A stretch of 64,000 nt of DNA, from contig JAJZAJ010000002.1 in assembly GCA_021799475.1 (NCBI GenBank), positions 251,168-315,167 on the forward strand, read 5' to 3'. This stretch comes from Microcaldota archaeon. Lineage in GTDB: Archaea > Micrarchaeota > Micrarchaeia > Micrarchaeales > Micrarchaeaceae. Position numbers and translations under genes: made by a program. This document shows, one piece after another, positions 1 to 64,000 of the stretch. The first letter of the stretch is position 1. Every line of letters begins with the position of its first letter. The notes below the pieces were generated by a model that ran no database searches, was not told the DNA's origin, and worked only from the letters and a program-made list of their open reading frames with translations.

Positions 1-13
1 CAAGGACGTCAGC

Positions 14-580
14 GTGTTCATTGCGGCAATACCATTTGGCGCATACTTCGGGGAAGGTAGAGAAAAGGGAATCAGCTGCAAGATATCGTCGTGGCACAGG
101 ATAAATTCCGAGATACTGCCGGTTGAGGCAAAGGCCAGTGGAAACTACATAAACTCAATAATAGCCAATACGGAAGCGAGAAAGGCTGGCTATGATGAGG
201 CGATACTCATGTCGACCAACGGCATGGTGGCGGAAGGGCCTGGAGAAAACTTGTTCCTTGTAAAAGAGAATGCCCTGGTCACTCCTGATAAGAGCGCTGA
301 TATACTGATAGGGATAACGAGGGATTCGATTATAAAGATAGCTGAAGAGGTTGGTATAGATGTCGATGAGCGCGAGGTGCATAAGGAGGAATTGTACACC
401 GCTGACGAGGTGTTCTTCACAGGTACTGCGGCAGAGGTAACGCCGATAGTCAATATAGATGGCATAAAGATAGGAAAGGGGAAACCGGGGCCGATAACAA
501 AGCTTCTGCAGGAGAAGTACAGTGAGATAGTGGCTGGAAAGAACGAGGTATTCGAGAACTGGTTGACATATGTAAAATGA
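14..580 (+). CDS. ilvE: Branched-chain amino acid aminotransferase, 5'-truncated by window edge
   Basis: Translation has class IV aminotransferase signatures (EAILMSTNGMVAEGPGENLFLVKENALVTP, FFTGTAAEVTPI). Confidence 0.92.
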   Translation: MFIAAIPFGAYFGEGREKGISCKISSWHRINSEILPVEAKASGNYINSIIANTEARKAGYDEAILMSTNGMVAEGPGENLFLVKENALVTPDKSADILIGITRDSIIKIAEEVGIDVDEREVHKEELYTADEVFFTGTAAEVTPIVNIDGIKIGKGKPGPITKLLQEKYSEIVAGKNEVFENWLTYVK

Positions 581-606
581 GCAGATGCATCAGGATTCGG
601 GAGGAA

Positions 607-969
607 TCACAGGAGCTTTAGCTTCCCGGTTATGAAATCAAGTTCTCCGCTTTTCCATGGGCCTACTCCGAGCGCCGTTGTTGTGCCGGGAGGCAGCTGT
701 GTAAGCCCGGCATCGTTGACGATGGCGCATGGAATCCTTTTGAACTGAAATGCCTTGTAGAGCTTTATGAGCGCCTCTTCATCCGTTACCTTTAACACTA
801 TCTTCTTCTGCCCGCTGCTGAGCCACTCCTTCGTAATTCTCTCGTCTTTTCTTTCCGCTTCCAGATAGCTTAGTATCACAGCATGGCCTATCTGCGCCCC
901 TATCTTCCCCTTGCCCATGTCAAGGTCGGCCCTTACTATCACGACTTGCTTTATCTCATCGATTGCCAT
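607..969 (-). CDS. pth2: Peptidyl-tRNA hydrolase, archaeal/Pth2 type
   Basis: KQVVIVRADLDMGKGKIGAQIGHAV...GLTQLPPGTTTALGVGP is the classic Pth2 motif set. Confidence 0.95.
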   Translation of the reverse strand: MAIDEIKQVVIVRADLDMGKGKIGAQIGHAVILSYLEAERKDERITKEWLSSGQKKIVLKVTDEEALIKLYKAFQFKRIPCAIVNDAGLTQLPPGTTTALGVGPWKSGELDFITGKLKLL

Positions 970-1003
970 GAAGTTGTTTGGGACACGGTATTTTTAAGCC
1001 ATA

Positions 1004-1648
1004 CTATTGCACTGAACGGCTGCGTCTCATGTTCCTATTGGATATGTTACACGAGAGAGGCATGGCATCTATCAGCCTTCCGGCCTCTGAGATGCTGTTG
1101 ACTACAGTTATAGGGTTGTCCTTATTTATCTTCACCACCATGCCCCTGATTCTGTTGTATGTCTTTTTAAGAAGGAACACCTTGCAGCCCTTCTTTGCTG
1201 CATATAAAGCCTCTTTGATTCCGTCTCCAATCAGCAGAGGGAGAACGCCATTGACGTCGTTGCCTTTTTCCGAGTCCTTTACTCTCTCAACCAATACTTC
1301 GGCCAGCCCCTCTTCCTCCAGCATCCCTTTTATTGATGCGGTATCGATTACATTATTGGATGTTCTTATCACTACCAGCACCCCTTTGCTCACAAGCTTC
1401 CTCATCAGATCTGCCGCTTCCGGATCAAGCGACTTTTCGATCTGCCTTGCAGCTTTGCTCTTAGCCAGCGTGACAGCGCTAGAGAATATGAATTCTCTGA
1501 AGGCATTTGATGCGGTCGTGCCTCCCCTTATCAGCCTTTTCGCATATCCGTTCTCGATCTCGTCCTGCGCAGTGCCGTCGAAATCGAAGACGACTACCTC
1601 TATGCCATTCAGAGTAGTGAACATATCCTCACTGGTCGTGGGAAACAT
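1004..1648 (-). CDS. HAD-superfamily hydrolase
   Basis: DFDGTAQDE motif I, VIRTSNN motif II-like, LLIGDGIKEALYA motif IV; the true start may be an internal Met. Confidence 0.7.
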   Translation of the reverse strand: MFPTTSEDMFTTLNGIEVVVFDFDGTAQDEIENGYAKRLIRGGTTASNAFREFIFSSAVTLAKSKAARQIEKSLDPEAADLMRKLVSKGVLVVIRTSNNVIDTASIKGMLEEEGLAEVLVERVKDSEKGNDVNGVLPLLIGDGIKEALYAAKKGCKVFLLKKTYNRIRGMVVKINKDNPITVVNSISEAGRLIDAMPLSCNISNRNMRRSRSVQ

Positions 1649-1764
1649 AACACAATTGCTCTTTAAAAAGACGTTTATGCATTAGCCAATTAACGTAAAT
1701 TTTCTGGTACGGCCAAAAAGGCAAAAGTTATTATCCTATTGAAGATAAATATTGTTGTGATCTC

Positions 1765-2913
1765 TTGCTGCAGCCGGAAGTTGTCGCTATAGTAAAGAAG
1801 CTGCTTAAGGGATACTACTCCAAGACAGATGTATCCCCTTCCCGCATTGAAAGGAGGGAGTTCGGATTCGGAAGCTTCGAGAAAAAGATAGATTTCCGCC
1901 ACGTATCATTCAGGAACGGCATTGATTTCAAGAGATATCTCGTAGAGAACACTCCCGCATTCATCAACTGTTCCCCTTCAGAATACGAGAGGCCGGATGC
2001 AAGGCCGATGGAAAACAAGGGGTGGCTTGGCAGGGAGCTTGTTTTTGATCTTGATGCGACAGACCTGAAGCTCAAGTGCCAATCCGAGCATGGTACGGAC
2101 TGGGTATGCCAGGAATGCTTCGACGGCATAAAGCAGCAGGCTCTGCACCTTGTTGAGGATTTTCTGGTTCCGGATTTCGGATTCTCACTTGAGGAAATAA
2201 AGGTTAACTTTTCTGGGAATAGAGGCTACCATATCCATGTTAACAATGAAGAGATATTCAGGCTTGACGGGAATGCAAGAAAAAGCATCAGCGACTATAT
2301 AACAGGGAATAACATCATAGCAGGGTCATTCTTTCCCACATTGGACCAGAGAGGAACTAAGGTATATGGCCCGAAGCCGACCGACTTCGGATGGGGAGGA
2401 AAGTTCGCTAGGAGCTTCATAAGCGCGCTCAATTCTGGCGCACCCGCATTGCAGGAGCTAGGGATAGAGCAGTCCCTTGCGAGGAAACTCGAGAGGAACA
2501 AGGCAGAAGTGATCCTCGGGATAAGCAACGGGAACTGGGGCAAGGTAACAATACCGAAAAAGGAGGAATTCTGGAATGCTGTGATTAAAAGGATGGCTGT
2601 AAGGATCAGCGACCCTATTGACGCAGGGGTCACGAATGATATATATCATATGATCAGGCTGCCGAATACGATACATGGAGACACAGGATTGAACGGTACG
2701 GTGCTTGATTCAGTCAAGGATCTCCAGGACTTTGACCCTATGAGCGACGCGGTAGTATTCTCCAACGGAACGATGAAAGTGCATGTAAAGAAATGCCCCG
2801 GGTTTAGCATGAAAGGGGAGTCTTTCGGCCCTTATGAGGATAAAGATGTGGAACTCCCGCAATACGCTGCGCTCTATCTGTTACTCAAAAGAGTGGCGAT
2901 ATTGAAAGGATGA
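1765..2913 (+). CDS. priS: DNA primase small (catalytic) subunit PriS
   Basis: RELVFDLDATD, CxxxxxxxWVCQECF, KVNFSGNRGYHIHV, IRLPNTIHGDTGL primase motifs. Confidence 0.93.
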   Translation: MLQPEVVAIVKKLLKGYYSKTDVSPSRIERREFGFGSFEKKIDFRHVSFRNGIDFKRYLVENTPAFINCSPSEYERPDARPMENKGWLGRELVFDLDATDLKLKCQSEHGTDWVCQECFDGIKQQALHLVEDFLVPDFGFSLEEIKVNFSGNRGYHIHVNNEEIFRLDGNARKSISDYITGNNIIAGSFFPTLDQRGTKVYGPKPTDFGWGGKFARSFISALNSGAPALQELGIEQSLARKLERNKAEVILGISNGNWGKVTIPKKEEFWNAVIKRMAVRISDPIDAGVTNDIYHMIRLPNTIHGDTGLNGTVLDSVKDLQDFDPMSDAVVFSNGTMKVHVKKCPGFSMKGESFGPYEDKDVELPQYAALYLLLKRVAILKG

Positions 2914-3099
2914 GTGCTGCTTCCTTCCTGCCCTTAATGCCTTCATTATGCTGCCGTCTTTTTTGGTCGGGCGGAGAAACGGAATCAGGCATGCTGGCAA
3001 TCCGATAGGTTTTGCTGCTTCAGCTGTGTCTATCAGGATAACATCGCTTTCTGGTGCCCTATCATTCTCTTTCTTTATTTTCAGACTAGATTCTAACAT
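2881..3099 (-). CDS. Short hypothetical ORF overlapping the priS 3' end
   Basis: 72 aa ORF in an otherwise non-coding gap; no recognised family. Confidence 0.25.
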   Translation of the reverse strand: MLESSLKIKKENDRAPESDVILIDTAEAAKPIGLPACLIPFLRPTKKDGSIMKALRAGRKQHSSFQYRHSFE

Positions 3100-3349
3100 T
3101 GACTTGCCATTGAACTGTGTCGTCTAGAAGCATATCACAAACGGTCCTTTTAATCCTTTCGTACGCCTTCGTTTCACATGAAAGCCTTGCCCGCGTAAGA
3201 AATCACTAGAGCCACGAAACTAATGGGTCCGTTGTGCGGCAAGCATAAAGGATGATGAGAATGGCAGATGAAGGAGTTAATGGCACGTGTTCCGCTGCTA
3301 CCGTAGCCAATGATAAGCTTTTTATGTTGATTGCAGATATTATAGAGAT

Positions 3350-4579
3350 TTGATGGCGGAGCGCATATTGGTCCTGGCTGTCGATATAGACAATGATCTT
3401 TACAGGAGGACCAAGATAACAGGGCCAGTGATTGGGAGGAATGACAATCTGAAGGCAGCCGCGAGGCTCGCTTTGGCTGACCCACAGGATCCGGATGCAA
3501 ACACGATGTTCGAAGCTGTTAGAAAATATGACCAGCTGAAGAGAGCGGGAAATCATGTCGCGGTCGTCACTGTGACGGGTGCGGAAAAAGAGGGCTATGC
3601 TGCGGATTCCGAGCTTGCACGTCAGCTCGATATAGCACTCGACAAATTCAAGGCGGATTCATGCGTGCTTGTCACTGACGGCGCCAGCGACGAGAGGGTT
3701 CTGCCGATGCTTAAAACTAGAGTCAAGGTAAACAGCGTTGACCTTGTCAGGATGAAGCAGGCGGCTGAACTTGAGAACACATATTTCACCATACTTGAGA
3801 AGCTCAAGGAGCCGCACTATGCAAGGATAGTTTTCGGAATACCTGCGATATTGCTGCTGCTGTTTGCGCTCAGCTACTGGTTCAACTTTGGATGGCAGCT
3901 CCCTGTAGCCCTGGTTGGCCTTTACCTCGTGGCAAAGGGATTCGGGCTAGAAGATGCCCTGGTGGATTCATTTAGGGGTTTCGGCTTCAGCATCTACAGG
4001 ATGAGTTTCGTGTTTTACGTCGGAGCCCTGATATTCGCGATAATTGCCGTAGTGGTCGGGTTCGGGCTTTACGCGCAGGCGATGTCGCAGCATCTCGCTT
4101 CTGACGGGCTTACTCTGGCAGCATACTGGCTCGAAGGGTTCCTTATAATAATACCGATATCGATGGTGCTGTACCTTATAGGAAAAGTCACTGATCTGGA
4201 GAGCAGGAGGCAGCACTACAGGGCCATAGCGCAAGGCACATACGTAGGCTATGGAGTCGCTTCGATAGTGCTGTTCTATCTCGCCGCAGCATGGATAATA
4301 GGGCAGATATATTTCTGGCAGTTCCTTGTGTACAGCGCGGTTACCCTTGTCGGCGGCTATGCCGTAGCCAGCTTCAGCGCCATACTCAGGAAAGAGGCAG
4401 TAAGGAACAAGAAGATCAAGAACAAGCAGGTGGTCAATGACATCGGCGCGTATGTCGGGAAGATCGTAGACGTCGATGCAAAGAGGGGGGTCATGATGAT
4501 AAAGACAGATTACGGCAGCACCCTGAGATTCGACATCGACAGGATAACAAACATATCTGATAGAGTAGTTATAAGATAG
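3350..4579 (+). CDS. DUF373-family multi-pass membrane protein
   Basis: N-terminal AERILVLAVDIDNDLYRRT...GPVIGRNDN is typical of DUF373, followed by multiple TM helices. Confidence 0.8.
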   Translation: MMAERILVLAVDIDNDLYRRTKITGPVIGRNDNLKAAARLALADPQDPDANTMFEAVRKYDQLKRAGNHVAVVTVTGAEKEGYAADSELARQLDIALDKFKADSCVLVTDGASDERVLPMLKTRVKVNSVDLVRMKQAAELENTYFTILEKLKEPHYARIVFGIPAILLLLFALSYWFNFGWQLPVALVGLYLVAKGFGLEDALVDSFRGFGFSIYRMSFVFYVGALIFAIIAVVVGFGLYAQAMSQHLASDGLTLAAYWLEGFLIIIPISMVLYLIGKVTDLESRRQHYRAIAQGTYVGYGVASIVLFYLAAAWIIGQIYFWQFLVYSAVTLVGGYAVASFSAILRKEAVRNKKIKNKQVVNDIGAYVGKIVDVDAKRGVMMIKTDYGSTLRFDIDRITNISDRVVIR

Positions 4580-4691
4580 AGGATATATAGAATGATAGAA
4601 GGAAAATAGAAAAAACAGAGAGGAAAAGCATCCTGAGTTCGATACGGAGCGCATTATATCTGTATATCTATATCTTTCCGGTGCGAGTGGC

Positions 4692-4994
4692 ATGCCATAC
4701 AACAACAAGAACATTGTCCTCCATGAGCTCATAGGCCTCGATGTCGAGATAATAAACAGCTCTGATAGGTCGCAGATAGGCATCACGGGCAGGATTATCG
4801 ATGAAGGGAAAAACACCTTTTCGGTGGAGACAAGCAAAGGTATTAAAACAGTTGTGAAGAAAATATCTACGCTTAAGATCGCTGTGCCCGGCATAAGGAA
4901 CGGCTCGTTTGTCGTAGAGGGCACGGAGATTGGCTTCAGGCCCCATGAACGCATAGAGAAAGGCCTAAAGTACTATAAGCGGAGGAAACTCTGA
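4692..4994 (+). CDS. rnp1: Ribonuclease P protein component 1 (Rpp29/Pop4)
   Basis: NIVLHELIGLDVEIINSSD...GITGRIIDEGKNTF...; located directly upstream of S17, as in other archaea. Confidence 0.88.
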   Translation: MPYNNKNIVLHELIGLDVEIINSSDRSQIGITGRIIDEGKNTFSVETSKGIKTVVKKISTLKIAVPGIRNGSFVVEGTEIGFRPHERIEKGLKYYKRRKL

Positions 4995-5005
4995 GCATAC
5001 TGCTC

Positions 5006-5335
5006 TTGAGAGGCTTGCGCTTACGTTTAGTAGTGAAGCTTATGGATTGCAATGATTCAAAATGCCCATTCCACGGGTCACTCAAGACTCATGGATACGA
5101 GATAGAGGGAGACGTAGTCAGCGACAAGCTCGGGAAGACTGTGATAATAGGGCATTCGTATACGACATTCCTCAAGAAATACCAGAGATCCCTCAGAAAG
5201 AATTCAAGGATCGCAGCACATAACCCAGACTGCATCGGGGCAAAGACAGGGGACAAAGTGCTCATCGCTGAAACAAGGCGATTGAGCAAGACGATATCAT
5301 TTGTCGTCACCAAAGTGATAAGCAAAAAACAATAG
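5006..5335 (+). CDS. rps17: 30S ribosomal protein S17 (uS17)
   Basis: CPFHGSLKTHGYEIEGDVVSDKLGKTVIIGHSY...; operon context. Confidence 0.93.
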   Translation: MRGLRLRLVVKLMDCNDSKCPFHGSLKTHGYEIEGDVVSDKLGKTVIIGHSYTTFLKKYQRSLRKNSRIAAHNPDCIGAKTGDKVLIAETRRLSKTISFVVTKVISKKQ

Positions 5336-5362
5336 TAATTAAGGATCAACAGTAGTGGTTTT

Positions 5363-5761
5363 ATGAAGGGAATAGCAACTAAGATATCAAGGACGCTTAT
5401 ACCTGGGTCTATACTCGTTTGCGCTGACAACAGCGGTGCGAAAACTCTCATGATAATAAACAAGCTCGGCAAGGGCCACCATCACAACAGGCTCGCGTCG
5501 GCAGGCATAGGCGACATAGTGAGCGCCAGCGTGAAGACCGGCAGCACTTCATACATAAAGAAGAAGGTCAAGGCAGTAATCATCAGGCAGAAGTCGCCGA
5601 TAAGGCGGGCGAATGGCATTAGGGTAAGGTTCGAAGACAATGCCGCGATACTTGTGAATGACGTGAACCTTGCAATAGGTACCGAGGTAAAGGGAGCAAT
5701 GGCAAGGGAGATAGTTGAACGTTATGTCAAGCTCGCCGGCATCGCATCGAGAGTTATTTGA
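5363..5761 (+). CDS. rpl14: 50S ribosomal protein L14 (uL14)
   Basis: ILVCADNSGAKTLMIINKLG...RFEDNAAILVND. Confidence 0.96.
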   Translation: MKGIATKISRTLIPGSILVCADNSGAKTLMIINKLGKGHHHNRLASAGIGDIVSASVKTGSTSYIKKKVKAVIIRQKSPIRRANGIRVRFEDNAAILVNDVNLAIGTEVKGAMAREIVERYVKLAGIASRVI

Positions 5762-6271
5762 TTGTTGATCATTATGATAAAGAGCAGTAAGCCAAGATAT
5801 CAGAGGTTCTTTAGGTTCAATGCGCCGATGCATGTGAAGCAGCATTTCGTCCATGCGCACATAGACAAGGCGCTCAGGTCGAAGCTCAAGATAAGCGCAA
5901 GGAGCGTGCAGATATCGAAGGGAGACACCGTAAAAGTTATGAGCGGAGCGAAGAGAGGCACTTCCGGAAAGGTGACTGCAGTAAATATGAGGACGGGAAG
6001 GGTAGCCATTGACAGCCTGTCAAGGAAGAACGCAAGGGGCAAGGAGAGCCCAAGGAGCGTGCACGTGAGCAGCATTTACATAACTGAATTGAATTTATCT
6101 GACAAATGGAGAGCCGGAAAGCTGAAGCTGCAGCCTGTCATAGAGAAGAAAGACAAGCAGGCGAGTATTCCTCAGCAGAAACCGGCAGCTGCGGCTGTGC
6201 CGCAGCATGACAGGAAAACAGAAGTTAAGGCGGCAGCGCCTGTCGCTGCGGCAGGGGCAGCCAACAAGTGA
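5762..6271 (+). CDS. rpl24: 50S ribosomal protein L24 (uL24) with Ala-rich C-terminal tail
   Basis: KOW motif region KGDTVKVMSGAKRGTSGKVTAVN; operon order. Confidence 0.93.
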   Translation: MLIIMIKSSKPRYQRFFRFNAPMHVKQHFVHAHIDKALRSKLKISARSVQISKGDTVKVMSGAKRGTSGKVTAVNMRTGRVAIDSLSRKNARGKESPRSVHVSSIYITELNLSDKWRAGKLKLQPVIEKKDKQASIPQQKPAAAAVPQHDRKTEVKAAAPVAAAGAANK

Positions 6272-6960
6272 TAAAAATGGGAAGAAAAGGAAACCACAGG
6301 CATCTGGCAGGTCTTGCAACACCTGATTTCTATAATGTTCACAGGAAAGAATTCGAATACGTCACCAAATCGGGAGCGGGAAGACATACTTCGGAAAAGA
6401 GCATACCTCTCATACTCGCAATCAAAAAAGCGGGACTCGCATCAACAAAGAGAGACGCTGTAAGAGTGCTGAACGAAACTACGGTTCTCGTCAACGGCAG
6501 GAGGATAAGGGAAATGAAGTACCCCGTAGGATTAAACGACATTATTGAGTTCAAGGATGCAGGCAGGTCTATAGCGGTAGGCATAAACGCAAACGGCCAG
6601 TGCACGCTTGATGATACAAAGACGGACAGGAGCAACATGCATATCAAGGTAATCGGTAAATACAAGGCGGCAAAAGGAGCGATAATGCTCAGGCTGCATG
6701 ATGGAAGCATAATCAAGGGAGATAACACCACGAAGGTTAACGACTCTGTTGTCATAACCGATGACAGGACGCTGAAGAAGACGATACCGATGAAGGAGGG
6801 CGCGAAGTGCCTTATCATAAACGGAGTCCATCTGGGCTCTGGAGGAACATTGAAGAAGATAAAGGCAGGGACGATGAAAATTCCTGCTACTGTTATAGTG
6901 CAGCCCGAAAATGGGGAAGAGTTTGAAACGATGATAAAGAACATACTGGTTACCGGATGA
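6268..6960 (+). CDS. rps4e: 30S ribosomal protein S4e (eS4)
   Basis: GRKGNHRHLAGLATPDFYNVHRKEFEYVTKSGAGRHT...; operon order. Confidence 0.95.
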   Translation: MIKMGRKGNHRHLAGLATPDFYNVHRKEFEYVTKSGAGRHTSEKSIPLILAIKKAGLASTKRDAVRVLNETTVLVNGRRIREMKYPVGLNDIIEFKDAGRSIAVGINANGQCTLDDTKTDRSNMHIKVIGKYKAAKGAIMLRLHDGSIIKGDNTTKVNDSVVITDDRTLKKTIPMKEGAKCLIINGVHLGSGGTLKKIKAGTMKIPATVIVQPENGEEFETMIKNILVTG

Positions 6961-7487
6961 TACGAATGGCAGGAGACAATCCTATGAGAGAGATAATCAT
7001 AGACAAGCTTGTGGTAAACATAGGCACAGGCAGCGATGGGAAAGCCCAGGAAAGCGCAGAAAAGCTCCTCAGCCTTCTTACGGGAGGTAAACCGGTGGCT
7101 GCAAGATCGAAGAAGAGATTGCCCGCATTCAAGATATCTAAAGGCCAGGAGATAGGGGCATTCATAACCCTGAGGGGCAATAAGATAGACCCGATAGCAA
7201 AAAAACTATTCGACGCGGTTGACAACAAGATAAAGGAGAGCTCCGTTACGGACAACAGCCTGTGCTTCGGCATAAGGGAGTACATAGATATATCTGGAGT
7301 GAAATACGATCCTAAGATAGGGATGATGGGCATGAACGTAAACCTGTCTTTCAGGAGGAAGGGGCTTCGTGTCGCGCTCAGGAAAAGAAAAATGAGCAAA
7401 GTGCCGGAAAGGCACAGAAAGGTATCGAGGGACGAGATAAAGGAGTTCATAAAGAAGAGGTTTAATGCTGAGATCATGCAGCAATGA
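6957..7487 (+). CDS. rpl5: 50S ribosomal protein L5 (uL5)
   Basis: MREIIIDKLVVNIGTGSDG...CFGIREYIDISGVKYDPKIGMMGMNV. Confidence 0.96.
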   Translation: MIRMAGDNPMREIIIDKLVVNIGTGSDGKAQESAEKLLSLLTGGKPVAARSKKRLPAFKISKGQEIGAFITLRGNKIDPIAKKLFDAVDNKIKESSVTDNSLCFGIREYIDISGVKYDPKIGMMGMNVNLSFRRKGLRVALRKRKMSKVPERHRKVSRDEIKEFIKKRFNAEIMQQ

Positions 7488-7510
7488 GGAAGAGGCATTT
7501 GAGATAAGCA

Positions 7511-7681
7511 ATGGTAATGATTATGAAGGTTTCATTGGAAGAAAAGATGAAGGGCAAGGGCCTGAGGAAGTGCAGGGTCTGCGGTACCCCGAGAGGGCTC
7601 AACAGGGCGCACAACCTATATATCTGCAGGAGATGCTTCCGTGAAGTCGCCAAAGAGCTTGGTTTCAAGAAATACGGATAG
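7511..7681 (+). CDS. rps14: 30S ribosomal protein S14, zinc-binding (uS14)
   Basis: Hand-translated 56 aa ORF (below ORF-track cutoff): ...KCRVCGTPRGLNRAHNLYICRRCFREVAKELGFKKYG; two CxxC motifs; operon position L5-S14-S8. Confidence 0.95.
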   Translation: MVMIMKVSLEEKMKGKGLRKCRVCGTPRGLNRAHNLYICRRCFREVAKELGFKKYG

Positions 7682-7689
7682 GTGATGCG

Positions 7690-8073
7690 ATGGTGGACAG
7701 GATAGCTGACATGATAAACACGATAAAGACCAACGAAAGGATAGGCAGGCCTGAGTGCATATTGCTCTCAACGAAAATGTCTCGTGCGCTTCTCGATGTT
7801 ATGAAAAGGACATCGTACATAAACGGATACGAGGAATTCAATGAAGGAAGGATAAGGATGGCGAGGGTCGCGCTTTCCAACAGGATAAACAATATAGGAG
7901 TGGTAAAACCAAGGGTTGCGGTAAAGGCTGGCGAGATACAGAGATACGAGATGAGATATATACCGAGCAGGGATTTCGGGATATTGGTGCTATCGACCTC
8001 GAAGGGGCTGCTCACCAACAAGGAGGCGAAGGAGCAAAAAACAGGAGGCAGGCTGATAGCTTACGTGTATTGA
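7690..8073 (+). CDS. rps8: 30S ribosomal protein S8 (uS8)
   Basis: VDRIADMINTIKTNERIGRPECILLSTKMSRALLDVMK...ISTSKGLLTNKEA-type C-terminus. Confidence 0.95.
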   Translation: MVDRIADMINTIKTNERIGRPECILLSTKMSRALLDVMKRTSYINGYEEFNEGRIRMARVALSNRINNIGVVKPRVAVKAGEIQRYEMRYIPSRDFGILVLSTSKGLLTNKEAKEQKTGGRLIAYVY

Positions 8074-8102
8074 TCATTAAGCAAAAATTGAAACATTGAA
8101 AT

Positions 8103-8633
8103 GTGGTATTTATGGCTGAAATCGAGGTGCCTGAAGGAGTCCAGATAGGCGTAAACGGGAATGTGGTCACTACGAAGGGCCAGCTGGGCGAGAATGCCAG
8201 AAGGTTCAATGACGCGCTGATTTCCGTAGTAAAGGAGGGCAGCAAGATATCGATAAAGCCGACGGAGTTCAAGAAGCTGCGGAAAAAAGGGATGATGGCG
8301 GAAAACTCGTTCGCCAAGGAGATAATGAATGATATATACGGGGTGCAGAAAGGCTACGAAAAAAACATGCAGTCGGTCTTCGCGCACTTCCCCACCGCTG
8401 TGGAAATCAGCGGAAAAAAGATTCTGATAAAAAATTTCATAGGAGAACGGGCTCCGAGGAAGGTCGATATAGTCGGAGAGACGAAAGTTGAGGTAAAGGG
8501 CCAGGCCGTAAGGGTTTACGGCCCAAGCAAGGATGATGTGTCGCAGACGTGCGCCAACATAAGGAAGACATGCAAGATAAGGAGGAAGGATGAAAGGACA
8601 TTCCAGGACGGGCTGTACTTTGCAGTACAATGA
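8103..8633 (+). CDS. rpl6: 50S ribosomal protein L6 (uL6)
   Basis: IEVPEGVQIGVNGNVVTTKGQLGENARRF...VYGPSKDDVSQTCANIRK. Confidence 0.95.
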   Translation: MVFMAEIEVPEGVQIGVNGNVVTTKGQLGENARRFNDALISVVKEGSKISIKPTEFKKLRKKGMMAENSFAKEIMNDIYGVQKGYEKNMQSVFAHFPTAVEISGKKILIKNFIGERAPRKVDIVGETKVEVKGQAVRVYGPSKDDVSQTCANIRKTCKIRRKDERTFQDGLYFAVQ

Positions 8634-8643
8634 ATCGGAATAA

Positions 8644-9183
8644 ATGGGAAAGACAGGACAGCGTGATATTATGGCATTGAAGAAGAGAAAACATCCGAAG
8701 TTCAATGTCCCGAACTACGGGACGAAGAAGCGGGGGCGCGTCAAAGAGAGATGGAGGAAGCAGCGGGGGATCGACAGCAAGAAGAGAGTCAAGAAGAACT
8801 TTGCAGGTGCTGAACCGACTATAGGCTACGGAAACCCTGCGGAAATAAGAGGGGTAAGAGCCAGCGGCAAGAGGCTGCTGATGGTGCAAAACGTGAATGA
8901 TATGAAGAACGCGCTGATGATGCCGGATATAGCGAACTTCGACATCATGATAGCGCATGCGGTTTCAAGGCGCAAGAGGGTTCTGATGATGGAGATTGCA
9001 AAGAAGGGAAATGTGCACGTTACAAACGGGATCAGGAAGCAGGGTAGCATGCAGCAGAAACAGACCAGGACAGAGATGGCAGGGAATGCGCCGGGCGCGA
9101 CGCCGACAGCTGCGGCTCCGGACAAGAAGATCGAGCCTCATGCTCAAGGGCAGGAGGCGAAGAAGGAACCGGTGAAGAAATGA
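8644..9183 (+). CDS. rpl32e: 50S ribosomal protein L32e (eL32) with extended C-terminal tail
   Basis: KFNVPNYGTKKRGRVKERWRKQRGIDSKKRVK...GYGNPAEIRGVRASGKRLLMVQN; internal Met at about 8671 may be the start. Confidence 0.93.
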   Translation: MGKTGQRDIMALKKRKHPKFNVPNYGTKKRGRVKERWRKQRGIDSKKRVKKNFAGAEPTIGYGNPAEIRGVRASGKRLLMVQNVNDMKNALMMPDIANFDIMIAHAVSRRKRVLMMEIAKKGNVHVTNGIRKQGSMQQKQTRTEMAGNAPGATPTAAAPDKKIEPHAQGQEAKKEPVKK

Positions 9184-9653
9184 GTATCAAGCTTACAAAG
9201 AGAGTGGCATCAGACATAATGAATAGGGGCGTCAGCGCCATAAGGATAAGCCCTGAGAGGATAGAGGATGCGCAGAAAGCTATAACGAGGGAAGATGTCA
9301 GGGGGCTCATCAAGAGCGGCGTCATATACGCCGTGGAGCCGAAGCATAACAAGAGCATGCGCTCGGTGCTGCTGAGGGAGAAGCGTACCAAGGGAAGACG
9401 CAGAGGTATAGGAAGGAAGAGAGGCACGAAGAACGCGCGCTCTAGCATGACGCATAAGAAAAAGATAAGGGGGCAGAGGAGGGTGCTGCTCGCCCTCAAG
9501 AAGGACAATTCGATGGACAATGCGGCATTCAAGGTCTTCTACAGGCTTGTCAGGGGAGGCACTTTCGCCAGCAAGGCATCACTTATAAATCATATAAAGA
9601 GCAAAGGTATTGTAATAAGCAACGAGAAGATGGAGCAGCTGAAGCATATATGA
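9180..9653 (+). CDS. rpl19e: 50S ribosomal protein L19e (eL19)
   Basis: KLTKRVASDIMNRGVSAIRISPERIEDAQKAITREDVRGLIKSGVIYAV; GRRRGIGRKRGTKNAR. Confidence 0.95.
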   Translation: MSIKLTKRVASDIMNRGVSAIRISPERIEDAQKAITREDVRGLIKSGVIYAVEPKHNKSMRSVLLREKRTKGRRRGIGRKRGTKNARSSMTHKKKIRGQRRVLLALKKDNSMDNAAFKVFYRLVRGGTFASKASLINHIKSKGIVISNEKMEQLKHI

Positions 9654-9677
9654 TAGCAGAATGTCAACGATGATAGC

Positions 9678-10232
9678 ATGGTAAACTCAACAAGGTTCAG
9701 GATGATAAAAAATAGGAGGCGGTCGTCGGTAACTGACTACAAGAGAAGGATAGCTCTGCTGAAGAGCAGGTTGAACAGGGTAGTAGTGAGGAAAAGCAAC
9801 AGGAGCATAAGGATGCAGATAGTCGAATATACGGAAAAGGGAGACAGGATTCTTGCAAGTGCCGGCTCCGGAGAGCTCGCTGCGATGCAGTGGCAGCCGA
9901 GGGCCAACATACCGACGGCATACCTGACTGGGATGCTGCTGGCTAAGAAAGCAAAAGGCATGGCTACGCAGGAGATGGTTCTTGATACTGGTCTGTATAA
10001 GCCGATAAAGTCATCAGTCGTCTTCGCTGCGGCGAAAGGAGCCATAGATGGAGGCCTTAAGATAGCGAACAATATAGAATTCGATGAGAAGAGGCTGAGC
10101 GGCCAACACATATCAGAATATGCGAAGGCAGCAGGCAAGGACAAGTTCTCAGGCTACAGGAAAGCGAACTTCGATGCACAGAGAATGAAAGAGATATTTG
10201 AAGAATTGAAGAAGAAAATAGCAAGCGCGTGA
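9678..10232 (+). CDS. rpl18: 50S ribosomal protein L18 (uL18)
   Basis: RRRSSVTDYKRRIALLKSRLNRVVVRKSNRSIRMQIVEYTEKGDRILASA. Confidence 0.95.
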   Translation: MVNSTRFRMIKNRRRSSVTDYKRRIALLKSRLNRVVVRKSNRSIRMQIVEYTEKGDRILASAGSGELAAMQWQPRANIPTAYLTGMLLAKKAKGMATQEMVLDTGLYKPIKSSVVFAAAKGAIDGGLKIANNIEFDEKRLSGQHISEYAKAAGKDKFSGYRKANFDAQRMKEIFEELKKKIASA

Positions 10233-10236
10233 TTTA

Positions 10237-10902
10237 TTGGCATGGGAAAATAGGGAAAGGAGAGAGGAGAGGAATACGTTCGACATCGCCGCATGGGAGC
10301 CTAAGACAGCGACAGGGAAGAAAGTAAAGGCGCATGAGATAACTTCGATAGAGCAGATATTCCATGAGGGCAAGAGGATAGAGGAGGTGGAGATTGTTGA
10401 TGCCCTTATTCCTGACCTTAAGAACGAGATAATAGAGATCGCCAGCGTGCAGAGGATGACGAAGAATAACAGGAAGGCGAAGTTCAGGGCTACGGCCGTG
10501 GTCGGAGACGGAAGAGGCCATGTTGGAGTCGGAGCGGGCAAGGATTCTGAGGTCAGGGCAGCCATCAACAGTGCAATCAAGAATGCGAAGTCAAACATAA
10601 TGCCAATAATGATGGGATGCGGGTCGTGGCAGTGCGCATGCGGCACGAAGCACAGCCTGCCGCTTATATCTAAAGGCAAATGCGGAAGCGTAGAGGTAAT
10701 ACTGCGGCCTGCACCGAGAGGGCTCGGGGTCGTTGCGAGCGATCCTATAAAGAAGATGCTTGAGCTCGCAGGCGTCAAAGACCTGTGGAGCTTCTCAAGA
10801 GGCAGGACCAGGGCAAAATATAATGTACTCATAGCGACGCAGAGGGCGCTGATGAACAGCGAAAGCATGAAGAACATAGCTACTGTCGCAGGGAGCACGT
10901 AG
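10237..10902 (+). CDS. rps5: 30S ribosomal protein S5 (uS5)
   Basis: FRATAVVGDGRGHVGVGAGKDSEVRAAINSAIKNAK...APRGLGVVASDPIKKMLELAGVKDLWSFSRG; TTG start. Confidence 0.95.
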   Translation: MAWENRERREERNTFDIAAWEPKTATGKKVKAHEITSIEQIFHEGKRIEEVEIVDALIPDLKNEIIEIASVQRMTKNNRKAKFRATAVVGDGRGHVGVGAGKDSEVRAAINSAIKNAKSNIMPIMMGCGSWQCACGTKHSLPLISKGKCGSVEVILRPAPRGLGVVASDPIKKMLELAGVKDLWSFSRGRTRAKYNVLIATQRALMNSESMKNIATVAGST

Positions 10903-10949
10903 ATATGTATTTAATTTGTTCTATCCTATCGCTTAGCGAGTGTGAGTGA

Positions 10950-11843
10950 ATGCAACTCCGGAAGTCCCAATCCGCGATGGAATATCTGATGACGTACGGA
11001 TGGGCCATACTCATCATCGCCGTCGTGTTGGGAGTTCTGTTCCAGCTGGGAGTCTTTTCCGGCAGCGCGCTGACGCCGAAGGCGGCTCCTGGAGCATGTC
11101 AGGTAGTGAGGCTGGGGGGACAGGCGTCCCTTGAAGGAGAATGCCAGGGGCAGCTGCCTCAGTATGTGATGCAGATTTCGGAACCTGTAAGCGGCGGGTC
11201 TATAGCTTTCATGGAGGTTCCGAATTCCAACTATCTGACATTTAATCCACAACACAATTTTACCATATCAGTATGGATAAATGTAGTGACCCAGACGAGC
11301 GGTTTTATCAATGAACTTTACCAGATAGGGTTTGGTAACACTACCTGCAATAATGATTATATGGAAGGCGTGATACGGAACAGCTATTACAGCATACAGA
11401 TGACAAGAGGAACCGCACAGCCTATGTTTTACCAATACAGCCTGAACAAATGGTACAACTTTGTGGGTACTTATAACTCAATATCAGCATCATCGAATAT
11501 GGTAGCCCTGTATGCAGACAGTACATTTGTAGGAGGAGGCGCGGGTGGAACCTCTCAGATGACTACAAACAATTTATTTGCGGGCATCTGCTCCAATCCA
11601 GGAGCGATAAACCTGATGGACGTAGCGAACCTGCAGGTGTACAATGCGTCTCTGTCGTCGAATGAGATTGAGGCGTTATACGCGGAAGGGATAGGGGGCG
11701 CTCCGATAAAGATCCAGGACATAGCGGGATGGTGGCCCCTTAACGGCAATTTGAATGATTACTCGGGAAACAACAACAATGGCCAGGCGCATGGAAGCAT
11801 ATCGTTCAACGGCAGCTGGCAGAGCGGGTATACTCCGCCGTAA
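10950..11843 (+). CDS. Class-III-signal-type prepilin with LamG/ConA-like domain (paralog 1)
   Basis: N-terminal KSQSAMEYLMTYGWAILIIAVVLGVLFQLGVF pilin helix; LamG-like body (TISVWINV, VANLQVYNASLSSNEIEALYAEG); C-terminal GWWPLNGNLNDYSGNNNNG. Confidence 0.82.
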   Translation: MQLRKSQSAMEYLMTYGWAILIIAVVLGVLFQLGVFSGSALTPKAAPGACQVVRLGGQASLEGECQGQLPQYVMQISEPVSGGSIAFMEVPNSNYLTFNPQHNFTISVWINVVTQTSGFINELYQIGFGNTTCNNDYMEGVIRNSYYSIQMTRGTAQPMFYQYSLNKWYNFVGTYNSISASSNMVALYADSTFVGGGAGGTSQMTTNNLFAGICSNPGAINLMDVANLQVYNASLSSNEIEALYAEGIGGAPIKIQDIAGWWPLNGNLNDYSGNNNNGQAHGSISFNGSWQSGYTPP

Positions 11844-11901
11844 AACCAGAGAGACTAAGCGATAATTTTTATTCCTTCTTCTCTATTAACTAGAGGTTGT
11901 A

Positions 11902-12759
11902 ATGTACAAATCCCAGTCCGCAATGGAATACCTCATGACGTACGGATGGGCCATCCTCATCATCGCCGTCGTATTGGGAGTGCTGTTCCAATTGGGTGTC
12001 TTTTCCGGTAGCGCACTGACGCCGAAGGCGGCTCCGGGTGCGTGCCAGGTGGTGCGGCTGGGAGGTCAGGCGTCCCTTGAAGGAGAATGCCAGGGGCAGC
12101 TGCCTCAGTATGTTGCAAACTTTTCTGGTGCGTCCACTGCGCATATAAGCGGCATTTCAGACGCGAATTTCCCATCAGGAACGCAACAGGTAAGCATTTT
12201 TGCATGGATAAGGACGACACAAAGCACTACATTCCCTATGGCTTTTATATATGGTATGTATGGCGTTGCCGGCCAGGCCTGGGCATTGGGCATTTATAAC
12301 GGACGGACGTGCCCAGATGATTGGGTGGGCCATACTTGCGATCCAAACCTATTCGTAAATGATGGAAAGTGGCACTTTATCAGTTTTACTTACAATGGAG
12401 TATCAACAGATATCACCACAGATTATGTTGATGGGAATGCTGGAGTAATAGTTTCCAACTCGACAGCGCCAAACGCCAACGTTGGCAGCGGCAGTGCAGG
12501 ATATATCGGATATGGCACAAATGAATACTTCATAGGCCAGCTCGCCAATATACAACTTTATAACACCTCGCTCTCGGCAAATGAAGTGCACGCTTTGTAC
12601 CTTGAGGGTATCGGTGGAGCACCGGTCAAGATACAGAACCTCGTGGGATGGTGGCCTCTCAACGGAAATGCGCAGGATTACTCGGGAAACAACGATAACG
12701 GGCAAGCCGCAGGAGGGGTTTCCTTCAACAGCAGTTGGACCTCGTCATACACGCCATAG
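11902..12759 (+). CDS. Class-III-signal-type prepilin with LamG/ConA-like domain (paralog 2)
   Basis: N-terminal ~68 aa identical in protein sequence to the 10950 ORF, different LamG body, shared GWWPLNGNAQDYSGNNDNG C-terminus. Confidence 0.82.
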   Translation: MYKSQSAMEYLMTYGWAILIIAVVLGVLFQLGVFSGSALTPKAAPGACQVVRLGGQASLEGECQGQLPQYVANFSGASTAHISGISDANFPSGTQQVSIFAWIRTTQSTTFPMAFIYGMYGVAGQAWALGIYNGRTCPDDWVGHTCDPNLFVNDGKWHFISFTYNGVSTDITTDYVDGNAGVIVSNSTAPNANVGSGSAGYIGYGTNEYFIGQLANIQLYNTSLSANEVHALYLEGIGGAPVKIQNLVGWWPLNGNAQDYSGNNDNGQAAGGVSFNSSWTSSYTP

Positions 12760-12769
12760 CGCATAGCAA

Positions 12770-13543
12770 CTAGCTGGCTGGCAGGGGCTTCAGAAACTGC
12801 GAGTTAGTGCGCAGCCATCTTCTTCTCTCCTTATAGTCAGGGATTACAGATGACACCGTCTGCCAGAATCTTTTTGAATGGTTCCTTATTTTCGTATGTG
12901 CCAGTTCGTGGACTGCCACATATTCCAGTATATGCTGTGGCGCATGGAGAAGCCGGAAATTCAGTATTATATTGTTGTCCCTTGAACACGACCCCCATGT
13001 AGTCAGATTGTCCCGGAGAGTTATAGTCCCGATAGTACTGCAAAAATGCTTTTCGTTGATCGCATGCACCATACGACACAAGTCGGGCAAGTATGTTTTC
13101 TCTATGAATCTGCGTATGCGGAGATTGATGCGGGCGCTGCTCGCAGAAATAGGGGCAGTTACATAAATTGATCCGTTGAATGTACTGATTTTTATCCTTT
13201 CCGCATCAGTCCTCAATATGTTCACGGATAATTTATTATCCAGTATATATAGGGTGTCCTTGTCATTGAAATTTATTTCCGGCATTCCGAGAAATCTGCC
13301 GGGATCTTTCTGCAAAGCGTTCGACATCCTGCGGTATAGCTCCGTTGCTGCCTTTCCGGCGCTCCTGCCGCTCATCCGTTCCGGCACCTTTATTACAAGA
13401 AAGTCTCCGCGTACGCGTGCATAGCAGTTTCTTATCTGAGCTCTAAGCACCTTGACACTTATAGTCCTACCGGCTACCGAGATAGGCGTCAGCCCTTCCG
13501 TAATTTCAGTTATTTCCCCAATCTCAATCACCCGGCTTATCAA
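12770..13543 (-). CDS. YgjP/DUF45-type metal-dependent hydrolase
   Basis: LRDNLTTWGSCSRDNNIILNFRLLHAPQHILEYVAVHELAHTKIRNHSKRFWQTV (HExxH + WGSCS). Confidence 0.85.
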   Translation of the reverse strand: MISRVIEIGEITEITEGLTPISVAGRTISVKVLRAQIRNCYARVRGDFLVIKVPERMSGRSAGKAATELYRRMSNALQKDPGRFLGMPEINFNDKDTLYILDNKLSVNILRTDAERIKISTFNGSIYVTAPISASSARINLRIRRFIEKTYLPDLCRMVHAINEKHFCSTIGTITLRDNLTTWGSCSRDNNIILNFRLLHAPQHILEYVAVHELAHTKIRNHSKRFWQTVSSVIPDYKERRRWLRTNSQFLKPLPAS

Positions 13544-13626
13544 AACAGTTAAATTCCTTTATGCGAAAGCTATTATACACAGCAGATTCTTTTTGTTTAT
13601 TTCACCCTGCTTTGGACCGTGAGCGC

Positions 13627-14265
13627 ATGGATATATCAGATGGCCAGTTGGTACTGCCAGGCGATATGCTGGCTACAGAAGAGGAGGCTGCTCCATCTGA
13701 TAACACCTATGTAGATGAAGGTTGCATATATTCATCTATCATCGGACATGCGTCGGTTAAAGATGGCAAGATATCGGTGCATAATCACATCAACGAGATG
13801 AGAAAAATAGAGAAGGGGATGCTGGTCATAGGCACAGTGACTGATGACCTGCCTGCAGTATCGTTTGTCAAGATAGGCACGATGTTTGTCGATGGGAAAA
13901 AATATATAGCAGTTAAAGATGGCAAGCTGCTTGTCCCGAAGCCGAGGTCCGAGGGTTTTGGCAGGGGAAGGCATGATGATAGAAGGGGAGGAGGCGGATT
14001 CAGCCAGCCAGGTGCAAAGATGCCAAGACTGTGCTCTTCAGGAGACGTGATACTAGCAAGAGTGCTTGATGACGCTGATGACATCTATCTTTTAGGAGTA
14101 AGGGATCCCGAATGCGGAGTAATTCTGTCGTCATGTGAGGTGTGTGGATCCAAGATGGGGTTCAACGGCCGCGGACTTTCGTGCCCTTCCTGCAGCCACA
14201 GGCAGACAAGAAAAGTAAGCCAATATTATGGCAGAACGGAAGATATTAAGAGACTGTTTCAGTAA
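13627..14265 (+). CDS. csl4: Exosome complex RNA-binding protein Csl4
   Basis: LVLPGDMLATEEE...GDVILARVLDDADDIYLLGV + C-terminal zinc ribbon CEVCGSKMGF...CPSCSHRQTRKVSQYYG; ORF track start 13561, internal Met 13627 chosen. Confidence 0.88.
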   Translation: MDISDGQLVLPGDMLATEEEAAPSDNTYVDEGCIYSSIIGHASVKDGKISVHNHINEMRKIEKGMLVIGTVTDDLPAVSFVKIGTMFVDGKKYIAVKDGKLLVPKPRSEGFGRGRHDDRRGGGGFSQPGAKMPRLCSSGDVILARVLDDADDIYLLGVRDPECGVILSSCEVCGSKMGFNGRGLSCPSCSHRQTRKVSQYYGRTEDIKRLFQ

Positions 14266-14324
14266 TATGTCGTTATAGGTTATAGTTGTCACAGTTATAA
14301 TACAGTTATGCTTGGAGTGATTGC

Positions 14325-14603
14325 ATGAAAATGAATGTTCTGAAAGATGAAGGAAATGAGATGAGCATCGAGTTCGATACTGACGATGTGACTGTGCCGG
14401 ATCTGATAGCGGCGCAGATGCTTAAGAACCCGGATGTGGAATTTGCAGGAGTAGAGAAAGAGCATCCGGAAGTCGGCCACCCGAAACTGCTCATAAAAAC
14501 CGGCAAAAAGAAACCTAAGGATGCGCTTGCCAAAGCATTGGAGGAGATAGAAGAACAGCTCGAAGAGATCAAGAAAGGGATATCCTCATCATCAAAGAAA
14601 TGA
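14325..14603 (+). CDS. rpoL: DNA-directed RNA polymerase subunit L (Rpo11)
   Basis: MKMNVLKDEGNEMSIEFDTDDVTVPDLIAAQMLKNPDVEFAGVEKEHPEVGHPKLLIKT. Confidence 0.93.
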   Translation: MKMNVLKDEGNEMSIEFDTDDVTVPDLIAAQMLKNPDVEFAGVEKEHPEVGHPKLLIKTGKKKPKDALAKALEEIEEQLEEIKKGISSSSKK

Positions 14604-14671
14604 GATTGCTTCGCGCCTGTGGCTATAATACATTTTTATTGCTTGCTCTCTTATTATAAGATAGGGGTTGC

Positions 14672-17383
14672 ATGCTGCCGAAGCTTATCGATATGTCTAG
14701 CGCCCAGATTGCTGTAGAGTTCATAGTTGTCTATAGTTTTGTGCTGCTTGTCTTTGTGACATTTTTCTCGCTTGTTGCGAGCCAGAGCGCGACAGGGTTG
14801 AGCCAGCAGCAATATTCTACAGTGCAGCTGGTCGCAGAGGATGTCGCAGCATACATAAACCAGGCGGTCGTATCGGGCAGCGGCTACAATGCATCCGTCC
14901 AGATAGATTCCGGCATAGGCCTCTCACAATACAATATATCGATAAGCACTAGCGGGATAGTCATAGCCTCTTTCAAGACAGGGGGCCAGACGCTTTCAGC
15001 GCAGGCTTCCAGCGATGCAAGGAACCTGCACATAAACGGAACGTTAGTAGCCGGAACAGCAAACGGCACGGCGCTCTACCAGATACCGGCGTATACGGGA
15101 TTGCTCAGGGTAGCTAACAGAGACGGCATAATCTACATAGACCAGACGCCTCCCAACATCAGCGTTGCGAGCTTCGTTTACGCGAAACAGGTGGCAGATC
15201 AGAAGGTAGCAGACTTCAATGGGACCTTAAGCAATATATCAACTACGAAAACGACACTTTCCTCTAATGCCTATACAGTAACAGCATGGATTGACCCAGT
15301 AGGTCCCGAAGTAACTCGGGCCATAATAGGCTCGATGACCGCAGGGGGGCTAGAATTCAGGCTAACTACAAACAATTATCTAGACATCCTGAAGGAAGAT
15401 ATTGCCGATATAGGGTCATCTTCTTCGCCGGTTGCAAATAACGCATGGAGCTTTGTCGCTGCCACATACAACGATGTGTCTGGAAATTATGCTTTCTATA
15501 TAAACGGGGCTGCTGCGGGATCTGGAGCCGGTATCGCTCCTCTTACCCCTTTCAAGCTTGCAATAGGGAAGAATCCGCCGAATGGCGCAGACTATGAATA
15601 TTTCAATGGAATCATGTCCAATGTGCAGATCTACAACATTACACTGTCGTCTCAGCAGATACTCTCGCTGTATAAACAGGGCATTGGGGCAGCCCCTTTA
15701 CTCCCGCAGAACACGATATCATGGTATCCGTTAAATGGAGATGCAAATGATTATTCCGGGAATGGCAACAGCGGCTACCCGGGTTTCGTCTCCTACCAGA
15801 ACGCGGTGCAGATAGCTGCAACTGTTTACAATAATAGAGGGATACCGTCTGCAGGAGATCCTGTAGGAATAGCATCCGCATATCCTGGGTTATTCAATGG
15901 AGGAAATGGTGCGGCTGTTGGCCTTACTAACGCTTATGGCAACACCACTGCGGTATTCAGCTCGAATGCGGGTATAGGAAGATTCAACGTAACAGTAAAT
16001 GCATTCAACGGTAACTCAACACTATACAATGCTGCTTCAGGAAATGGATTGGTTGACTGGTTTCCGCTTGACGAAGGTGGAGGGAGCTATGTATATGACG
16101 AGAGCGGATCGAACGCAATAGGAACTTTCCTATCTCCAAAATGGTCGCCTATGCCGGACAACTCTTCGAATATATTCGGTATGTCTTTCCTCGGTTCCAA
16201 TCAGATATATGTGGGAAAGAAATACTTCCAGGGAAACTCGTTTACCGTATCGGGATGGGTGTTCTGGCCGGCAAACACGAATATGGTGCAGAGTACTACA
16301 CACAACGACCTTTCCTTCCTTGTCAGCGGTGCTTCATATACGGATAACCTGATAGTTATGTCGGATAGGGCAGGATTCTGGAATATGGTAATAAACGCGC
16401 AGCAGCTTGAATGCAGCACAGGCCCATCAGCCGGCAGCTGGTATGATTTCACCGGGACGTGGAACAATGCTACCGGCATACAGGCAATATACATCAACGG
16501 CACAGAAGCGTGTTCCAGAAAGAGCAGCATTGCCGCAGAGACAAACGCTCCGATGCTTATAGGTGGAGGCGGCCCGGTAGGCACTGATGATGACGGAGGC
16601 GCATGGTTCAACGGCACTCTCTCGAACCTGCAGATATACAATACAACTCTCGCGCCGGCACAGATAGGTCAAATATTCAAAAACGGAATATCGGGATTGC
16701 CGCTGCCGAATATAGGATTGGTTGGATGGTTCCCGCTCGCAGGCAACCCTAATGACTACAGCATATATGGAAATAACGGGATTATAGTAGGCAGCAATAC
16801 CGTCCATAACCTGCAGGTCACGTTGCCACACAGCGCGGGTGGAACGCTATACTCGTCATTCAACGGTTCTTCTGGGGTAATAACTTTCACTCCTAAACTG
16901 CCTGGCACGGTCTGCAACATCACGGTTACGGCATGGTCATACGAAAATGGTCCATCTGCGTACAGCGCGACGAATACAAAACAGAAAGGAGGGGTGTTTA
17001 GCCTTACAGGCTCCAGCAACAACGGATGGCTAGAGGATATGTACAACCCGATAAAATTTGAGTTTCTGATAAGGAATGGGACAAATGCAAACTCATGGAA
17101 TATAACCGGAAGCTATTTGGGCCACTGGATATTCTCTTCGGCCATAATAAACGACGGGTTTGCCACAGGATATATAAACGACGTCAACGTGACGGGAAGG
17201 CCGAAATATATCGGGTGCGTATCCTTGCAGAATGGTGCGATAGGAAGGTCGGAAGGGAGAGTGTTCAACGGCAGCATAGCGGATGTGCAGGTGTACAATT
17301 CCGTGCTGACCCAGGCGCAGCTCCAGCAGCTCTATGTTGCCGGGATAAATCCGTCGAGGCAATTCTCGCTCGGTTCGGGTTGA
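14672..17383 (+). CDS. Giant single-pass surface protein with about three LamG modules
   Basis: N-terminal SSAQIAVEFIVVYSFVLLVFVTFFSLV pilin-like helix; repeated LamG signatures (VQIYNITLSSQQILSLYKQG, LQIYNTTLAPAQIGQIFKNG, VQVYNSVLTQAQLQQLYVAG). Confidence 0.8.
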   Translation: MLPKLIDMSSAQIAVEFIVVYSFVLLVFVTFFSLVASQSATGLSQQQYSTVQLVAEDVAAYINQAVVSGSGYNASVQIDSGIGLSQYNISISTSGIVIASFKTGGQTLSAQASSDARNLHINGTLVAGTANGTALYQIPAYTGLLRVANRDGIIYIDQTPPNISVASFVYAKQVADQKVADFNGTLSNISTTKTTLSSNAYTVTAWIDPVGPEVTRAIIGSMTAGGLEFRLTTNNYLDILKEDIADIGSSSSPVANNAWSFVAATYNDVSGNYAFYINGAAAGSGAGIAPLTPFKLAIGKNPPNGADYEYFNGIMSNVQIYNITLSSQQILSLYKQGIGAAPLLPQNTISWYPLNGDANDYSGNGNSGYPGFVSYQNAVQIAATVYNNRGIPSAGDPVGIASAYPGLFNGGNGAAVGLTNAYGNTTAVFSSNAGIGRFNVTVNAFNGNSTLYNAASGNGLVDWFPLDEGGGSYVYDESGSNAIGTFLSPKWSPMPDNSSNIFGMSFLGSNQIYVGKKYFQGNSFTVSGWVFWPANTNMVQSTTHNDLSFLVSGASYTDNLIVMSDRAGFWNMVINAQQLECSTGPSAGSWYDFTGTWNNATGIQAIYINGTEACSRKSSIAAETNAPMLIGGGGPVGTDDDGGAWFNGTLSNLQIYNTTLAPAQIGQIFKNGISGLPLPNIGLVGWFPLAGNPNDYSIYGNNGIIVGSNTVHNLQVTLPHSAGGTLYSSFNGSSGVITFTPKLPGTVCNITVTAWSYENGPSAYSATNTKQKGGVFSLTGSSNNGWLEDMYNPIKFEFLIRNGTNANSWNITGSYLGHWIFSSAIINDGFATGYINDVNVTGRPKYIGCVSLQNGAIGRSEGRVFNGSIADVQVYNSVLTQAQLQQLYVAGINPSRQFSLGSG

Positions 17384-17393
17384 TGGTGGTTAT

Positions 17394-17960
17394 ATGGCTT
17401 TTTGCAGTGTGCATGGGAGGGTTGGAAAAGGCCAGATATGGAGCCTTGATATGATATTCGCCATGGTGATATTCTCTATAGCGATAACAATCCTCGCGTT
17501 CACGTGGACTACGATAAGCGGGCAGGTGGACGCAGCGTATTCCGGCAGCTCTGTAATAATGCCGCTCCAGGCGCAGACTGTTGCAAAAAACCTTCTGTCG
17601 CCAGGGTATCCTGAAGGATGGCCAAGCCAGATAAACCTCTCAAACAAGAATTCATGGCTCAATGTAAGCGTTGGGCTCGGCAGTGCTTCCGGTGGAATAG
17701 GAAACCTGTCTTCATCTAAAATATACGCGCTAATGTCTATGGCTGACAGCAACTATCAGTTTACTAAACAGGAGCTCGGAGTCGCGTATGATTACGACAT
17801 ACTTATACAGAGCGGAGCGATGAACCTGTCCATAGGCGAGCCGCCCGGAGTAAATAAAGCGGTTGCTATATATGTGCAGAGAGAGAATGTCGTGGTTGAC
17901 GGAGTTCCCGGAATGCTTACCGTTCTGATATGGACGAATACCCCTCTCGGAACGACATGA
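17394..17960 (+). CDS. Single-pass pseudopilin-like surface protein
   Basis: KGQIWSLDMIFAMVIFSIAITILAFTW N-terminal helix plus a short extracellular domain; embedded in the LamG operon. Confidence 0.6.
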   Translation: MAFCSVHGRVGKGQIWSLDMIFAMVIFSIAITILAFTWTTISGQVDAAYSGSSVIMPLQAQTVAKNLLSPGYPEGWPSQINLSNKNSWLNVSVGLGSASGGIGNLSSSKIYALMSMADSNYQFTKQELGVAYDYDILIQSGAMNLSIGEPPGVNKAVAIYVQRENVVVDGVPGMLTVLIWTNTPLGTT

Positions 17961-18038
17961 TGGTGTTATGTGTGCATGTGCAATTATTTTATGCGTTGGT
18001 GCGATGATAATAGGATATTGGATAGTATGGGATGATAT

Positions 18039-20291
18039 GTGATGGTGATGAATGCGGATAATGTGAAAGGTTTTATCTTTACGGTCGACGCGATATTCGC
18101 CATGGTTGTAGCCGCAGCCGCTGTTTCGATACTGCTCTATATACACTTCACTCCGCAGATTTCTTACCAGGAACCGGCGTCTGAAGCATACAGCGTGATG
18201 CAGACGCTGCTCAGCACAACAGTTGCCCAGGCGGCTGCAGGGAGCACATATGCGAATTATTCCTATGTCGCAGGAAACTCATCGCAGTATACATGGCCAA
18301 TGTTCGGACATGATGCAGCTGACTCCGGGGCGACACCGGGTTATGGACCGCAATTTCCGCGGTTGCTATGGGATTTTGGAACGAAAGATGATATAGTGCC
18401 TGGCATATCGGTCGCTGACGGAGTAGTCGCCTTTGTGGAAGTCACTGGCACAGCGGGCTCGAGGCTGTTTATACTGAATGCAACAACAGGGAAAGTTATA
18501 GCAAACACAACAGTAGGCAACAACTTCATAGTAAGTCCAATGATATACAATCATGAGATAGGGACTGCCAATTCCGGGGATTTTTTCAATTTCTATTCTG
18601 AGAACGGAACTAATATAGGGGAAGTGCAGGCACAGGACATATCTCTAAACAGCACTGGGTCAGCTTTTAACAACTATTTCCAGATCTCTAAAGATCTGGT
18701 TAGTTCTTCAAACTTCACGGAGCAGCTGTCAGGCACGATAGGGAGCTATCTTGCATATGGAAACGGAGCATACATTGCCTCAAACCAGCCAACAACTGGA
18801 GGAAGCCCTGGTACGATAAGCTCATTTGGATTATTCTCACAAGGAACGGCAAGAGAATGGATGCAGGGATGGACAAGGAATTTGGGATCTGTGCTGAACA
18901 CCACACCGCCATCGATTTCGGGAAATTACGTGGGCGTAGGATGGGGATCCAATCTTTCAGTGTACAGTCTCAACGGCAGCCGCGTCGTGGCGCTTACTTT
19001 CCCGACAAGGTTATCAGGAGGCCCGGCACTTGCGAACGGGTCCGCCTATGCCATCACAGGAAATGCACTGTATTCAATAAATATAACCAGCAATAGCATT
19101 ACTTATGCATCGAATATTTTGACGCCGACAGCCTCAACAGGCTCCAGTCTTTTTGAGAGGATGCCTGCTATAACACCGAACATCGTTTACGTGCTGGCAA
19201 ATGGCCAGCTTTTCGAGGCATTCAACAGGTGGACCGGCCAGAGGCTATGGGCTGCACCGCTTAATGGCACTCCTTTCAAGCGCATCGGTGACGTTGCGAT
19301 ATCAGGAGGTAATGCCTATATCAGTGATGGAACAACTCTGTTCGCGTTCGGAGGCTGCTCCTCGAGCCCGCAGGAAAGTTTGCTGCAGGCTATAGCAACA
19401 ATGTATGTCAATGGAGAAGGGGGCTGCGCTAACCTGCTGTTAAACTCCACATACGGCACCGGAAATATAGGCATCTTCATAAACGGCACTTACGGTCCGG
19501 CGTACAAGCTTGCAAATTTCAGCTCGCTGCAAGGTTCCCAGTTTATAAGCTTCCAGGCAATAAATCTTCCGACAAGCTCACCTATTTCCGCGGCAGCATG
19601 GGTTTACCCGTATTCCGTGCAGGATGTCGCATCCGATAACGGCAACTTCGTAGGCGTACTCTCATATGGGACGAAGAGTACCGGCTGCACCCCCGGAGGA
19701 AATTCGTTTGTATTTGCAATCACTTCCCTGTTCAGGCCTTCTTTTTCCGATTATTGCAACAACGCGGTAGAAACCAATGGACCTACGCTATCCCCGAATG
19801 CATGGAACTTCATAGGGATAAGCGCCAGCGGATCGAATATTATATTTTATGTGAACAACCAGTCTGAGAGCATGACTGTTAAAAACACGATTACCCCTGT
19901 ATCAAAATTCCTTACAATTGGAGATGTGGATAACGGAGGCCCTGGAGGCAGGGTGTTCAACGGGATAATAGCAGGCGTGCAGCTATACGGCAACGTGCTT
20001 ACTGCAAACCAGATGACGCAGCTGTACAACGAGGGTCTGGGAGGCATGCCGATACAGAATAATAGCCTGGCAGGGTGGTGGCCGCTCGAGGGTGATGGAT
20101 CAGACTACAGCGGCAACGGAAACGGCAACTTCGGTATTGCAAGATATCCCCTAAACTACGTAAGCAGCAATTATATGCCGCCGTCGCTGAAGAGCGCTTT
20201 TGAGGTAAGTGCCGCCTCAGTTCCTATGCTTTTAAATGTAAACGGCACTTATAACACTTATAATGTAAGTGTAGTAGTGTGGAGGAAATGA
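18039..20291 (+). CDS. Single-pass surface protein with PQQ-type beta-propeller-like region and C-terminal LamG module
   Basis: N-terminal KGFIFTVDAIFAMVVAAAAVSILL; WPMFGHDAADSGATPGYGPQFPRLLWDF and LFILNATTGKVIANTTVG are PQQ-repeat-like; C-terminal LamG (GVQLYGNVLTANQMTQLYNEG, GWWPLEGDGSDYSGNGNG). Confidence 0.75.
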   Translation: MMVMNADNVKGFIFTVDAIFAMVVAAAAVSILLYIHFTPQISYQEPASEAYSVMQTLLSTTVAQAAAGSTYANYSYVAGNSSQYTWPMFGHDAADSGATPGYGPQFPRLLWDFGTKDDIVPGISVADGVVAFVEVTGTAGSRLFILNATTGKVIANTTVGNNFIVSPMIYNHEIGTANSGDFFNFYSENGTNIGEVQAQDISLNSTGSAFNNYFQISKDLVSSSNFTEQLSGTIGSYLAYGNGAYIASNQPTTGGSPGTISSFGLFSQGTAREWMQGWTRNLGSVLNTTPPSISGNYVGVGWGSNLSVYSLNGSRVVALTFPTRLSGGPALANGSAYAITGNALYSINITSNSITYASNILTPTASTGSSLFERMPAITPNIVYVLANGQLFEAFNRWTGQRLWAAPLNGTPFKRIGDVAISGGNAYISDGTTLFAFGGCSSSPQESLLQAIATMYVNGEGGCANLLLNSTYGTGNIGIFINGTYGPAYKLANFSSLQGSQFISFQAINLPTSSPISAAAWVYPYSVQDVASDNGNFVGVLSYGTKSTGCTPGGNSFVFAITSLFRPSFSDYCNNAVETNGPTLSPNAWNFIGISASGSNIIFYVNNQSESMTVKNTITPVSKFLTIGDVDNGGPGGRVFNGIIAGVQLYGNVLTANQMTQLYNEGLGGMPIQNNSLAGWWPLEGDGSDYSGNGNGNFGIARYPLNYVSSNYMPPSLKSAFEVSAASVPMLLNVNGTYNTYNVSVVVWRK

Positions 20292-23200
20292 AAAAAAGCA
20301 TTTTTACTACAAATAAAAAGGGCATACTCCTTACGCTGCTGATGGTAGTAATGCTTATATTGATGGTTGGGGAACTTACCTTCTATATAGCGCTGAATAC
20401 GAATTATAATACTCTCGCTGAATCCGGAGCGGAGGCTTCCAGCCAGGGCAGCTTTGCCGGCGCTGTCCCGTCCGAGCTCTCGGGCTTCCTGCATACAGAC
20501 CTCTATGCATCAATACTGGCTCTAAACCGTTATGAGAACACTTCAAGCCTCAGATATGGAAATTTCATAACCAATACGAGCCAGGAGCTATCGTCGCTAG
20601 TAGTCAACGGAACCGTGTTTTCTACAAACATGAGCAAATATATCGGGACAGCGTCGCTCAACGTACATATTGCAAATTTGGAAAAGCAGGCTGCAGCACA
20701 GGGGATAAACCTCACGTTTCAGAATAGCAACGTAATAATTTACCAGACGACTCCGTATGCGATAAACATAACTTATACTGGGATAATGAATGCGACTACC
20801 GCATATGGGAAACTGAGCATACCGTTATTCGTAAACTCAAGCGTTAACCTAAACGGGCTTCCTGACCTCCTTGCTACGCAGGAGGGATATCCATATCAGG
20901 TATATCTGCTGCCTAACGCCCCGCAGGCGAAGCTTATAGGAGGGACTACCGCGGAGATCGGATCGCATTCAGCCTTCATGTCCGTTTACGGAACCGCATT
21001 ATCAATACCTGCAGGCTCTACATGCAGCGCAGTGCCATTGCAGGATCAGAATGCCAATTATATACTTATAGACGGAGATTCTGGAGCGTTGGTAGGCACC
21101 TGCGGCACTGCGGGACTCATAACGTGTAATTCCGACCTGGCCGGGAGCATTAGCGTGCCTTGGCTGGCGTACGCGCCCGGAGTATGCTCGTCTGTTCTTA
21201 ACGGCATATACAACGGCACACAGATTTTGCTTGACGGAGCTGTGCTGGGAGCCTATAATATATCCGCAATACAGGCGGAGCAGGGCAGCGGCTACTTCTT
21301 CCCGTCGCAGTATGCGCCGTCTTATCTCGAAAGGTCGGAAGGAGGCTTGACACAGAGTTCCACAGCAGGGATAACATCGCTTGGGCAGTACTCGAGAGAG
21401 ACAACTGCTTTCAACAAGGGGCTTGCGAACACTCCCGCAGATACGCCTTCTCCGTCGCTCGATGCGCTCGATGTAGGAGATCCAGGTATTACCCTGGCGG
21501 CGTGGATAGAACCAACAAACTTATCTACCTGTGGTTTTTCAGGAGTGGCTTTTTGCGAGATAATAGCCAAAAACGGAGCCTATCTTTTGGGGATAGATGG
21601 AGCAGGAAATTTATACTTTGCAATTAATAACACCGGCTCTAGCTGGAATTGGTACTCCGCTAATGCTGATATCAGAGCAGGGAACTATTATTTTGCAGCT
21701 GCAAGTTATGACGGCAATACTATAAGGCTGTATGTTGACGGAAGTATTGTCAGGAGCATTTCTAGCTATGGCAATATAGACTATACGAAAGCAGGAAACC
21801 AGCAGCCTTTAAGCATTGGAGCGTTAAGCCAATCCGGAGGCCCTGTAGCATATTTCATTGGAAGGATCTCTGATGCCCAGGTGTATAACATAGCTCTCCC
21901 TCCTAATGCCATAATGTCGATGTACCAGCAGGGCTTTGGCAGCCCTCCAGTCTCAGGCCTTGTGGGCTGGTGGCCTCTTTACGGCAACGCAAATGACTAC
22001 AGCGGTAATATGAATAATGCGGTTTTCACTCCTAGCGGCGTTAGCTTCACTCCGTTGGTAGGCTATTCCGGAGACCCGCTCCTGCAGGGACCGCAAACGA
22101 CTTATTCGATTAAAGCGGCACGCATGGTAGCGAGCAGCAGCGACTACATAAATATAACAAGCAGGGGCGTAAACGGATTTTCTTTTGGCGACAACCCAAG
22201 CTCAAGCTTCGCGTGGGTCTATCCTATAAGTTACCCTTCTTCCGGCGCATGGTCGATGGTGGATTTTTACGGGTCGAGCACTTCGACTCCGGCAGTTACA
22301 CGAACCTTGTCAATTAACCCTGCAGGAAATGCGTGTTTCAACAGCGGCGGCAACGATGCGTGCGATGCGCTGCAATTGAAGCTCAATGCATGGAATTTCA
22401 TAGGTTATTCGTATTTAGGCGGTACAGAAAACACAGTAACAATCTTCTTGAACGGCAATTCTGTATCTACAAACCTAGCAAAAGCGCTCTCGACATCGCC
22501 AAGCAACGCATACATAGGCGCTTACGCCGGGCCTGGTTATTTCTTCAACGGCAGCATAGCGGATGTACAGGTGTACAATTCAGCTATCCCGCCGGCGCAG
22601 GAGATGCAGCTCTATTCTAGTGGCATTTCAGGAGGGCCTGTTGCGATGAACTCAATAGTTGGATGGTGGCCTCTCAACGGAAATGCGCAGGACTACTCGA
22701 CATACAATAACAATGGAAATCTGGAGGGCACTACAACGTTTACGCAGGTTATTTCACAGCCTGTGCCTACGCCCATATACGGTGTTCAGGGCTGCAACAA
22801 TCCAACACAGTGCACAAATTCGACGCTACAGCAGATGATGTTAGGCGCACGTCCGCTCACGCAGAGTGCAGCAGGATGGGAGAACGAAAGTACGGCTCTC
22901 GGATTGCCGTTTGATCAGTCACCTGGGGCGATGTCTTTCAATGGTGCAGGATATTTAAATGAATCCAGCGGGATTTTGTGGGTCGGCGAAGGGGCTTCAT
23001 CCTTCTCCTTTTCAATTTGGGTCTATCCTACAAACAGTTATGGTGTTATAGTTGACGAGGTTGCTAGCGGGGGATGGCATGATTCTTTTATAAACATGGT
23101 TGGTGGAACTGGATACGTACGCGTCTGGGACGCCCCTTCATGCACGAGTTTGGGGAGCATACCGCTCAATGCCTGGAGCAACATAGTGCTTAGTTACAAC

Positions 23201-23611
23201 CAGTCCTCGAAAGAGCTGCGCGGCTTTCTGAACGGAATACTGAAGGGGAGTCAGTCCTTATCTAGGACAGCGCCGACAAAGCTCGCTTATTATCCGATAG
23301 GGATTGGAGACGTTACTTCGTGCGGCACCTCTACAGCATACAACTATCAGGGAAGTGCTGCTGATTTCAAGCTGTATAATGTCGGCTTGAGCGCTGCGCA
23401 GGCGTTGCAGCTCTATCAGAATGATAGCGTGATTAACCTGCCGGCCAACATGATATGGGAGTTAAACTCTGGAAATAATGGAGCGATGAACCAGACTCCG
23501 GAGAGCATTACAGGAGATACTGGCGTCTTATATAACTCATCATCCGGATTGGTGCAGTGCAGTTCAGCTAGCGTAGTAAGCGGATTATGTCCCGAAGAAT
23601 ACGTGCCATAG
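20279..23611 (+). CDS. Giant single-pass surface protein with three LamG modules
   Basis: N-terminal TM helix; three repeats of LamG terminators (AQVYNIALPPNAIMSMYQQG, VQVYNSAIPPAQEMQLYSSG, FKLYNVGLSAAQALQLYQN). Overlaps the upstream ORF by 13 nt. Confidence 0.8.
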   Translation: MEEMKKSIFTTNKKGILLTLLMVVMLILMVGELTFYIALNTNYNTLAESGAEASSQGSFAGAVPSELSGFLHTDLYASILALNRYENTSSLRYGNFITNTSQELSSLVVNGTVFSTNMSKYIGTASLNVHIANLEKQAAAQGINLTFQNSNVIIYQTTPYAINITYTGIMNATTAYGKLSIPLFVNSSVNLNGLPDLLATQEGYPYQVYLLPNAPQAKLIGGTTAEIGSHSAFMSVYGTALSIPAGSTCSAVPLQDQNANYILIDGDSGALVGTCGTAGLITCNSDLAGSISVPWLAYAPGVCSSVLNGIYNGTQILLDGAVLGAYNISAIQAEQGSGYFFPSQYAPSYLERSEGGLTQSSTAGITSLGQYSRETTAFNKGLANTPADTPSPSLDALDVGDPGITLAAWIEPTNLSTCGFSGVAFCEIIAKNGAYLLGIDGAGNLYFAINNTGSSWNWYSANADIRAGNYYFAAASYDGNTIRLYVDGSIVRSISSYGNIDYTKAGNQQPLSIGALSQSGGPVAYFIGRISDAQVYNIALPPNAIMSMYQQGFGSPPVSGLVGWWPLYGNANDYSGNMNNAVFTPSGVSFTPLVGYSGDPLLQGPQTTYSIKAARMVASSSDYINITSRGVNGFSFGDNPSSSFAWVYPISYPSSGAWSMVDFYGSSTSTPAVTRTLSINPAGNACFNSGGNDACDALQLKLNAWNFIGYSYLGGTENTVTIFLNGNSVSTNLAKALSTSPSNAYIGAYAGPGYFFNGSIADVQVYNSAIPPAQEMQLYSSGISGGPVAMNSIVGWWPLNGNAQDYSTYNNNGNLEGTTTFTQVISQPVPTPIYGVQGCNNPTQCTNSTLQQMMLGARPLTQSAAGWENESTALGLPFDQSPGAMSFNGAGYLNESSGILWVGEGASSFSFSIWVYPTNSYGVIVDEVASGGWHDSFINMVGGTGYVRVWDAPSCTSLGSIPLNAWSNIVLSYNQSSKELRGFLNGILKGSQSLSRTAPTKLAYYPIGIGDVTSCGTSTAYNYQGSAADFKLYNVGLSAAQALQLYQNDSVINLPANMIWELNSGNNGAMNQTPESITGDTGVLYNSSSGLVQCSSASVVSGLCPEEYVP

Positions 23612-23618
23612 TGATGCA

Positions 23619-24533
23619 ATGGATTTTGATAGATTTACCGGTGATTCACGCAAGTCGCAGTCAGCTCTTGAGCTTCTCACAGTGTATTCATGGGCGCTTC
23701 TTGTGATAGGCGTCCTCCTGGCTATAGCATTCATAGTAGCTCTGTCGAACAACCAGGCAAACTACCTGAGCCCGACCTGCACAATACAGCCGCTCCTTCC
23801 ATGCAGTGATTCGCTCCTGAGCACTACTCCGATAAAATACTATATCACATTTACCAACGATCTGCAGATACCGATGAACTTTACCGCAAACGCGATAAAC
23901 GTAACTACGGAAGGGATAGGCAGCTCAGGGACAGAGCACAGTTTCGGCTACTGCTATCCTGGCTTCGCGTTGCCTGGCACAAGCGTAGTGTGCACGGCAA
24001 ATGTCAGCGGCTCTTACGGCGCCACCTCTGGGCGCCAGGCAGGCGTGTTCTTTACTTTATCGTATTACCTTTGCAACAGCGACAGCCAGTCAAGCTGCAA
24101 CACCGCTTCTAGTTACAAGACATCCGGGCTCTCCCTGCAGACCATTGAGCCAGCAACATTAAGCTACAATACGCTTACTGTTGAAATAGGTTCGATAGGC
24201 AACGGCGCAATCGGCGATAACGGGCTGCTGGTCATCGACGGGGAAAGATATGCTGATGGAGCGAATGTGCTGCTCCCATATGGCAAATATACTGTTTATG
24301 CGCAGCCGCTCGCTGGATTCACTTTCTCGAGTTGGAGTATAAAGCAAGGCAGTTCCACAATATCGCCGGCCCTTCCGGCCAATGCAGTCGGCAGCCTTAC
24401 ATTCAACTCCGCCAGTGAGATAGCAGTAATATTCACCGGTCTTTCGTGTAATGTATGCAGTTTTTTGGTAGCATGTCCAGCAGTATGCCCTACTGAAGTC
24501 AGCTGTGGAGGAGGTTTGAATAAGTGCACCTGA
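23619..24533 (+). CDS. Class-III-signal-type prepilin-like protein with InlB/Flg_new-type repeat and Cys-rich tail
   Basis: SRKSQSALELLTVYSWALLVIGVLLAIAF; ANVLLPYGKYTVYAQPLAGFTFSSWS; C-terminal CNVCSFLVACPAVCPTEVSCGGGLNKC. Confidence 0.7.
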   Translation: MDFDRFTGDSRKSQSALELLTVYSWALLVIGVLLAIAFIVALSNNQANYLSPTCTIQPLLPCSDSLLSTTPIKYYITFTNDLQIPMNFTANAINVTTEGIGSSGTEHSFGYCYPGFALPGTSVVCTANVSGSYGATSGRQAGVFFTLSYYLCNSDSQSSCNTASSYKTSGLSLQTIEPATLSYNTLTVEIGSIGNGAIGDNGLLVIDGERYADGANVLLPYGKYTVYAQPLAGFTFSSWSIKQGSSTISPALPANAVGSLTFNSASEIAVIFTGLSCNVCSFLVACPAVCPTEVSCGGGLNKCT

Positions 24534-24613
24534 CATTGAATGCCCGTAAAAAGGAAGACGATGCGCTGTTTTATGATTTAGGAAAGCTGCGACAGCATAT
24601 CTAGAAATCTTAC

Positions 24614-25624
24614 TTATGCTCCCGCTCCTATGGTAGAGAACAGCCCGCTCACCACATGACCCACTACGAAATAGATCAGCAGGCCGACAATCACAAATAT
24701 AGGGAGGAATCGCAGTCCTCTTACAGGGCTGCCTGTAGATATCGCAGACATTATGAGGCTGGCGAAAGAGGTTATCACTATTATCGCAACGTATGAGAAA
24801 TCAGTATATTCTGCAGGCGTGATTTTAGGCGGCGATGGCTTGAAGAAAGAAAGCCCGGTGGCGGGGAGGCCGCTGGGATTCGACTGGAGTATTCCGGCCC
24901 ATACCGTATCTGTTACTACGATCATCTGGTTCGTAAGACCGTAAAGCGTTGGCGCGGCGAACAGACCTGCAAACGCGACGAATATCGTGTATAACATAAG
25001 CTGACCGGATATCTCCTTCTGGATAAGCTGCTGGTTCCTCATGTCTTTCGCTATCTGGGCCAGCAGGTCGGCCATTGCACCGCCAAACCTGAGCGCCTCG
25101 AGTATCATCCTTACAGCATGCTGCAGCTGGTACGACCTGTACTTCTGAGCGAACTCCTGCATTGCATTCTCCAGAGTCTCTCCGCCGAACACCCTTCTGT
25201 TCATCTCCTTTACGTCCTCGCTGAGAAAACCGAACTCTGGTCTTGCGGCAAGCAGCATCGCCCTCTCAAGAGATATCCCGCTCCTTAGGTTGGCTGAAGC
25301 GATCTGCAGGAAATCCGGCAGCATAGTCTCTAGCGCAGTCTTCCTCTTGTCTATAAGATACTCCATTAGGAGGTATATCGCCGCTATGTAGAGGCCTGAA
25401 ACGAGAAGCGATATAACCCAGCTGAGAAGGAATCCGAAAGAAAGATAATAGAGGAGGAAGGCCATTACGAGGAAAAGTATAAGAGCCGGTACTATTGTAA
25501 GCTCCAGAACCATGTTAACAGATGTTTTAACCCCTGCCAAGTCAAGTTCTTTTGATATCCTGCGTGACAGCCCTCTGGATATAAGCCTGTCGAAATTTAT
25601 TTCCGGTATCGGTATTTTGGGCAT
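24614..25624 (-). CDS. Type II/IV secretion system F family (TadC/FlaJ-like) membrane protein
   Basis: Multi-pass protein with T2SSF pattern: LPDFLQIASANLRSGISLERAMLLAARPEFG...LRFGGAMADLLAQIAKDMR. Confidence 0.82.
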   Translation of the reverse strand: MPKIPIPEINFDRLISRGLSRRISKELDLAGVKTSVNMVLELTIVPALILFLVMAFLLYYLSFGFLLSWVISLLVSGLYIAAIYLLMEYLIDKRKTALETMLPDFLQIASANLRSGISLERAMLLAARPEFGFLSEDVKEMNRRVFGGETLENAMQEFAQKYRSYQLQHAVRMILEALRFGGAMADLLAQIAKDMRNQQLIQKEISGQLMLYTIFVAFAGLFAAPTLYGLTNQMIVVTDTVWAGILQSNPSGLPATGLSFFKPSPPKITPAEYTDFSYVAIIVITSFASLIMSAISTGSPVRGLRFLPIFVIVGLLIYFVVGHVVSGLFSTIGAGA

Positions 25625-25628
25625 ATCG

Positions 25629-26714
25629 TCACATTGAGAAGACAGGTCTTGATGACCTTATCAGCTGGAGGAAAACAATCTGCAGGAATACTATCCCGAC
25701 GAGCACAAATCCCAGCACTGTGACATCTACAGTGAAGAAGGATATGAAAGTCGTTAGTATAGTGATTACAGCTATACCCATACTGGGTAAAATTACACCG
25801 AAGAGCATGTAGAACATGGCGAGGGCATTGAGCTTCTGGCCGTAGCTCCTTAGTTCTATTATCCTTTCCTGCGAGACTTGGTCGATTACGCTCTGCAGCG
25901 CTGTCACCACATCGGCACCGGCCTTTATGCTGACTGATGCCTGTAGCATGATGCGTCTGAATGTCCGGCTTTGCGTCTGCGCTACAGTCTGGTCTATAGC
26001 ATCTTCGAGCGGCATCCCTAGCTGTACCCTTTTTACTATCTTTGCGAACTCCTTGCTCGCTTCGCCATATCCGGTGCTTATCGAAGTTATTGCGTTGAAC
26101 AGGGGCATTCCAGACCTAAGGGATATTATCATGTCTCGCGCTGCAAAGAGGAGGTCGCGCTCGACCTGTTTCGCGTTGCTCTTTCTTTTCTGCATCGGGA
26201 AGTTCAGGAACGTGCGGAACCCGAACTGGAATACTGCCACGCCGAGAGCCAAGGATATCACAATATCTATCGCGAATGAGAACCCTATATGCAGGAATAG
26301 GATGAACATCGAAACTGCAACGGCTACTGCCACCATAAGAGAAGCAATAAGCATTTTCTGCACGAATTCGAACACTGTAGATTTTATCCCTTGTTCGCTA
26401 AGCGCCTCTTCAAGGCTGGTATGTTTTGAAGCTATGCCTTGGACATAATTCTTCCATTTGCTCGGTTTGCTTATCTTTCCGGCTTGCCTGCTCTTTGGTT
26501 GCGCGCTTTCTTCGGCAGCTACGGCAGTGGTCTTTTGCGCCGCGCTTTCGGCAAACGGCTGTGATGCGGCAGCGGGCTGCATACTCTGCTTCTGCGCTTT
26601 CGGCTTGATATTTATCTTTGGGAACCTGAATGTTATTTTACCGGGCTTTGGCTGCAGCTCTATCCTTTCGTTTCCGACTCGTATCACCTTCGGTTCCCTT
26701 TTGAATATAGCCAT
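25629..26714 (-). CDS. Type II/IV secretion system F family (TadC/FlaJ-like) membrane protein, second copy
   Basis: LLFAARDMIISLRSGMPLFNAITSISTGYG...IKAGADVVTALQSVIDQVSQERIIELRSYGQKL, C-terminal TM helices. Confidence 0.82.
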   Translation of the reverse strand: MAIFKREPKVIRVGNERIELQPKPGKITFRFPKINIKPKAQKQSMQPAAASQPFAESAAQKTTAVAAEESAQPKSRQAGKISKPSKWKNYVQGIASKHTSLEEALSEQGIKSTVFEFVQKMLIASLMVAVAVAVSMFILFLHIGFSFAIDIVISLALGVAVFQFGFRTFLNFPMQKRKSNAKQVERDLLFAARDMIISLRSGMPLFNAITSISTGYGEASKEFAKIVKRVQLGMPLEDAIDQTVAQTQSRTFRRIMLQASVSIKAGADVVTALQSVIDQVSQERIIELRSYGQKLNALAMFYMLFGVILPSMGIAVITILTTFISFFTVDVTVLGFVLVGIVFLQIVFLQLIRSSRPVFSM

Positions 26715-27457
26715 TAGGCAGCACCACCTTGTTGCATTAACCTTATTGCTTCGGAAAGCCGTTGATCCCTGAGATTCCTCAAAGACTGCTCGAGAGAGCC
26801 CTGCTCAGCCTGCTCATTGATTGACGCCTTTTCCTCTTTGACGATATCCTGCAGACCATAGATTTCCTGCGACACTATGTCCATGTGTTCCTTGTCAAAC
26901 ACGTTTTCCCTTATGCCCTCTATAATTCTCTCGACTTCGGATATCTGATCCGCAAGCGAGAGGCTTGGCAGGACAAGATCGCTCCTCCTGATATTGCGTT
27001 TCTTGAGCTCAAGCTTTAATTTTGGTTTTAAGGAGGAGAGCCTGTTTGTTATGGCAACCATCTCTTTTTTTATCCGCTCCTTATGCTGTTTCATCCTTTC
27101 TCCTGATGGAACTTGCATACCGGTTCGGGCTTCTGCAGGAGAGCCGGAAGGCGGTTGCGGTCTCGGGATTCCGTAAGTATAGCTTGCCTGCGCAACGCCC
27201 GATGTCACAAGATGCAATGATGGCTGTTCTATGCGCTTTTCCTGTGGCTCTTTCATCATACGCCTGCCTCCTGATTCGATGCCGTTTATTATATCAACGA
27301 GTTCTGCATAACTCTTTGGCTGCTCCGGCAGCGGCGCTCCGGTGGCAGACCAGACGTCTAGCGCCACCTCATCCGGCTTCGATGATGATGCCTCGACGCT
27401 TTCTATCTGCGCAACCAGTTCCTGATATCTCTTGCCATCCTCGTCTTCCATGGGCAT
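26714..27457 (-). CDS. Hypothetical cytoplasmic coiled-coil protein in the filament assembly operon
   Basis: Helical/charged sequence; adjacent to the F-type and ATPase genes on the same strand with 1-nt overlaps. Confidence 0.6.
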   Translation of the reverse strand: MPMEDEDGKRYQELVAQIESVEASSSKPDEVALDVWSATGAPLPEQPKSYAELVDIINGIESGGRRMMKEPQEKRIEQPSLHLVTSGVAQASYTYGIPRPQPPSGSPAEARTGMQVPSGERMKQHKERIKKEMVAITNRLSSLKPKLKLELKKRNIRRSDLVLPSLSLADQISEVERIIEGIRENVFDKEHMDIVSQEIYGLQDIVKEEKASINEQAEQGSLEQSLRNLRDQRLSEAIRLMQQGGAA

Positions 27458-29001
27458 TACCTGAACAGATCCTGGGAATACGGCACGTCATTTGCCACCG
27501 CATCGAGCACTTTTGCCCTATCCCTATAATATTTAGCTACAACGAATCCCGCATCGTCTACATTTATGACTTTGTGCTTTACCATCCATGTGAGTATTTT
27601 TGCCTTCTCTGCCACATCATCCACTATCTCCTTCCTTGTAAGCCCGGCATACAGATTTATTACTTCTGCCAGCCTGGTCATCTCGCTGATCTGCGAGAAT
27701 GTATCGTTTCTCATGTTCCACTTATACACGATATTCGCATCTCCTGTTCTGAGCACCTCCCCGAACTCCAGTATGCGCCTTATCCCGCGCGTCCTGTGCC
27801 GGAAAGCTACGACTATGCCGCCTATGGCATTTATCATTATCTTTGGTGTATTTATCGGAGGATTCGTCATCCTTAGTATGGTGTCCTGCGCATTGTCCGC
27901 GTGGACTGTTCCATACACCGCATGTCCTGTATGTATGGCCTCGAACAGGGTTTCCGCATCCTTTGCGGTCCTTACTTCGCCGACTAGCATTATATCTGGA
28001 CGCTGCCTGAGTGCATTGACCATCAGGTCATATAGCGTTATCTCTCCTTTGCCTTCTGGATTCGGCTGCCTTGTGAGCATAGACACCCATTGGAAGATGT
28101 TCGGCAACGTAAGCTCCCTTGTTTCCTCCACAGATATTATCCTCCTTGAAGGAGGGAAAAATATGCTTGACGCATTAAGAAAAGAGGTCTTTCCGGAAGC
28201 AGTCCCTCCCGATATCAGCAAGGAGATTTCGTTTTGTATGCAGACCCATATTAGGCCTGCCATCTCCGGGCTTATCGTCCCGTTTGCAACTAAGGCAGGC
28301 ATAGTCCACGGATTCCTTTCGAATTTTCTTATTGTTATCGTATTGCCTATCTGTGAGATAGGGAAAAGGGTTGCATTTACCCTGCTTCCGTCAGTAAGCT
28401 CAGCGTCCATGAGCGGCGCAAGGTTGTTTATCTCTCTTCCAACCCGTCTGCCTATAGTCTCTGCATGATCGTATATCAGTTCTTCGCTGCCGATTGTGAT
28501 ATCCGTCTTGCACCAGCCTATCTGTTTGTGAAATACCCATATTGGCCCACGCGATCCATTGACAGCAACTTCTTCGAGATGCTCATCAGAAAGCGGGGCT
28601 TCGAGTTCTCCGAGCCCCAGCATCATGTTGATTATGTATGCAATGAGCAGCTGCTTTGTCGCCTCCTTTGTTCCTGGCAGATACTTGTCTATCAATATGC
28701 TGCTTGCCGTCGTCACCTTCTGCCTTATCTCGTTCATGTATACCTGGGATTGTATTTTTGAAGGATCTATCGGCACCATAGTGAGTATCTCGTTCCTGAG
28801 CGAAAGGACAAGAAGTTTGGTGGCCGCGCCAAGCCCGGGGAAAGTCACTTCATATACTGGTACAAAGTCCTCTGTCTGTATTATCTTGACTGATACAGGT
28901 AAGCCGTTTGCACTGAGCTGGTACTGATCCAGTATCCTGTTCTCGCCTACCTTGGCTGCGCTAGGATTCTGTTCTGGGTCCGTATTTTGGGCAGCGGCCA
29001 T
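27457..29001 (-). CDS. Type II/IV secretion system ATPase (FlaI/TadA/VirB11 family)
   Basis: Walker A GGTASGKTSFLNA; RIISVEETRELTLP; QRPDIMLVGEVRTAKDAETLFEAIHTGHAVYGTVHADNAQDTILRM. Confidence 0.95.
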   Translation of the reverse strand: MAAAQNTDPEQNPSAAKVGENRILDQYQLSANGLPVSVKIIQTEDFVPVYEVTFPGLGAATKLLVLSLRNEILTMVPIDPSKIQSQVYMNEIRQKVTTASSILIDKYLPGTKEATKQLLIAYIINMMLGLGELEAPLSDEHLEEVAVNGSRGPIWVFHKQIGWCKTDITIGSEELIYDHAETIGRRVGREINNLAPLMDAELTDGSRVNATLFPISQIGNTITIRKFERNPWTMPALVANGTISPEMAGLIWVCIQNEISLLISGGTASGKTSFLNASSIFFPPSRRIISVEETRELTLPNIFQWVSMLTRQPNPEGKGEITLYDLMVNALRQRPDIMLVGEVRTAKDAETLFEAIHTGHAVYGTVHADNAQDTILRMTNPPINTPKIMINAIGGIVVAFRHRTRGIRRILEFGEVLRTGDANIVYKWNMRNDTFSQISEMTRLAEVINLYAGLTRKEIVDDVAEKAKILTWMVKHKVINVDDAGFVVAKYYRDRAKVLDAVANDVPYSQDLFR

Positions 29002-29010
29002 CAGGCATCA

Positions 29011-30276
29011 TCATTTCACAATATCGTCAAATTTCTGCGACGCATTCTCGGTTTTCTTCTTCATATTGGAGACGTTGTCTTTTATCTCTTTTGAGCGCAG
29101 TTTCAGCCTCTGTAGAGTTATGTATTTGCTTTCTATCGAGCCTTTCGTTGCTGCGTCCAGCGCCCTTATCTCTTCGAGCAGCCTTGATACTTCCGTCTTG
29201 TGCGCGTTTATCTGTGAATTCAGAGTTTGAACATCGCTCTTGACGCTTTGTATCGTATCGAATATTTTGGATGCATCGCCGAAGTTGTCTTTCAGTTCAT
29301 CGAGCTCGGTTTTCATCGCGTCTATGCCTGTCTTCAGTGCGCTGTCGCTCTGGTTCATCTTTGAATATGTCTTTGTGAACTGGTCATTAAACTGCATCTT
29401 TATGTCATCTATCGCCTTTCGAGCCCTGTCACGCTCTTTTAAGAATCCGGATAGGTTGCTTTTCACTTCGTTGAGCTGCTTTGCCTCCTCGTTTATCTCT
29501 TTTATATTCTTGGCGACCTGTTCGCCGTATATCTTGAACTGTACCTCTATGTCGTGCTCGAGCTTGTCGACTTCGTACCTTACGGACTTAAGCTGTTCTT
29601 CGACTGACCTCCTTACCCCATCAAGCGCCTCTTTCTTTGTCCTTGCAGCCTGCTGCATCGCCAACTGTATCTCGTTTGATTTCTTGAGTGCCGCTTCCGT
29701 TGCTTCTATGTTCTGACCCATCTTTCTCGGAATCTCTCCAGTGTTTATCGCATCTATCTTGGAATACAACTCAGCTATCCTCTTGTTGAATGCCGATGAC
29801 GATTCTTCGGCTTGCTTCTTAAGCTTTTCCACCCTTTCAGCGTCATCTTCCAACGCCCGGTATACCTTGTTTATGACGTTTAATTTCTGCTCTATGTCAG
29901 GCATTTTCTGCTGAAACATCTTCTCTGCGCTCTTGACCGATGTATCCAGCGCCTGCAACGTTTCAGAGAGCTTGTCGAGGCTAAGCCTCTGCGACACGAT
30001 TTCCTGCTCTACTATAGATCCCTCTACCCCTACCTGCGCCTTGACTATTTGCTCTTGCTCCTTGCTTATGGTGATAGGCTCTACATACATCTTGCCCAGC
30101 TCATAGCTTATCCTTAAGATGTTGCCTCCTTCGCATATCTTGGCCCAGTTCTCCACGATAGAGGGATCGACACCGAGAGTGGACGCTATCTTTCCCAGTT
30201 CCATCTTTCCCTTGCTCTTGATCAGCTCGACTAGAGAGTCTATGCTGGTGGTAGCATCGCCAAAATCTGCCGCCAT
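29011..30276 (-). CDS. Winged-helix-like N-terminus plus long coiled-coil protein
   Basis: IDSLVELIKSKGKMELGKIASTLGVDPSIVENWAKICEGGNILRI (HTH-like) followed by ~300 aa of heptad-rich sequence. Confidence 0.65.
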   Translation of the reverse strand: MAADFGDATTSIDSLVELIKSKGKMELGKIASTLGVDPSIVENWAKICEGGNILRISYELGKMYVEPITISKEQEQIVKAQVGVEGSIVEQEIVSQRLSLDKLSETLQALDTSVKSAEKMFQQKMPDIEQKLNVINKVYRALEDDAERVEKLKKQAEESSSAFNKRIAELYSKIDAINTGEIPRKMGQNIEATEAALKKSNEIQLAMQQAARTKKEALDGVRRSVEEQLKSVRYEVDKLEHDIEVQFKIYGEQVAKNIKEINEEAKQLNEVKSNLSGFLKERDRARKAIDDIKMQFNDQFTKTYSKMNQSDSALKTGIDAMKTELDELKDNFGDASKIFDTIQSVKSDVQTLNSQINAHKTEVSRLLEEIRALDAATKGSIESKYITLQRLKLRSKEIKDNVSNMKKKTENASQKFDDIVK

Positions 30277-30337
30277 GGTCTATCCTTTTAATAGCTCTCT
30301 GAATGCTTAAATAGCTTTGTGGATTCTTGCGTTGATG

Positions 30338-31036
30338 TCAGAAACGCCTGAACATGCTGCCCAGCAGGAGCGCTATGATTATCAGGAATATTATGTTGTA
30401 GATCCCTATTCCGGTGAAAAGCAGCATCAGGACGAATATTACCCCCATCGTTCCCACATACACCAGCGGGTTCCATGCAAGCACCTTGCTGCCGTCTAGA
30501 GGATATATAGGCAGCATGTTGAAGAACGCGAGGTATATGCTTATGAATATGGTAAAGCCAAGCGCATCTGAGATGAAGCTGTTTGGTGCAGGGTTAAGAT
30601 AGAATACTATAGCGATAGCTGCAGCAAACACGACGAAATTCGTCAGCGGTCCTGCGAGGGACACTATGCCATTCTCTCTTTTTGTAAAGCTATGCACGTA
30701 TATCATAGTGGCGCCGGGAAGAGCCAGGAGGAAGCCGGCAGCGCTTGTTCCGAGAGCCCCGAGGACGCCTATCGGCCACATCTGGAATGCAGCAATGGCG
30801 CCGTAATGCTGGGCCACGAACTTGTGCATTAGCTCATGAAGGATGAAGCTAAGAGTCACCCCTATCGCCATTATCGGAAGCAGCGCAAGGAAGTTTGACC
30901 AGTATAAAGGAAAGTTCTTGAAAGCGGGGAATATCCCGCCGCTCTCGAACAATGCAAAAGATATGATGAGAGCCGCATCTGCCAGTATTATATCGCGGAT
31001 CTCGCGGATAAGGTTTACGTTCTGACGAATCGCCAC
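30338..31036 (-). CDS. M50/site-2-protease-family membrane metallopeptidase
   Basis: LSFILHELMHKFVAQHYGA (HExxH) and NMLPIYPLDGSKVL (NxxPxxPxDG). Confidence 0.88.
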   Translation of the reverse strand: MAIRQNVNLIREIRDIILADAALIISFALFESGGIFPAFKNFPLYWSNFLALLPIMAIGVTLSFILHELMHKFVAQHYGAIAAFQMWPIGVLGALGTSAAGFLLALPGATMIYVHSFTKRENGIVSLAGPLTNFVVFAAAIAIVFYLNPAPNSFISDALGFTIFISIYLAFFNMLPIYPLDGSKVLAWNPLVYVGTMGVIFVLMLLFTGIGIYNIIFLIIIALLLGSMFRRF

Positions 31037-31101
31037 AAGTTCACCGATACTGCTTTGAATCGCAGGATATAAAAACAGTGCACTGTAAATATCTATTCGG
31101 C

Positions 31102-31174
31102 AGCTCTATCGTCTAGTGGTCAAGGATAGCGGGCTCTGAACCCGTTGACCCCAGTTCGAATCTGGGTAGAGCTA
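31102..31174 (+). tRNA. tRNA-Gln (CTG)
   Basis: Acceptor agctcta/tagagct, anticodon loop ctCTGaa, T-arm cccagTTCGAATctggg. Confidence 0.92.
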
Positions 31175-31253
31175 TAAAAACCATCGCCGAAACCATACCC
31201 TATCTATATTCGATTTCTATTTATTAACTCGCTTTCAATAAATAAATGATTAT

Positions 31254-31685
31254 ATGGCGACAAAATTTCCTGGTATAAAAAACCATATTATAGTCTGCGG
31301 TTACGGAGTGGTTGGCCAGAAGATCGTTGACGTGATTATTGAAAAAAATATACCGTTTGTAGTCATAGACATAGACGAAAAAAGTATAGAGCATGCTAAG
31401 GAGCTTGGTTACAAAACAGTACTGGGTGACGCGACACTTTCGAAGGTTCTTAAGGATGCCTCAGTCGATACAGCTAAGGCTATAGCGGTTGCCATGGACA
31501 ACGATGCGAAAAACCTTTTTACAGTATTAACTGCAAGGGATCTCAACAAGCACATATTCATAGCAACTAGAGCAAACGATGATTTCGTCAGGGAGAAGTT
31601 GGTGGAAGCGGGAGCTGATTACATAGTCATGCCGCAGAAATCCGCAAGCAAGGAGATAATAAAGGAGCTGACAAGGGAAAGCTAG
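31254..31685 (+). CDS. Stand-alone TrkA-N/RCK (KTN) domain protein
   Basis: NHIIVCGYGVVGQKIVDVIIEKNIPFVVIDIDE..., canonical GxGxxG. Confidence 0.88.
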   Translation: MATKFPGIKNHIIVCGYGVVGQKIVDVIIEKNIPFVVIDIDEKSIEHAKELGYKTVLGDATLSKVLKDASVDTAKAIAVAMDNDAKNLFTVLTARDLNKHIFIATRANDDFVREKLVEAGADYIVMPQKSASKEIIKELTRES

Positions 31686-31693
31686 GTATTGTC

Positions 31694-32467
31694 ATGAAAC
31701 CGCAGGAAGCTACGATTGACAATTCCGTGGATGTTGCTATCGGCTATCTTATCATAGTGGTCCTGCTTGCATCGTTTGTATCATTCGGAGTAATATACGG
31801 TGTTACGCACAATTTCTATACTTCGGGATACTATACCCTATCAGCTCTGTTTGATGCGACAGGCATAGATATGTCATCGATCCTTAGCGCAGACGTGCAG
31901 CAGTTTACGACTGCATTCTACCTCGTAGTAGGGATATCCGCTATTGATGGAATAATTAAGATAATGGTCATCGGTTTTGTTATCGCCGCTGTGGTGAATT
32001 TCTTCGCCGGAGTCGATATCAGGTCTAGACTGTTCGGCGCCGCAAAAGGTAGTTTGAAGAACCATATAATAGTCTGCGGGTATTCTAAGCTTGCGGAAAG
32101 GCTGTGCGGAGAGCTTCATGAAAAGAAAATACCGTTCATAGTGATAAACAGGTCGCAGCCGAAGGTAGATATGGTTAGGGATGCCGGATGGCTTGCGCTT
32201 AGGGAGGATTTCACACATGATTCCGCCTTCAAAAACGCAATGATAGAAAAAGCGAAAGCGGTTGTTTTCCTGACTGAAAATGATTATGAAAATTTACTCG
32301 GTGTTGTCACTGCCAGGCATATGAATAAGGACGTCATGATAATCTCAAGGGGAAAGGAGGATAATACAATACCGAAGATCAGAAGAGCAGGTGCAGGAAT
32401 ATGCATAGTTCCAGAGGTGATAGCTGGACTTGAGCTCGGCGACAGGATAGCCGCAAAGATGATATAA
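31694..32467 (+). CDS. Membrane + TrkA-N/RCK domain protein (channel-like, atypical)
   Basis: N-terminal TM pair then KNHIIVCGYSKLAERLCGELHEKKIPFIVINR. Confidence 0.75.
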   Translation: MKPQEATIDNSVDVAIGYLIIVVLLASFVSFGVIYGVTHNFYTSGYYTLSALFDATGIDMSSILSADVQQFTTAFYLVVGISAIDGIIKIMVIGFVIAAVVNFFAGVDIRSRLFGAAKGSLKNHIIVCGYSKLAERLCGELHEKKIPFIVINRSQPKVDMVRDAGWLALREDFTHDSAFKNAMIEKAKAVVFLTENDYENLLGVVTARHMNKDVMIISRGKEDNTIPKIRRAGAGICIVPEVIAGLELGDRIAAKMI

Positions 32468-33199
32468 ATGGACGGGATGAGAACAACGAGGTTTACGCTT
32501 TTCGGCATAGCATTGCTGCTTGTTGCGGTCTCGGTTTTGCTTACAGTCTATGCGGGAATAAACCCGATTATAGCGGTAATTTGGAACGTACTGTCCGCAT
32601 TGTCGATAAACTACGAGATGCTGCCGCAGAATGCGACTGCAACCCCTTTGATACTTACGGCCACGGCGATAGACGCTTTCGTGTTTGCTCTGTTCGCTGT
32701 CGTACTTGCTACCATGTTTTTGGACTTTATACGGAGCTTTGATTTTAAGAGGAGGCTAGTCGCAAAGAAAATAAGAAAACTGAAGAACCATGTGATACTT
32801 GCACCTGACAATCCATTCGCACGAGCGCTTGCCAAAGAGCTTGATATATCCGGAATACCGCATGTAACTATATCTGAAAAAGAGGAGGAAGCGCACCGAT
32901 TATACAGAATTAATGAGCTGGCTTTGGTGGGAGACCCTAAGGATGTCGAAGCCTATTTAAATGCCAATGTGGCTCAGGCGATGGCCGTGGTGGCTTGCGG
33001 TGAGGACGATACGGTCAATGCACTGATTTCAATAACTGCGAAGGACGTGTCACCAGGTATAAAGATTATAGCTAGGACTTCTTCAGTGGATGATCTTCCA
33101 AGGCTTGGAAAAGCGGGATGCTCCAGGATGATAATGCCCGAAGTCAGCGCGGGAGAAGAGCTTGGGAAAGAAATCGCTAGACATGTCATAGCAAGTTAA
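32468..33199 (+). CDS. Membrane + degenerate TrkA-N/RCK domain protein
   Basis: Two TM helices then LKNHVILAPDNPFARALAKELDISGIPHVTISEKEEE. Confidence 0.7.
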   Translation: MDGMRTTRFTLFGIALLLVAVSVLLTVYAGINPIIAVIWNVLSALSINYEMLPQNATATPLILTATAIDAFVFALFAVVLATMFLDFIRSFDFKRRLVAKKIRKLKNHVILAPDNPFARALAKELDISGIPHVTISEKEEEAHRLYRINELALVGDPKDVEAYLNANVAQAMAVVACGEDDTVNALISITAKDVSPGIKIIARTSSVDDLPRLGKAGCSRMIMPEVSAGEELGKEIARHVIAS

Positions 33200-33268
33200 G
33201 CCGTTTAGGCTATCGCGCTGCTTACCCGATTCCCTGTTCCGGAATGCCGAGTCCGTATGGCACTAGCA

Positions 33269-35692
33269 CTACTGCGTACCGCTCTTTGCTGCTGCTGCTT
33301 TAGCTTTTTCTACCCTTTCCTCCGCTTCTTTTATCAGGTCATCCAGAGCCCTATCCCTATCAACGAGTTCCGTAGAGAACCTGTTTATCTCGTGGTTGAG
33401 CAGAGTCATGTCATTCTTTGTTCTCCTGATCTCATCCTCCCTGTCCTTCGTTTCGTCTTCCATTTTCTTCATATCATCAAGATTCTTGCGCGCGATGGAA
33501 AGCCTCTCTTCCGATTTTTCAATCCTCTTCTGCAGCCTGCTGCGCAGCGACAGCATATTGGCCATTTCTTTCTGCAGCGCTGCTGCCTCTGCAGCATTTT
33601 CTCGCTGCCTGTCCTCGTTGTTTTTGATCTCTGAGTTTATTTCGTCGTATTGGCGTGCGGCATATGTTGATTGGTTAATCACATAACCGCGCTCTCGCAT
33701 TGAATTTATCAGCAGTTCTGCTTTCTCCTTTTCGCTCTGCAGTTCCGCTGCCTGCTCTGCGACTAAGCGTTTTACGGTTTTGTTTTCATCGTCGCCGAAA
33801 TCCATCCTTGCGTCATACGCCTCCTTGGACTTCTGCAAATTGCCATAAGCGAGCTCTGAAAACTCCTGATCTCCTTCTACAGCGCTCTTTCTGATTTTTA
33901 CGACCTCTTCAGAGTGCTTGACCAATCCTCCTGCAGTATCTATGCTTGATATGACCTTCGGCTCTAGGTTAGATGATATATTTTTCAGGGCGTCAGATAC
34001 CTTTTGACTTGCATCCTGCATGATAGTTGCGGTTGCCCTGTCATTAGCCTTAAGCTCTTCCGATTTTTCCTTCAGAGAATTCAAGAATTGTGTTTCAGCC
34101 TCCAAAGACCCTATTGGCTTGTCGAGATGGCTTGTGTCTATCGAGGATGTGAATTTCGTAAAATCATCATCTGCTTTCTTCGTTGCCATAGAAACCGCGT
34201 CTTTTGCATGCTGCGAGGTTATGGTTCCGGTGGTTTTTGCAGTTGCAACAGCTGCATCTGCATACTGCAGCTGTTGTTTTAGCTGTTTGACCATCTCAAT
34301 GCGCTGAGTATCCTCCTTTGTTACCTTCTCTTTTAGATTCTCCAGCTGTTCCTGCAGAGAATCATATTTCGACTTTAACTCCTTGCGCCGCTCCTCTCTC
34401 TCGTCTCTCAGTCTGGTGTTTTCAGTTTCCAGCTCTTTCTTTAGCCCATCGAGCTCCTTTTTCCTTTCGTAATCCTCTTTGAACATATCGTCGAAATTGT
34501 TCTTCATCATAGCAATGCGCTGCATTCCGACAGGATCGTTTTGCGATACCCCCGCACGGCTAGCCATATAGTTGATTAGAGCAGCATCCTTTGCCTCTGC
34601 CTCCATCTGCCTTTGCCTTGCAAATTCTGTCTGTGCCCTGATATTCTCTTCCCACCATATCTGCGTATGCCTTCTAAACTCCTCTTCATTGGCTAGCTTA
34701 GACCTTACTTTCCCTTTTGAATCTACATACGTAGTATATTGCATCAATGGCATAGGTATGCCCGGGCCGTTATACGTTGGCTCCGGCTTTGGCGGCGTTT
34801 TTGGTTTGGATGCAAATGACTGTGCCTGCTGCCTGAACTGTGACAGGGCTGCGCCGGTAGGATCAGCGATGAGCAGCTGTCTTTCATACTCGTTTACGAG
34901 CTCTTTGTCGTTTTTCCGCTTTTCGCTCTCCGACCTTTTTAACAGGCCTGGTCTAGCGCCAGGAACCCCTGCTACACTAAGTCCAGATGCGACCCAGCTG
35001 AGCGGCGCCCCTATGAGAGGTACTGCTCTCATGTAATAACCGATCCCTTGCTGGTTCGCCCCGTGCCCATACACTTGCTGGCTTAGTTTCCATAACCTGA
35101 ACTTCTCTTGAATGCTCAGGGGTCCGCGCTTTTGTGCCAATTGCTCAAGTTCCGCGCGCTTCTCATTCATTTTCATGTTTAAAGGCGAGGTGCCTGTGAT
35201 GCGCGTCATCGCTTTTCTTGCAGCATTCGCGCCTACCGACATAGGTATCATACCAGTAGGCCCTGCCATCCTGTTATGCTGTGCTATTGCTCCAGCCAGC
35301 TTTGACTGCTGCTTTATTATTTGAAGTTTTGCTGACTGAAGCTGTGCCTTCTTCATCGCATATTTTGAATAAGCGCCAGTCACGCTGAATTTTTTCTTTG
35401 TAGACTTGCCCGCAGTCTTGAACATTGCACTCCCCGTACGTTTGAACTGGCTGGCTATTCTTCCTCTGACATTAGATGCGCCAAAACCCCTGCCGGCACC
35501 CTTGCTGCCTATGCTTCCGGTCATTCCGAATAGAGCACCTATGCCGAAGAGTGAGAAGATATCTGTTCCTCTTGTCAGGCCTGCGGCTGCGATTATAAGT
35601 ATCATTATTATGACCAGCGGCGCGAGCTGGTAAATCTGGCTCTGTGTTATCGTCACAAGGGTTATCCATGCGATTATCGCTATTGCCACCAT
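33269..35692 (-). CDS. Large membrane-anchored coiled-coil protein
   Basis: 807 aa; N-terminal TM helices (AIIAWITLVTITQSQIYQLAPLVIIMILIIAAAGL), Gly/Arg-rich linker, then >400 aa of heptad-rich charged sequence. Confidence 0.7.
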   Translation of the reverse strand: MVAIAIIAWITLVTITQSQIYQLAPLVIIMILIIAAAGLTRGTDIFSLFGIGALFGMTGSIGSKGAGRGFGASNVRGRIASQFKRTGSAMFKTAGKSTKKKFSVTGAYSKYAMKKAQLQSAKLQIIKQQSKLAGAIAQHNRMAGPTGMIPMSVGANAARKAMTRITGTSPLNMKMNEKRAELEQLAQKRGPLSIQEKFRLWKLSQQVYGHGANQQGIGYYMRAVPLIGAPLSWVASGLSVAGVPGARPGLLKRSESEKRKNDKELVNEYERQLLIADPTGAALSQFRQQAQSFASKPKTPPKPEPTYNGPGIPMPLMQYTTYVDSKGKVRSKLANEEEFRRHTQIWWEENIRAQTEFARQRQMEAEAKDAALINYMASRAGVSQNDPVGMQRIAMMKNNFDDMFKEDYERKKELDGLKKELETENTRLRDEREERRKELKSKYDSLQEQLENLKEKVTKEDTQRIEMVKQLKQQLQYADAAVATAKTTGTITSQHAKDAVSMATKKADDDFTKFTSSIDTSHLDKPIGSLEAETQFLNSLKEKSEELKANDRATATIMQDASQKVSDALKNISSNLEPKVISSIDTAGGLVKHSEEVVKIRKSAVEGDQEFSELAYGNLQKSKEAYDARMDFGDDENKTVKRLVAEQAAELQSEKEKAELLINSMRERGYVINQSTYAARQYDEINSEIKNNEDRQRENAAEAAALQKEMANMLSLRSRLQKRIEKSEERLSIARKNLDDMKKMEDETKDREDEIRRTKNDMTLLNHEINRFSTELVDRDRALDDLIKEAEERVEKAKAAAAKSGTQ

Positions 35693-35898
35693 TTTGCCAC
35701 CGATTTATCTTACTTGACTGCCCATATTATATAGCGCAGTCCTAGATATTTATTGCTTTGTGAGTTCAAAAACACTCTGCCATATACCAGGAAATGATCC
35801 TCTGCTAGCAGCCAATAGCAGAAACCTAAGAGCAGAGCGCAAGGCATGAATTAAAATAATTTTATACTCGCAAATTATATGTATATTTTTGTGATAAG

Positions 35899-36570
35899 AT
35901 GGACGTGAATAAATCGCTTCAGTGGATAGGCCATGCCAGCTTCATTTACAGGAAGAACGGAATCAACATCTTTATAGATCCGTTTAACATATCTCCTTCG
36001 ATAACGGCAAAGGCAGATCTTGTGCTGATAACGCATGCGCATTTCGACCACTGCAATCCGAATGAGATAAGGAAAATCAGCAAGCAAGGTACTAGGGTAA
36101 TCGCTGCGCCGAACTGCTTCGATAATGAATCATTCAAGGATTTCGAGGTAATCAGAGCAGGAGAGAGCATAGACTTTAAAGGTATCAATATAAGTGCAGT
36201 GCCTGCATACAACGTGAAAAAAAACAGGCTGTCTTTCCATCCAAAGGAGAAAGGATGGGTAGGATACGTTCTTGAGGCAGGGGATGGGAAAGTATACCAT
36301 GCTGGAGATACCGATTTCACGGATGAAATGAGCATGCTGAAAAATTTAGACATAGCGCTGATGCCGATGGGCGGTACATATGTTATGGATGTTGATGAGG
36401 TAATAGAGGCAGCCAAGGCGATGTCTCCGAAGACGGTTGTGCCAATGCATTATAAAGCGCTTCTCGGACTTGAGAAATCGATAGCTGCGGAGGAGAAACT
36501 TAAGGGAGCCGTATCCGAGGCAGTGATAATGAAGGAGATACAGGAGCCCGTGTACGGATTCAATAAATAA
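35899..36570 (+). CDS. UPF0173-type metallo-beta-lactamase-fold hydrolase
   Basis: WIGHASFIYRKNGINIFIDPF...LVLITHAHFDHCNP...VYHAGDTDFTDEM...VVPMHYK. Confidence 0.9.
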   Translation: MDVNKSLQWIGHASFIYRKNGINIFIDPFNISPSITAKADLVLITHAHFDHCNPNEIRKISKQGTRVIAAPNCFDNESFKDFEVIRAGESIDFKGINISAVPAYNVKKNRLSFHPKEKGWVGYVLEAGDGKVYHAGDTDFTDEMSMLKNLDIALMPMGGTYVMDVDEVIEAAKAMSPKTVVPMHYKALLGLEKSIAAEEKLKGAVSEAVIMKEIQEPVYGFNK

Positions 36571-37363
36571 GCAGCTTATCGAGCGCTCTTACCGTTTCAA
36601 GTAGTTCGTGCGGCTGCATCTGGAACGGCCGCTTGTCCTTCTCCTTTAATCCTTCTGATACCTCAAAAGCTTTTTCCTTGCTTATCTTTAGGGCTTCGCG
36701 CGAATCATGTATTGCATTTCTTATTTTCTTTTTCTTGTGCTCCATTATAAGCGACAATAGTTCTATCTCCCTGCTGTTTATCTCCGCTGTCCTTGGTTTC
36801 AGGAAAATTATTGATGAATCAACCTTAGGCACGGGATAAAAGTTTCTTGACGATACATTCATCATAATGTTCATGTTGAAATTTAAGGCGGTGATTACGC
36901 TTAGCCTAGAATACTCTTTACTGCCGGGGCTTGCTGCCATGTGGTTCACGAATTCCTTCTGCAGGCAGAGCAAAGCGGGCATCTTCATCCTTATCAGGAA
37001 CATTATTACCTTGCTCGATATGCTATACGGTATGTTTGATATAGTGATCTCGCATTCCCTGAATGAAGTCTCTGGCATATCAAGGAAATCGCTGTTGATC
37101 AATATGAGATTTTTGCTTTTGATTTCCGATCTTATTATAGGGAGAATGCTGCTATCCTTTTCGACCGCGATTACCTTCTTGGCCACTGCACAGAGTTTTT
37201 TCGTTAGTATTCCGAGACCAGGTCCTATCTCCAAGACAGTCTTTCCTGCGCCATAGAGGGATTCGCGCTCTGCTATCTCCGAGTTGACAAGGAAGTTTTG
37301 TCCCATTCTCTTTGAAGGACCAAGCGCTTTTGCTGTAGCTATATATTCGGCAGGCTTCTCCAT
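36560..37363 (-). CDS. ksgA: rRNA adenine dimethyltransferase KsgA/Dim1
   Basis: LGPSKRMGQNFLVNSEIAERE...VLEIGPGLGILTKKL...ITISNIPYSISSKV; start set at the internal Met (MEKPAEYI). Confidence 0.92.
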   Translation of the reverse strand: MEKPAEYIATAKALGPSKRMGQNFLVNSEIAERESLYGAGKTVLEIGPGLGILTKKLCAVAKKVIAVEKDSSILPIIRSEIKSKNLILINSDFLDMPETSFRECEITISNIPYSISSKVIMFLIRMKMPALLCLQKEFVNHMAASPGSKEYSRLSVITALNFNMNIMMNVSSRNFYPVPKVDSSIIFLKPRTAEINSREIELLSLIMEHKKKKIRNAIHDSREALKISKEKAFEVSEGLKEKDKRPFQMQPHELLETVRALDKLLIY

Positions 37364-37558
37364 GTTCAGTTTTATTGCATCAAAGTTTAATAGTGGTTGC
37401 GTTTGACGCAGAGAGTATGATAGAGCAGAACATGACAGTATGGTACAATATAGATACACGGTCAGATCTTATGCCCGGTTCAGGCTGCTTACCAAGATGC
37501 TCGACACATTTTTAAACCCCTTATGACAATACTGAAGGGATATCAGTTCGGTGTATAG

Positions 37559-37783
37559 ATGGTTGTATCGGATCCGATGTATGCGATTGCGGCTTCTATC
37601 GCGTTTTTGGGCGGGCTGATAGCTACGGGCATTGCTCAGCAGGGCATTGGCGCTGTCGGGATGGGGGTTATAGCTGAGAAGCCAGAGAAATTCGGTCAGG
37701 TTCTTGTGTTCTTCGTCATACCAGAGACATTGTGGATAATCGGGTTTGTGCTTGGCATCATACTGCTATTACAGATTCTTTGA
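37559..37783 (+). CDS. atpK: A-type ATP synthase subunit K (c-ring proteolipid)
   Basis: Two-helix proteolipid with IAEKPEKFGQVLVFFVIPETLWIIGFVLGI. Confidence 0.93.
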   Translation: MVVSDPMYAIAASIAFLGGLIATGIAQQGIGAVGMGVIAEKPEKFGQVLVFFVIPETLWIIGFVLGIILLLQIL

Positions 37784-37804
37784 TGCCCTGGTGGTGAGTG
37801 GGCA

Positions 37805-38377
37805 ATGGGACTTGAGGAGATTATAGCGCAGGTCAATAAGGAAGCGGACTCCAAGGCGAAGGAGATACTGGAGCAGGCACAGGCGGACGCGCTTAAGATA
37901 ATAGATAATGCAAAGGAAGAAGCTAGCCAGTTCCTAAAGGAACAGAAGGGAGTTACGGATAAGGATGCAGAGAGATTCGTTCTGCGCGAGACATCCAAGG
38001 CGGAAACTGAAGCAAAATCCGTTTACAGGGCTGCGGTTGGCGAGACGCTGGATTACTCCTTCCTGCTTCTTTCTACCGAACTCAAGGCATTCACGCTTAC
38101 TGACGACTATACGAATCTCCTGAAAAAACTGGTAGGAATAGCTGTCAGTTATCTTGGGAGCGGATGCGTAATCAACGCCAGGAAGGAGGATATCAAAAGG
38201 ATTGGATCCCAGCCATCAGCTACTATCAAAGAGCTTAAGGAGAAAACTGCCGGAGGGATAAAATGCGTTTCGGAAGACGGGAAAAAATCTGTTGATTTTA
38301 CTTTAGAGAGCATAGTTGAGATGTTACGCGATAAGATATCCGCAGCTGTGCTCGAATATTCCGATAGTGGTGTTTGA
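37805..38377 (+). CDS. atpE: A-type ATP synthase subunit E
   Basis: N-terminal coiled coil IIAQVNKEADSKAKEILEQAQADALKIIDNAKEEA; operon position. Confidence 0.88.
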   Translation: MGLEEIIAQVNKEADSKAKEILEQAQADALKIIDNAKEEASQFLKEQKGVTDKDAERFVLRETSKAETEAKSVYRAAVGETLDYSFLLLSTELKAFTLTDDYTNLLKKLVGIAVSYLGSGCVINARKEDIKRIGSQPSATIKELKEKTAGGIKCVSEDGKKSVDFTLESIVEMLRDKISAAVLEYSDSGV

Positions 38378-39450
38378 CGATGGATCTGACACATGCCGGA
38401 TCATATGGCAGGCTCAAGGTCGTCAAAGAGAGATTTCTTAAAAACGATATTATAGACAAGCTTTCCGGTTCCGGTAAAGACGAATTCATAAAATTGCTTG
38501 GCAGTACAAGCTACAGAAAGGAGATAGATGAACTTTCCGGGCTCTATGAAATGCCGGACCTTGTCGAGGTGGTAATAAATGCCCACATGGCCGGGATGAT
38601 AAAGATAGCAACGATAGGGCTCGCGCCGCTTTCGAAAGAGTTTATTGCGGCATACGTGAGTAAATGGGATATTGAAAACATAAAGACCGTGCTATCCTCA
38701 AAGGCGCTCGGCTATAGCGTTGAAAATACTGATGTGTTTCTCATTGTGCAGAGGAGCATGCCTGTCGGGATATTTTCCGGCATGATGGCAAGGGACGACT
38801 TCAGAAAGCTCATCGAGGAAAAAGATATCGAAGGAATTGCAAAGGCTCTGCTTAGATACGGGTACGGCACAGTGCTTCTGAAATACATAGATGACGCAAA
38901 AAATAAGGATGTCACGAAGATGATTGCAGCGCTTGATCTTTTCTACTTTACCAGGCTGCTGCAGTCCTACAAGCCATATGATAGCGCTAAAGACAGCATA
39001 CTAAAATTCATCAGAGAATCTATCGACATAAAGAATATAACGACAGCGTTGAAAGCCAGGGATTACGGGCAGAAGGACATAAAAGAATTTATTATAAACG
39101 GCGGCACCTTGCAGGATGTCAGGATTGAGAAGTTCATTTCGGCAAAACCGGAAGATCTTGGCGCGCTGATGCCGTATGATGTTGGTGCAGCAATAGAGCT
39201 TTACAAGAGAAGCGGGACGATATCACATATAGAGATTGCATTGCGGATGGAACTATACAGGAAATATCTGAAGCAGTTCGAAAGCGCTCCCATATCGCTT
39301 GAGTTCGTACTCGCATTCATAATAAGATGCGAGATAGAGAGGGATGAGTTGAGATCGATATGGTTTGCCAAATATTACAACATAGGAAAGGAATCTGCCC
39401 AAGGCATGCAGATACTAACGTTCAGTGGAGGAAAATCCGGAATTATTTAG
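38374..39450 (+). CDS. atpC: A-type ATP synthase subunit C
   Basis: YGRLKVVKERFLKND..., EFVLAFIIRCEIERDELRSIWFAKYYNI; operon position. Confidence 0.9.
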   Translation: MTMDLTHAGSYGRLKVVKERFLKNDIIDKLSGSGKDEFIKLLGSTSYRKEIDELSGLYEMPDLVEVVINAHMAGMIKIATIGLAPLSKEFIAAYVSKWDIENIKTVLSSKALGYSVENTDVFLIVQRSMPVGIFSGMMARDDFRKLIEEKDIEGIAKALLRYGYGTVLLKYIDDAKNKDVTKMIAALDLFYFTRLLQSYKPYDSAKDSILKFIRESIDIKNITTALKARDYGQKDIKEFIINGGTLQDVRIEKFISAKPEDLGALMPYDVGAAIELYKRSGTISHIEIALRMELYRKYLKQFESAPISLEFVLAFIIRCEIERDELRSIWFAKYYNIGKESAQGMQILTFSGGKSGII

Positions 39451-39607
39451 CAGCATGAAAGGGAAACCTATGGGAATATTATGGTAAGTATTGCATATGC
39501 ATACAGTGATATGATGGAGTATTACTATGGTGCGGGAATGACGCCATTGGAAATAGTTTTTTCCATGCAGCAGATAAAATTATATTCTTCGCCTGCCAGT
39601 GGTGCTT

Positions 39608-39934
39608 ATGAAATTTGAGCGGATTGCCGTGATAGCTGAACGGGAGCTTGCGCTTGGCTTCAAGCTCATAGGCGTAAATGACTCGTTCATAGCTGACGGC
39701 AACGAGGCCGTTAATCTGTTCATGAAGTTCATGGACTCTAAGACATATAACCTGATAATGGTATCAGAGAGCGTAAAGATGCATATGAGTTCAGCAGTGA
39801 AGCGCCTTGCTGATTCGTCCATGTTTCCTTTGGTCGTTTTCATACCATTGCCCGGAAAGGAAACGGGCGCTGAATCGATAGAAGTGCTTGCAAAAACCGT
39901 CTTGGGAGTAGATATAAAGGGATTGGTAAAATGA
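39608..39934 (+). CDS. atpF: A-type ATP synthase subunit F
   Basis: RIAVIAERELALGFKLIGVNDSF...FPLVVFIPLPGKE; operon position. Confidence 0.9.
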   Translation: MKFERIAVIAERELALGFKLIGVNDSFIADGNEAVNLFMKFMDSKTYNLIMVSESVKMHMSSAVKRLADSSMFPLVVFIPLPGKETGAESIEVLAKTVLGVDIKGLVK

Positions 39935-42900
39935 GCGGGACGATATTCCGTGTGTCAGGTCCGGTAGTCATAGCGACAGGGCTCGGAGACGCAAGGATGA
40001 ACGATGTCGTTAAAGTTGGAGAGGAACAGCTTATCGGCGAGATAATAAAGATTGATGGCAGCAACATAGTCATACAGGTGTATGAGGATACGACAGGCCT
40101 GAAACCTGGAGAACCGGTCGAAAGCACCGGCAACCCTTTGTCTGTTACGCTTGGCCCTGGTTTAATAGGTTCTGTCTTTGATGGAATACAAAGGCCTCTT
40201 AGCGTAATCAAAGACACTGGGGGCGACTTCATAAAAAGAGGGATTAACGCAGATGCTATAAGCAGGAGCAAAAAATGGAAATTCGTCCCGAATGTGAAGA
40301 TAGGACAAAAAGTCGGCAGCGGAGACATACTCGGAACTGTAGATGAGACGTCGCTTATACAGCATAAGGTCCTTGCCCCGATAGGGATCTCTGGAACGGT
40401 GGAGGATATAAAAGAAGGGGAATTCACCGTGGACGCTACGGTTGCTGTGATAAAGACGAAGAAAGGAAGTGAGAAGGTAAAGCTTGCGCAGAAATGGCCG
40501 GTCAGAGTACAGAGACCTGTGCTTCAGAAACTACCGCCGGAAATACCACTAATTACTGGTCAGAGGGTTATCGATTCCCTGTTCCCGGTCGCTAAGGGAG
40601 GAACAGCTGCGATCCCCGGGCCTTTCGGAAGCGGAAAATGTGTGAGCGGAGACACCTTGGTTATGCTTGGGAATGGCAGGATAGTTACCATGCTTGATAT
40701 CTATAAGGAAGCGAAGGAGAAGGGGAGATGCATAGGATCTGGAGAGGAAGAGGTATATGATATAAGGAGTCTTAGCAATCCCAGAACCATATCATTTACA
40801 GGGGATAGTTTTGCCGCAACGGAGCCTAGAGTTTTTTATAAAGGAAGCAGCAATGGGATGGTCAGAGTAAGGACGCAGACAGGAAAGGAGGTAGAAGTAA
40901 CGCCTGTTCATAAACTATTTGTTTTGAAGGACGGAGAGGTTAGGGAAACGGAGGCCAGATCTATCAATGTTGGGGATTACCTGATAACCCCGAAGAGAAT
41001 AGAATTGAAGCTTGAAGATGCAAAAATAGATATAGTAGAACTGCTGGGTAACCATAACATATTCAGCGACGACGAGAGGGCAAACCGTCCTGTTAGGATC
41101 CTTATCAGAAAGTATGTTGCTGCAGGGAAACTGCCGAAAAACGCTCTGCGATATGCAAAGGCCGGCAGTAGAATCCCATTGAGGATCATTGGGCGCATAA
41201 GAGAGCTGGATGACAAGACATGCGAACCGGGACGCGTTTGCGGATTGCGCGGAAGATCGGTAATGTTCCCGCGGAGTATGACGGCAGAGCTCTCGGAGTT
41301 TATAGCATATGTCATTGCTGGAGGAAGCCTAAAACAGCGGGATCACTCTATAGTATTCAATACTACGGAAACAAAGCTACCAAATAGGTTTGCCAAGCTT
41401 TCGATGCAGCTGTTCGGACTCAAACCAGATATTTGCCGGAAGACATCCGGAAAAAATTCTCATTATATAGCACATATCAGCTCTGAAGTTTTATTTTATT
41501 ATATGGTTGTATTAGGTATCCCATGCGATAAAAAAGCTAATGGCATTAGGATACCGGAGCATATACTAAAATCGAGTAACAGGTCTCTGGCAGCATTTTG
41601 CGGCGCATATATGGCATGCAATGGCAGAATGACGTCGGACAGAGACTCAGTAATGATATGTTCGAAAAGCCGTAGGATCATAGAGGAATTCAGCTTCGTT
41701 CTGCTGCGCTTTGGAATAGTCTCATCGATTGTGCGCGACAGACGGGATAGAATATGCAGGATACTGGTACCTTCCATTAGCCTCTGGAAAATGATGCGTG
41801 ATCTTGATCTTGGACTAAACGGAAATTATAATTATAGATACCAGTTTCCATTTGGAAAACTATACATGCAGATCAGCTCTCGGAACGGGATGACAAAACC
41901 ATTAAAATCCGATTCTGACCGCCATCAGGAGAAATTGCCCGGGCAGGCTGAACAGCTTAGAGACCTGTTTGATACTGTGTTCTTCGACAAAGTAACAAGT
42001 TTGAACGGCCATAAATGCGTAAGGGAGGTTTTTGACGTGGAAGTGCCGGATCAGCATAATTTTGTGGGAGGACATGGCCCGCTTTTATTGCATAATACTG
42101 TGGTACAACAGCAGTTTGCGCAGTGGTCCGATGCGGATATCATAATTTATACGGCAACGGGAGAAAGAGGAAATGAAGTGGCTGACTTGCTTAACACCCT
42201 TCCTAAACTGCACGATCCTAAAAGCGGGAAGCCGCTCATGGACAGAACCATAATAATAGCAAATACGTCCAACATGCCCGTGGCAGCAAGAGAAGCGAGC
42301 ATTTACACAGGAATAACGATCGCAGAATATTACAGAGATATGGGTTATAGCGTCGCGCTGATGGCTGACAGCACATCAAGATGGGCTGAAGCCCTTAGGG
42401 AGATATCAGGAAGGCTGGAGGAGATGCCTGGCGAGGAAGGCTACCCCGCTTATCTTGGGAGGAAAATCGCAGAATTCTATGAACGGGCTGGCAGATCGGA
42501 GGTTCTTAACGGCTCGATAGGCTCCATCACAGTAATAGGAGCAGTTTCACCCCCGGGAGGAGATACATCGGAGCCGGTATCGCAGAGCACCCTGAGAGTA
42601 ACCCGCGTCTTCTGGGCTCTTGACGCCGCGCTCGCGAATGCAAGGCATTTCCCCGCAATCAACTGGCTGAATAGCTATTCTCTGTACACTGAAGAACTTA
42701 ACCGCTGGTATGGGGAAAATGTCGATAAGGAATGGGGTGTCCTTGTTTCTGAGGTAATGGCCACATTGCAGAAGGAAACCGAAATCAACGAGATAGTGCA
42801 GCTCGTCGGCTATGATGCGCTGCCTGAAAAGGAAAAGGTCGTTCTTGATATTGCCAAGGTAATACGTGAAGATTATTTGCAGCAGAGCGCCTATGACGAG

Positions 42901-43140
42901 GTAGATACGTTCTCGAGCATGAGAAAACAGTACTTGATGCTTAAGGCGATAAACCTCATGCAGCAATTCGAAAAGGCAGCAGTTGATAGAGGGGTTACCG
43001 TAGAGCAATTGCAGAAGATCGGTGCAAAACAGAAGCTAGCTAAGATGAAATATGTGAAAGAGGAGCAGATTGAAAGATATTTCAACGAGCTAAAGTCATC
43101 GCTTGAGGAAATAAACAGGCTTGACGCAGGCGCTGCGTAG
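39931..43140 (+). CDS. atpA: A-type ATP synthase catalytic subunit A, interrupted by an in-frame intein
   Basis: N-extein [14 protein letters not shown]...PGPFGSGK; C-extein [28 protein letters not shown]...; 1069 aa vs about 583 aa after intein removal. Confidence 0.96.
40639..42096 (+). mobile_element. Intein (486 aa) in AtpA at P-loop site GPFGSGK/T, with degenerate LAGLIDADG endonuclease
   Basis: Starts [13 protein letters not shown] (block A), TPVHKLFV (block B), [22 protein letters not shown] (blocks F/G), +1 Thr; endonuclease blocks [11 protein letters not shown] and [10 protein letters not shown]. Confidence 0.96.
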
Positions 43141-43148
43141 GTATTGGT

Positions 43149-44543
43149 ATGAGCGATATATACTATAAGACAGTAAACCAGGTCACCGGAATACTGCTCT
43201 TCGTTGAGGGCATAAAGGACGCTTCGTACAGCGAACTTGTGGATATAGAATTATCGGATGGAAGAGTCGTGACAGGGCAGGTGCTTGATACGAGAAACGG
43301 GCTCGCCATAGTACAGGCATTTGGCGATACGGGAGGAATGGACGTAAACAACACCAAGGTGAAATTCAGGGGAAGCAGCGCGAAAATGGCGGTCAGCACA
43401 GACATGCTTGGAAGAATATTTGACGGAACAGGGAAGCCGCGTGACGGCGGAAGCCCGATTTACAGCAATAACGAACTGGAGATAGTGGGTGAGGCAATAA
43501 ACCCCTATTCCAGGGAAGAGCCATCGGAGTTCATCCAAACAGGGATATCGTGCATAGACGGCATGAATACACTGGTCAGAGGTCAGAAACTGCCTATCTT
43601 TTCAGGAGCCGGGCTTCCACACAACAAGATTGCCGCGCAGATCGCAAGGCAGGCTAAGATACTAGGAAATAACGAGGAGTTTGCCGTGGTGTTTGGAGGC
43701 ATTGGGATAAACAGCGAGGAAGTAAATTTTTTCAAGAGGGAGTTTGAGGAGAGTGGCGCTCTCAATAGGTCTGTTATGTTCCTAAACCTTTCATCCGATC
43801 CATCAATGGAGAGGATAATATTGCCGCGCCTTGCGCTTACCGCCGCAGAATATCTTGCTTACAGCGAAAACATGCATGTTCTAGTTATATTGACCGATAT
43901 GACTAATTATGCAGAGGCTTTGCGTGAGATATCATCCGCTAGAGAGGAGGTGCCCGGAAGGAGGGGATACCCGGGATATCTGTATACCGACCTTGCGACG
44001 ATATACGAGCGCGCTGGGAGGATAGAGGGAAGGCGCGGGTCCATAACCCAGATACCTATACTTACTATGCCTGGAGACGATATAACACATCCGATACCTG
44101 ATCTCACCGGGTACATAACAGAAGGGCAGATAGTGCTGAGCAGGGATCTGCAGCGAAAGGGGATTTATCCTAATGTTGATGTGCTGCTATCCTTGTCTAG
44201 ACTGATGAATCACGGGATAGGCGCGAAAAAGACAAGAGAGGACCACAGAAGCGTTGCGGACCAGCTGTTTTCCTCATATGCACATGGAAAAGACCTGAGG
44301 AGCCTAACAGAGATAGTGGGCGAGGAGGCGTTGAATGCTTCCGACAGGAAATACCTGCAGTTTGCCGACCTGTTTGAGTCAAAGTTCGTCAACCAGGGTT
44401 ACAACGAAGACAGGAGCATAGATGAGACGCTGGCGCTGGGATGGGATCTTTTCTCCGCTCTCGATAAGGAGAACATGAAGAGGATAAAGGAGGAGTTTGT
44501 CGGCAAATATGGCAAATGGCCCAAGTCCGTGGGTGAGATCTGA
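43149..44543 (+). CDS. atpB: A-type ATP synthase subunit B
   Basis: [64 protein letters not shown]. Confidence 0.96.
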
Positions 44544-45175
44544 TGCGCTCAAACAACATAAACAACATAAAAACAACAAGGCTGGAGCTGATAAGGACAA
44601 AGGCAAGGATAGAGGTCGCATCGAAAGGCCTTGAGTTGCTCAAAATGAAAAGGGCTGCTCTAGTTCTGGAGTTCTTTGAGCTTGCGAGGTTGATCGAGAA
44701 GCTTAGGGAAGACATAAGGAAAAATGTATCTGACGCTATGGACAGCGAAAAGATAGCGGAGATATATGCAGGAAGAATATCTCTAGAGAGGATAGCTGCA
44801 GAGCAGAGCGGAATCCTTGTCGGAGTCGAGGTAAAGAACGTGATGGGTGTAAAGATACCGGATGTCAAGATGGAGAGGCGCAGCGCCGGAGCAACTAGCT
44901 ATGAGCTCATATCCGTCCCTGCTGCCGTGGATGATGCCAGAAGAAATTTCGTATCGCTGCTTAACGTGCTGGTGCTCGTAGCAGAAAGGGAGAGCTCGTT
45001 GAGAAGGCTGCTCTACGAGATAAGCAAGCTAAACAGGAGATCGAATGCTGTTGAGAATGTTGTTATCCCTGAGATGAAGGGAAAAACCGCTTATATAAAA
45101 CAGAGGCTGGACGATATGGAGCGGGATCAGATAGTCTCGCTGAAGTTCATAAAAGGAAAGATAGGAGGCATATGA
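44543..45175 (+). CDS. atpD: A-type ATP synthase subunit D
   Basis: TRLELIRTKARIEVASKGLELLKMKRAALVLEF; RRSNAVENVVIPEMK. Confidence 0.93.
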   Translation: MRSNNINNIKTTRLELIRTKARIEVASKGLELLKMKRAALVLEFFELARLIEKLREDIRKNVSDAMDSEKIAEIYAGRISLERIAAEQSGILVGVEVKNVMGVKIPDVKMERRSAGATSYELISVPAAVDDARRNFVSLLNVLVLVAERESSLRRLLYEISKLNRRSNAVENVVIPEMKGKTAYIKQRLDDMERDQIVSLKFIKGKIGGI

Positions 45176-45324
45176 TTTATATGGGATATGTAACTGGATA
45201 TGACGATAAAGGCAAGGAAGCGGGGCTCGCCGCGTTGAGGAGAGCGAGGATGCTGCTCGGTCTTGCGAAGATAGCGGCAATCGTACTGTTTGCCGCGCTC
45301 GCGATAAAGCTCTATGGTTTATAG
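45172..45324 (+). CDS. 50 aa small membrane protein between atpD and atpH
   Basis: Hand-translated MIYMGYVTGYDDKGKEAGLAALRRARMLLGLAKIAAIVLFAALAIKLYGL; overlaps atpD stop (ATGA). Confidence 0.55.
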   Translation: MIYMGYVTGYDDKGKEAGLAALRRARMLLGLAKIAAIVLFAALAIKLYGL

Positions 45325-45325
45325 C

Positions 45326-45646
45326 ATGGCAAACGATATCGAGGTTCTGGAGAAAATAAAAGAGGCGGAAGCGAGGGCTGAGCGTCGAAAGCAAGAAGCG
45401 CAGGCGGAGGCATCGAAGATAATAGAGGCGGCCAAAAATGATATTCCGAAAATCCGCTCCAGGGCGATCGCAGACGCAGAAGCATACAGGAATGCAGTTA
45501 TGGAAGGAGCGAAGAAGGATGCAGCGGAGGCAAGAACCGCATTGCTGGGAAAATGGGCCGCAAAAGCGAAGAAGCTGAGGAAGCCGGATGGTAAGACCAT
45601 GATGCTAATATTCAGGAAAGCCCTTAAGGAGAAATTCGACGTTTGA
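45326..45646 (+). CDS. atpH: A-type ATP synthase subunit H
   Basis: IEVLEKIKEAEARAERRKQEAQAEASKIIEAAKNDIPKIRSRAIADAEAYR. Confidence 0.85.
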   Translation: MANDIEVLEKIKEAEARAERRKQEAQAEASKIIEAAKNDIPKIRSRAIADAEAYRNAVMEGAKKDAAEARTALLGKWAAKAKKLRKPDGKTMMLIFRKALKEKFDV

Positions 45647-45661
45647 TGTTGATGGTGTTTT

Positions 45662-47590
45662 GTGATGCTCAAGCCGGAAACTATAACCAGGATAAGGATT
45701 ATCGCGCACAAGGACTACTATGATGCGCTTGTCTCTGCTCTGCAAGATGCAGGGGTCATGCAGATAGAACCGGTATCAGGAGCGCATGCAGGATCGCTGG
45801 GGCAGGGTATGGAAACTGATCATGCAAGGCTTGATGCCTGCGCTCAGAGGTTTAGGAGTCTCGAGAGCATGCTGCTCCCGGTATCTTCTGGCAAGAGGTT
45901 TTCATTTGAAAGCACAGATGAACTGTTCGAGAAATCAGATGGTATAAAGATAGATGGGAGGGTCATCCAGATAAGAAAGGATCTAGAAAAGCTCTCGGCA
46001 GAAACCCAGTATACCGCACTTACCATCGCGCTCCTGGAACGCATTGATGATTTCACTGGCAATATGTCGGTACTGAACAGCAGAAACGTATCCTCTTTCG
46101 TAATATACGGGAAGGAGCGCGTGAAGGCAGAGGGAATGCTGGGATCGTCTATAAAGAACACGGTCATAGTGCCTCTAAAGCAGTCCGCCATCGTAAGCAT
46201 CGCCAAAGAGCGCACAAATGCGCTGGGTTCGGTTCTTGAAGGCATCGATGTGAAGATAGAAGCGGTTCCGGAACTTGAAGGAAGCGTTATCAGGAACATA
46301 AGAAACGAAAAGAAAAAGTTGGATCAGCTTGCAAGCAGGAACAAGGCACTGATGGTGGAGCTGGAGCATATATCGAGAGAGTATTATCCTATAGTATCTG
46401 CAATACGTGAGCAGCTTGACATAGAAATGGACAAGATAGAAGCATCAGCCAAGTTCGGCTCTACAGAAGCGACGGTAGCGGTAGAGGGCTGGACTCCGGT
46501 AAAAGATATAAAAAAGATAGAGGATATGGCCGGGAGCGTTACCAAAGGAAGATACCTGCTCCAGCACATAAAGACAGACGAACCCGCGCCGACGAAGATG
46601 CATAACCCCAAAGGGTTTAGGCTTTTTGAGGCATTCATAAAGTTCTATTCATTGCCGAAAAGCACTGAGCTCGACCCGACTGTCATATTCGCGCTCGTGT
46701 TTCCCCTGTTCTTTGGTTTGATGGTCGGCGATGCGGGCTATGGCGCGGTCATGCTGCTTGGCGCGCTCTGGCTGCTGTACCGATCAAGCCACATACCGAA
46801 GAAGAGCCATCTTCCGAAAGGGATTGCCAGATTTGTTACCAACATAGTAAGCCCTGACGGCTTGAAAGTACTGGCAAAATCATTGATACCTGGTTCGCTC
46901 GTAGCGATGGCATTCGGGATCATTTTTAACGAGTATTTCGGGTTCCATCTATGGTACAGCACCCCGTTTAGCATAGAGCAGAACCTATCGCAGCTTATTG
47001 TGCTCTCTGGATGGATCGGTGTGTCCATGGTGGCATTCGGGTTCCTGATAAGCATATTCAACAATATCATGAATGGAAATATGAAGCATGCTGCAGCAAA
47101 GGCAGGATGGCTGCTTGCCATGGCCGGGCTTGTGATGTTCGGGCTTTCGGTGCTTCACAGGGCTGATCTTGGTATTGGAAACAGCTACTCCGTGCTTTCG
47201 TATTTGCTTATCGGGGCCGGGCTGGCGCTGATAGCGGTCTTTGAGGGCGCTATCGCACTGATGGAGCTGCCTTCTCTTATAAGCCACATACTCTCTTATA
47301 CCAGGCTTATCGGGATACTCCTGGCTTCGGTTATACTTGCAGAGGTCATAGACTTCATCTTCGTGGCGGGAATTGAAAAATCCCTGCTGTTCGGGATAGT
47401 TGGAATTGCTGTGCTGCTGTTCGGACAGCTGTTTAACATAATAGTCGCGCTCTTCGAGCCCGGGATACAGGGAGCCAGGCTCTTCTACGTCGAGTTCTTT
47501 TCCAAATTCTATGAAGGCAACGGGAACGAATTCAGGCCATTTGCGAACAGCAGGAAGAGGACAGTTCCGCGACTTAGCGGCAAATCATAA
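45662..47590 (+). CDS. atpI: A-type ATP synthase subunit I (a-subunit)
   Basis: MQIEPVSG..., C-terminal multi-TM with FGLMVGDAGYGAVM and SLISHILSYTRLIGILLASVILAEVI...GARLFYVEFFSKFYEGNG. Confidence 0.95.
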   Translation: MMLKPETITRIRIIAHKDYYDALVSALQDAGVMQIEPVSGAHAGSLGQGMETDHARLDACAQRFRSLESMLLPVSSGKRFSFESTDELFEKSDGIKIDGRVIQIRKDLEKLSAETQYTALTIALLERIDDFTGNMSVLNSRNVSSFVIYGKERVKAEGMLGSSIKNTVIVPLKQSAIVSIAKERTNALGSVLEGIDVKIEAVPELEGSVIRNIRNEKKKLDQLASRNKALMVELEHISREYYPIVSAIREQLDIEMDKIEASAKFGSTEATVAVEGWTPVKDIKKIEDMAGSVTKGRYLLQHIKTDEPAPTKMHNPKGFRLFEAFIKFYSLPKSTELDPTVIFALVFPLFFGLMVGDAGYGAVMLLGALWLLYRSSHIPKKSHLPKGIARFVTNIVSPDGLKVLAKSLIPGSLVAMAFGIIFNEYFGFHLWYSTPFSIEQNLSQLIVLSGWIGVSMVAFGFLISIFNNIMNGNMKHAAAKAGWLLAMAGLVMFGLSVLHRADLGIGNSYSVLSYLLIGAGLALIAVFEGAIALMELPSLISHILSYTRLIGILLASVILAEVIDFIFVAGIEKSLLFGIVGIAVLLFGQLFNIIVALFEPGIQGARLFYVEFFSKFYEGNGNEFRPFANSRKRTVPRLSGKS

Positions 47591-47620
47591 TCTTGAATAT
47601 GAATATGTGGATATGCGCCA

Positions 47621-48586
47621 TTACGGAGGCGTATAGTTAGACGCCCATATGCCGCTGTATGAGTAATTGTAGATATGGCCGGAAAGCCCGGATCCGCTGT
47701 AGTCCTGCGTGTTGCCGTTTAGCGGATACCATGCAGCAAGGTTCTTCAAGTCTATCGGATCCCCGCCGACTCCTTCTATGTATAGCATCTGTATCTCGCT
47801 TTGCGAAAGTGACGTATTGTAAATCTGTATGTTTGCTATCAAGCCGTTGAAGTTGCTGTCCCATGTGCCTATGCTCCCGTTCCCGAGGTGCAGGCATCCT
47901 ATGTAACCGGATAATGGGGGAAGTAGCTTTCCATCCATATACACAGAGCCTATCCCGTTCGAAAGCTCCATCGCCGTCTGCAGCCATACTTCTTTGAAAT
48001 TTCCGAGAAAGAATATCTGGTTTCTAGAAGTATAATTCCTTATCTCATACCTTATTATGGAATCATTGTATTCAAGGTTCAGGGTGTCGTTCTCCGGAGA
48101 GCCGTTGACCAATGCATATACTCCGCCGAGAGACTTAAGGCTTGGGACTGCCCTGACACCAGTAAGCCACGAGTTGTATGTCACAGAGGATGTAGTGCCA
48201 TTAGGTCCCATGCCAAGATCATATGACCATCCCATCATTGTCACATTGCACAGGAGCTTATCCGGGAAAGGGGGAGATATTCCTATACACGTTCCTTTTT
48301 GCGCGCAGTTATTCGACCATTTGCCCCCCGGCCTGAAATACGCCGTAAATTCCGGAAGCTCGCTGTTGCACACGCCCTGGAGCACGCTGCTACTAGAAGT
48401 TACGCCCCTTATGACCTGGCAACTTCCTGGAAACGCCCTTGGCCCTGTCAGGCTTGTGCCGAATATGCCGAATTCATACAGCGCAAGCAGCATGATTCCT
48501 ATTATAAGCAGCATCCAGAAATAGGTCATTATATACTCCATTGCGCTTTGAGCCTTGAAACCGAATCCTGCCTGCTTTATTGCCAA
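47621..48586 (-). CDS. Class-III-signal-type prepilin with LamG module
   Basis: FKAQSAMEYIMTYFWMLLIIGIMLLALYEFGIFGTSLTGPRAFPGSCQVI; IANIQIYNTSLSQSEIQMLYIEG; AWYPLNGNTQDYSGSG. TTG start inferred; ORF track extends to 48826. Confidence 0.78.
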   Translation of the reverse strand: MAIKQAGFGFKAQSAMEYIMTYFWMLLIIGIMLLALYEFGIFGTSLTGPRAFPGSCQVIRGVTSSSSVLQGVCNSELPEFTAYFRPGGKWSNNCAQKGTCIGISPPFPDKLLCNVTMMGWSYDLGMGPNGTTSSVTYNSWLTGVRAVPSLKSLGGVYALVNGSPENDTLNLEYNDSIIRYEIRNYTSRNQIFFLGNFKEVWLQTAMELSNGIGSVYMDGKLLPPLSGYIGCLHLGNGSIGTWDSNFNGLIANIQIYNTSLSQSEIQMLYIEGVGGDPIDLKNLAAWYPLNGNTQDYSGSGLSGHIYNYSYSGIWASNYTPP

Positions 48587-48656
48587 TGGATCATCTGGAG
48601 GAGTACCGCTAATTCTATGATATGAATGGCTATTTAAAAAGATAGGTTTCTTATAC

Positions 48657-49070
48657 GTGTGGGTGCTCTCCACAGGGAGCATATTTGGTGATAATTTGGG
48701 TAAAGGAAGAGTATTCAGTCTATATGATGTGGAGCAGTTCCTCCGCGAAGCAGGGGCTAAAAAGATAAACGAGAAGGCTCTGGTAAGCTTGGAGCAGGAA
48801 CTGGAAGAAACAGCGGCGCGGCTCATCGACGAAGCGCAGATGTACGCAAGCTATGCGGGAAGAAACCTGCTGATAAACAAGGCAGATGTCAGTCTAGCGA
48901 GCAGACCCTCTTCATCTTCATCTCATACATGGAATAGGAAGCCGGCGCTTGCGACAGCGATATCGAGAAGGAAAGCGGCTATCATGAGGCGCGCGGCGCG
49001 GGCCGCATACGTAAAGCCAAGGCAAGGTGCAGTAATAAACTATGATAAGGAAAAGGATATCCTCTGCTGA
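48657..49070 (+). CDS. Histone-fold protein with basic C-terminal tail
   Basis: SLYDVEQFLREAGAKKINEKALVSLEQELEETAARLIDEAQMYASYAGRNLLINKADVSLAS = histone fold helices; TTG at 48696 is an alternative start. Confidence 0.72.
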   Translation: MWVLSTGSIFGDNLGKGRVFSLYDVEQFLREAGAKKINEKALVSLEQELEETAARLIDEAQMYASYAGRNLLINKADVSLASRPSSSSSHTWNRKPALATAISRRKAAIMRRAARAAYVKPRQGAVINYDKEKDILC

Positions 49071-49085
49071 GCGTTCGGAAACGGG

Positions 49086-50129
49086 TTAGAGCAGGTGCAT
49101 CCAGTGCATAGAGAATGCTAGCAGAACGAAGAGCGCTTCTGTAATCCACATGTAAAGCGATACCTCCCATTCCTTTGCCCTCTTCAGGTTCATGAAAAGG
49201 TGGCACCAACTGTATATCTTTTTCCCGTATGGAGGCGCCATTGTCCCATCCTTCTGCAGCTTTCCTAAATCCGTCACCTTAAACCTTTTCCTGAGGTGGA
49301 GCACGAACTCTATTATATACGGCAGGAATAGCACTATACCGAAGGCTTCCATATTGCCTACGACTATCGCAGCCACAAATGCAGCGCTCATTCCAAAATA
49401 GAGGCTGTCGCCGGGGAGTATTTTCGCGGGGAAGAAAGTGAATATCGCAAACGCAGCCAGCGCAGCCACCATTACCCCGGATATCAGCGCACCTAATTCG
49501 CTGCCATAGAGCAGGCTGTAAAGCAGGAGCCCCAGGAATATCACGAGACCGCTGCCAGTGGCTATCCCGTCAAATCCCCCGACCAGGTTGAATGCATTCG
49601 TAACGAAAATAACTGCAAGAGGGAGGATAAGCAGAGGGTAGAAAAGCCCGAAGTTGACAGGCCCTACTATGGGCAGGTTTATGGTAGAGATTCCTGCATT
49701 TATTGCAATAAGCGGTATCGCTCCGAACAGGGCGAAGAGCGGCTTCTGCCACTGTTTCAAACCCTTCCTTATATCCATCATATCTGTCGTCTTTACTGCT
49801 ACTTTCTTGACGTTGAGATCGTCAAGGAAACCCGCTATTGTCTCAAGCACCACTGCGAGGGTTACCGCAAAGAGCACCGTAAGCGACGCGGTCGGTATAT
49901 AAAGATTAAAGCTTGCTCCTGATGCATATGCCAGTATACCGATAACAAATCCGCATGCGACTGCGAACCCGCCGCTTGCTGTTATAATCGGTTTCCCTTT
50001 TTTGTTGTTGTCATAAGAGACAATTCCGGATTCAAAGAAATATGATTTTACAAAGTACACGGAAAGTATCGTTACGACGAATGATACCAGAGCCGGGACT
50101 ATTATAGTAAGATATGTTGTATATGCCAT
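49086..50129 (-). CDS. MraY/GPT-family glycosyl-1-phosphate transferase (AglH-like)
   Basis: FLDDLNVKK..., TNAFNLVGGFDGIATGSGLVIFLGL, multi-TM. Confidence 0.85.
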   Translation of the reverse strand: MAYTTYLTIIVPALVSFVVTILSVYFVKSYFFESGIVSYDNNKKGKPIITASGGFAVACGFVIGILAYASGASFNLYIPTASLTVLFAVTLAVVLETIAGFLDDLNVKKVAVKTTDMMDIRKGLKQWQKPLFALFGAIPLIAINAGISTINLPIVGPVNFGLFYPLLILPLAVIFVTNAFNLVGGFDGIATGSGLVIFLGLLLYSLLYGSELGALISGVMVAALAAFAIFTFFPAKILPGDSLYFGMSAAFVAAIVVGNMEAFGIVLFLPYIIEFVLHLRKRFKVTDLGKLQKDGTMAPPYGKKIYSWCHLFMNLKRAKEWEVSLYMWITEALFVLLAFSMHWMHLL

Positions 50130-50213
50130 GCCAATCCATTGCCTTTCCTGTTTTATCTGCCTTATTAAAGGAATCGCATATTATAAATATACTGTCTGAA
50201 GCAATTCTATCGC

Positions 50214-50287
50214 GCTCCCCTAGTATAACTTGGATAGAACGCGGGCTTGCGGAGCCTGTGATCCGGGTTCAAATCCCGGGGGGAGCG
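50214..50287 (+). tRNA. tRNA-Arg (GCG)
   Basis: Acceptor gctcccc/ggggagc, anticodon loop ttGCGga, T-arm ccgggTTCAAATcccgg. Confidence 0.9.
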
Positions 50288-50416
50288 ATCCATTCTGGAA
50301 CATTTTGTCGTCGAGATGCAGTTTTCAGTAAAAGTTCTGTCATCGAAAAATATTGGGTTATGTTCTCCATTTTTTCACTTTATTGAAAGAAGTAAAACAT
50401 GAATCGGAGTGAAATG

Positions 50417-51694
50417 TCATTTATCATCCGTGTGTAGCAACATCCATTTCCAAGTTGGAATCACCCTTATCAATTTCCCCCTAATCTTTATCTCACGTTC
50501 CTCATCGAATGTCAGTATCACCAACTTGTCGCAACGCAGATTAACGGATGCTCTTATAAGCGCCTCTGTTTCTCTCGTGTACGTTTCCTGCTCCTTAATG
50601 GAATAACTAACCTGTATTAACTCCTTTACTGTGTCTTTCTCTTCAATAACAAAATCGACCTCATTAGCCTGCGTTGCATAATAAGATATCCGTTTCTTCC
50701 TTCTAAGCAACTCTACAAATACTTGATTCTCCAATTTCTTCGAAAAGTCCACGCTTGCAATTTCGAGCAATCCAGAATCTGAAACATATAATTTCTGCTT
50801 TGTATTTCTTTCCTTGGGTTTTTTCGAATAGCGTTGGAGTAAGAAAAAAAGAAAAACGCTTTGCGCATATGTCAAATAATTCAATGTAGTCTGCGAGGAA
50901 ACTTTCAAGCCTTGCTCTGAAAACCATTCTGCAAGTTTCGCTGCTGATATAACCCTACAGGATGAGCCTAACATGCTGTTTATGGCAGCCTTTAAGATTG
51001 CAGTTTTTCTTATTTTGTATTTGTCTATGATATCCTTTTGCAGCACGGTTTCATACAACTCTCTTAGGATAATTGCTTTCTCATCGTCAGTATCAGATGC
51101 AACGGCAAGAGGATATCCCCCGAAATTTATAAAGTCGCTAAAGTATCTGAGAAGTTTACCAGCGGCGGGTGCATCTAAGTATTTTCGGTAATCTAGATTT
51201 TTAGCGGAGCAGTATTCCTTGAATGAAAAAGGCAGCACCAGCAGGTTCATTGCCCTGCCTCTTAGCTCTTGAGGCAGATTACTTGTGGATAGCTCTGACG
51301 TTGAACCAGAGATTATAATATGATAGCGATGCTCGTCAAACAGGGTACGTAGCCAACGCCCCCAGCTCGGGAAGTTTTGTATCTCATCTATAAACAAGTA
51401 CATGTCCTTGTCTGGCTCAGGATTGTAGATCTTGAATATTGACTTCTCTATCTCATCAAGGTCATCAGGTTTTATGCCTTCAAAGTCTATGTCCTCTCCG
51501 TTTATGAATATCTTGTTGTTATCAGGAAGATCTAGGGCATTCTTCTGCTGCAGCATCAGATAGGTCTTGCCTGCCCTTCGAGGTCCGATTATGGCGCTTA
51601 TAAAGTTACCTTTTATCGAAGGCACCTGCCTGGCAATCATGTTCAGTTTTTTACCGTAGTTCCTGTACCGCATTATGGCGTTATCTATGTTCAT
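50417..51694 (-). CDS. AAA ATPase with DUF4143-type C-terminal domain
   Basis: ISAIIGPRRAGKTYLMLQQ Walker A; DMYLFIDEIQNFPSWGRWLRTLFDE; C-terminal ANEVDFVIEEKDTVKELIQVSYSI. Confidence 0.88.
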   Translation of the reverse strand: MNIDNAIMRYRNYGKKLNMIARQVPSIKGNFISAIIGPRRAGKTYLMLQQKNALDLPDNNKIFINGEDIDFEGIKPDDLDEIEKSIFKIYNPEPDKDMYLFIDEIQNFPSWGRWLRTLFDEHRYHIIISGSTSELSTSNLPQELRGRAMNLLVLPFSFKEYCSAKNLDYRKYLDAPAAGKLLRYFSDFINFGGYPLAVASDTDDEKAIILRELYETVLQKDIIDKYKIRKTAILKAAINSMLGSSCRVISAAKLAEWFSEQGLKVSSQTTLNYLTYAQSVFLFFLLQRYSKKPKERNTKQKLYVSDSGLLEIASVDFSKKLENQVFVELLRRKKRISYYATQANEVDFVIEEKDTVKELIQVSYSIKEQETYTRETEALIRASVNLRCDKLVILTFDEEREIKIRGKLIRVIPTWKWMLLHTDDK

Positions 51695-51827
51695 ATGTCA
51701 AATATTGCACCGAAAGGTATTTAATATTATCTATTAGTAGTTGACTATTAAATAATAATAATCAAATAGCACTTTATTAGATAAAACAGCCTTTTTACTA
51801 AATCTATACTCTAGCTATAATTTAGTA

Positions 51828-52022
51828 ATGACGAACGTCGATGGACCACGTGTCGGCTACATTATATCCGATAATGCAGCACTCTACAATAATCCATTTT
51901 ATCTTTTTGAGAGCGATAGGCTGCTCCGCAACTTAAGCGCCGAGGATGTCAGCAAGACCTTCGAGAAGCACATAGATCCGGAAAACTCTTTGGTGTTCAT
52001 CACATTGCCCGAAACGCAATGA
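51828..52022 (+). CDS. Small hypothetical protein, overlapping the next ORF by 4 nt
   Basis: 64 aa, ATGA overlap with the 52019 ORF. Confidence 0.45.
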   Translation: MTNVDGPRVGYIISDNAALYNNPFYLFESDRLLRNLSAEDVSKTFEKHIDPENSLVFITLPETQ

Positions 52023-52633
52023 GTTTAAATCCCTGTGCCTTATTCTCTATCATGGAAGCAGCCTTGGTAATGCTCAAGAGACAGCATGGAATCAATGATG
52101 TCTACATATACAGGGATGTCGGCAGGATGCAGTGCCTATTCTCGGACATTTTCATAGGGTTCGACAGGCTAGAATGCGTCAGGCGGATGTTCGGCAAGGA
52201 AACGTTACCGATACTGACAAACCTTGATGTCAGGATATTTGACGGAGAAGGCTACATGTGGGTTGATCCGGACCATGCGGCGCTGATGGTGAACCGGCAT
52301 TATCTGGAAAACGGGTCAAAGAGAGATATCTATCTTGACGCGATACATGAGCTTGTCCATGTAAGACAGCTTCTTGAAGGAAAACAGCTATTCGATGAGC
52401 GCTACAAGTACGTAAACCGCCCAACAGAGATAGAGGCGTATAAAATAGCCGTAAAGGAGGGCAGGCGCATAGGGATGAACAAAGAGGAGCTTGAGGAATA
52501 CTTAAAAGTAGACTGGATCAGCAAAGAGGAGCTTGAAAGGCTGTGTATCAATGTAGGGCTGGAAAAGCAGATCCGGAAGAAGCCAACAAAGAAAAAGAAG
52601 ATTAAAATGCAGAAGAAAAAGAAGGTAAAATAA
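52019..52633 (+). CDS. Putative zinc metallopeptidase-like protein (HExxH), hypothetical
   Basis: DAIHELVHVRQLLEGK with downstream RPTEIEAYK; Lys-rich C-terminus. Confidence 0.6.
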   Translation: MSLNPCALFSIMEAALVMLKRQHGINDVYIYRDVGRMQCLFSDIFIGFDRLECVRRMFGKETLPILTNLDVRIFDGEGYMWVDPDHAALMVNRHYLENGSKRDIYLDAIHELVHVRQLLEGKQLFDERYKYVNRPTEIEAYKIAVKEGRRIGMNKEELEEYLKVDWISKEELERLCINVGLEKQIRKKPTKKKKIKMQKKKKVK

Positions 52634-52714
52634 AATCAAGAGATGCAGAAGGAAAATAGGAGACAAGTAGAGGATAAGTAAAGGATAACTTGATAAAAGG
52701 ATAGAGGTTAGAAA

Positions 52715-54157
52715 ATGACCGGATTTAAGAAAGTGACAGATTTTGCTTGGGAGGTAGCCAGAGATAAAGAGAGCGGGATGAATGCTCCCATAAGGCTATA
52801 CGCGAATGAAGCAATAAAAGACATGGTTGAAAGAGACAGGACATTGGGGCAGGCGATGAACGCAGCAAAACTCCCTTCAATAGTCGGTCCTATGCTCTTA
52901 ATGCCTGATGCACATGAAGGGTATTCTTTCCCAATAGGAGGAGTGGCCGCATTCGATGCAGATAAAGGGATAGTATCACCCGGTGCTGTCGGTTACGACA
53001 TAAACTGCTCAGTCAGGGTTATAAAGACAGACTTGACGGAAAAAGATTTGCGGCCAAAGCTGCCGGAACTGATGGACAGGATGTTCAAGAACGTCCCGAG
53101 CGGAGTGGGCAGCAAGAATAACCTGGGCTTCACGATCAAGGATCTTGACAGGATCGCTGCAGAAGGAGTGGATTACATAGTGAGGAAGGGATTCGGAATG
53201 ATGGAAGATGCAGAACTGATGGAGGAGAAAGGCTGCATGGCCGGAGCCGATCCCGCGAAAGTGAGCGACTTCGCGAAGAAGAGAGGGATGCAGCAGCTCG
53301 GCACCATGGGAGCAGGTAACCACTTCGCAGAGGTGCAGAAAATAGACAAGATTCTTGACAGAGGTATTGCAAAAGCTTACGGGCTTGAAGAGGGAAATGT
53401 CGTGATAATGCTGCACAGCGGCTCGCGCGGCTATGGCCACCAGGTATGCAGTGATTACTTGAGAGTATGCAGTGACTGGCAGCGGAAGCGCGGAATAAAA
53501 ATGTCTGACCCGGGGCTAGTCTACGCCGAAACAGGCAGCAAGGAAGCAGATGATTATCTGGCTGCGATGCGCGCGGCGGTCAACTTCGCGTTCTGCAACC
53601 ATGAGATAATGACGCACTTCATAAGGAAGAGCTTTGAGGAAACGTTCCACAAAAGCGCAGATGCTCTCGGCATGGACCTGCTTTATCACTTGTCGCATAA
53701 TATTGTGAAGCTCGAAGAGCATAATGCTGATGGAAAGAGGGTTAAGGTCTATGTCCATAGGAAGGGGGCGACGAGGGCGTTCGGGCCTGGCAGCAGGGAT
53801 GTTCCGAGCGTTTACAGGAATGCCGGACAGCCGGTATTGATACCCGGGAGCATGGGAACTGCAAGCTACATACTTGCTGGAAGAAAAGAGAGCATGACTG
53901 AAACATTCGGCTCCTCGTGCCATGGAGCGGGTAGGGTGATGTCAAGGCACCAGGCGCTGAGGGATTTCACATCGGAAAAGACGCTTGGCATTATGGAGAG
54001 CAAGAACATACAGCTCAGGGTGCGCAGCAAGAAGCTTGTAAGCGAGGAGGCTGAATGGGCCTATAAGGATGTGGATGAGGTCGTCAAGAGCATAGAAGGC
54101 GCAAAGATATCTACCGCTGTGGCAAGGCTGGTGCCGATGGGAGTTGCAAAGGGATGA
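52715..54157 (+). CDS. rtcB: RNA-splicing ligase RtcB
   Basis: MPDAHEGYSFPIGGVAAFD, GAVGYDINCSVR, GAGNHFAEVQ, HSGSRGYGHQV, GSMGTASYILAG, SCHGAGR. Confidence 0.97.
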   Translation: MTGFKKVTDFAWEVARDKESGMNAPIRLYANEAIKDMVERDRTLGQAMNAAKLPSIVGPMLLMPDAHEGYSFPIGGVAAFDADKGIVSPGAVGYDINCSVRVIKTDLTEKDLRPKLPELMDRMFKNVPSGVGSKNNLGFTIKDLDRIAAEGVDYIVRKGFGMMEDAELMEEKGCMAGADPAKVSDFAKKRGMQQLGTMGAGNHFAEVQKIDKILDRGIAKAYGLEEGNVVIMLHSGSRGYGHQVCSDYLRVCSDWQRKRGIKMSDPGLVYAETGSKEADDYLAAMRAAVNFAFCNHEIMTHFIRKSFEETFHKSADALGMDLLYHLSHNIVKLEEHNADGKRVKVYVHRKGATRAFGPGSRDVPSVYRNAGQPVLIPGSMGTASYILAGRKESMTETFGSSCHGAGRVMSRHQALRDFTSEKTLGIMESKNIQLRVRSKKLVSEEAEWAYKDVDEVVKSIEGAKISTAVARLVPMGVAKG

Positions 54158-54656
54158 GGTATTTTGTATGATTAGGGCGAAGGGACTGGTCAGGTTAGGA
54201 AATACAAAACATAAGGGGAAAGGAGTATTCGCTAAGATTGATATAAAGAAGGGCACAGCTATATTGGAATTCGCCGGCAAAGTTGTAGACAGGAAGTGGC
54301 TCGAGGAAAAGAACAGCTTGCGCATAGAAAACCATTCCATGCAGATAGGCCCTAATAAGTTCTTTGGACCTTCAAAAAAGATTGATGATTACATAAATCA
54401 TTCCTGCAACCCGAACTGCTACGTAGAAATAAAAGGCCGGAGAGTGATGCTTGTCTCATTGAGAAACCTGAAACAGGGCGAGGAACTCAATTGGGACTAT
54501 TCGACGACAATATGGCATGATGGGTGGACAATGCGCTGCCATTGCGGCAGCAAAAACTGCCGGCACATTATAGGCAACTTCAGCTATCTGCCGGAAAAGA
54601 CGAAGAAGAAATATATCAGGCTCGGAATGGTACCGAAGTACGCGCAGAGACCTTGA
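54144..54656 (+). CDS. SET-domain protein (putative protein lysine methyltransferase)
   Basis: GKGVFAKIDIKKGTAILEFAGKV...DDYINHSCNPNCYVEIKG...LKQGEELNWDYS...CHCGSKNCRHIIG. Confidence 0.9.
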   Translation: MQRDEVFCMIRAKGLVRLGNTKHKGKGVFAKIDIKKGTAILEFAGKVVDRKWLEEKNSLRIENHSMQIGPNKFFGPSKKIDDYINHSCNPNCYVEIKGRRVMLVSLRNLKQGEELNWDYSTTIWHDGWTMRCHCGSKNCRHIIGNFSYLPEKTKKKYIRLGMVPKYAQRP

Positions 54657-54924
54657 GAAGCAGTACCGTTGAGCATTGGTATTTACGGAGACATGGGCCG
54701 AACCGCCATTATACCCGGAAACCGAGGGACCGCGAACTACACCAATATTACGCTGTATTATAGCAGACCTTGAAAGCCTTACAACTTAACCTCGCCACTT
54801 TTGGTAGCGCAGTCTATAACCTCTTTCTCTAAACCGATTCGCCAAACCGGCTTTTACCGGCATATATTGAGGTTTTTACCTCTCAAGCAAACCCAGGTAA
54901 AATGAGTTGCCTTCAATATAATAT

Positions 54925-55569
54925 TTAAAGGCTGTCCAGAACCTCTTCGATTGCGTCAATCGTTTCAGGCTTCTGGTGCTTTCTCAGCTCTACGACCTGC
55001 TTCTTTGCCTTCCTGAGCAGATGAGCTGGAACATTAGGCTGTGTGTTGTTTTTATGCGCGATCGCTTCGCGGTCGGTAGGCATGCCAACCACCATCGGAG
55101 CGACATCACGAAGTACGCTGCCGGCAAGCAGGACGAAACGCCAGCCATAGCCGGCGGCGTAGTCGTCCGAAAGGACGTAGAACGACAGCGGCTGTTCTCC
55201 AGGCCTAACACAAACCTCCTGTTCTACTGAGAGCTTTTCCTCCTTTCCAATTTCCCTCTCTCTCAGCTCGCCTTTTTTGTCAATTGTGAATATTCCGCCC
55301 TCTTCCATGTCCTGTCCAGCAAGCCAGAACCACTTTCCTTTCAGGAAGTTCTTAAGCTTCTCGTCCTTCATTAGAAGAAGTAGAATTGCCTGGCGAGTCA
55401 ATGGCCGCAGGTTTGCATCATCCAAGAGCTTCATCGATTTAAGATAACTCGCTCCGTTTGAAGGTTCCAGTACATACAATATGGCACCAGTATCTCCTAC
55501 TACGGGTTTAAAGCCGCCGTATCTTGTCTCTGATGCTTGTGGAGCCATCTTCGTAATATTTCTTGTCAT
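54925..55569 (-). CDS. Hypothetical protein
   Basis: 214 aa uninterrupted ORF, no recognised family. Confidence 0.5.
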   Translation of the reverse strand: MTRNITKMAPQASETRYGGFKPVVGDTGAILYVLEPSNGASYLKSMKLLDDANLRPLTRQAILLLLMKDEKLKNFLKGKWFWLAGQDMEEGGIFTIDKKGELREREIGKEEKLSVEQEVCVRPGEQPLSFYVLSDDYAAGYGWRFVLLAGSVLRDVAPMVVGMPTDREAIAHKNNTQPNVPAHLLRKAKKQVVELRKHQKPETIDAIEEVLDSL

Positions 55570-55779
55570 TTAATCACAGTAATAAGCAACGTAATTTCAA
55601 ATATATAAACACAGTGTTAAGTAAAATTTTGGAGGAATGTTTGTGGTTTTGTAAAGTTGCGGGATGTTGGGTCGCTTTCCAAAATAGTCGTTCGGTAATG
55701 TCGGTGAAAACGGATAGTATTCTTGGAAAAGGCAGAGTGAGGAAGTTGTGTCACTCCACTGGGCTGCAATAATCTAACA

Positions 55780-57042
55780 TTACGATTTATGCATTACCCT
55801 GTGCGGCTTTGGCGGCACAGTGAAGAGCGATAGTTTTACGATATGCCTTCTTACTGTTGCGTAGTATATCGCAAGAACGACCCCTATTGGGATCGCACCG
55901 ATTATTATCGTGAAGGACGGTCCAACCAGCACATACAGTATTCCTGCAAGCAGCGGACCGACGGCCCAGCCGATTTCGCTAGTCAGGTCTACTATACCGG
56001 ATACCAGTCCATCCTGGTTATGGTTCCTATCAAGATGGTGCATCCATACCCATAATGGGATGGAGGCTATTTCGTTGCCGGTTGAAGATAGCACAGCGAA
56101 CAGTATGAACAGGATGCCGAAGTTGGTGCCCAACAGGAATCCTGAAATGGCGAATACTACCAAACCGATGAAGACTAGTCCCTTGAGGGATTTGTTCTTC
56201 ACTTTCTTTGCCAGATACGAGCCTACGACTATTGATGTGAAGTCGAATGTCGCCAGACCCGCGGTCAGCAGGGTCCCGTTGTAAAGCGCCGATGCAATTA
56301 TAAGCGGGAGGACGAACCATACTATCCCGTAGAAGATGCCGGATACGCACTCGAGCAGCATGAGCAGGGTGCTTGCAGGCGTGAGCCGTTTTATCGCAGA
56401 CGATATGTTCGCTAAAAGATAGCTTCTCTGCTTGTGGGTGTTCATATGGGGAGAGGTCTTCCGTGTTATTATTTTCCTGTCTTTCGGAGCCAGGAAGATT
56501 GATACCATCGCTATAACCAACGCACCACCGAGCAGCAGCGCGAGGACCGGACCCGGCGCGTTTACCGTGAAAGCAAGGAGCATGGTGCCTGCTACTATTC
56601 CGATAGCGCCGAACACGTGGAGGTAGGAGAAGAACTTAATTGAATTACTCTTGGAAGCATGAGACAGTACGTAAGCAGTGCCGCCTGGAGTGTAGAACAG
56701 CCATCCGAAATCGACGAGGAAGATGCTTAATATCAGGGTATAGATGTTTATGCCGTAGAAATACAGCATGACTCCTATTATCGCTCCCAGCGTGCCAACC
56801 ATCAGCATCGTTTTATAGCCGAACCTGTCGAGCAGTTTCCCTGCAGGAATATCGAGGATTATCTGGAGGGATGTGGAAACGAACATTATTGCCCCTACAA
56901 CCCAAATTGGCATGACCCTCGCTCCGAGGACTGGCAGTAAAGTGTACTGGAGCCCGGCGCCCAGCTTGAAGAATACCAAAAAGAGCCAGAAGAAGAGATA
57001 CTTCGAAACTACGGATATTCTTCTAGCCGGTGTTGATGCCAT
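55780..57042 (-). CDS. Major facilitator superfamily transporter
   Basis: About 12 TM helices; DIPAGKLLDRFGYKTMLMVGTLGAIIG MFS motif A-like. Confidence 0.85.
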   Translation of the reverse strand: MASTPARRISVVSKYLFFWLFLVFFKLGAGLQYTLLPVLGARVMPIWVVGAIMFVSTSLQIILDIPAGKLLDRFGYKTMLMVGTLGAIIGVMLYFYGINIYTLILSIFLVDFGWLFYTPGGTAYVLSHASKSNSIKFFSYLHVFGAIGIVAGTMLLAFTVNAPGPVLALLLGGALVIAMVSIFLAPKDRKIITRKTSPHMNTHKQRSYLLANISSAIKRLTPASTLLMLLECVSGIFYGIVWFVLPLIIASALYNGTLLTAGLATFDFTSIVVGSYLAKKVKNKSLKGLVFIGLVVFAISGFLLGTNFGILFILFAVLSSTGNEIASIPLWVWMHHLDRNHNQDGLVSGIVDLTSEIGWAVGPLLAGILYVLVGPSFTIIIGAIPIGVVLAIYYATVRRHIVKLSLFTVPPKPHRVMHKS

Positions 57043-57071
57043 GCAACTCTATATGCAAACAAGCTTTAAGC

Positions 57072-57323
57072 TTACTTCTCCATGCCTGGTCCTGTGACTA
57101 TTATAGTTTCGGCAACGCTCTTTACCCTGTCGTACTTCACGCTGTTCTTCTGCAGCATTCCTGCCGTCTTGGTGGTCCTTACAAGCTCCTCCATCTTGGT
57201 AAGAAGCAGGTTTGCGACTCTTTTTTCCTCAAGATCTACAATAACTTCCTCCACCATCCCGACCACCTGACCGGTATTGGTTATTATCTTCTTCCCATAT
57301 AGCTCCGACACCATTATTGTCAT
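57072..57323 (-). CDS. PRC-barrel domain protein
   Basis: VSELYGKKIITNTGQVVGMVEEVIVDLEEKRVANLLL. Confidence 0.85.
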   Translation of the reverse strand: MTIMVSELYGKKIITNTGQVVGMVEEVIVDLEEKRVANLLLTKMEELVRTTKTAGMLQKNSVKYDRVKSVAETIIVTGPGMEK

Positions 57324-57332
57324 AATATCGCC

Positions 57333-57905
57333 TTATCTTATGCACAATATCCTTTTCGATGCGAATATTCTTATAACATGCTCCTTGATCTCGGAAGCGA
57401 AGGAGGTTTTGCCGTTCCTCATTTCCGACAGCTCCTCATCACAAAAAAGCATTGTGCTGTTATCAATCAGGTACTGCAGGTAATCGTCAGTCAGATGGTA
57501 GCCTTTTGCCGCACATGCGGCACATGAATATATAGGAAGCACGGAAATTGCTGCCGTGTCTCTTTTCATCACTTCGTTCCGCCCGCATGATGGGCATGGC
57601 TTCTTAAGTTTTATCTCCTCGAATTCCTTTTCTCCAGTTACTGCTATTCTCTCCTCCATAATGAATTGGTTAAGCAGTTCTTGTATGCTACGGCCGCTTT
57701 TGCCCTGAGGGCCTCTGAAACGCTTTTGCCTTATAATCCCTCCTTCCTCATTGAAAACTGACTCTATGATAGAGAGACCGACCCGTTCCCACTGTACGGT
57801 TTTCCTGCCGCTTTTGCTGAAAAACTCGAGCTGCACTCTCCCGTCGGTGCTTATCCCGACGGTACCGGATGCGTCCCAAACATTGCTGCTGTCATCGGCG
57901 GGCAA
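57333..57905 (-). CDS. Hypothetical protein with zinc-ribbon-like CxxC pairs
   Basis: KPCPSCGRNEVMKRDTAAISVLPIYSCAACAAKGYHLTDDYLQYL. Confidence 0.6.
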   Translation of the reverse strand: MPADDSSNVWDASGTVGISTDGRVQLEFFSKSGRKTVQWERVGLSIIESVFNEEGGIIRQKRFRGPQGKSGRSIQELLNQFIMEERIAVTGEKEFEEIKLKKPCPSCGRNEVMKRDTAAISVLPIYSCAACAAKGYHLTDDYLQYLIDNSTMLFCDEELSEMRNGKTSFASEIKEHVIRIFASKRILCIR

Positions 57906-58115
57906 TCAGTCACCGAACTTCAATCTGTAAGTGTCTATGTCTTCCTCCGTTACGATGCTCCTTCCCTCCTTCTTCGCTTTCTTTACCGCGTGCTTAGCTA
58001 TCATGGCGGCTTTTTTCTCCAGTATTTTTGCGATTGCAGCGGCAGCCTCGCTGCTCATTCTTATGTCGGAATGGCTCTTAGCCATCTTCCTGACAAGAGC
58101 ATTTGATATCTTCAT
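57906..58115 (-). CDS. Archaeal histone (HMf-like, tail-less)
   Basis: RMSSEAAAAIAKILEKKAAMIAKHAVKKAKKEGRSIVTEEDIDTYRLKFGD histone fold. Confidence 0.88.
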   Translation of the reverse strand: MKISNALVRKMAKSHSDIRMSSEAAAAIAKILEKKAAMIAKHAVKKAKKEGRSIVTEEDIDTYRLKFGD

Positions 58116-58280
58116 GCAACCACAGAGACTGCAGGATCAGCACTCAAGATCATCGTCATAGCGGAAAGCTCAGCGTAGTGCATTGTCATCACGATAGATT
58201 ATATCATTCGAAACAATAAAAAGCTATCCATCATGAGAGCGCTCGATACGGTATGGCGGTGCAGCGGGGCTCTTTTTACA

Positions 58281-58360
58281 CTGGTTCTTTCTGCACTAGT
58301 TATTTCTGCACTAGTTCTTTCTGCACTAGTTATTTCTGCACTAGTTATTTCTGCACTAGT
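58281..58360. repeat. 15-bp tandem repeat, about 5 copies (ttMtttctgcactag)
   Basis: Direct reading: ttctttctgcactag ttatttctgcactag ttctttctgcactag ttatttctgcactag ttatttctgcactag. Confidence 0.95.
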
Positions 58361-58361
58361 A

Positions 58362-59393
58362 TTACGGAGCCGATGCTATCAGTATCCCGCACGAGCCCGT
58401 GTATGTCGCAGCCGTATTGTATATGCTCTTTATGTTCAGGTAGGAAAGGCCCTGCCATAACCCTATTGTGCCGTTTGCTATTACGGTGTTTGCAGTGACG
58501 TTTATCGTTATAAAGAGGGCGGGTCCGGAAGGCACGCCTGTCGAATAGGTGCTGTAGACTGCGTTGTATATCGCACTGCTGTTCGTCATGCTGAATGTCA
58601 TCTTATAAGGCGTAACCGCTGTAACGTTCTGGTAAGTCGCTGCGCCTGTTGGAGACATGGCGAATTTCCCGTAATACGTGTTGTTATACTGCAATGATGT
58701 GCAGTTCCCAGAATTGCCGTACATTTTCGTAAGGTTAGTCGCCAGAGGATACCAGTGGTTTCTTTCCAGGGCTGAAATAGCTATATCGTAATCCGTTGCC
58801 GCCTGGGACACTGTAGTCGTCGTAGTGGATGCTATAGTAGTTGTCGGAAGGGCAGGAGCGTTGCCGGTTTGCGATGCAGAAAGCGGGCTTATCGACGTCT
58901 GGGCATAGCTTATTCTGGATGAATCAGGAAGCAGCTGCAATGTGGGCGCGAGAGGGGTAATCGCAGCCTTTATGCTTCCGGAAGCAATGCTGTACAGCTC
59001 AATCTCTACATTCGCGTATTTTCCTCCCGAAGCATTTATCCTTGTGGCGTTGCCGGTAATGAGCACAACCCTCATTGTAGGGTTCACGAAGGCAGGATCC
59101 TTTGTGATTTCTATGATAGCGCTGCCGGAACTCGTGGAGCCTGGTACGAGACCGATAGCATACTCATTTCCGCCTATCGAAAAAACCGAAGGAGTTGTGG
59201 AAGAAAGCGTGACATTGGTCGGCCCTGACAGGCCTGACACGGAGGTTATGCTCAGCAGCCAAAGTATTCCCGTGTATACTATAGAGAAGATAACCACAAG
59301 AATGATTATGCTTACAGCAAGCGTGGCATAATTTCTCTTCTTATGCACAGGCTTTGCCTGCCTGCGCTGCTGAAACCTTTGATCGATCGCCAT
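58362..59393 (-). CDS. Membrane-anchored surface protein with Ser/Thr-rich linker
   Basis: N-terminal basic stretch + TM (YATLAVSIIILVVIFSIVYTGILWLLSI), Thr-rich TTTIASTTTTTVSQ linker, extracellular domain. Confidence 0.65.
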   Translation of the reverse strand: MAIDQRFQQRRQAKPVHKKRNYATLAVSIIILVVIFSIVYTGILWLLSITSVSGLSGPTNVTLSSTTPSVFSIGGNEYAIGLVPGSTSSGSAIIEITKDPAFVNPTMRVVLITGNATRINASGGKYANVEIELYSIASGSIKAAITPLAPTLQLLPDSSRISYAQTSISPLSASQTGNAPALPTTTIASTTTTTVSQAATDYDIAISALERNHWYPLATNLTKMYGNSGNCTSLQYNNTYYGKFAMSPTGAATYQNVTAVTPYKMTFSMTNSSAIYNAVYSTYSTGVPSGPALFITINVTANTVIANGTIGLWQGLSYLNIKSIYNTAATYTGSCGILIASAP

Positions 59394-59525
59394 TTAACCG
59401 AAATATATGCTGATGGAAGGATTAAAAAGCTTGCCAGAACATGGCGCGGGAGGGCTGTACTGGTATCAAAGGGAAATCGCAATAGTAATATATGCGTTAA
59501 GAGGCAATTAGCCATGGTGACCAGC

Positions 59526-60752
59526 ATGGCAAACAGGGAGGAATTAAGATCTGACATATTCTCAATGATAAATGAGAAGCAGCAGATGTCGTACAATGAG
59601 CTGAGCGGAATGGCGCTCAGCAGAGGAATTGGAGAGCCTGATCTCAAGGCATGCCTGAGCGAGCTCGAAAAGGACAAGAAGATAGCCTCAAGGAGCAGTG
59701 GTGGGATACTTACTTATTATCTGCTGGACCAGAACGACATAAGGAAGGTGCTGATTGTAGAAGACGACAAGAACATCAACAAGCTGATGGCGCTTTCTAT
59801 AGGAAAAGGTTTCGATATAAGCCAGATTTACGATGGAGGCGAAGCAATAGCAGGCATAAGAGACAGCCGGCCTGATCTTGTCATACTGGACCTGATGCTT
59901 CCCCATAAAGACGGGCTTGACATATGCCAGACAATAAAGAGCGATCCGCAGATAAGCAGCACCATTGTGATACTGGTCAGCGCAATGGACCCGACGAACA
60001 ACAGGTTCAAAGGGATAAAATACGGCGCCGACTACTACATAAAGAAGCCATTCAACCCTAGCGAGCTCAGGAACCTGGTAACCCTTTTCCTGAAGAAGAA
60101 AGGAAGCAGGTTCGATGCTCTAATAGACTTGCCGGATGAGGAGCGCATATCCCAGCAGATAGAGACATCGATAGAGCAGCACAGCAGCTATATAATAGGG
60201 ACAATAAAGATAGCGAGCCTTGCGGATTATGCCAGGAAGGCAGGAGAAAGGACGGCGGTGGCGCTGCTAAGGCTCGTGTCACAGCTGCTGCAGGATGCGA
60301 TAAAGGATGCCCCGCAGAATGTTTTCGTCGGTTTCCTTAACAGCGATGAGTTCGTCATTGCAGGGCAGAAGCAGAACGTCGAGGATGTGATAAGCGCGGT
60401 GCAGAACGAGTTCAATGCAGTGCTCCCCTTTGTCATGCAGGATGCCGGGTTCAAGCCCACTCTGGGGCTGGATCCTATATTCGATACCAAAGAGATGCCG
60501 AAGCTCGCCCTCGTGTACACTGAGTCAGAGAAAGAGAAACTCAGGGAAAGAAGGAACAAGATAATTGAGAGGAAAGCGGTATCTGGAGCCTCTACTGCAG
60601 GATCATATTCATACGAGGAACTGCAGAAGATGTTCGGCAGTGAAGAGCTTGATATAAAGATAACGAGGGATCCGAAAGGGGTCAGGCTGCTCGTCGGCAA
60701 GAGCGCCGAAGCCGAGAAGGAGGAACAGGAAGATAGGTATAAAAGCGCCTGA
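59526..60752 (+). CDS. Receiver-domain protein with N-terminal winged-helix-like region and degenerate GGDEF-like C-terminal domain
   Basis: KVLIVEDDKNINKLMALSIGKGF...LVILDLMLPHKDGLDICQ...GADYYIKKPFNPSEL (CheY-like); VFVGFLNSDEFVIAG in place of GGDEF. ORF track extends to 59343. Confidence 0.82.
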   Translation: MANREELRSDIFSMINEKQQMSYNELSGMALSRGIGEPDLKACLSELEKDKKIASRSSGGILTYYLLDQNDIRKVLIVEDDKNINKLMALSIGKGFDISQIYDGGEAIAGIRDSRPDLVILDLMLPHKDGLDICQTIKSDPQISSTIVILVSAMDPTNNRFKGIKYGADYYIKKPFNPSELRNLVTLFLKKKGSRFDALIDLPDEERISQQIETSIEQHSSYIIGTIKIASLADYARKAGERTAVALLRLVSQLLQDAIKDAPQNVFVGFLNSDEFVIAGQKQNVEDVISAVQNEFNAVLPFVMQDAGFKPTLGLDPIFDTKEMPKLALVYTESEKEKLRERRNKIIERKAVSGASTAGSYSYEELQKMFGSEELDIKITRDPKGVRLLVGKSAEAEKEEQEDRYKSA

Positions 60753-61315
60753 TGAGCCAAATGAGCATGGTTCACGCACCGAAAAGCGGGGCACAGGCAG
60801 CAGTAGACTTCATCACATCCTATGGACTGGTGCTGCTTGTTCTGATATTTGTATTCTATGCTGTTCTATCCCTCGGGATATTCAACCTGAATTCCGTCCC
60901 TTTGCAGTGCGTGTCTAACCCTAGCTTCTCGTGCAGCGGAGTTCTGCTCAATGTTTCAGGCAACATTACGTTCACGCTCACTCAGGCAGTAGGCGGCACG
61001 ATAGTAGTGAACGGGGAAGCCTGCTCAACAACGGAGAACTCGACAAACAGCATGCCCGCTTATGGAAACCTGCACGTGGTGCCCAAAATCAGCGAAACCG
61101 GGGTATGGTACCAGAGCAGCGATTATAGCGCTACAATGGCAAGCGGCTCTTCTGCAGTATTCAAAGCCGTGTGTTTCGGGCCAGCCGGCGCAGACTCCGG
61201 AAATCTCGGGCAGGTTGCAAGCGGCTTCCTGTGGATAAATTACACTGATCCAGAGCTTCCTTCTGGGTTTAGCACGGTAGTAAGGGTCGCGCAGTTCACA
61301 GCCAAGTACAGCTGA
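60752..61315 (+). CDS. Class-III-signal-type prepilin-like protein
   Basis: PKSGAQAAVDFITSYGLVLLVLIFVFYAVLSLGIF N-terminal helix; ATGA-type overlap with the upstream receiver gene. Confidence 0.65.
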   Translation: MSQMSMVHAPKSGAQAAVDFITSYGLVLLVLIFVFYAVLSLGIFNLNSVPLQCVSNPSFSCSGVLLNVSGNITFTLTQAVGGTIVVNGEACSTTENSTNSMPAYGNLHVVPKISETGVWYQSSDYSATMASGSSAVFKAVCFGPAGADSGNLGQVASGFLWINYTDPELPSGFSTVVRVAQFTAKYS

Positions 61316-61386
61316 CATAAGAAAGGGCTATAAAACTTAACAGCACAGATAGACGAGGCTAATCATTATAATCATTAGATGATCCA

Positions 61387-62220
61387 TTGAAAACAACATT
61401 GATTGTCTTAGCGTTAATCTCCATAACCGCCTCGGCATATGCGGGCTCTTCTTACGTTACGATAGTTGAACCGTTCAATGCAACGGCAACAGCAAACAGC
61501 AGCGTGTTCCTAGGAAAGGTTGGCCCGGGCCAGGCGTTCTACATAACCGTATCTTCCGCAACAGCGTATCCGAACGGCACGAAAGTAGCCTACGGATGGA
61601 ATAAACTCAGTGTAGAAGGCGTTCCGCAGAGCTGGGTCGTGGAGAATTCTTCGCTGAACAACCAGCTGCTTGCTGCGCTGATTAAGACAGCGCCCACTGC
61701 AGCAAACGGCACATATTCCTTCAATGTGACTGCCGTTAACATAGGCAATTACTCCAGGCTTGGTTCGGTTACCTTCAGGGCAATCGTGAATGTCACGCCT
61801 GATGTCTTCAAGCTTGATGTGTCGCCATCTAACATATCGACAGGACCGGCAGAACCGGCTACCATATACGTTACAATAAACAACACAGGAGTGTCAGATA
61901 GCCCGTTCGTGATAGCGATGCAGGGTCTTCCGGGATTCTCGCAGCAGAACCTTACAAGGAGCGTAATCGCCCTGCACCACACTTCGCGCACATATTCATA
62001 CCCGATATATGAGAACGAGCCAGGGACGTATAATATAAATGTCAATGTAAGCTCATCGTCAAGCCCGCTGGTCTATGAGAGGAGCAACGTGACCTTCCTT
62101 GTTGACGCATCGGTTCAAAACGATTATGCAGCCATAGGCCAGGGAGGACTGCTTTTCCCTCCCATATACGAGCCAGTATATGCAGTAATGCATCTTATAA
62201 GTCTGCTTTTCGGCAAATAG
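61387..62220 (+). CDS. Secreted/membrane-anchored protein with Ig/CARDB-like domain
   Basis: Signal peptide-like N-terminus (TTG start), TIYVTINNTGVSDSPFVIAMQGLPGFS..., C-terminal hydrophobic segment. Confidence 0.55.
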   Translation: MKTTLIVLALISITASAYAGSSYVTIVEPFNATATANSSVFLGKVGPGQAFYITVSSATAYPNGTKVAYGWNKLSVEGVPQSWVVENSSLNNQLLAALIKTAPTAANGTYSFNVTAVNIGNYSRLGSVTFRAIVNVTPDVFKLDVSPSNISTGPAEPATIYVTINNTGVSDSPFVIAMQGLPGFSQQNLTRSVIALHHTSRTYSYPIYENEPGTYNINVNVSSSSSPLVYERSNVTFLVDASVQNDYAAIGQGGLLFPPIYEPVYAVMHLISLLFGK

Positions 62221-62239
62221 CAAGGCAGGAAGAACATAG

Positions 62240-62947
62240 TTGATTGCGATGTCGAAGGACGGTAAAAAACCTAGGAAGGGAAGCGGTCTTATCGACTCCC
62301 TTTTCGTGGAGTTCGGCTCTTTTGCGGATATGGTCAGGAATGCATGGGGCGGAAGCAGCGGAGCCAACCCGGTATATGCGGTAAATAGAAAGGACGGATT
62401 CCGGTTTTTCGCCATAGGCATGAAGATGGAGAGCGGCGGAAGGATCATCATGTACTGTGACTCGGATAAATGCGACAACTTCATCGTTTATCGCATCGGG
62501 ATGTCCCAGGAGGAGAAGATCGAGTTCAGACCAGTGCTGCAGATGGAGTCCTCGGTCGGAACATATATCATGCCGGTCATAATGCTGAAGCAGAATCCAT
62601 TCGTTGAGATGAAGAAAAAGCCCGAGATGCGCTGCATAGCAGCGAAAGACGGAACGGAGGTCGTCAAGGCAGTCATGGGAAAATCAATATCCGGCGGAAT
62701 CGGAAAGGTATACTCTTTCAAATACAACGGCAAGCGCTATATCGGGAGCTTCAACGTGCTCATCGGCGTGGATGACATAGACATCTTCAGCTATGCGGAA
62801 GCCCCTACAGACAAGCTATTTAGTTTTTTCAGGTACAACTACACAGACGGAAATATGGAAACTACAGATACTTTCGGCGAGCACGGGTTTCTGTATGTGA
62901 AAGTAGTGAATCTCAAGGAACCATTTCCGTTTTTCAAGCCCGAATAG
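62240..62947 (+). CDS. Hypothetical protein whose stop codon lies inside the tRNA-Asn gene
   Basis: 235 aa ORF ending ...FFKPE* at cccgaaTAG. Confidence 0.6.
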   Translation: MIAMSKDGKKPRKGSGLIDSLFVEFGSFADMVRNAWGGSSGANPVYAVNRKDGFRFFAIGMKMESGGRIIMYCDSDKCDNFIVYRIGMSQEEKIEFRPVLQMESSVGTYIMPVIMLKQNPFVEMKKKPEMRCIAAKDGTEVVKAVMGKSISGGIGKVYSFKYNGKRYIGSFNVLIGVDDIDIFSYAEAPTDKLFSFFRYNYTDGNMETTDTFGEHGFLYVKVVNLKEPFPFFKPE

Positions 62948-63009
62948 CTCAGTGGTAGAGCGATTGGCTGTTAACCAATAGGTCGCAGGTTCGATCCCTG
63001 CTTCGGGCG
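62938..63009 (+). tRNA. tRNA-Asn (GTT)
   Basis: Acceptor gcccgaa/ttcgggc, anticodon loop ctGTTaa, T-arm gcaggTTCGATCcctgc. Confidence 0.94.
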
Positions 63010-63099
63010 ATGCGCTTCAGGTTCTGCCCCGCGCCACACTCTGTTCAATTATACTACTAACTGGTAATACCATTCCAGTATAGAAACATAACATATTTA

Positions 63100-63122
63100 T
63101 ATATATCATAATATGATATATA
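63100..63122. promoter_or_regulatory. Perfect 10-bp-arm inverted repeat (tatatatcat-aat-atgatatata), candidate PadR operator
   Basis: Directly read; overlaps the start region of the PadR-like gene and lies next to an AT-rich TATA-like stretch. Confidence 0.7.
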
Positions 63123-63131
63123 GTGAATGCA

Positions 63132-63557
63132 ATGCCCGACATAGAGATAAAGAACATGGTGAAGCTGTTCACAGTCCTTCTGCTCAGCGAGAAAGGACAG
63201 CATGGCTATGAGATAATGAAAGAGGTGGAGAAAAAGACCGGCAAGAAGGTCAGCCCAGGACAGATATATCCATTCCTCAAGCAACTGAAAAAGTATCGCT
63301 ATGTTGAAACAAAAGGCAGGGCAGAGAGGGACAAGCAGGCTTATTATCTAACTCCAGAAGGCAAGAAGTTCGTGGCACGGCTCTCGGATAAATTCGGAGA
63401 CATGTTCGAGATTGCGATAAAACCAAAGCTTACTGTGTGTGCACATTGCAACTGCGAGATATACAAGGGCAGATATAAGGAAAGGATTAACGGCAAGCTC
63501 CTGAGCTTCTGCTGCGAGAACTGCGCTAAGGGCTACAGGACGCTGAATACTCGATAA
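63132..63557 (+). CDS. PadR-family transcriptional regulator with C-terminal TRASH-like metal-binding domain
   Basis: LLLSEKGQHGYEIMKEVEKKTGKKVSPGQIYPFLKQLKKYRYVE; CAHCNCEIYKGRYKERINGKLLSFCCENCAKGY. Confidence 0.85.
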   Translation: MPDIEIKNMVKLFTVLLLSEKGQHGYEIMKEVEKKTGKKVSPGQIYPFLKQLKKYRYVETKGRAERDKQAYYLTPEGKKFVARLSDKFGDMFEIAIKPKLTVCAHCNCEIYKGRYKERINGKLLSFCCENCAKGYRTLNTR

Positions 63558-63570
63558 TATTGGCGAGAAT

Positions 63571-63945
63571 ATGGCTAAACAAACCTTTTCTGGAATAAGT
63601 GTGAAGGCAGCTGCGATAACAGGGGCAGTTATTGGGTTCCTTTGCTGGCTGTTGGTCATCCCTTTCAGTTTCTCTGGCTACGGGATGATGGGTTACTTCG
63701 GCGGATACAGTATGATGAATGGGTACACAGGCTACATGATGGGCGGTGTATTCCATAACGCAACATTCGGCTACATGATGAACGGCATATTCTATCCGTA
63801 CAACGGAATTGGATACTATCCCACTGGAGGCATATTCCACAGCTATAGCATTGCCTCTGTGATAATCGACATTGTGTTAGGTGTCTTGGCTGGGCTTGCA
63901 ATTGCGCTGGTATACAATTGGGCGTTAAAGTTAGATAAAAGGTGA
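63571..63945 (+). CDS. Met/Gly/Tyr-rich two-TM membrane protein
   Basis: GYGMMGYFGGYSMMNGYTGYMMGGVFHNATFGYMMNGIFYPYNGIGYYPTGGIFHSY between two TM helices. Confidence 0.6.
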   Translation: MAKQTFSGISVKAAAITGAVIGFLCWLLVIPFSFSGYGMMGYFGGYSMMNGYTGYMMGGVFHNATFGYMMNGIFYPYNGIGYYPTGGIFHSYSIASVIIDIVLGVLAGLAIALVYNWALKLDKR

Positions 63946-63950
63946 AAAAA

Positions 63951-64000
63951 TGAAAGATCCTGTATGTAAAATGGATGTAGAAGAGACTTCCAAATTCAGG
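63951..64000 (+). CDS. Start of YHS-domain protein (probably a heavy-metal P-type ATPase), truncated by window end
   Basis: Hand translation MKDPVCKMDVEETSKFR matches the YHS-domain N-terminus. Confidence 0.65.

Follow-up and report, generated by a model that had tools for sequence, protein, structure and literature searches.

Which proteins build the surface filament that a compact archaeal gene cluster appears to encode, and do the lectin-like proteins encoded beside it and elsewhere in the same genome belong to that filament? The window analysed here, a stretch of 64,000 nucleotides, is part of an 814-kb, 95% complete genome of the Micrarchaeota (DPANN), and the source archaeon is tiny and probably host-dependent. 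To the question of how DPANN archaea recognize their partners and keep hold of them, the prepilin-LamG family described below brings a concrete, genome-encoded candidate for a recognition repertoire.

Gene content of the locus

The locus consists of two convergent blocks (Table 1), and all open reading frames named by an earlier, sequence-only reading of this DNA were found in place. On the minus strand that reading had called an ATPase and two F-type membrane proteins, which is borne out by T2SSE and T2SSF models, respectively. The PDB matches of the ATPase (ATPase 1) are 2oap of the GspE2 type (E 3e-77), FlaI (E 2e-67) and also CpaF, and the nearest named relatives found with it belong to Candidatus Micrarchaeota/Micrarchaeaceae, including Micrarchaeum sp. 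A_DKE and ARM-1. The two T2SSF (TadC) proteins are the only ones above cut-off in the genome, both lying in the ATPase 1 locus, and a single A24 gene (Peptidase_A24, G000:C3:23878) provides the prepilin peptidase.

On the plus strand, five pilin-like proteins of 188 to 1110 aa jointly carry seven LamG domains and one propeller. The five genes do form the block that had been described, but the two LamG prepilins placed in it are not contiguous with it, as the unrelated YgjP-like and Csl4-like genes intervene; likewise, "five large proteins" is apt for the three large LamG proteins but not for P188 and P304. Between the two proposed prepilin-LamG paralogues, the 285-aa protein matches PF13385 (Laminin_G_3) above cut-off while the 297-aa one has no Pfam LamG match of its own, and the latter is assigned because it aligns with the family and its head is matched at 47% by a member in a sister species. 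Both copies are real, but a third in the window had been overlooked.

Table 1. Positions (counted from the first letter of the window) and properties of the features discussed
Feature	Position	Strand	Properties
Prepilin-LamG member, 297 aa	10950..11843	+	Class III stem, divergent head, conserved C-tail
Prepilin-LamG member, 285 aa	11902..12759	+	PF13385 E 2e-10; AF2 model with pentraxin/neurexin-like head
YgjP-like metallopeptidase	12770..13543	-	
Exosome Csl4-like gene	13561..14265	+	
P903	14672..17383	+	Class III (QIAxEF) pilin-like protein; three LamG domains (PF13385)
P188, 188 aa	17394..17960	+	Minor-pilin-like, single-copy; predicted 55-residue N-helix and four-stranded sheet
P750	18039..20291	+	Pilin-like N-helix (KGxxFTxD); PQQ-type propeller (PQQ_2); one LamG domain (PF13385)
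P1110	20279..23611	+	N-terminal anchor helix (KGxLxTLL); three LamG domains (PF13385)
P304, 304 aa	23619..24533	+	Class III (QSALEL) prepilin-like protein
TadC2	24614..25624	-	T2SSF platform protein; PF00482 E 3e-15
TadC1	25629..26714	-	T2SSF platform protein; PF00482 E 1e-16
Coil247	26714..27457	-	Conserved cytoplasmic coiled-coil partner; 61/69 loci
ATPase 1	27457..29001	-	FlaI/GspE2/TadA type; PF00437 (T2SSE) E 7e-33
wHTH-coiled-coil protein	29011..30276	-	Directly upstream of ATPase 1; 73/73 loci
Third prepilin-LamG member	47621..48826	-	Divergent; the annotated frame probably overshoots an internal true start near KAQSAMEYIMTY

Conservation of the locus among relatives

The synteny sample comprised 80 loci of named relatives, of which 46 were informative, containing both TadC genes and at least 4 kb beyond. 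The wHTH-coiled-coil gene stands ahead of ATPase 1 in every locus of sufficient length, both TadC genes follow ATPase 1 in 63 of 69 loci, and the two coiled-coil genes already noticed in the minus-strand block prove to be conserved partners (counts in Table 1). The association of the two blocks, on which the sequence-only reading had staked its claim of one system, recurs as well: convergent pilin-like homologues face the ATPase/TadC block in 40 of the 46 informative loci, 36 of these 40 carrying a LamG ORF longer than 300 aa. ATPase 1 is found in 36 of 41 order-level genomes, and P188, essentially single-copy, in 34 of the 41, extending at lower scores to other families of the class. P304 has a convergent homologue in only 3 of the 46 relatives' loci.

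Micrarchaeum A_DKE possesses the pilus locus together with the LamG giants, and no LamG match was found in any of its ~300-aa prepilins; the LamG prepilins are therefore not essential to the pilus locus. Membership of the locus, as proposed earlier, can be kept for the LamG giants encoded there, but not for the LamG prepilins, which are no fixed partner of the ATPase 1 locus. Judged from these distributions, the LamG giants look like an older, fixed part of the system.

N-termini of the locus-encoded proteins

Across orthologues, the N-termini of P903 (QIAxEF or a near variant) and P304 (QSAxE) are canonical class III sequences, P188 and P750 have in common the motif K[AG]xxx[ST]xD, in which the acid stands one position further on (+6), and P1110 carries a KG[IVL]LxTLL helix with no acid. 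Read by eye, the orthologue N-termini gave no sign of an AxA-type signal peptide. In view of these conserved prepilin-type or pilin-like N-termini, we reject the reading that the LamG proteins are ordinary secreted ones whose signal peptides are cleaved off, and the pilin-like helices of the original description stand.

The AF2 model of P188 (pLDDT 87) has the helix and sheet listed in Table 1, a predicted shape that is that of a pilin. Foldseek against the PDB returned no convincing relative, the top matches being ribosomal proteins with low TM scores, and the putative designation "minor pilin" is based on the anatomy of the protein and its genomic context.

The prepilin-LamG family

A genome search with the 71-residue stem as query gave 30 places, 22 of which are prepilin-LamG genes encoding ~300 aa. 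Their common architecture is a near-invariant 68-residue class III stem (QxxxE), a divergent head (~29% identical) and a conserved tail with the consensus YNTSLSxxExxALYxEGIGGAPIxPQNIVGWWPLNGNxxDYSGNN. The stem is 83-100% identical to the query in 17 of the 22 genes, and its two cysteines are invariant in 75 aligned members. The genes are dispersed over the genome and rarely lie beside ATPase 1. With 22 such genes, about 26-27 PF13385 matches genome-wide and the locus layout kept in 40 of 46 relatives, chance is excluded as an explanation for the observation.

The AF2 model of the 285-aa member (pLDDT 86, pTM 0.82) combines a short N-helix of 24 residues with a beta sandwich, whose best PDB match is the pentraxin PTX3, with neurexin LNS lower (E about 1e-9 to 1e-7). 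Profile comparison of the head also brought up an S-layer domain protein, sialidase lectin domains and pentraxins, and the predicted head is of LamG/pentraxin-like fold. LamG domains need not bind sugars, and binding of host sugars is a putative role of the heads.

Within the phylum sample, the family was detected in 62 of 63 genomes of two families of one order and in none of the 53 remaining genomes at E 1e-20. By this distribution it is, within that sample, apparently an addition confined to those two families.

Uncoupled evolution of stem, head and tail

For comparison, 78 prepilin-LamG genes were collected from five congeneric genomes by similarity to the stem of the present genome. The median identity of stems is 81% within and 69% between genomes, whereas that of heads is 29% both within and between. 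In maximum-likelihood trees, the stem tree, which rests on few columns, needs 6 changes of genome label (minimum 4, shuffled mean 43.5), as against 43 (shuffled 44.1) for heads and 11 for tails in their respective trees. Stems cluster by genome and heads do not, indicating from the trees that stem and head evolved separately. The same is seen in 30 reciprocal-best head pairs across genomes: the heads are up to 82% identical, but the stems to which they are attached are only ~69% alike, compared with 73-96% for most stems of their own genome.

Purifying selection on the stem is strong, with a pN of 0.04 against 0.60 for the head. Synonymous sites add a further component, since stem synonymous identity within genomes (0.42-0.57) exceeds the expected 0.34-0.39 in all five genomes, while head synonymous identity is at expectation. 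Between genomes the stem values (0.37-0.45) are on the whole below those within. This excess argues for gene conversion acting on the stem atop purifying selection, and gene conversion therefore appears to homogenize stem DNA within genomes. The excess is small in G003 and G013, where synonymous sites are near saturation (0.78 and 0.75), and selection therefore dominates in these two. Homology among family genes begins at the stem start and the upstream flanks are mostly unrelated, which together with the saturated heads rules out recent whole-gene duplication as the source of the near-identical stems.

Head mobility and arrays

Several genes illustrate how heads may have moved. The adjacent genes L020 and L021 have a nearly identical stretch of ~600 bases over head and tail, possibly an assembly artefact at a repeat, as MAG assemblies may mis-resolve repeats, and their stems differ at 70% of synonymous sites. 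G000_L015 and G012_L105 occupy one chromosomal slot, verified by neighbour genes in common, with heads only 31% identical; the G012_L105 head shows 82% identity to the head of G003_L113, a gene with which it has no neighbours in common. After discarding shadow ORFs of LamG genes, which gave apparent common neighbours, a common flanking gene was found for none of 11 head-orthologue pairs compared with 9 of 20 ordinary genes (Fisher p 0.012 in this small sample).

In Candidatus Mancarchaeum acidiphilum Mia14 (G021), a prepilin-LamG gene and a nucleotidyltransferase/HepT-like pair are repeated every 1974 bases in an array that is identical over most of its length and lies near a TnpB-like transposon gene. 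Tandem amplification, dispersal and head exchange are therefore each represented among these cases.

Proposed working and alternatives

We regard it as probable that the system is a two-TadC, "clade 1"-like archaeal type IV pilus which gained lectin-like heads in one order of the Micrarchaeota, its copolymerizing stems displaying exchangeable heads for adhesion to a partner. The prepilins would enter the membrane and be trimmed by the sole prepilin peptidase of the genome, after which ATPase 1, one of three ATPases, would drive TadC1 and TadC2, aided by the two conserved coiled-coil proteins, so that the N-terminal helices polymerize. The five locus-encoded pilin-like proteins may supply a base or tip complex and fixed adhesins. 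The 22 prepilin-LamG proteins, built on one tightly constrained stem, could each join one and the same filament, every one with a different pentraxin/neurexin-like head; a stem varying hardly at all inside one genome, differing between species and topped by freely varying heads would be expected if all members packed into the same helical filament. Purifying selection and gene conversion would keep the stems and C-tails of any one genome alike, whereas the heads would represent old lineages that were duplicated, exchanged and replaced, leaving each species with its own set, which most likely serves attachment to partner cells or their glycans.

Points against this working are the lack of regular linkage between LamG prepilins and ATPase 1, the shortness of the N-helix in the 285-aa member, the want of any PDB fold resembling P188, the occurrence of the locus in A_DKE without LamG prepilins and the position of three LamG prepilins beside ATPase 2 in the present genome.

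The first two of these would be explained if the LamG prepilins were singly membrane-anchored surface lectins whose prepilin-type helix served for insertion only, forming a bindosome-like array or a sugar-capture layer, with the pilus made by the locus-encoded proteins alone. Large heads might also crowd a filament, and in archaeal bindosomes, which PMC4858521 counts among type IV pilus-like systems, it is sugar-binding proteins that bear class III signals. An anchor, though, would hardly need a stem that is invariant over all 68 residues, beyond the membrane helix too, and that clusters by genome, and we consider this arrangement unlikely. A related doubt concerns the motor: the LamG prepilins could decorate a different pilus, unrelated to the locus in the window and built by ATPase 2 and an adjoining short pilin of 184 aa. 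Three LamG prepilins and this pilin flank ATPase 2 in the present genome, the short pilin has a nearly identical N-helix (78% over 40 residues), and the adjacency is seen in G012 and G006 too. As a conserved partner of the LamG prepilins ATPase 2 is not supported, for it mostly stands alone in relatives; moreover, no TadC gene exceeds the cut-off outside the ATPase 1 locus. We retain a pilus driven by ATPase 2 as an alternative of rather low probability.

The evolutionary part of the working can be read otherwise as well, with neither head exchange nor conversion: whole genes duplicated long ago, stems stayed alike through selection for mutual fit within each species and heads diverged freely. 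The strong purifying selection on stems and the near saturation of their synonymous sites within G003 and G013 agree with such a history. It is nevertheless improbable in view of the excess of stem synonymous identity in five out of five genomes with heads at expectation, the L020/L021 pair, whose diverged stems carry heads and tails identical over ~600 bases, and the single slot with different heads in two species. Extending the preferred reading, in which conversion holds the stems together, it is quite conceivable, if short of probable, that stem and C-tail also act as recombination handles by which heads swap between slots and species, each lineage displaying its own changing adhesive set on one filament and presumably matching or switching partners in this way.

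Implications

From the stems it can be told which heads could share a filament; the heads themselves can be traced across species and chromosomal slots. In addition, the family clearly exemplifies domain-level concerted evolution, with constant ends and a free middle, in a very small genome. As Mia14 is a co-cultured member of the Micrarchaeota that has both the pilus locus and a tandem prepilin-LamG array, isolation and imaging of the filament are possible in principle.

Comparison with known systems

The sequence-only reading had put the system forward as a candidate undescribed one, which does not hold in view of clade 1 archaeal type IV pili and of the locus already reported in Mia14. Clade 1 pili, occurring in Methanococci, Methanobacteria and Thermococci, comprise, besides an ATPase and two TadC proteins, five or more class III proteins, large DUF2341 adhesins and stand-alone pilins, and the bindosome is treated as a type IV pilus-like system in the same survey (Makarova et al., PMC4858521). 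The present genome encodes the components of an archaeal type IV pilus, namely a FlaI/GspE/TadA-type ATPase, a TadC platform, class III prepilins and a prepilin peptidase, and resembles clade 1 in its ATPase with two TadC genes beside it in the window, five pilin-like proteins in the locus, large adhesins and stand-alone pilin genes elsewhere. Compared with at least five class III proteins, the locus has two canonical ones (P903 and P304), two with the variant acid at +6 (P188 and P750) and one acid-less helix (P1110). It may be called "clade 1"-like on account of its matching gene content. In contrast to clade 1, the layout is one of two convergent blocks with wHTH-coil and coil proteins, EppA is absent from the locus, no locus protein matched DUF2341 in Pfam, with LamG giants present instead, and a large stand-alone family of LamG-headed prepilins takes the place of major pilins of ~70 aa. 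Archaella are ruled out, as no locus protein matched FlaH or minor archaellins in Pfam and with the archaellum FlaI model the ATPase reaches 253 bits, short of the cut-off of 550.

A locus of the clade 1 group was assigned in Mia14 in a report that also notes an expansion of LamG-like proteins, places part of the LamG genes near type IV pili loci and on a genomic island, and proposes a role in host interaction (Golyshina et al., PMC5498576); a 2018 review repeats this account (PMC6336744). The present cluster lies in the Mia14 genome within C1:144000-162000 with its gene order kept. LamG together with pili is not new in Micrarchaeota, but fused stem-head-tail prepilins, genome-specific stems and head exchange are not described in the accessible parts of these accounts (PMC5498576, PMC6336744). 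Nothing on the fused family, its size or how its domains evolved was found in the portion of the open-licence literature covered. Such an absence speaks only weakly for novelty, and on this basis what appears to be new is the prepilin-LamG family. Matches to the NCBIfam "TafC fimbrial protein" lie far below cut-off and reflect the common LamG domain, and no paper on that protein was found in the literature searched.

Two further systems invite comparison. The Sulfolobus bindosome consists of class III sugar-binding proteins and is similar in the fusion of a prepilin-type signal to a carbohydrate-binding-type domain, but the binding domains differ, and we know of no common-stem repertoire there. 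In the antigenic variation of Neisseria pilin (pilE/pilS), a constant N-terminus is joined to a variable remainder and conversion takes place between paralogues, silent 5'-truncated cassettes feeding one expression locus. Silent cassettes of this kind are ruled out here, since each of the 22 copies is a full-length ORF that has a stem of its own, and 5'-truncated cassettes are absent. The constant N-terminus, the variable remainder and gene conversion between paralogues are common to both systems, but, unlike in Neisseria, conversion in the prepilin-LamG family appears mainly to preserve the constant parts.

Prepilin-LamG array and AAA_14/DUF4143 ATPase

The repeat unit of the Mia14 array (see table) consists of a prepilin-LamG gene, encoding a class III stem and a lectin-like head, and a nucleotidyltransferase/HepT-like pair of the MNT/HEPN type, with the repeats identical in sequence across most of the array. 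The array lies near genes for a TnpB-like protein and an AAA_14/DUF4143 ATPase. The Mia14 protein encoded at L291:4309-5568, amid LamG prepilins, shares its architecture with the window AAA_14/DUF4143 ATPase.

Features and their coordinates (G000, genome holding the window)
Feature	Location	Strand	Size
Tandem array	L291:5632-13464 (Mia14, G021:C1)		repeat unit 1974 bases
AAA_14/DUF4143 ATPase	window 50417-51694	-	
Second T2SSE ATPase	L210:11100-12422 (G000:C3:54285)		
Giant prepilin-like pair	L025 (G000:C3:386365); L026 (G000:C3:365946)		~940 aa each
Short prepilin-like protein (GAQAAVDFITSYGLVLLVLI)	window 60752-61315	+	
A/V-type ATPase A subunit	window 39931-43140	+	read as 1069 aa

Other ATPases and prepilin-like proteins

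The second T2SSE ATPase is kept across the order and mostly solitary, with no TadC gene close by. In the A/V-type ATPase A subunit, the sequence following GPFGSGK looks like an inserted intein, and this candidate begins with CVSGDT and ends with HN, as judged by eye.

L025 and L026 are a second giant prepilin-like pair in G000; the two have almost the same class III stem, which is unlike the LamG stems. The short prepilin-like gene is directly preceded by a response-regulator-like gene. In the products of window 17394-17960 and 18039-20291, as in their orthologues, the N-terminus is pilin-like and follows a conserved K[AG]xxx[ST]xD pattern. Its acidic residue sits at +6, where prepilins usually have a glutamate at +5, so that this may be a separate prepilin signal class.
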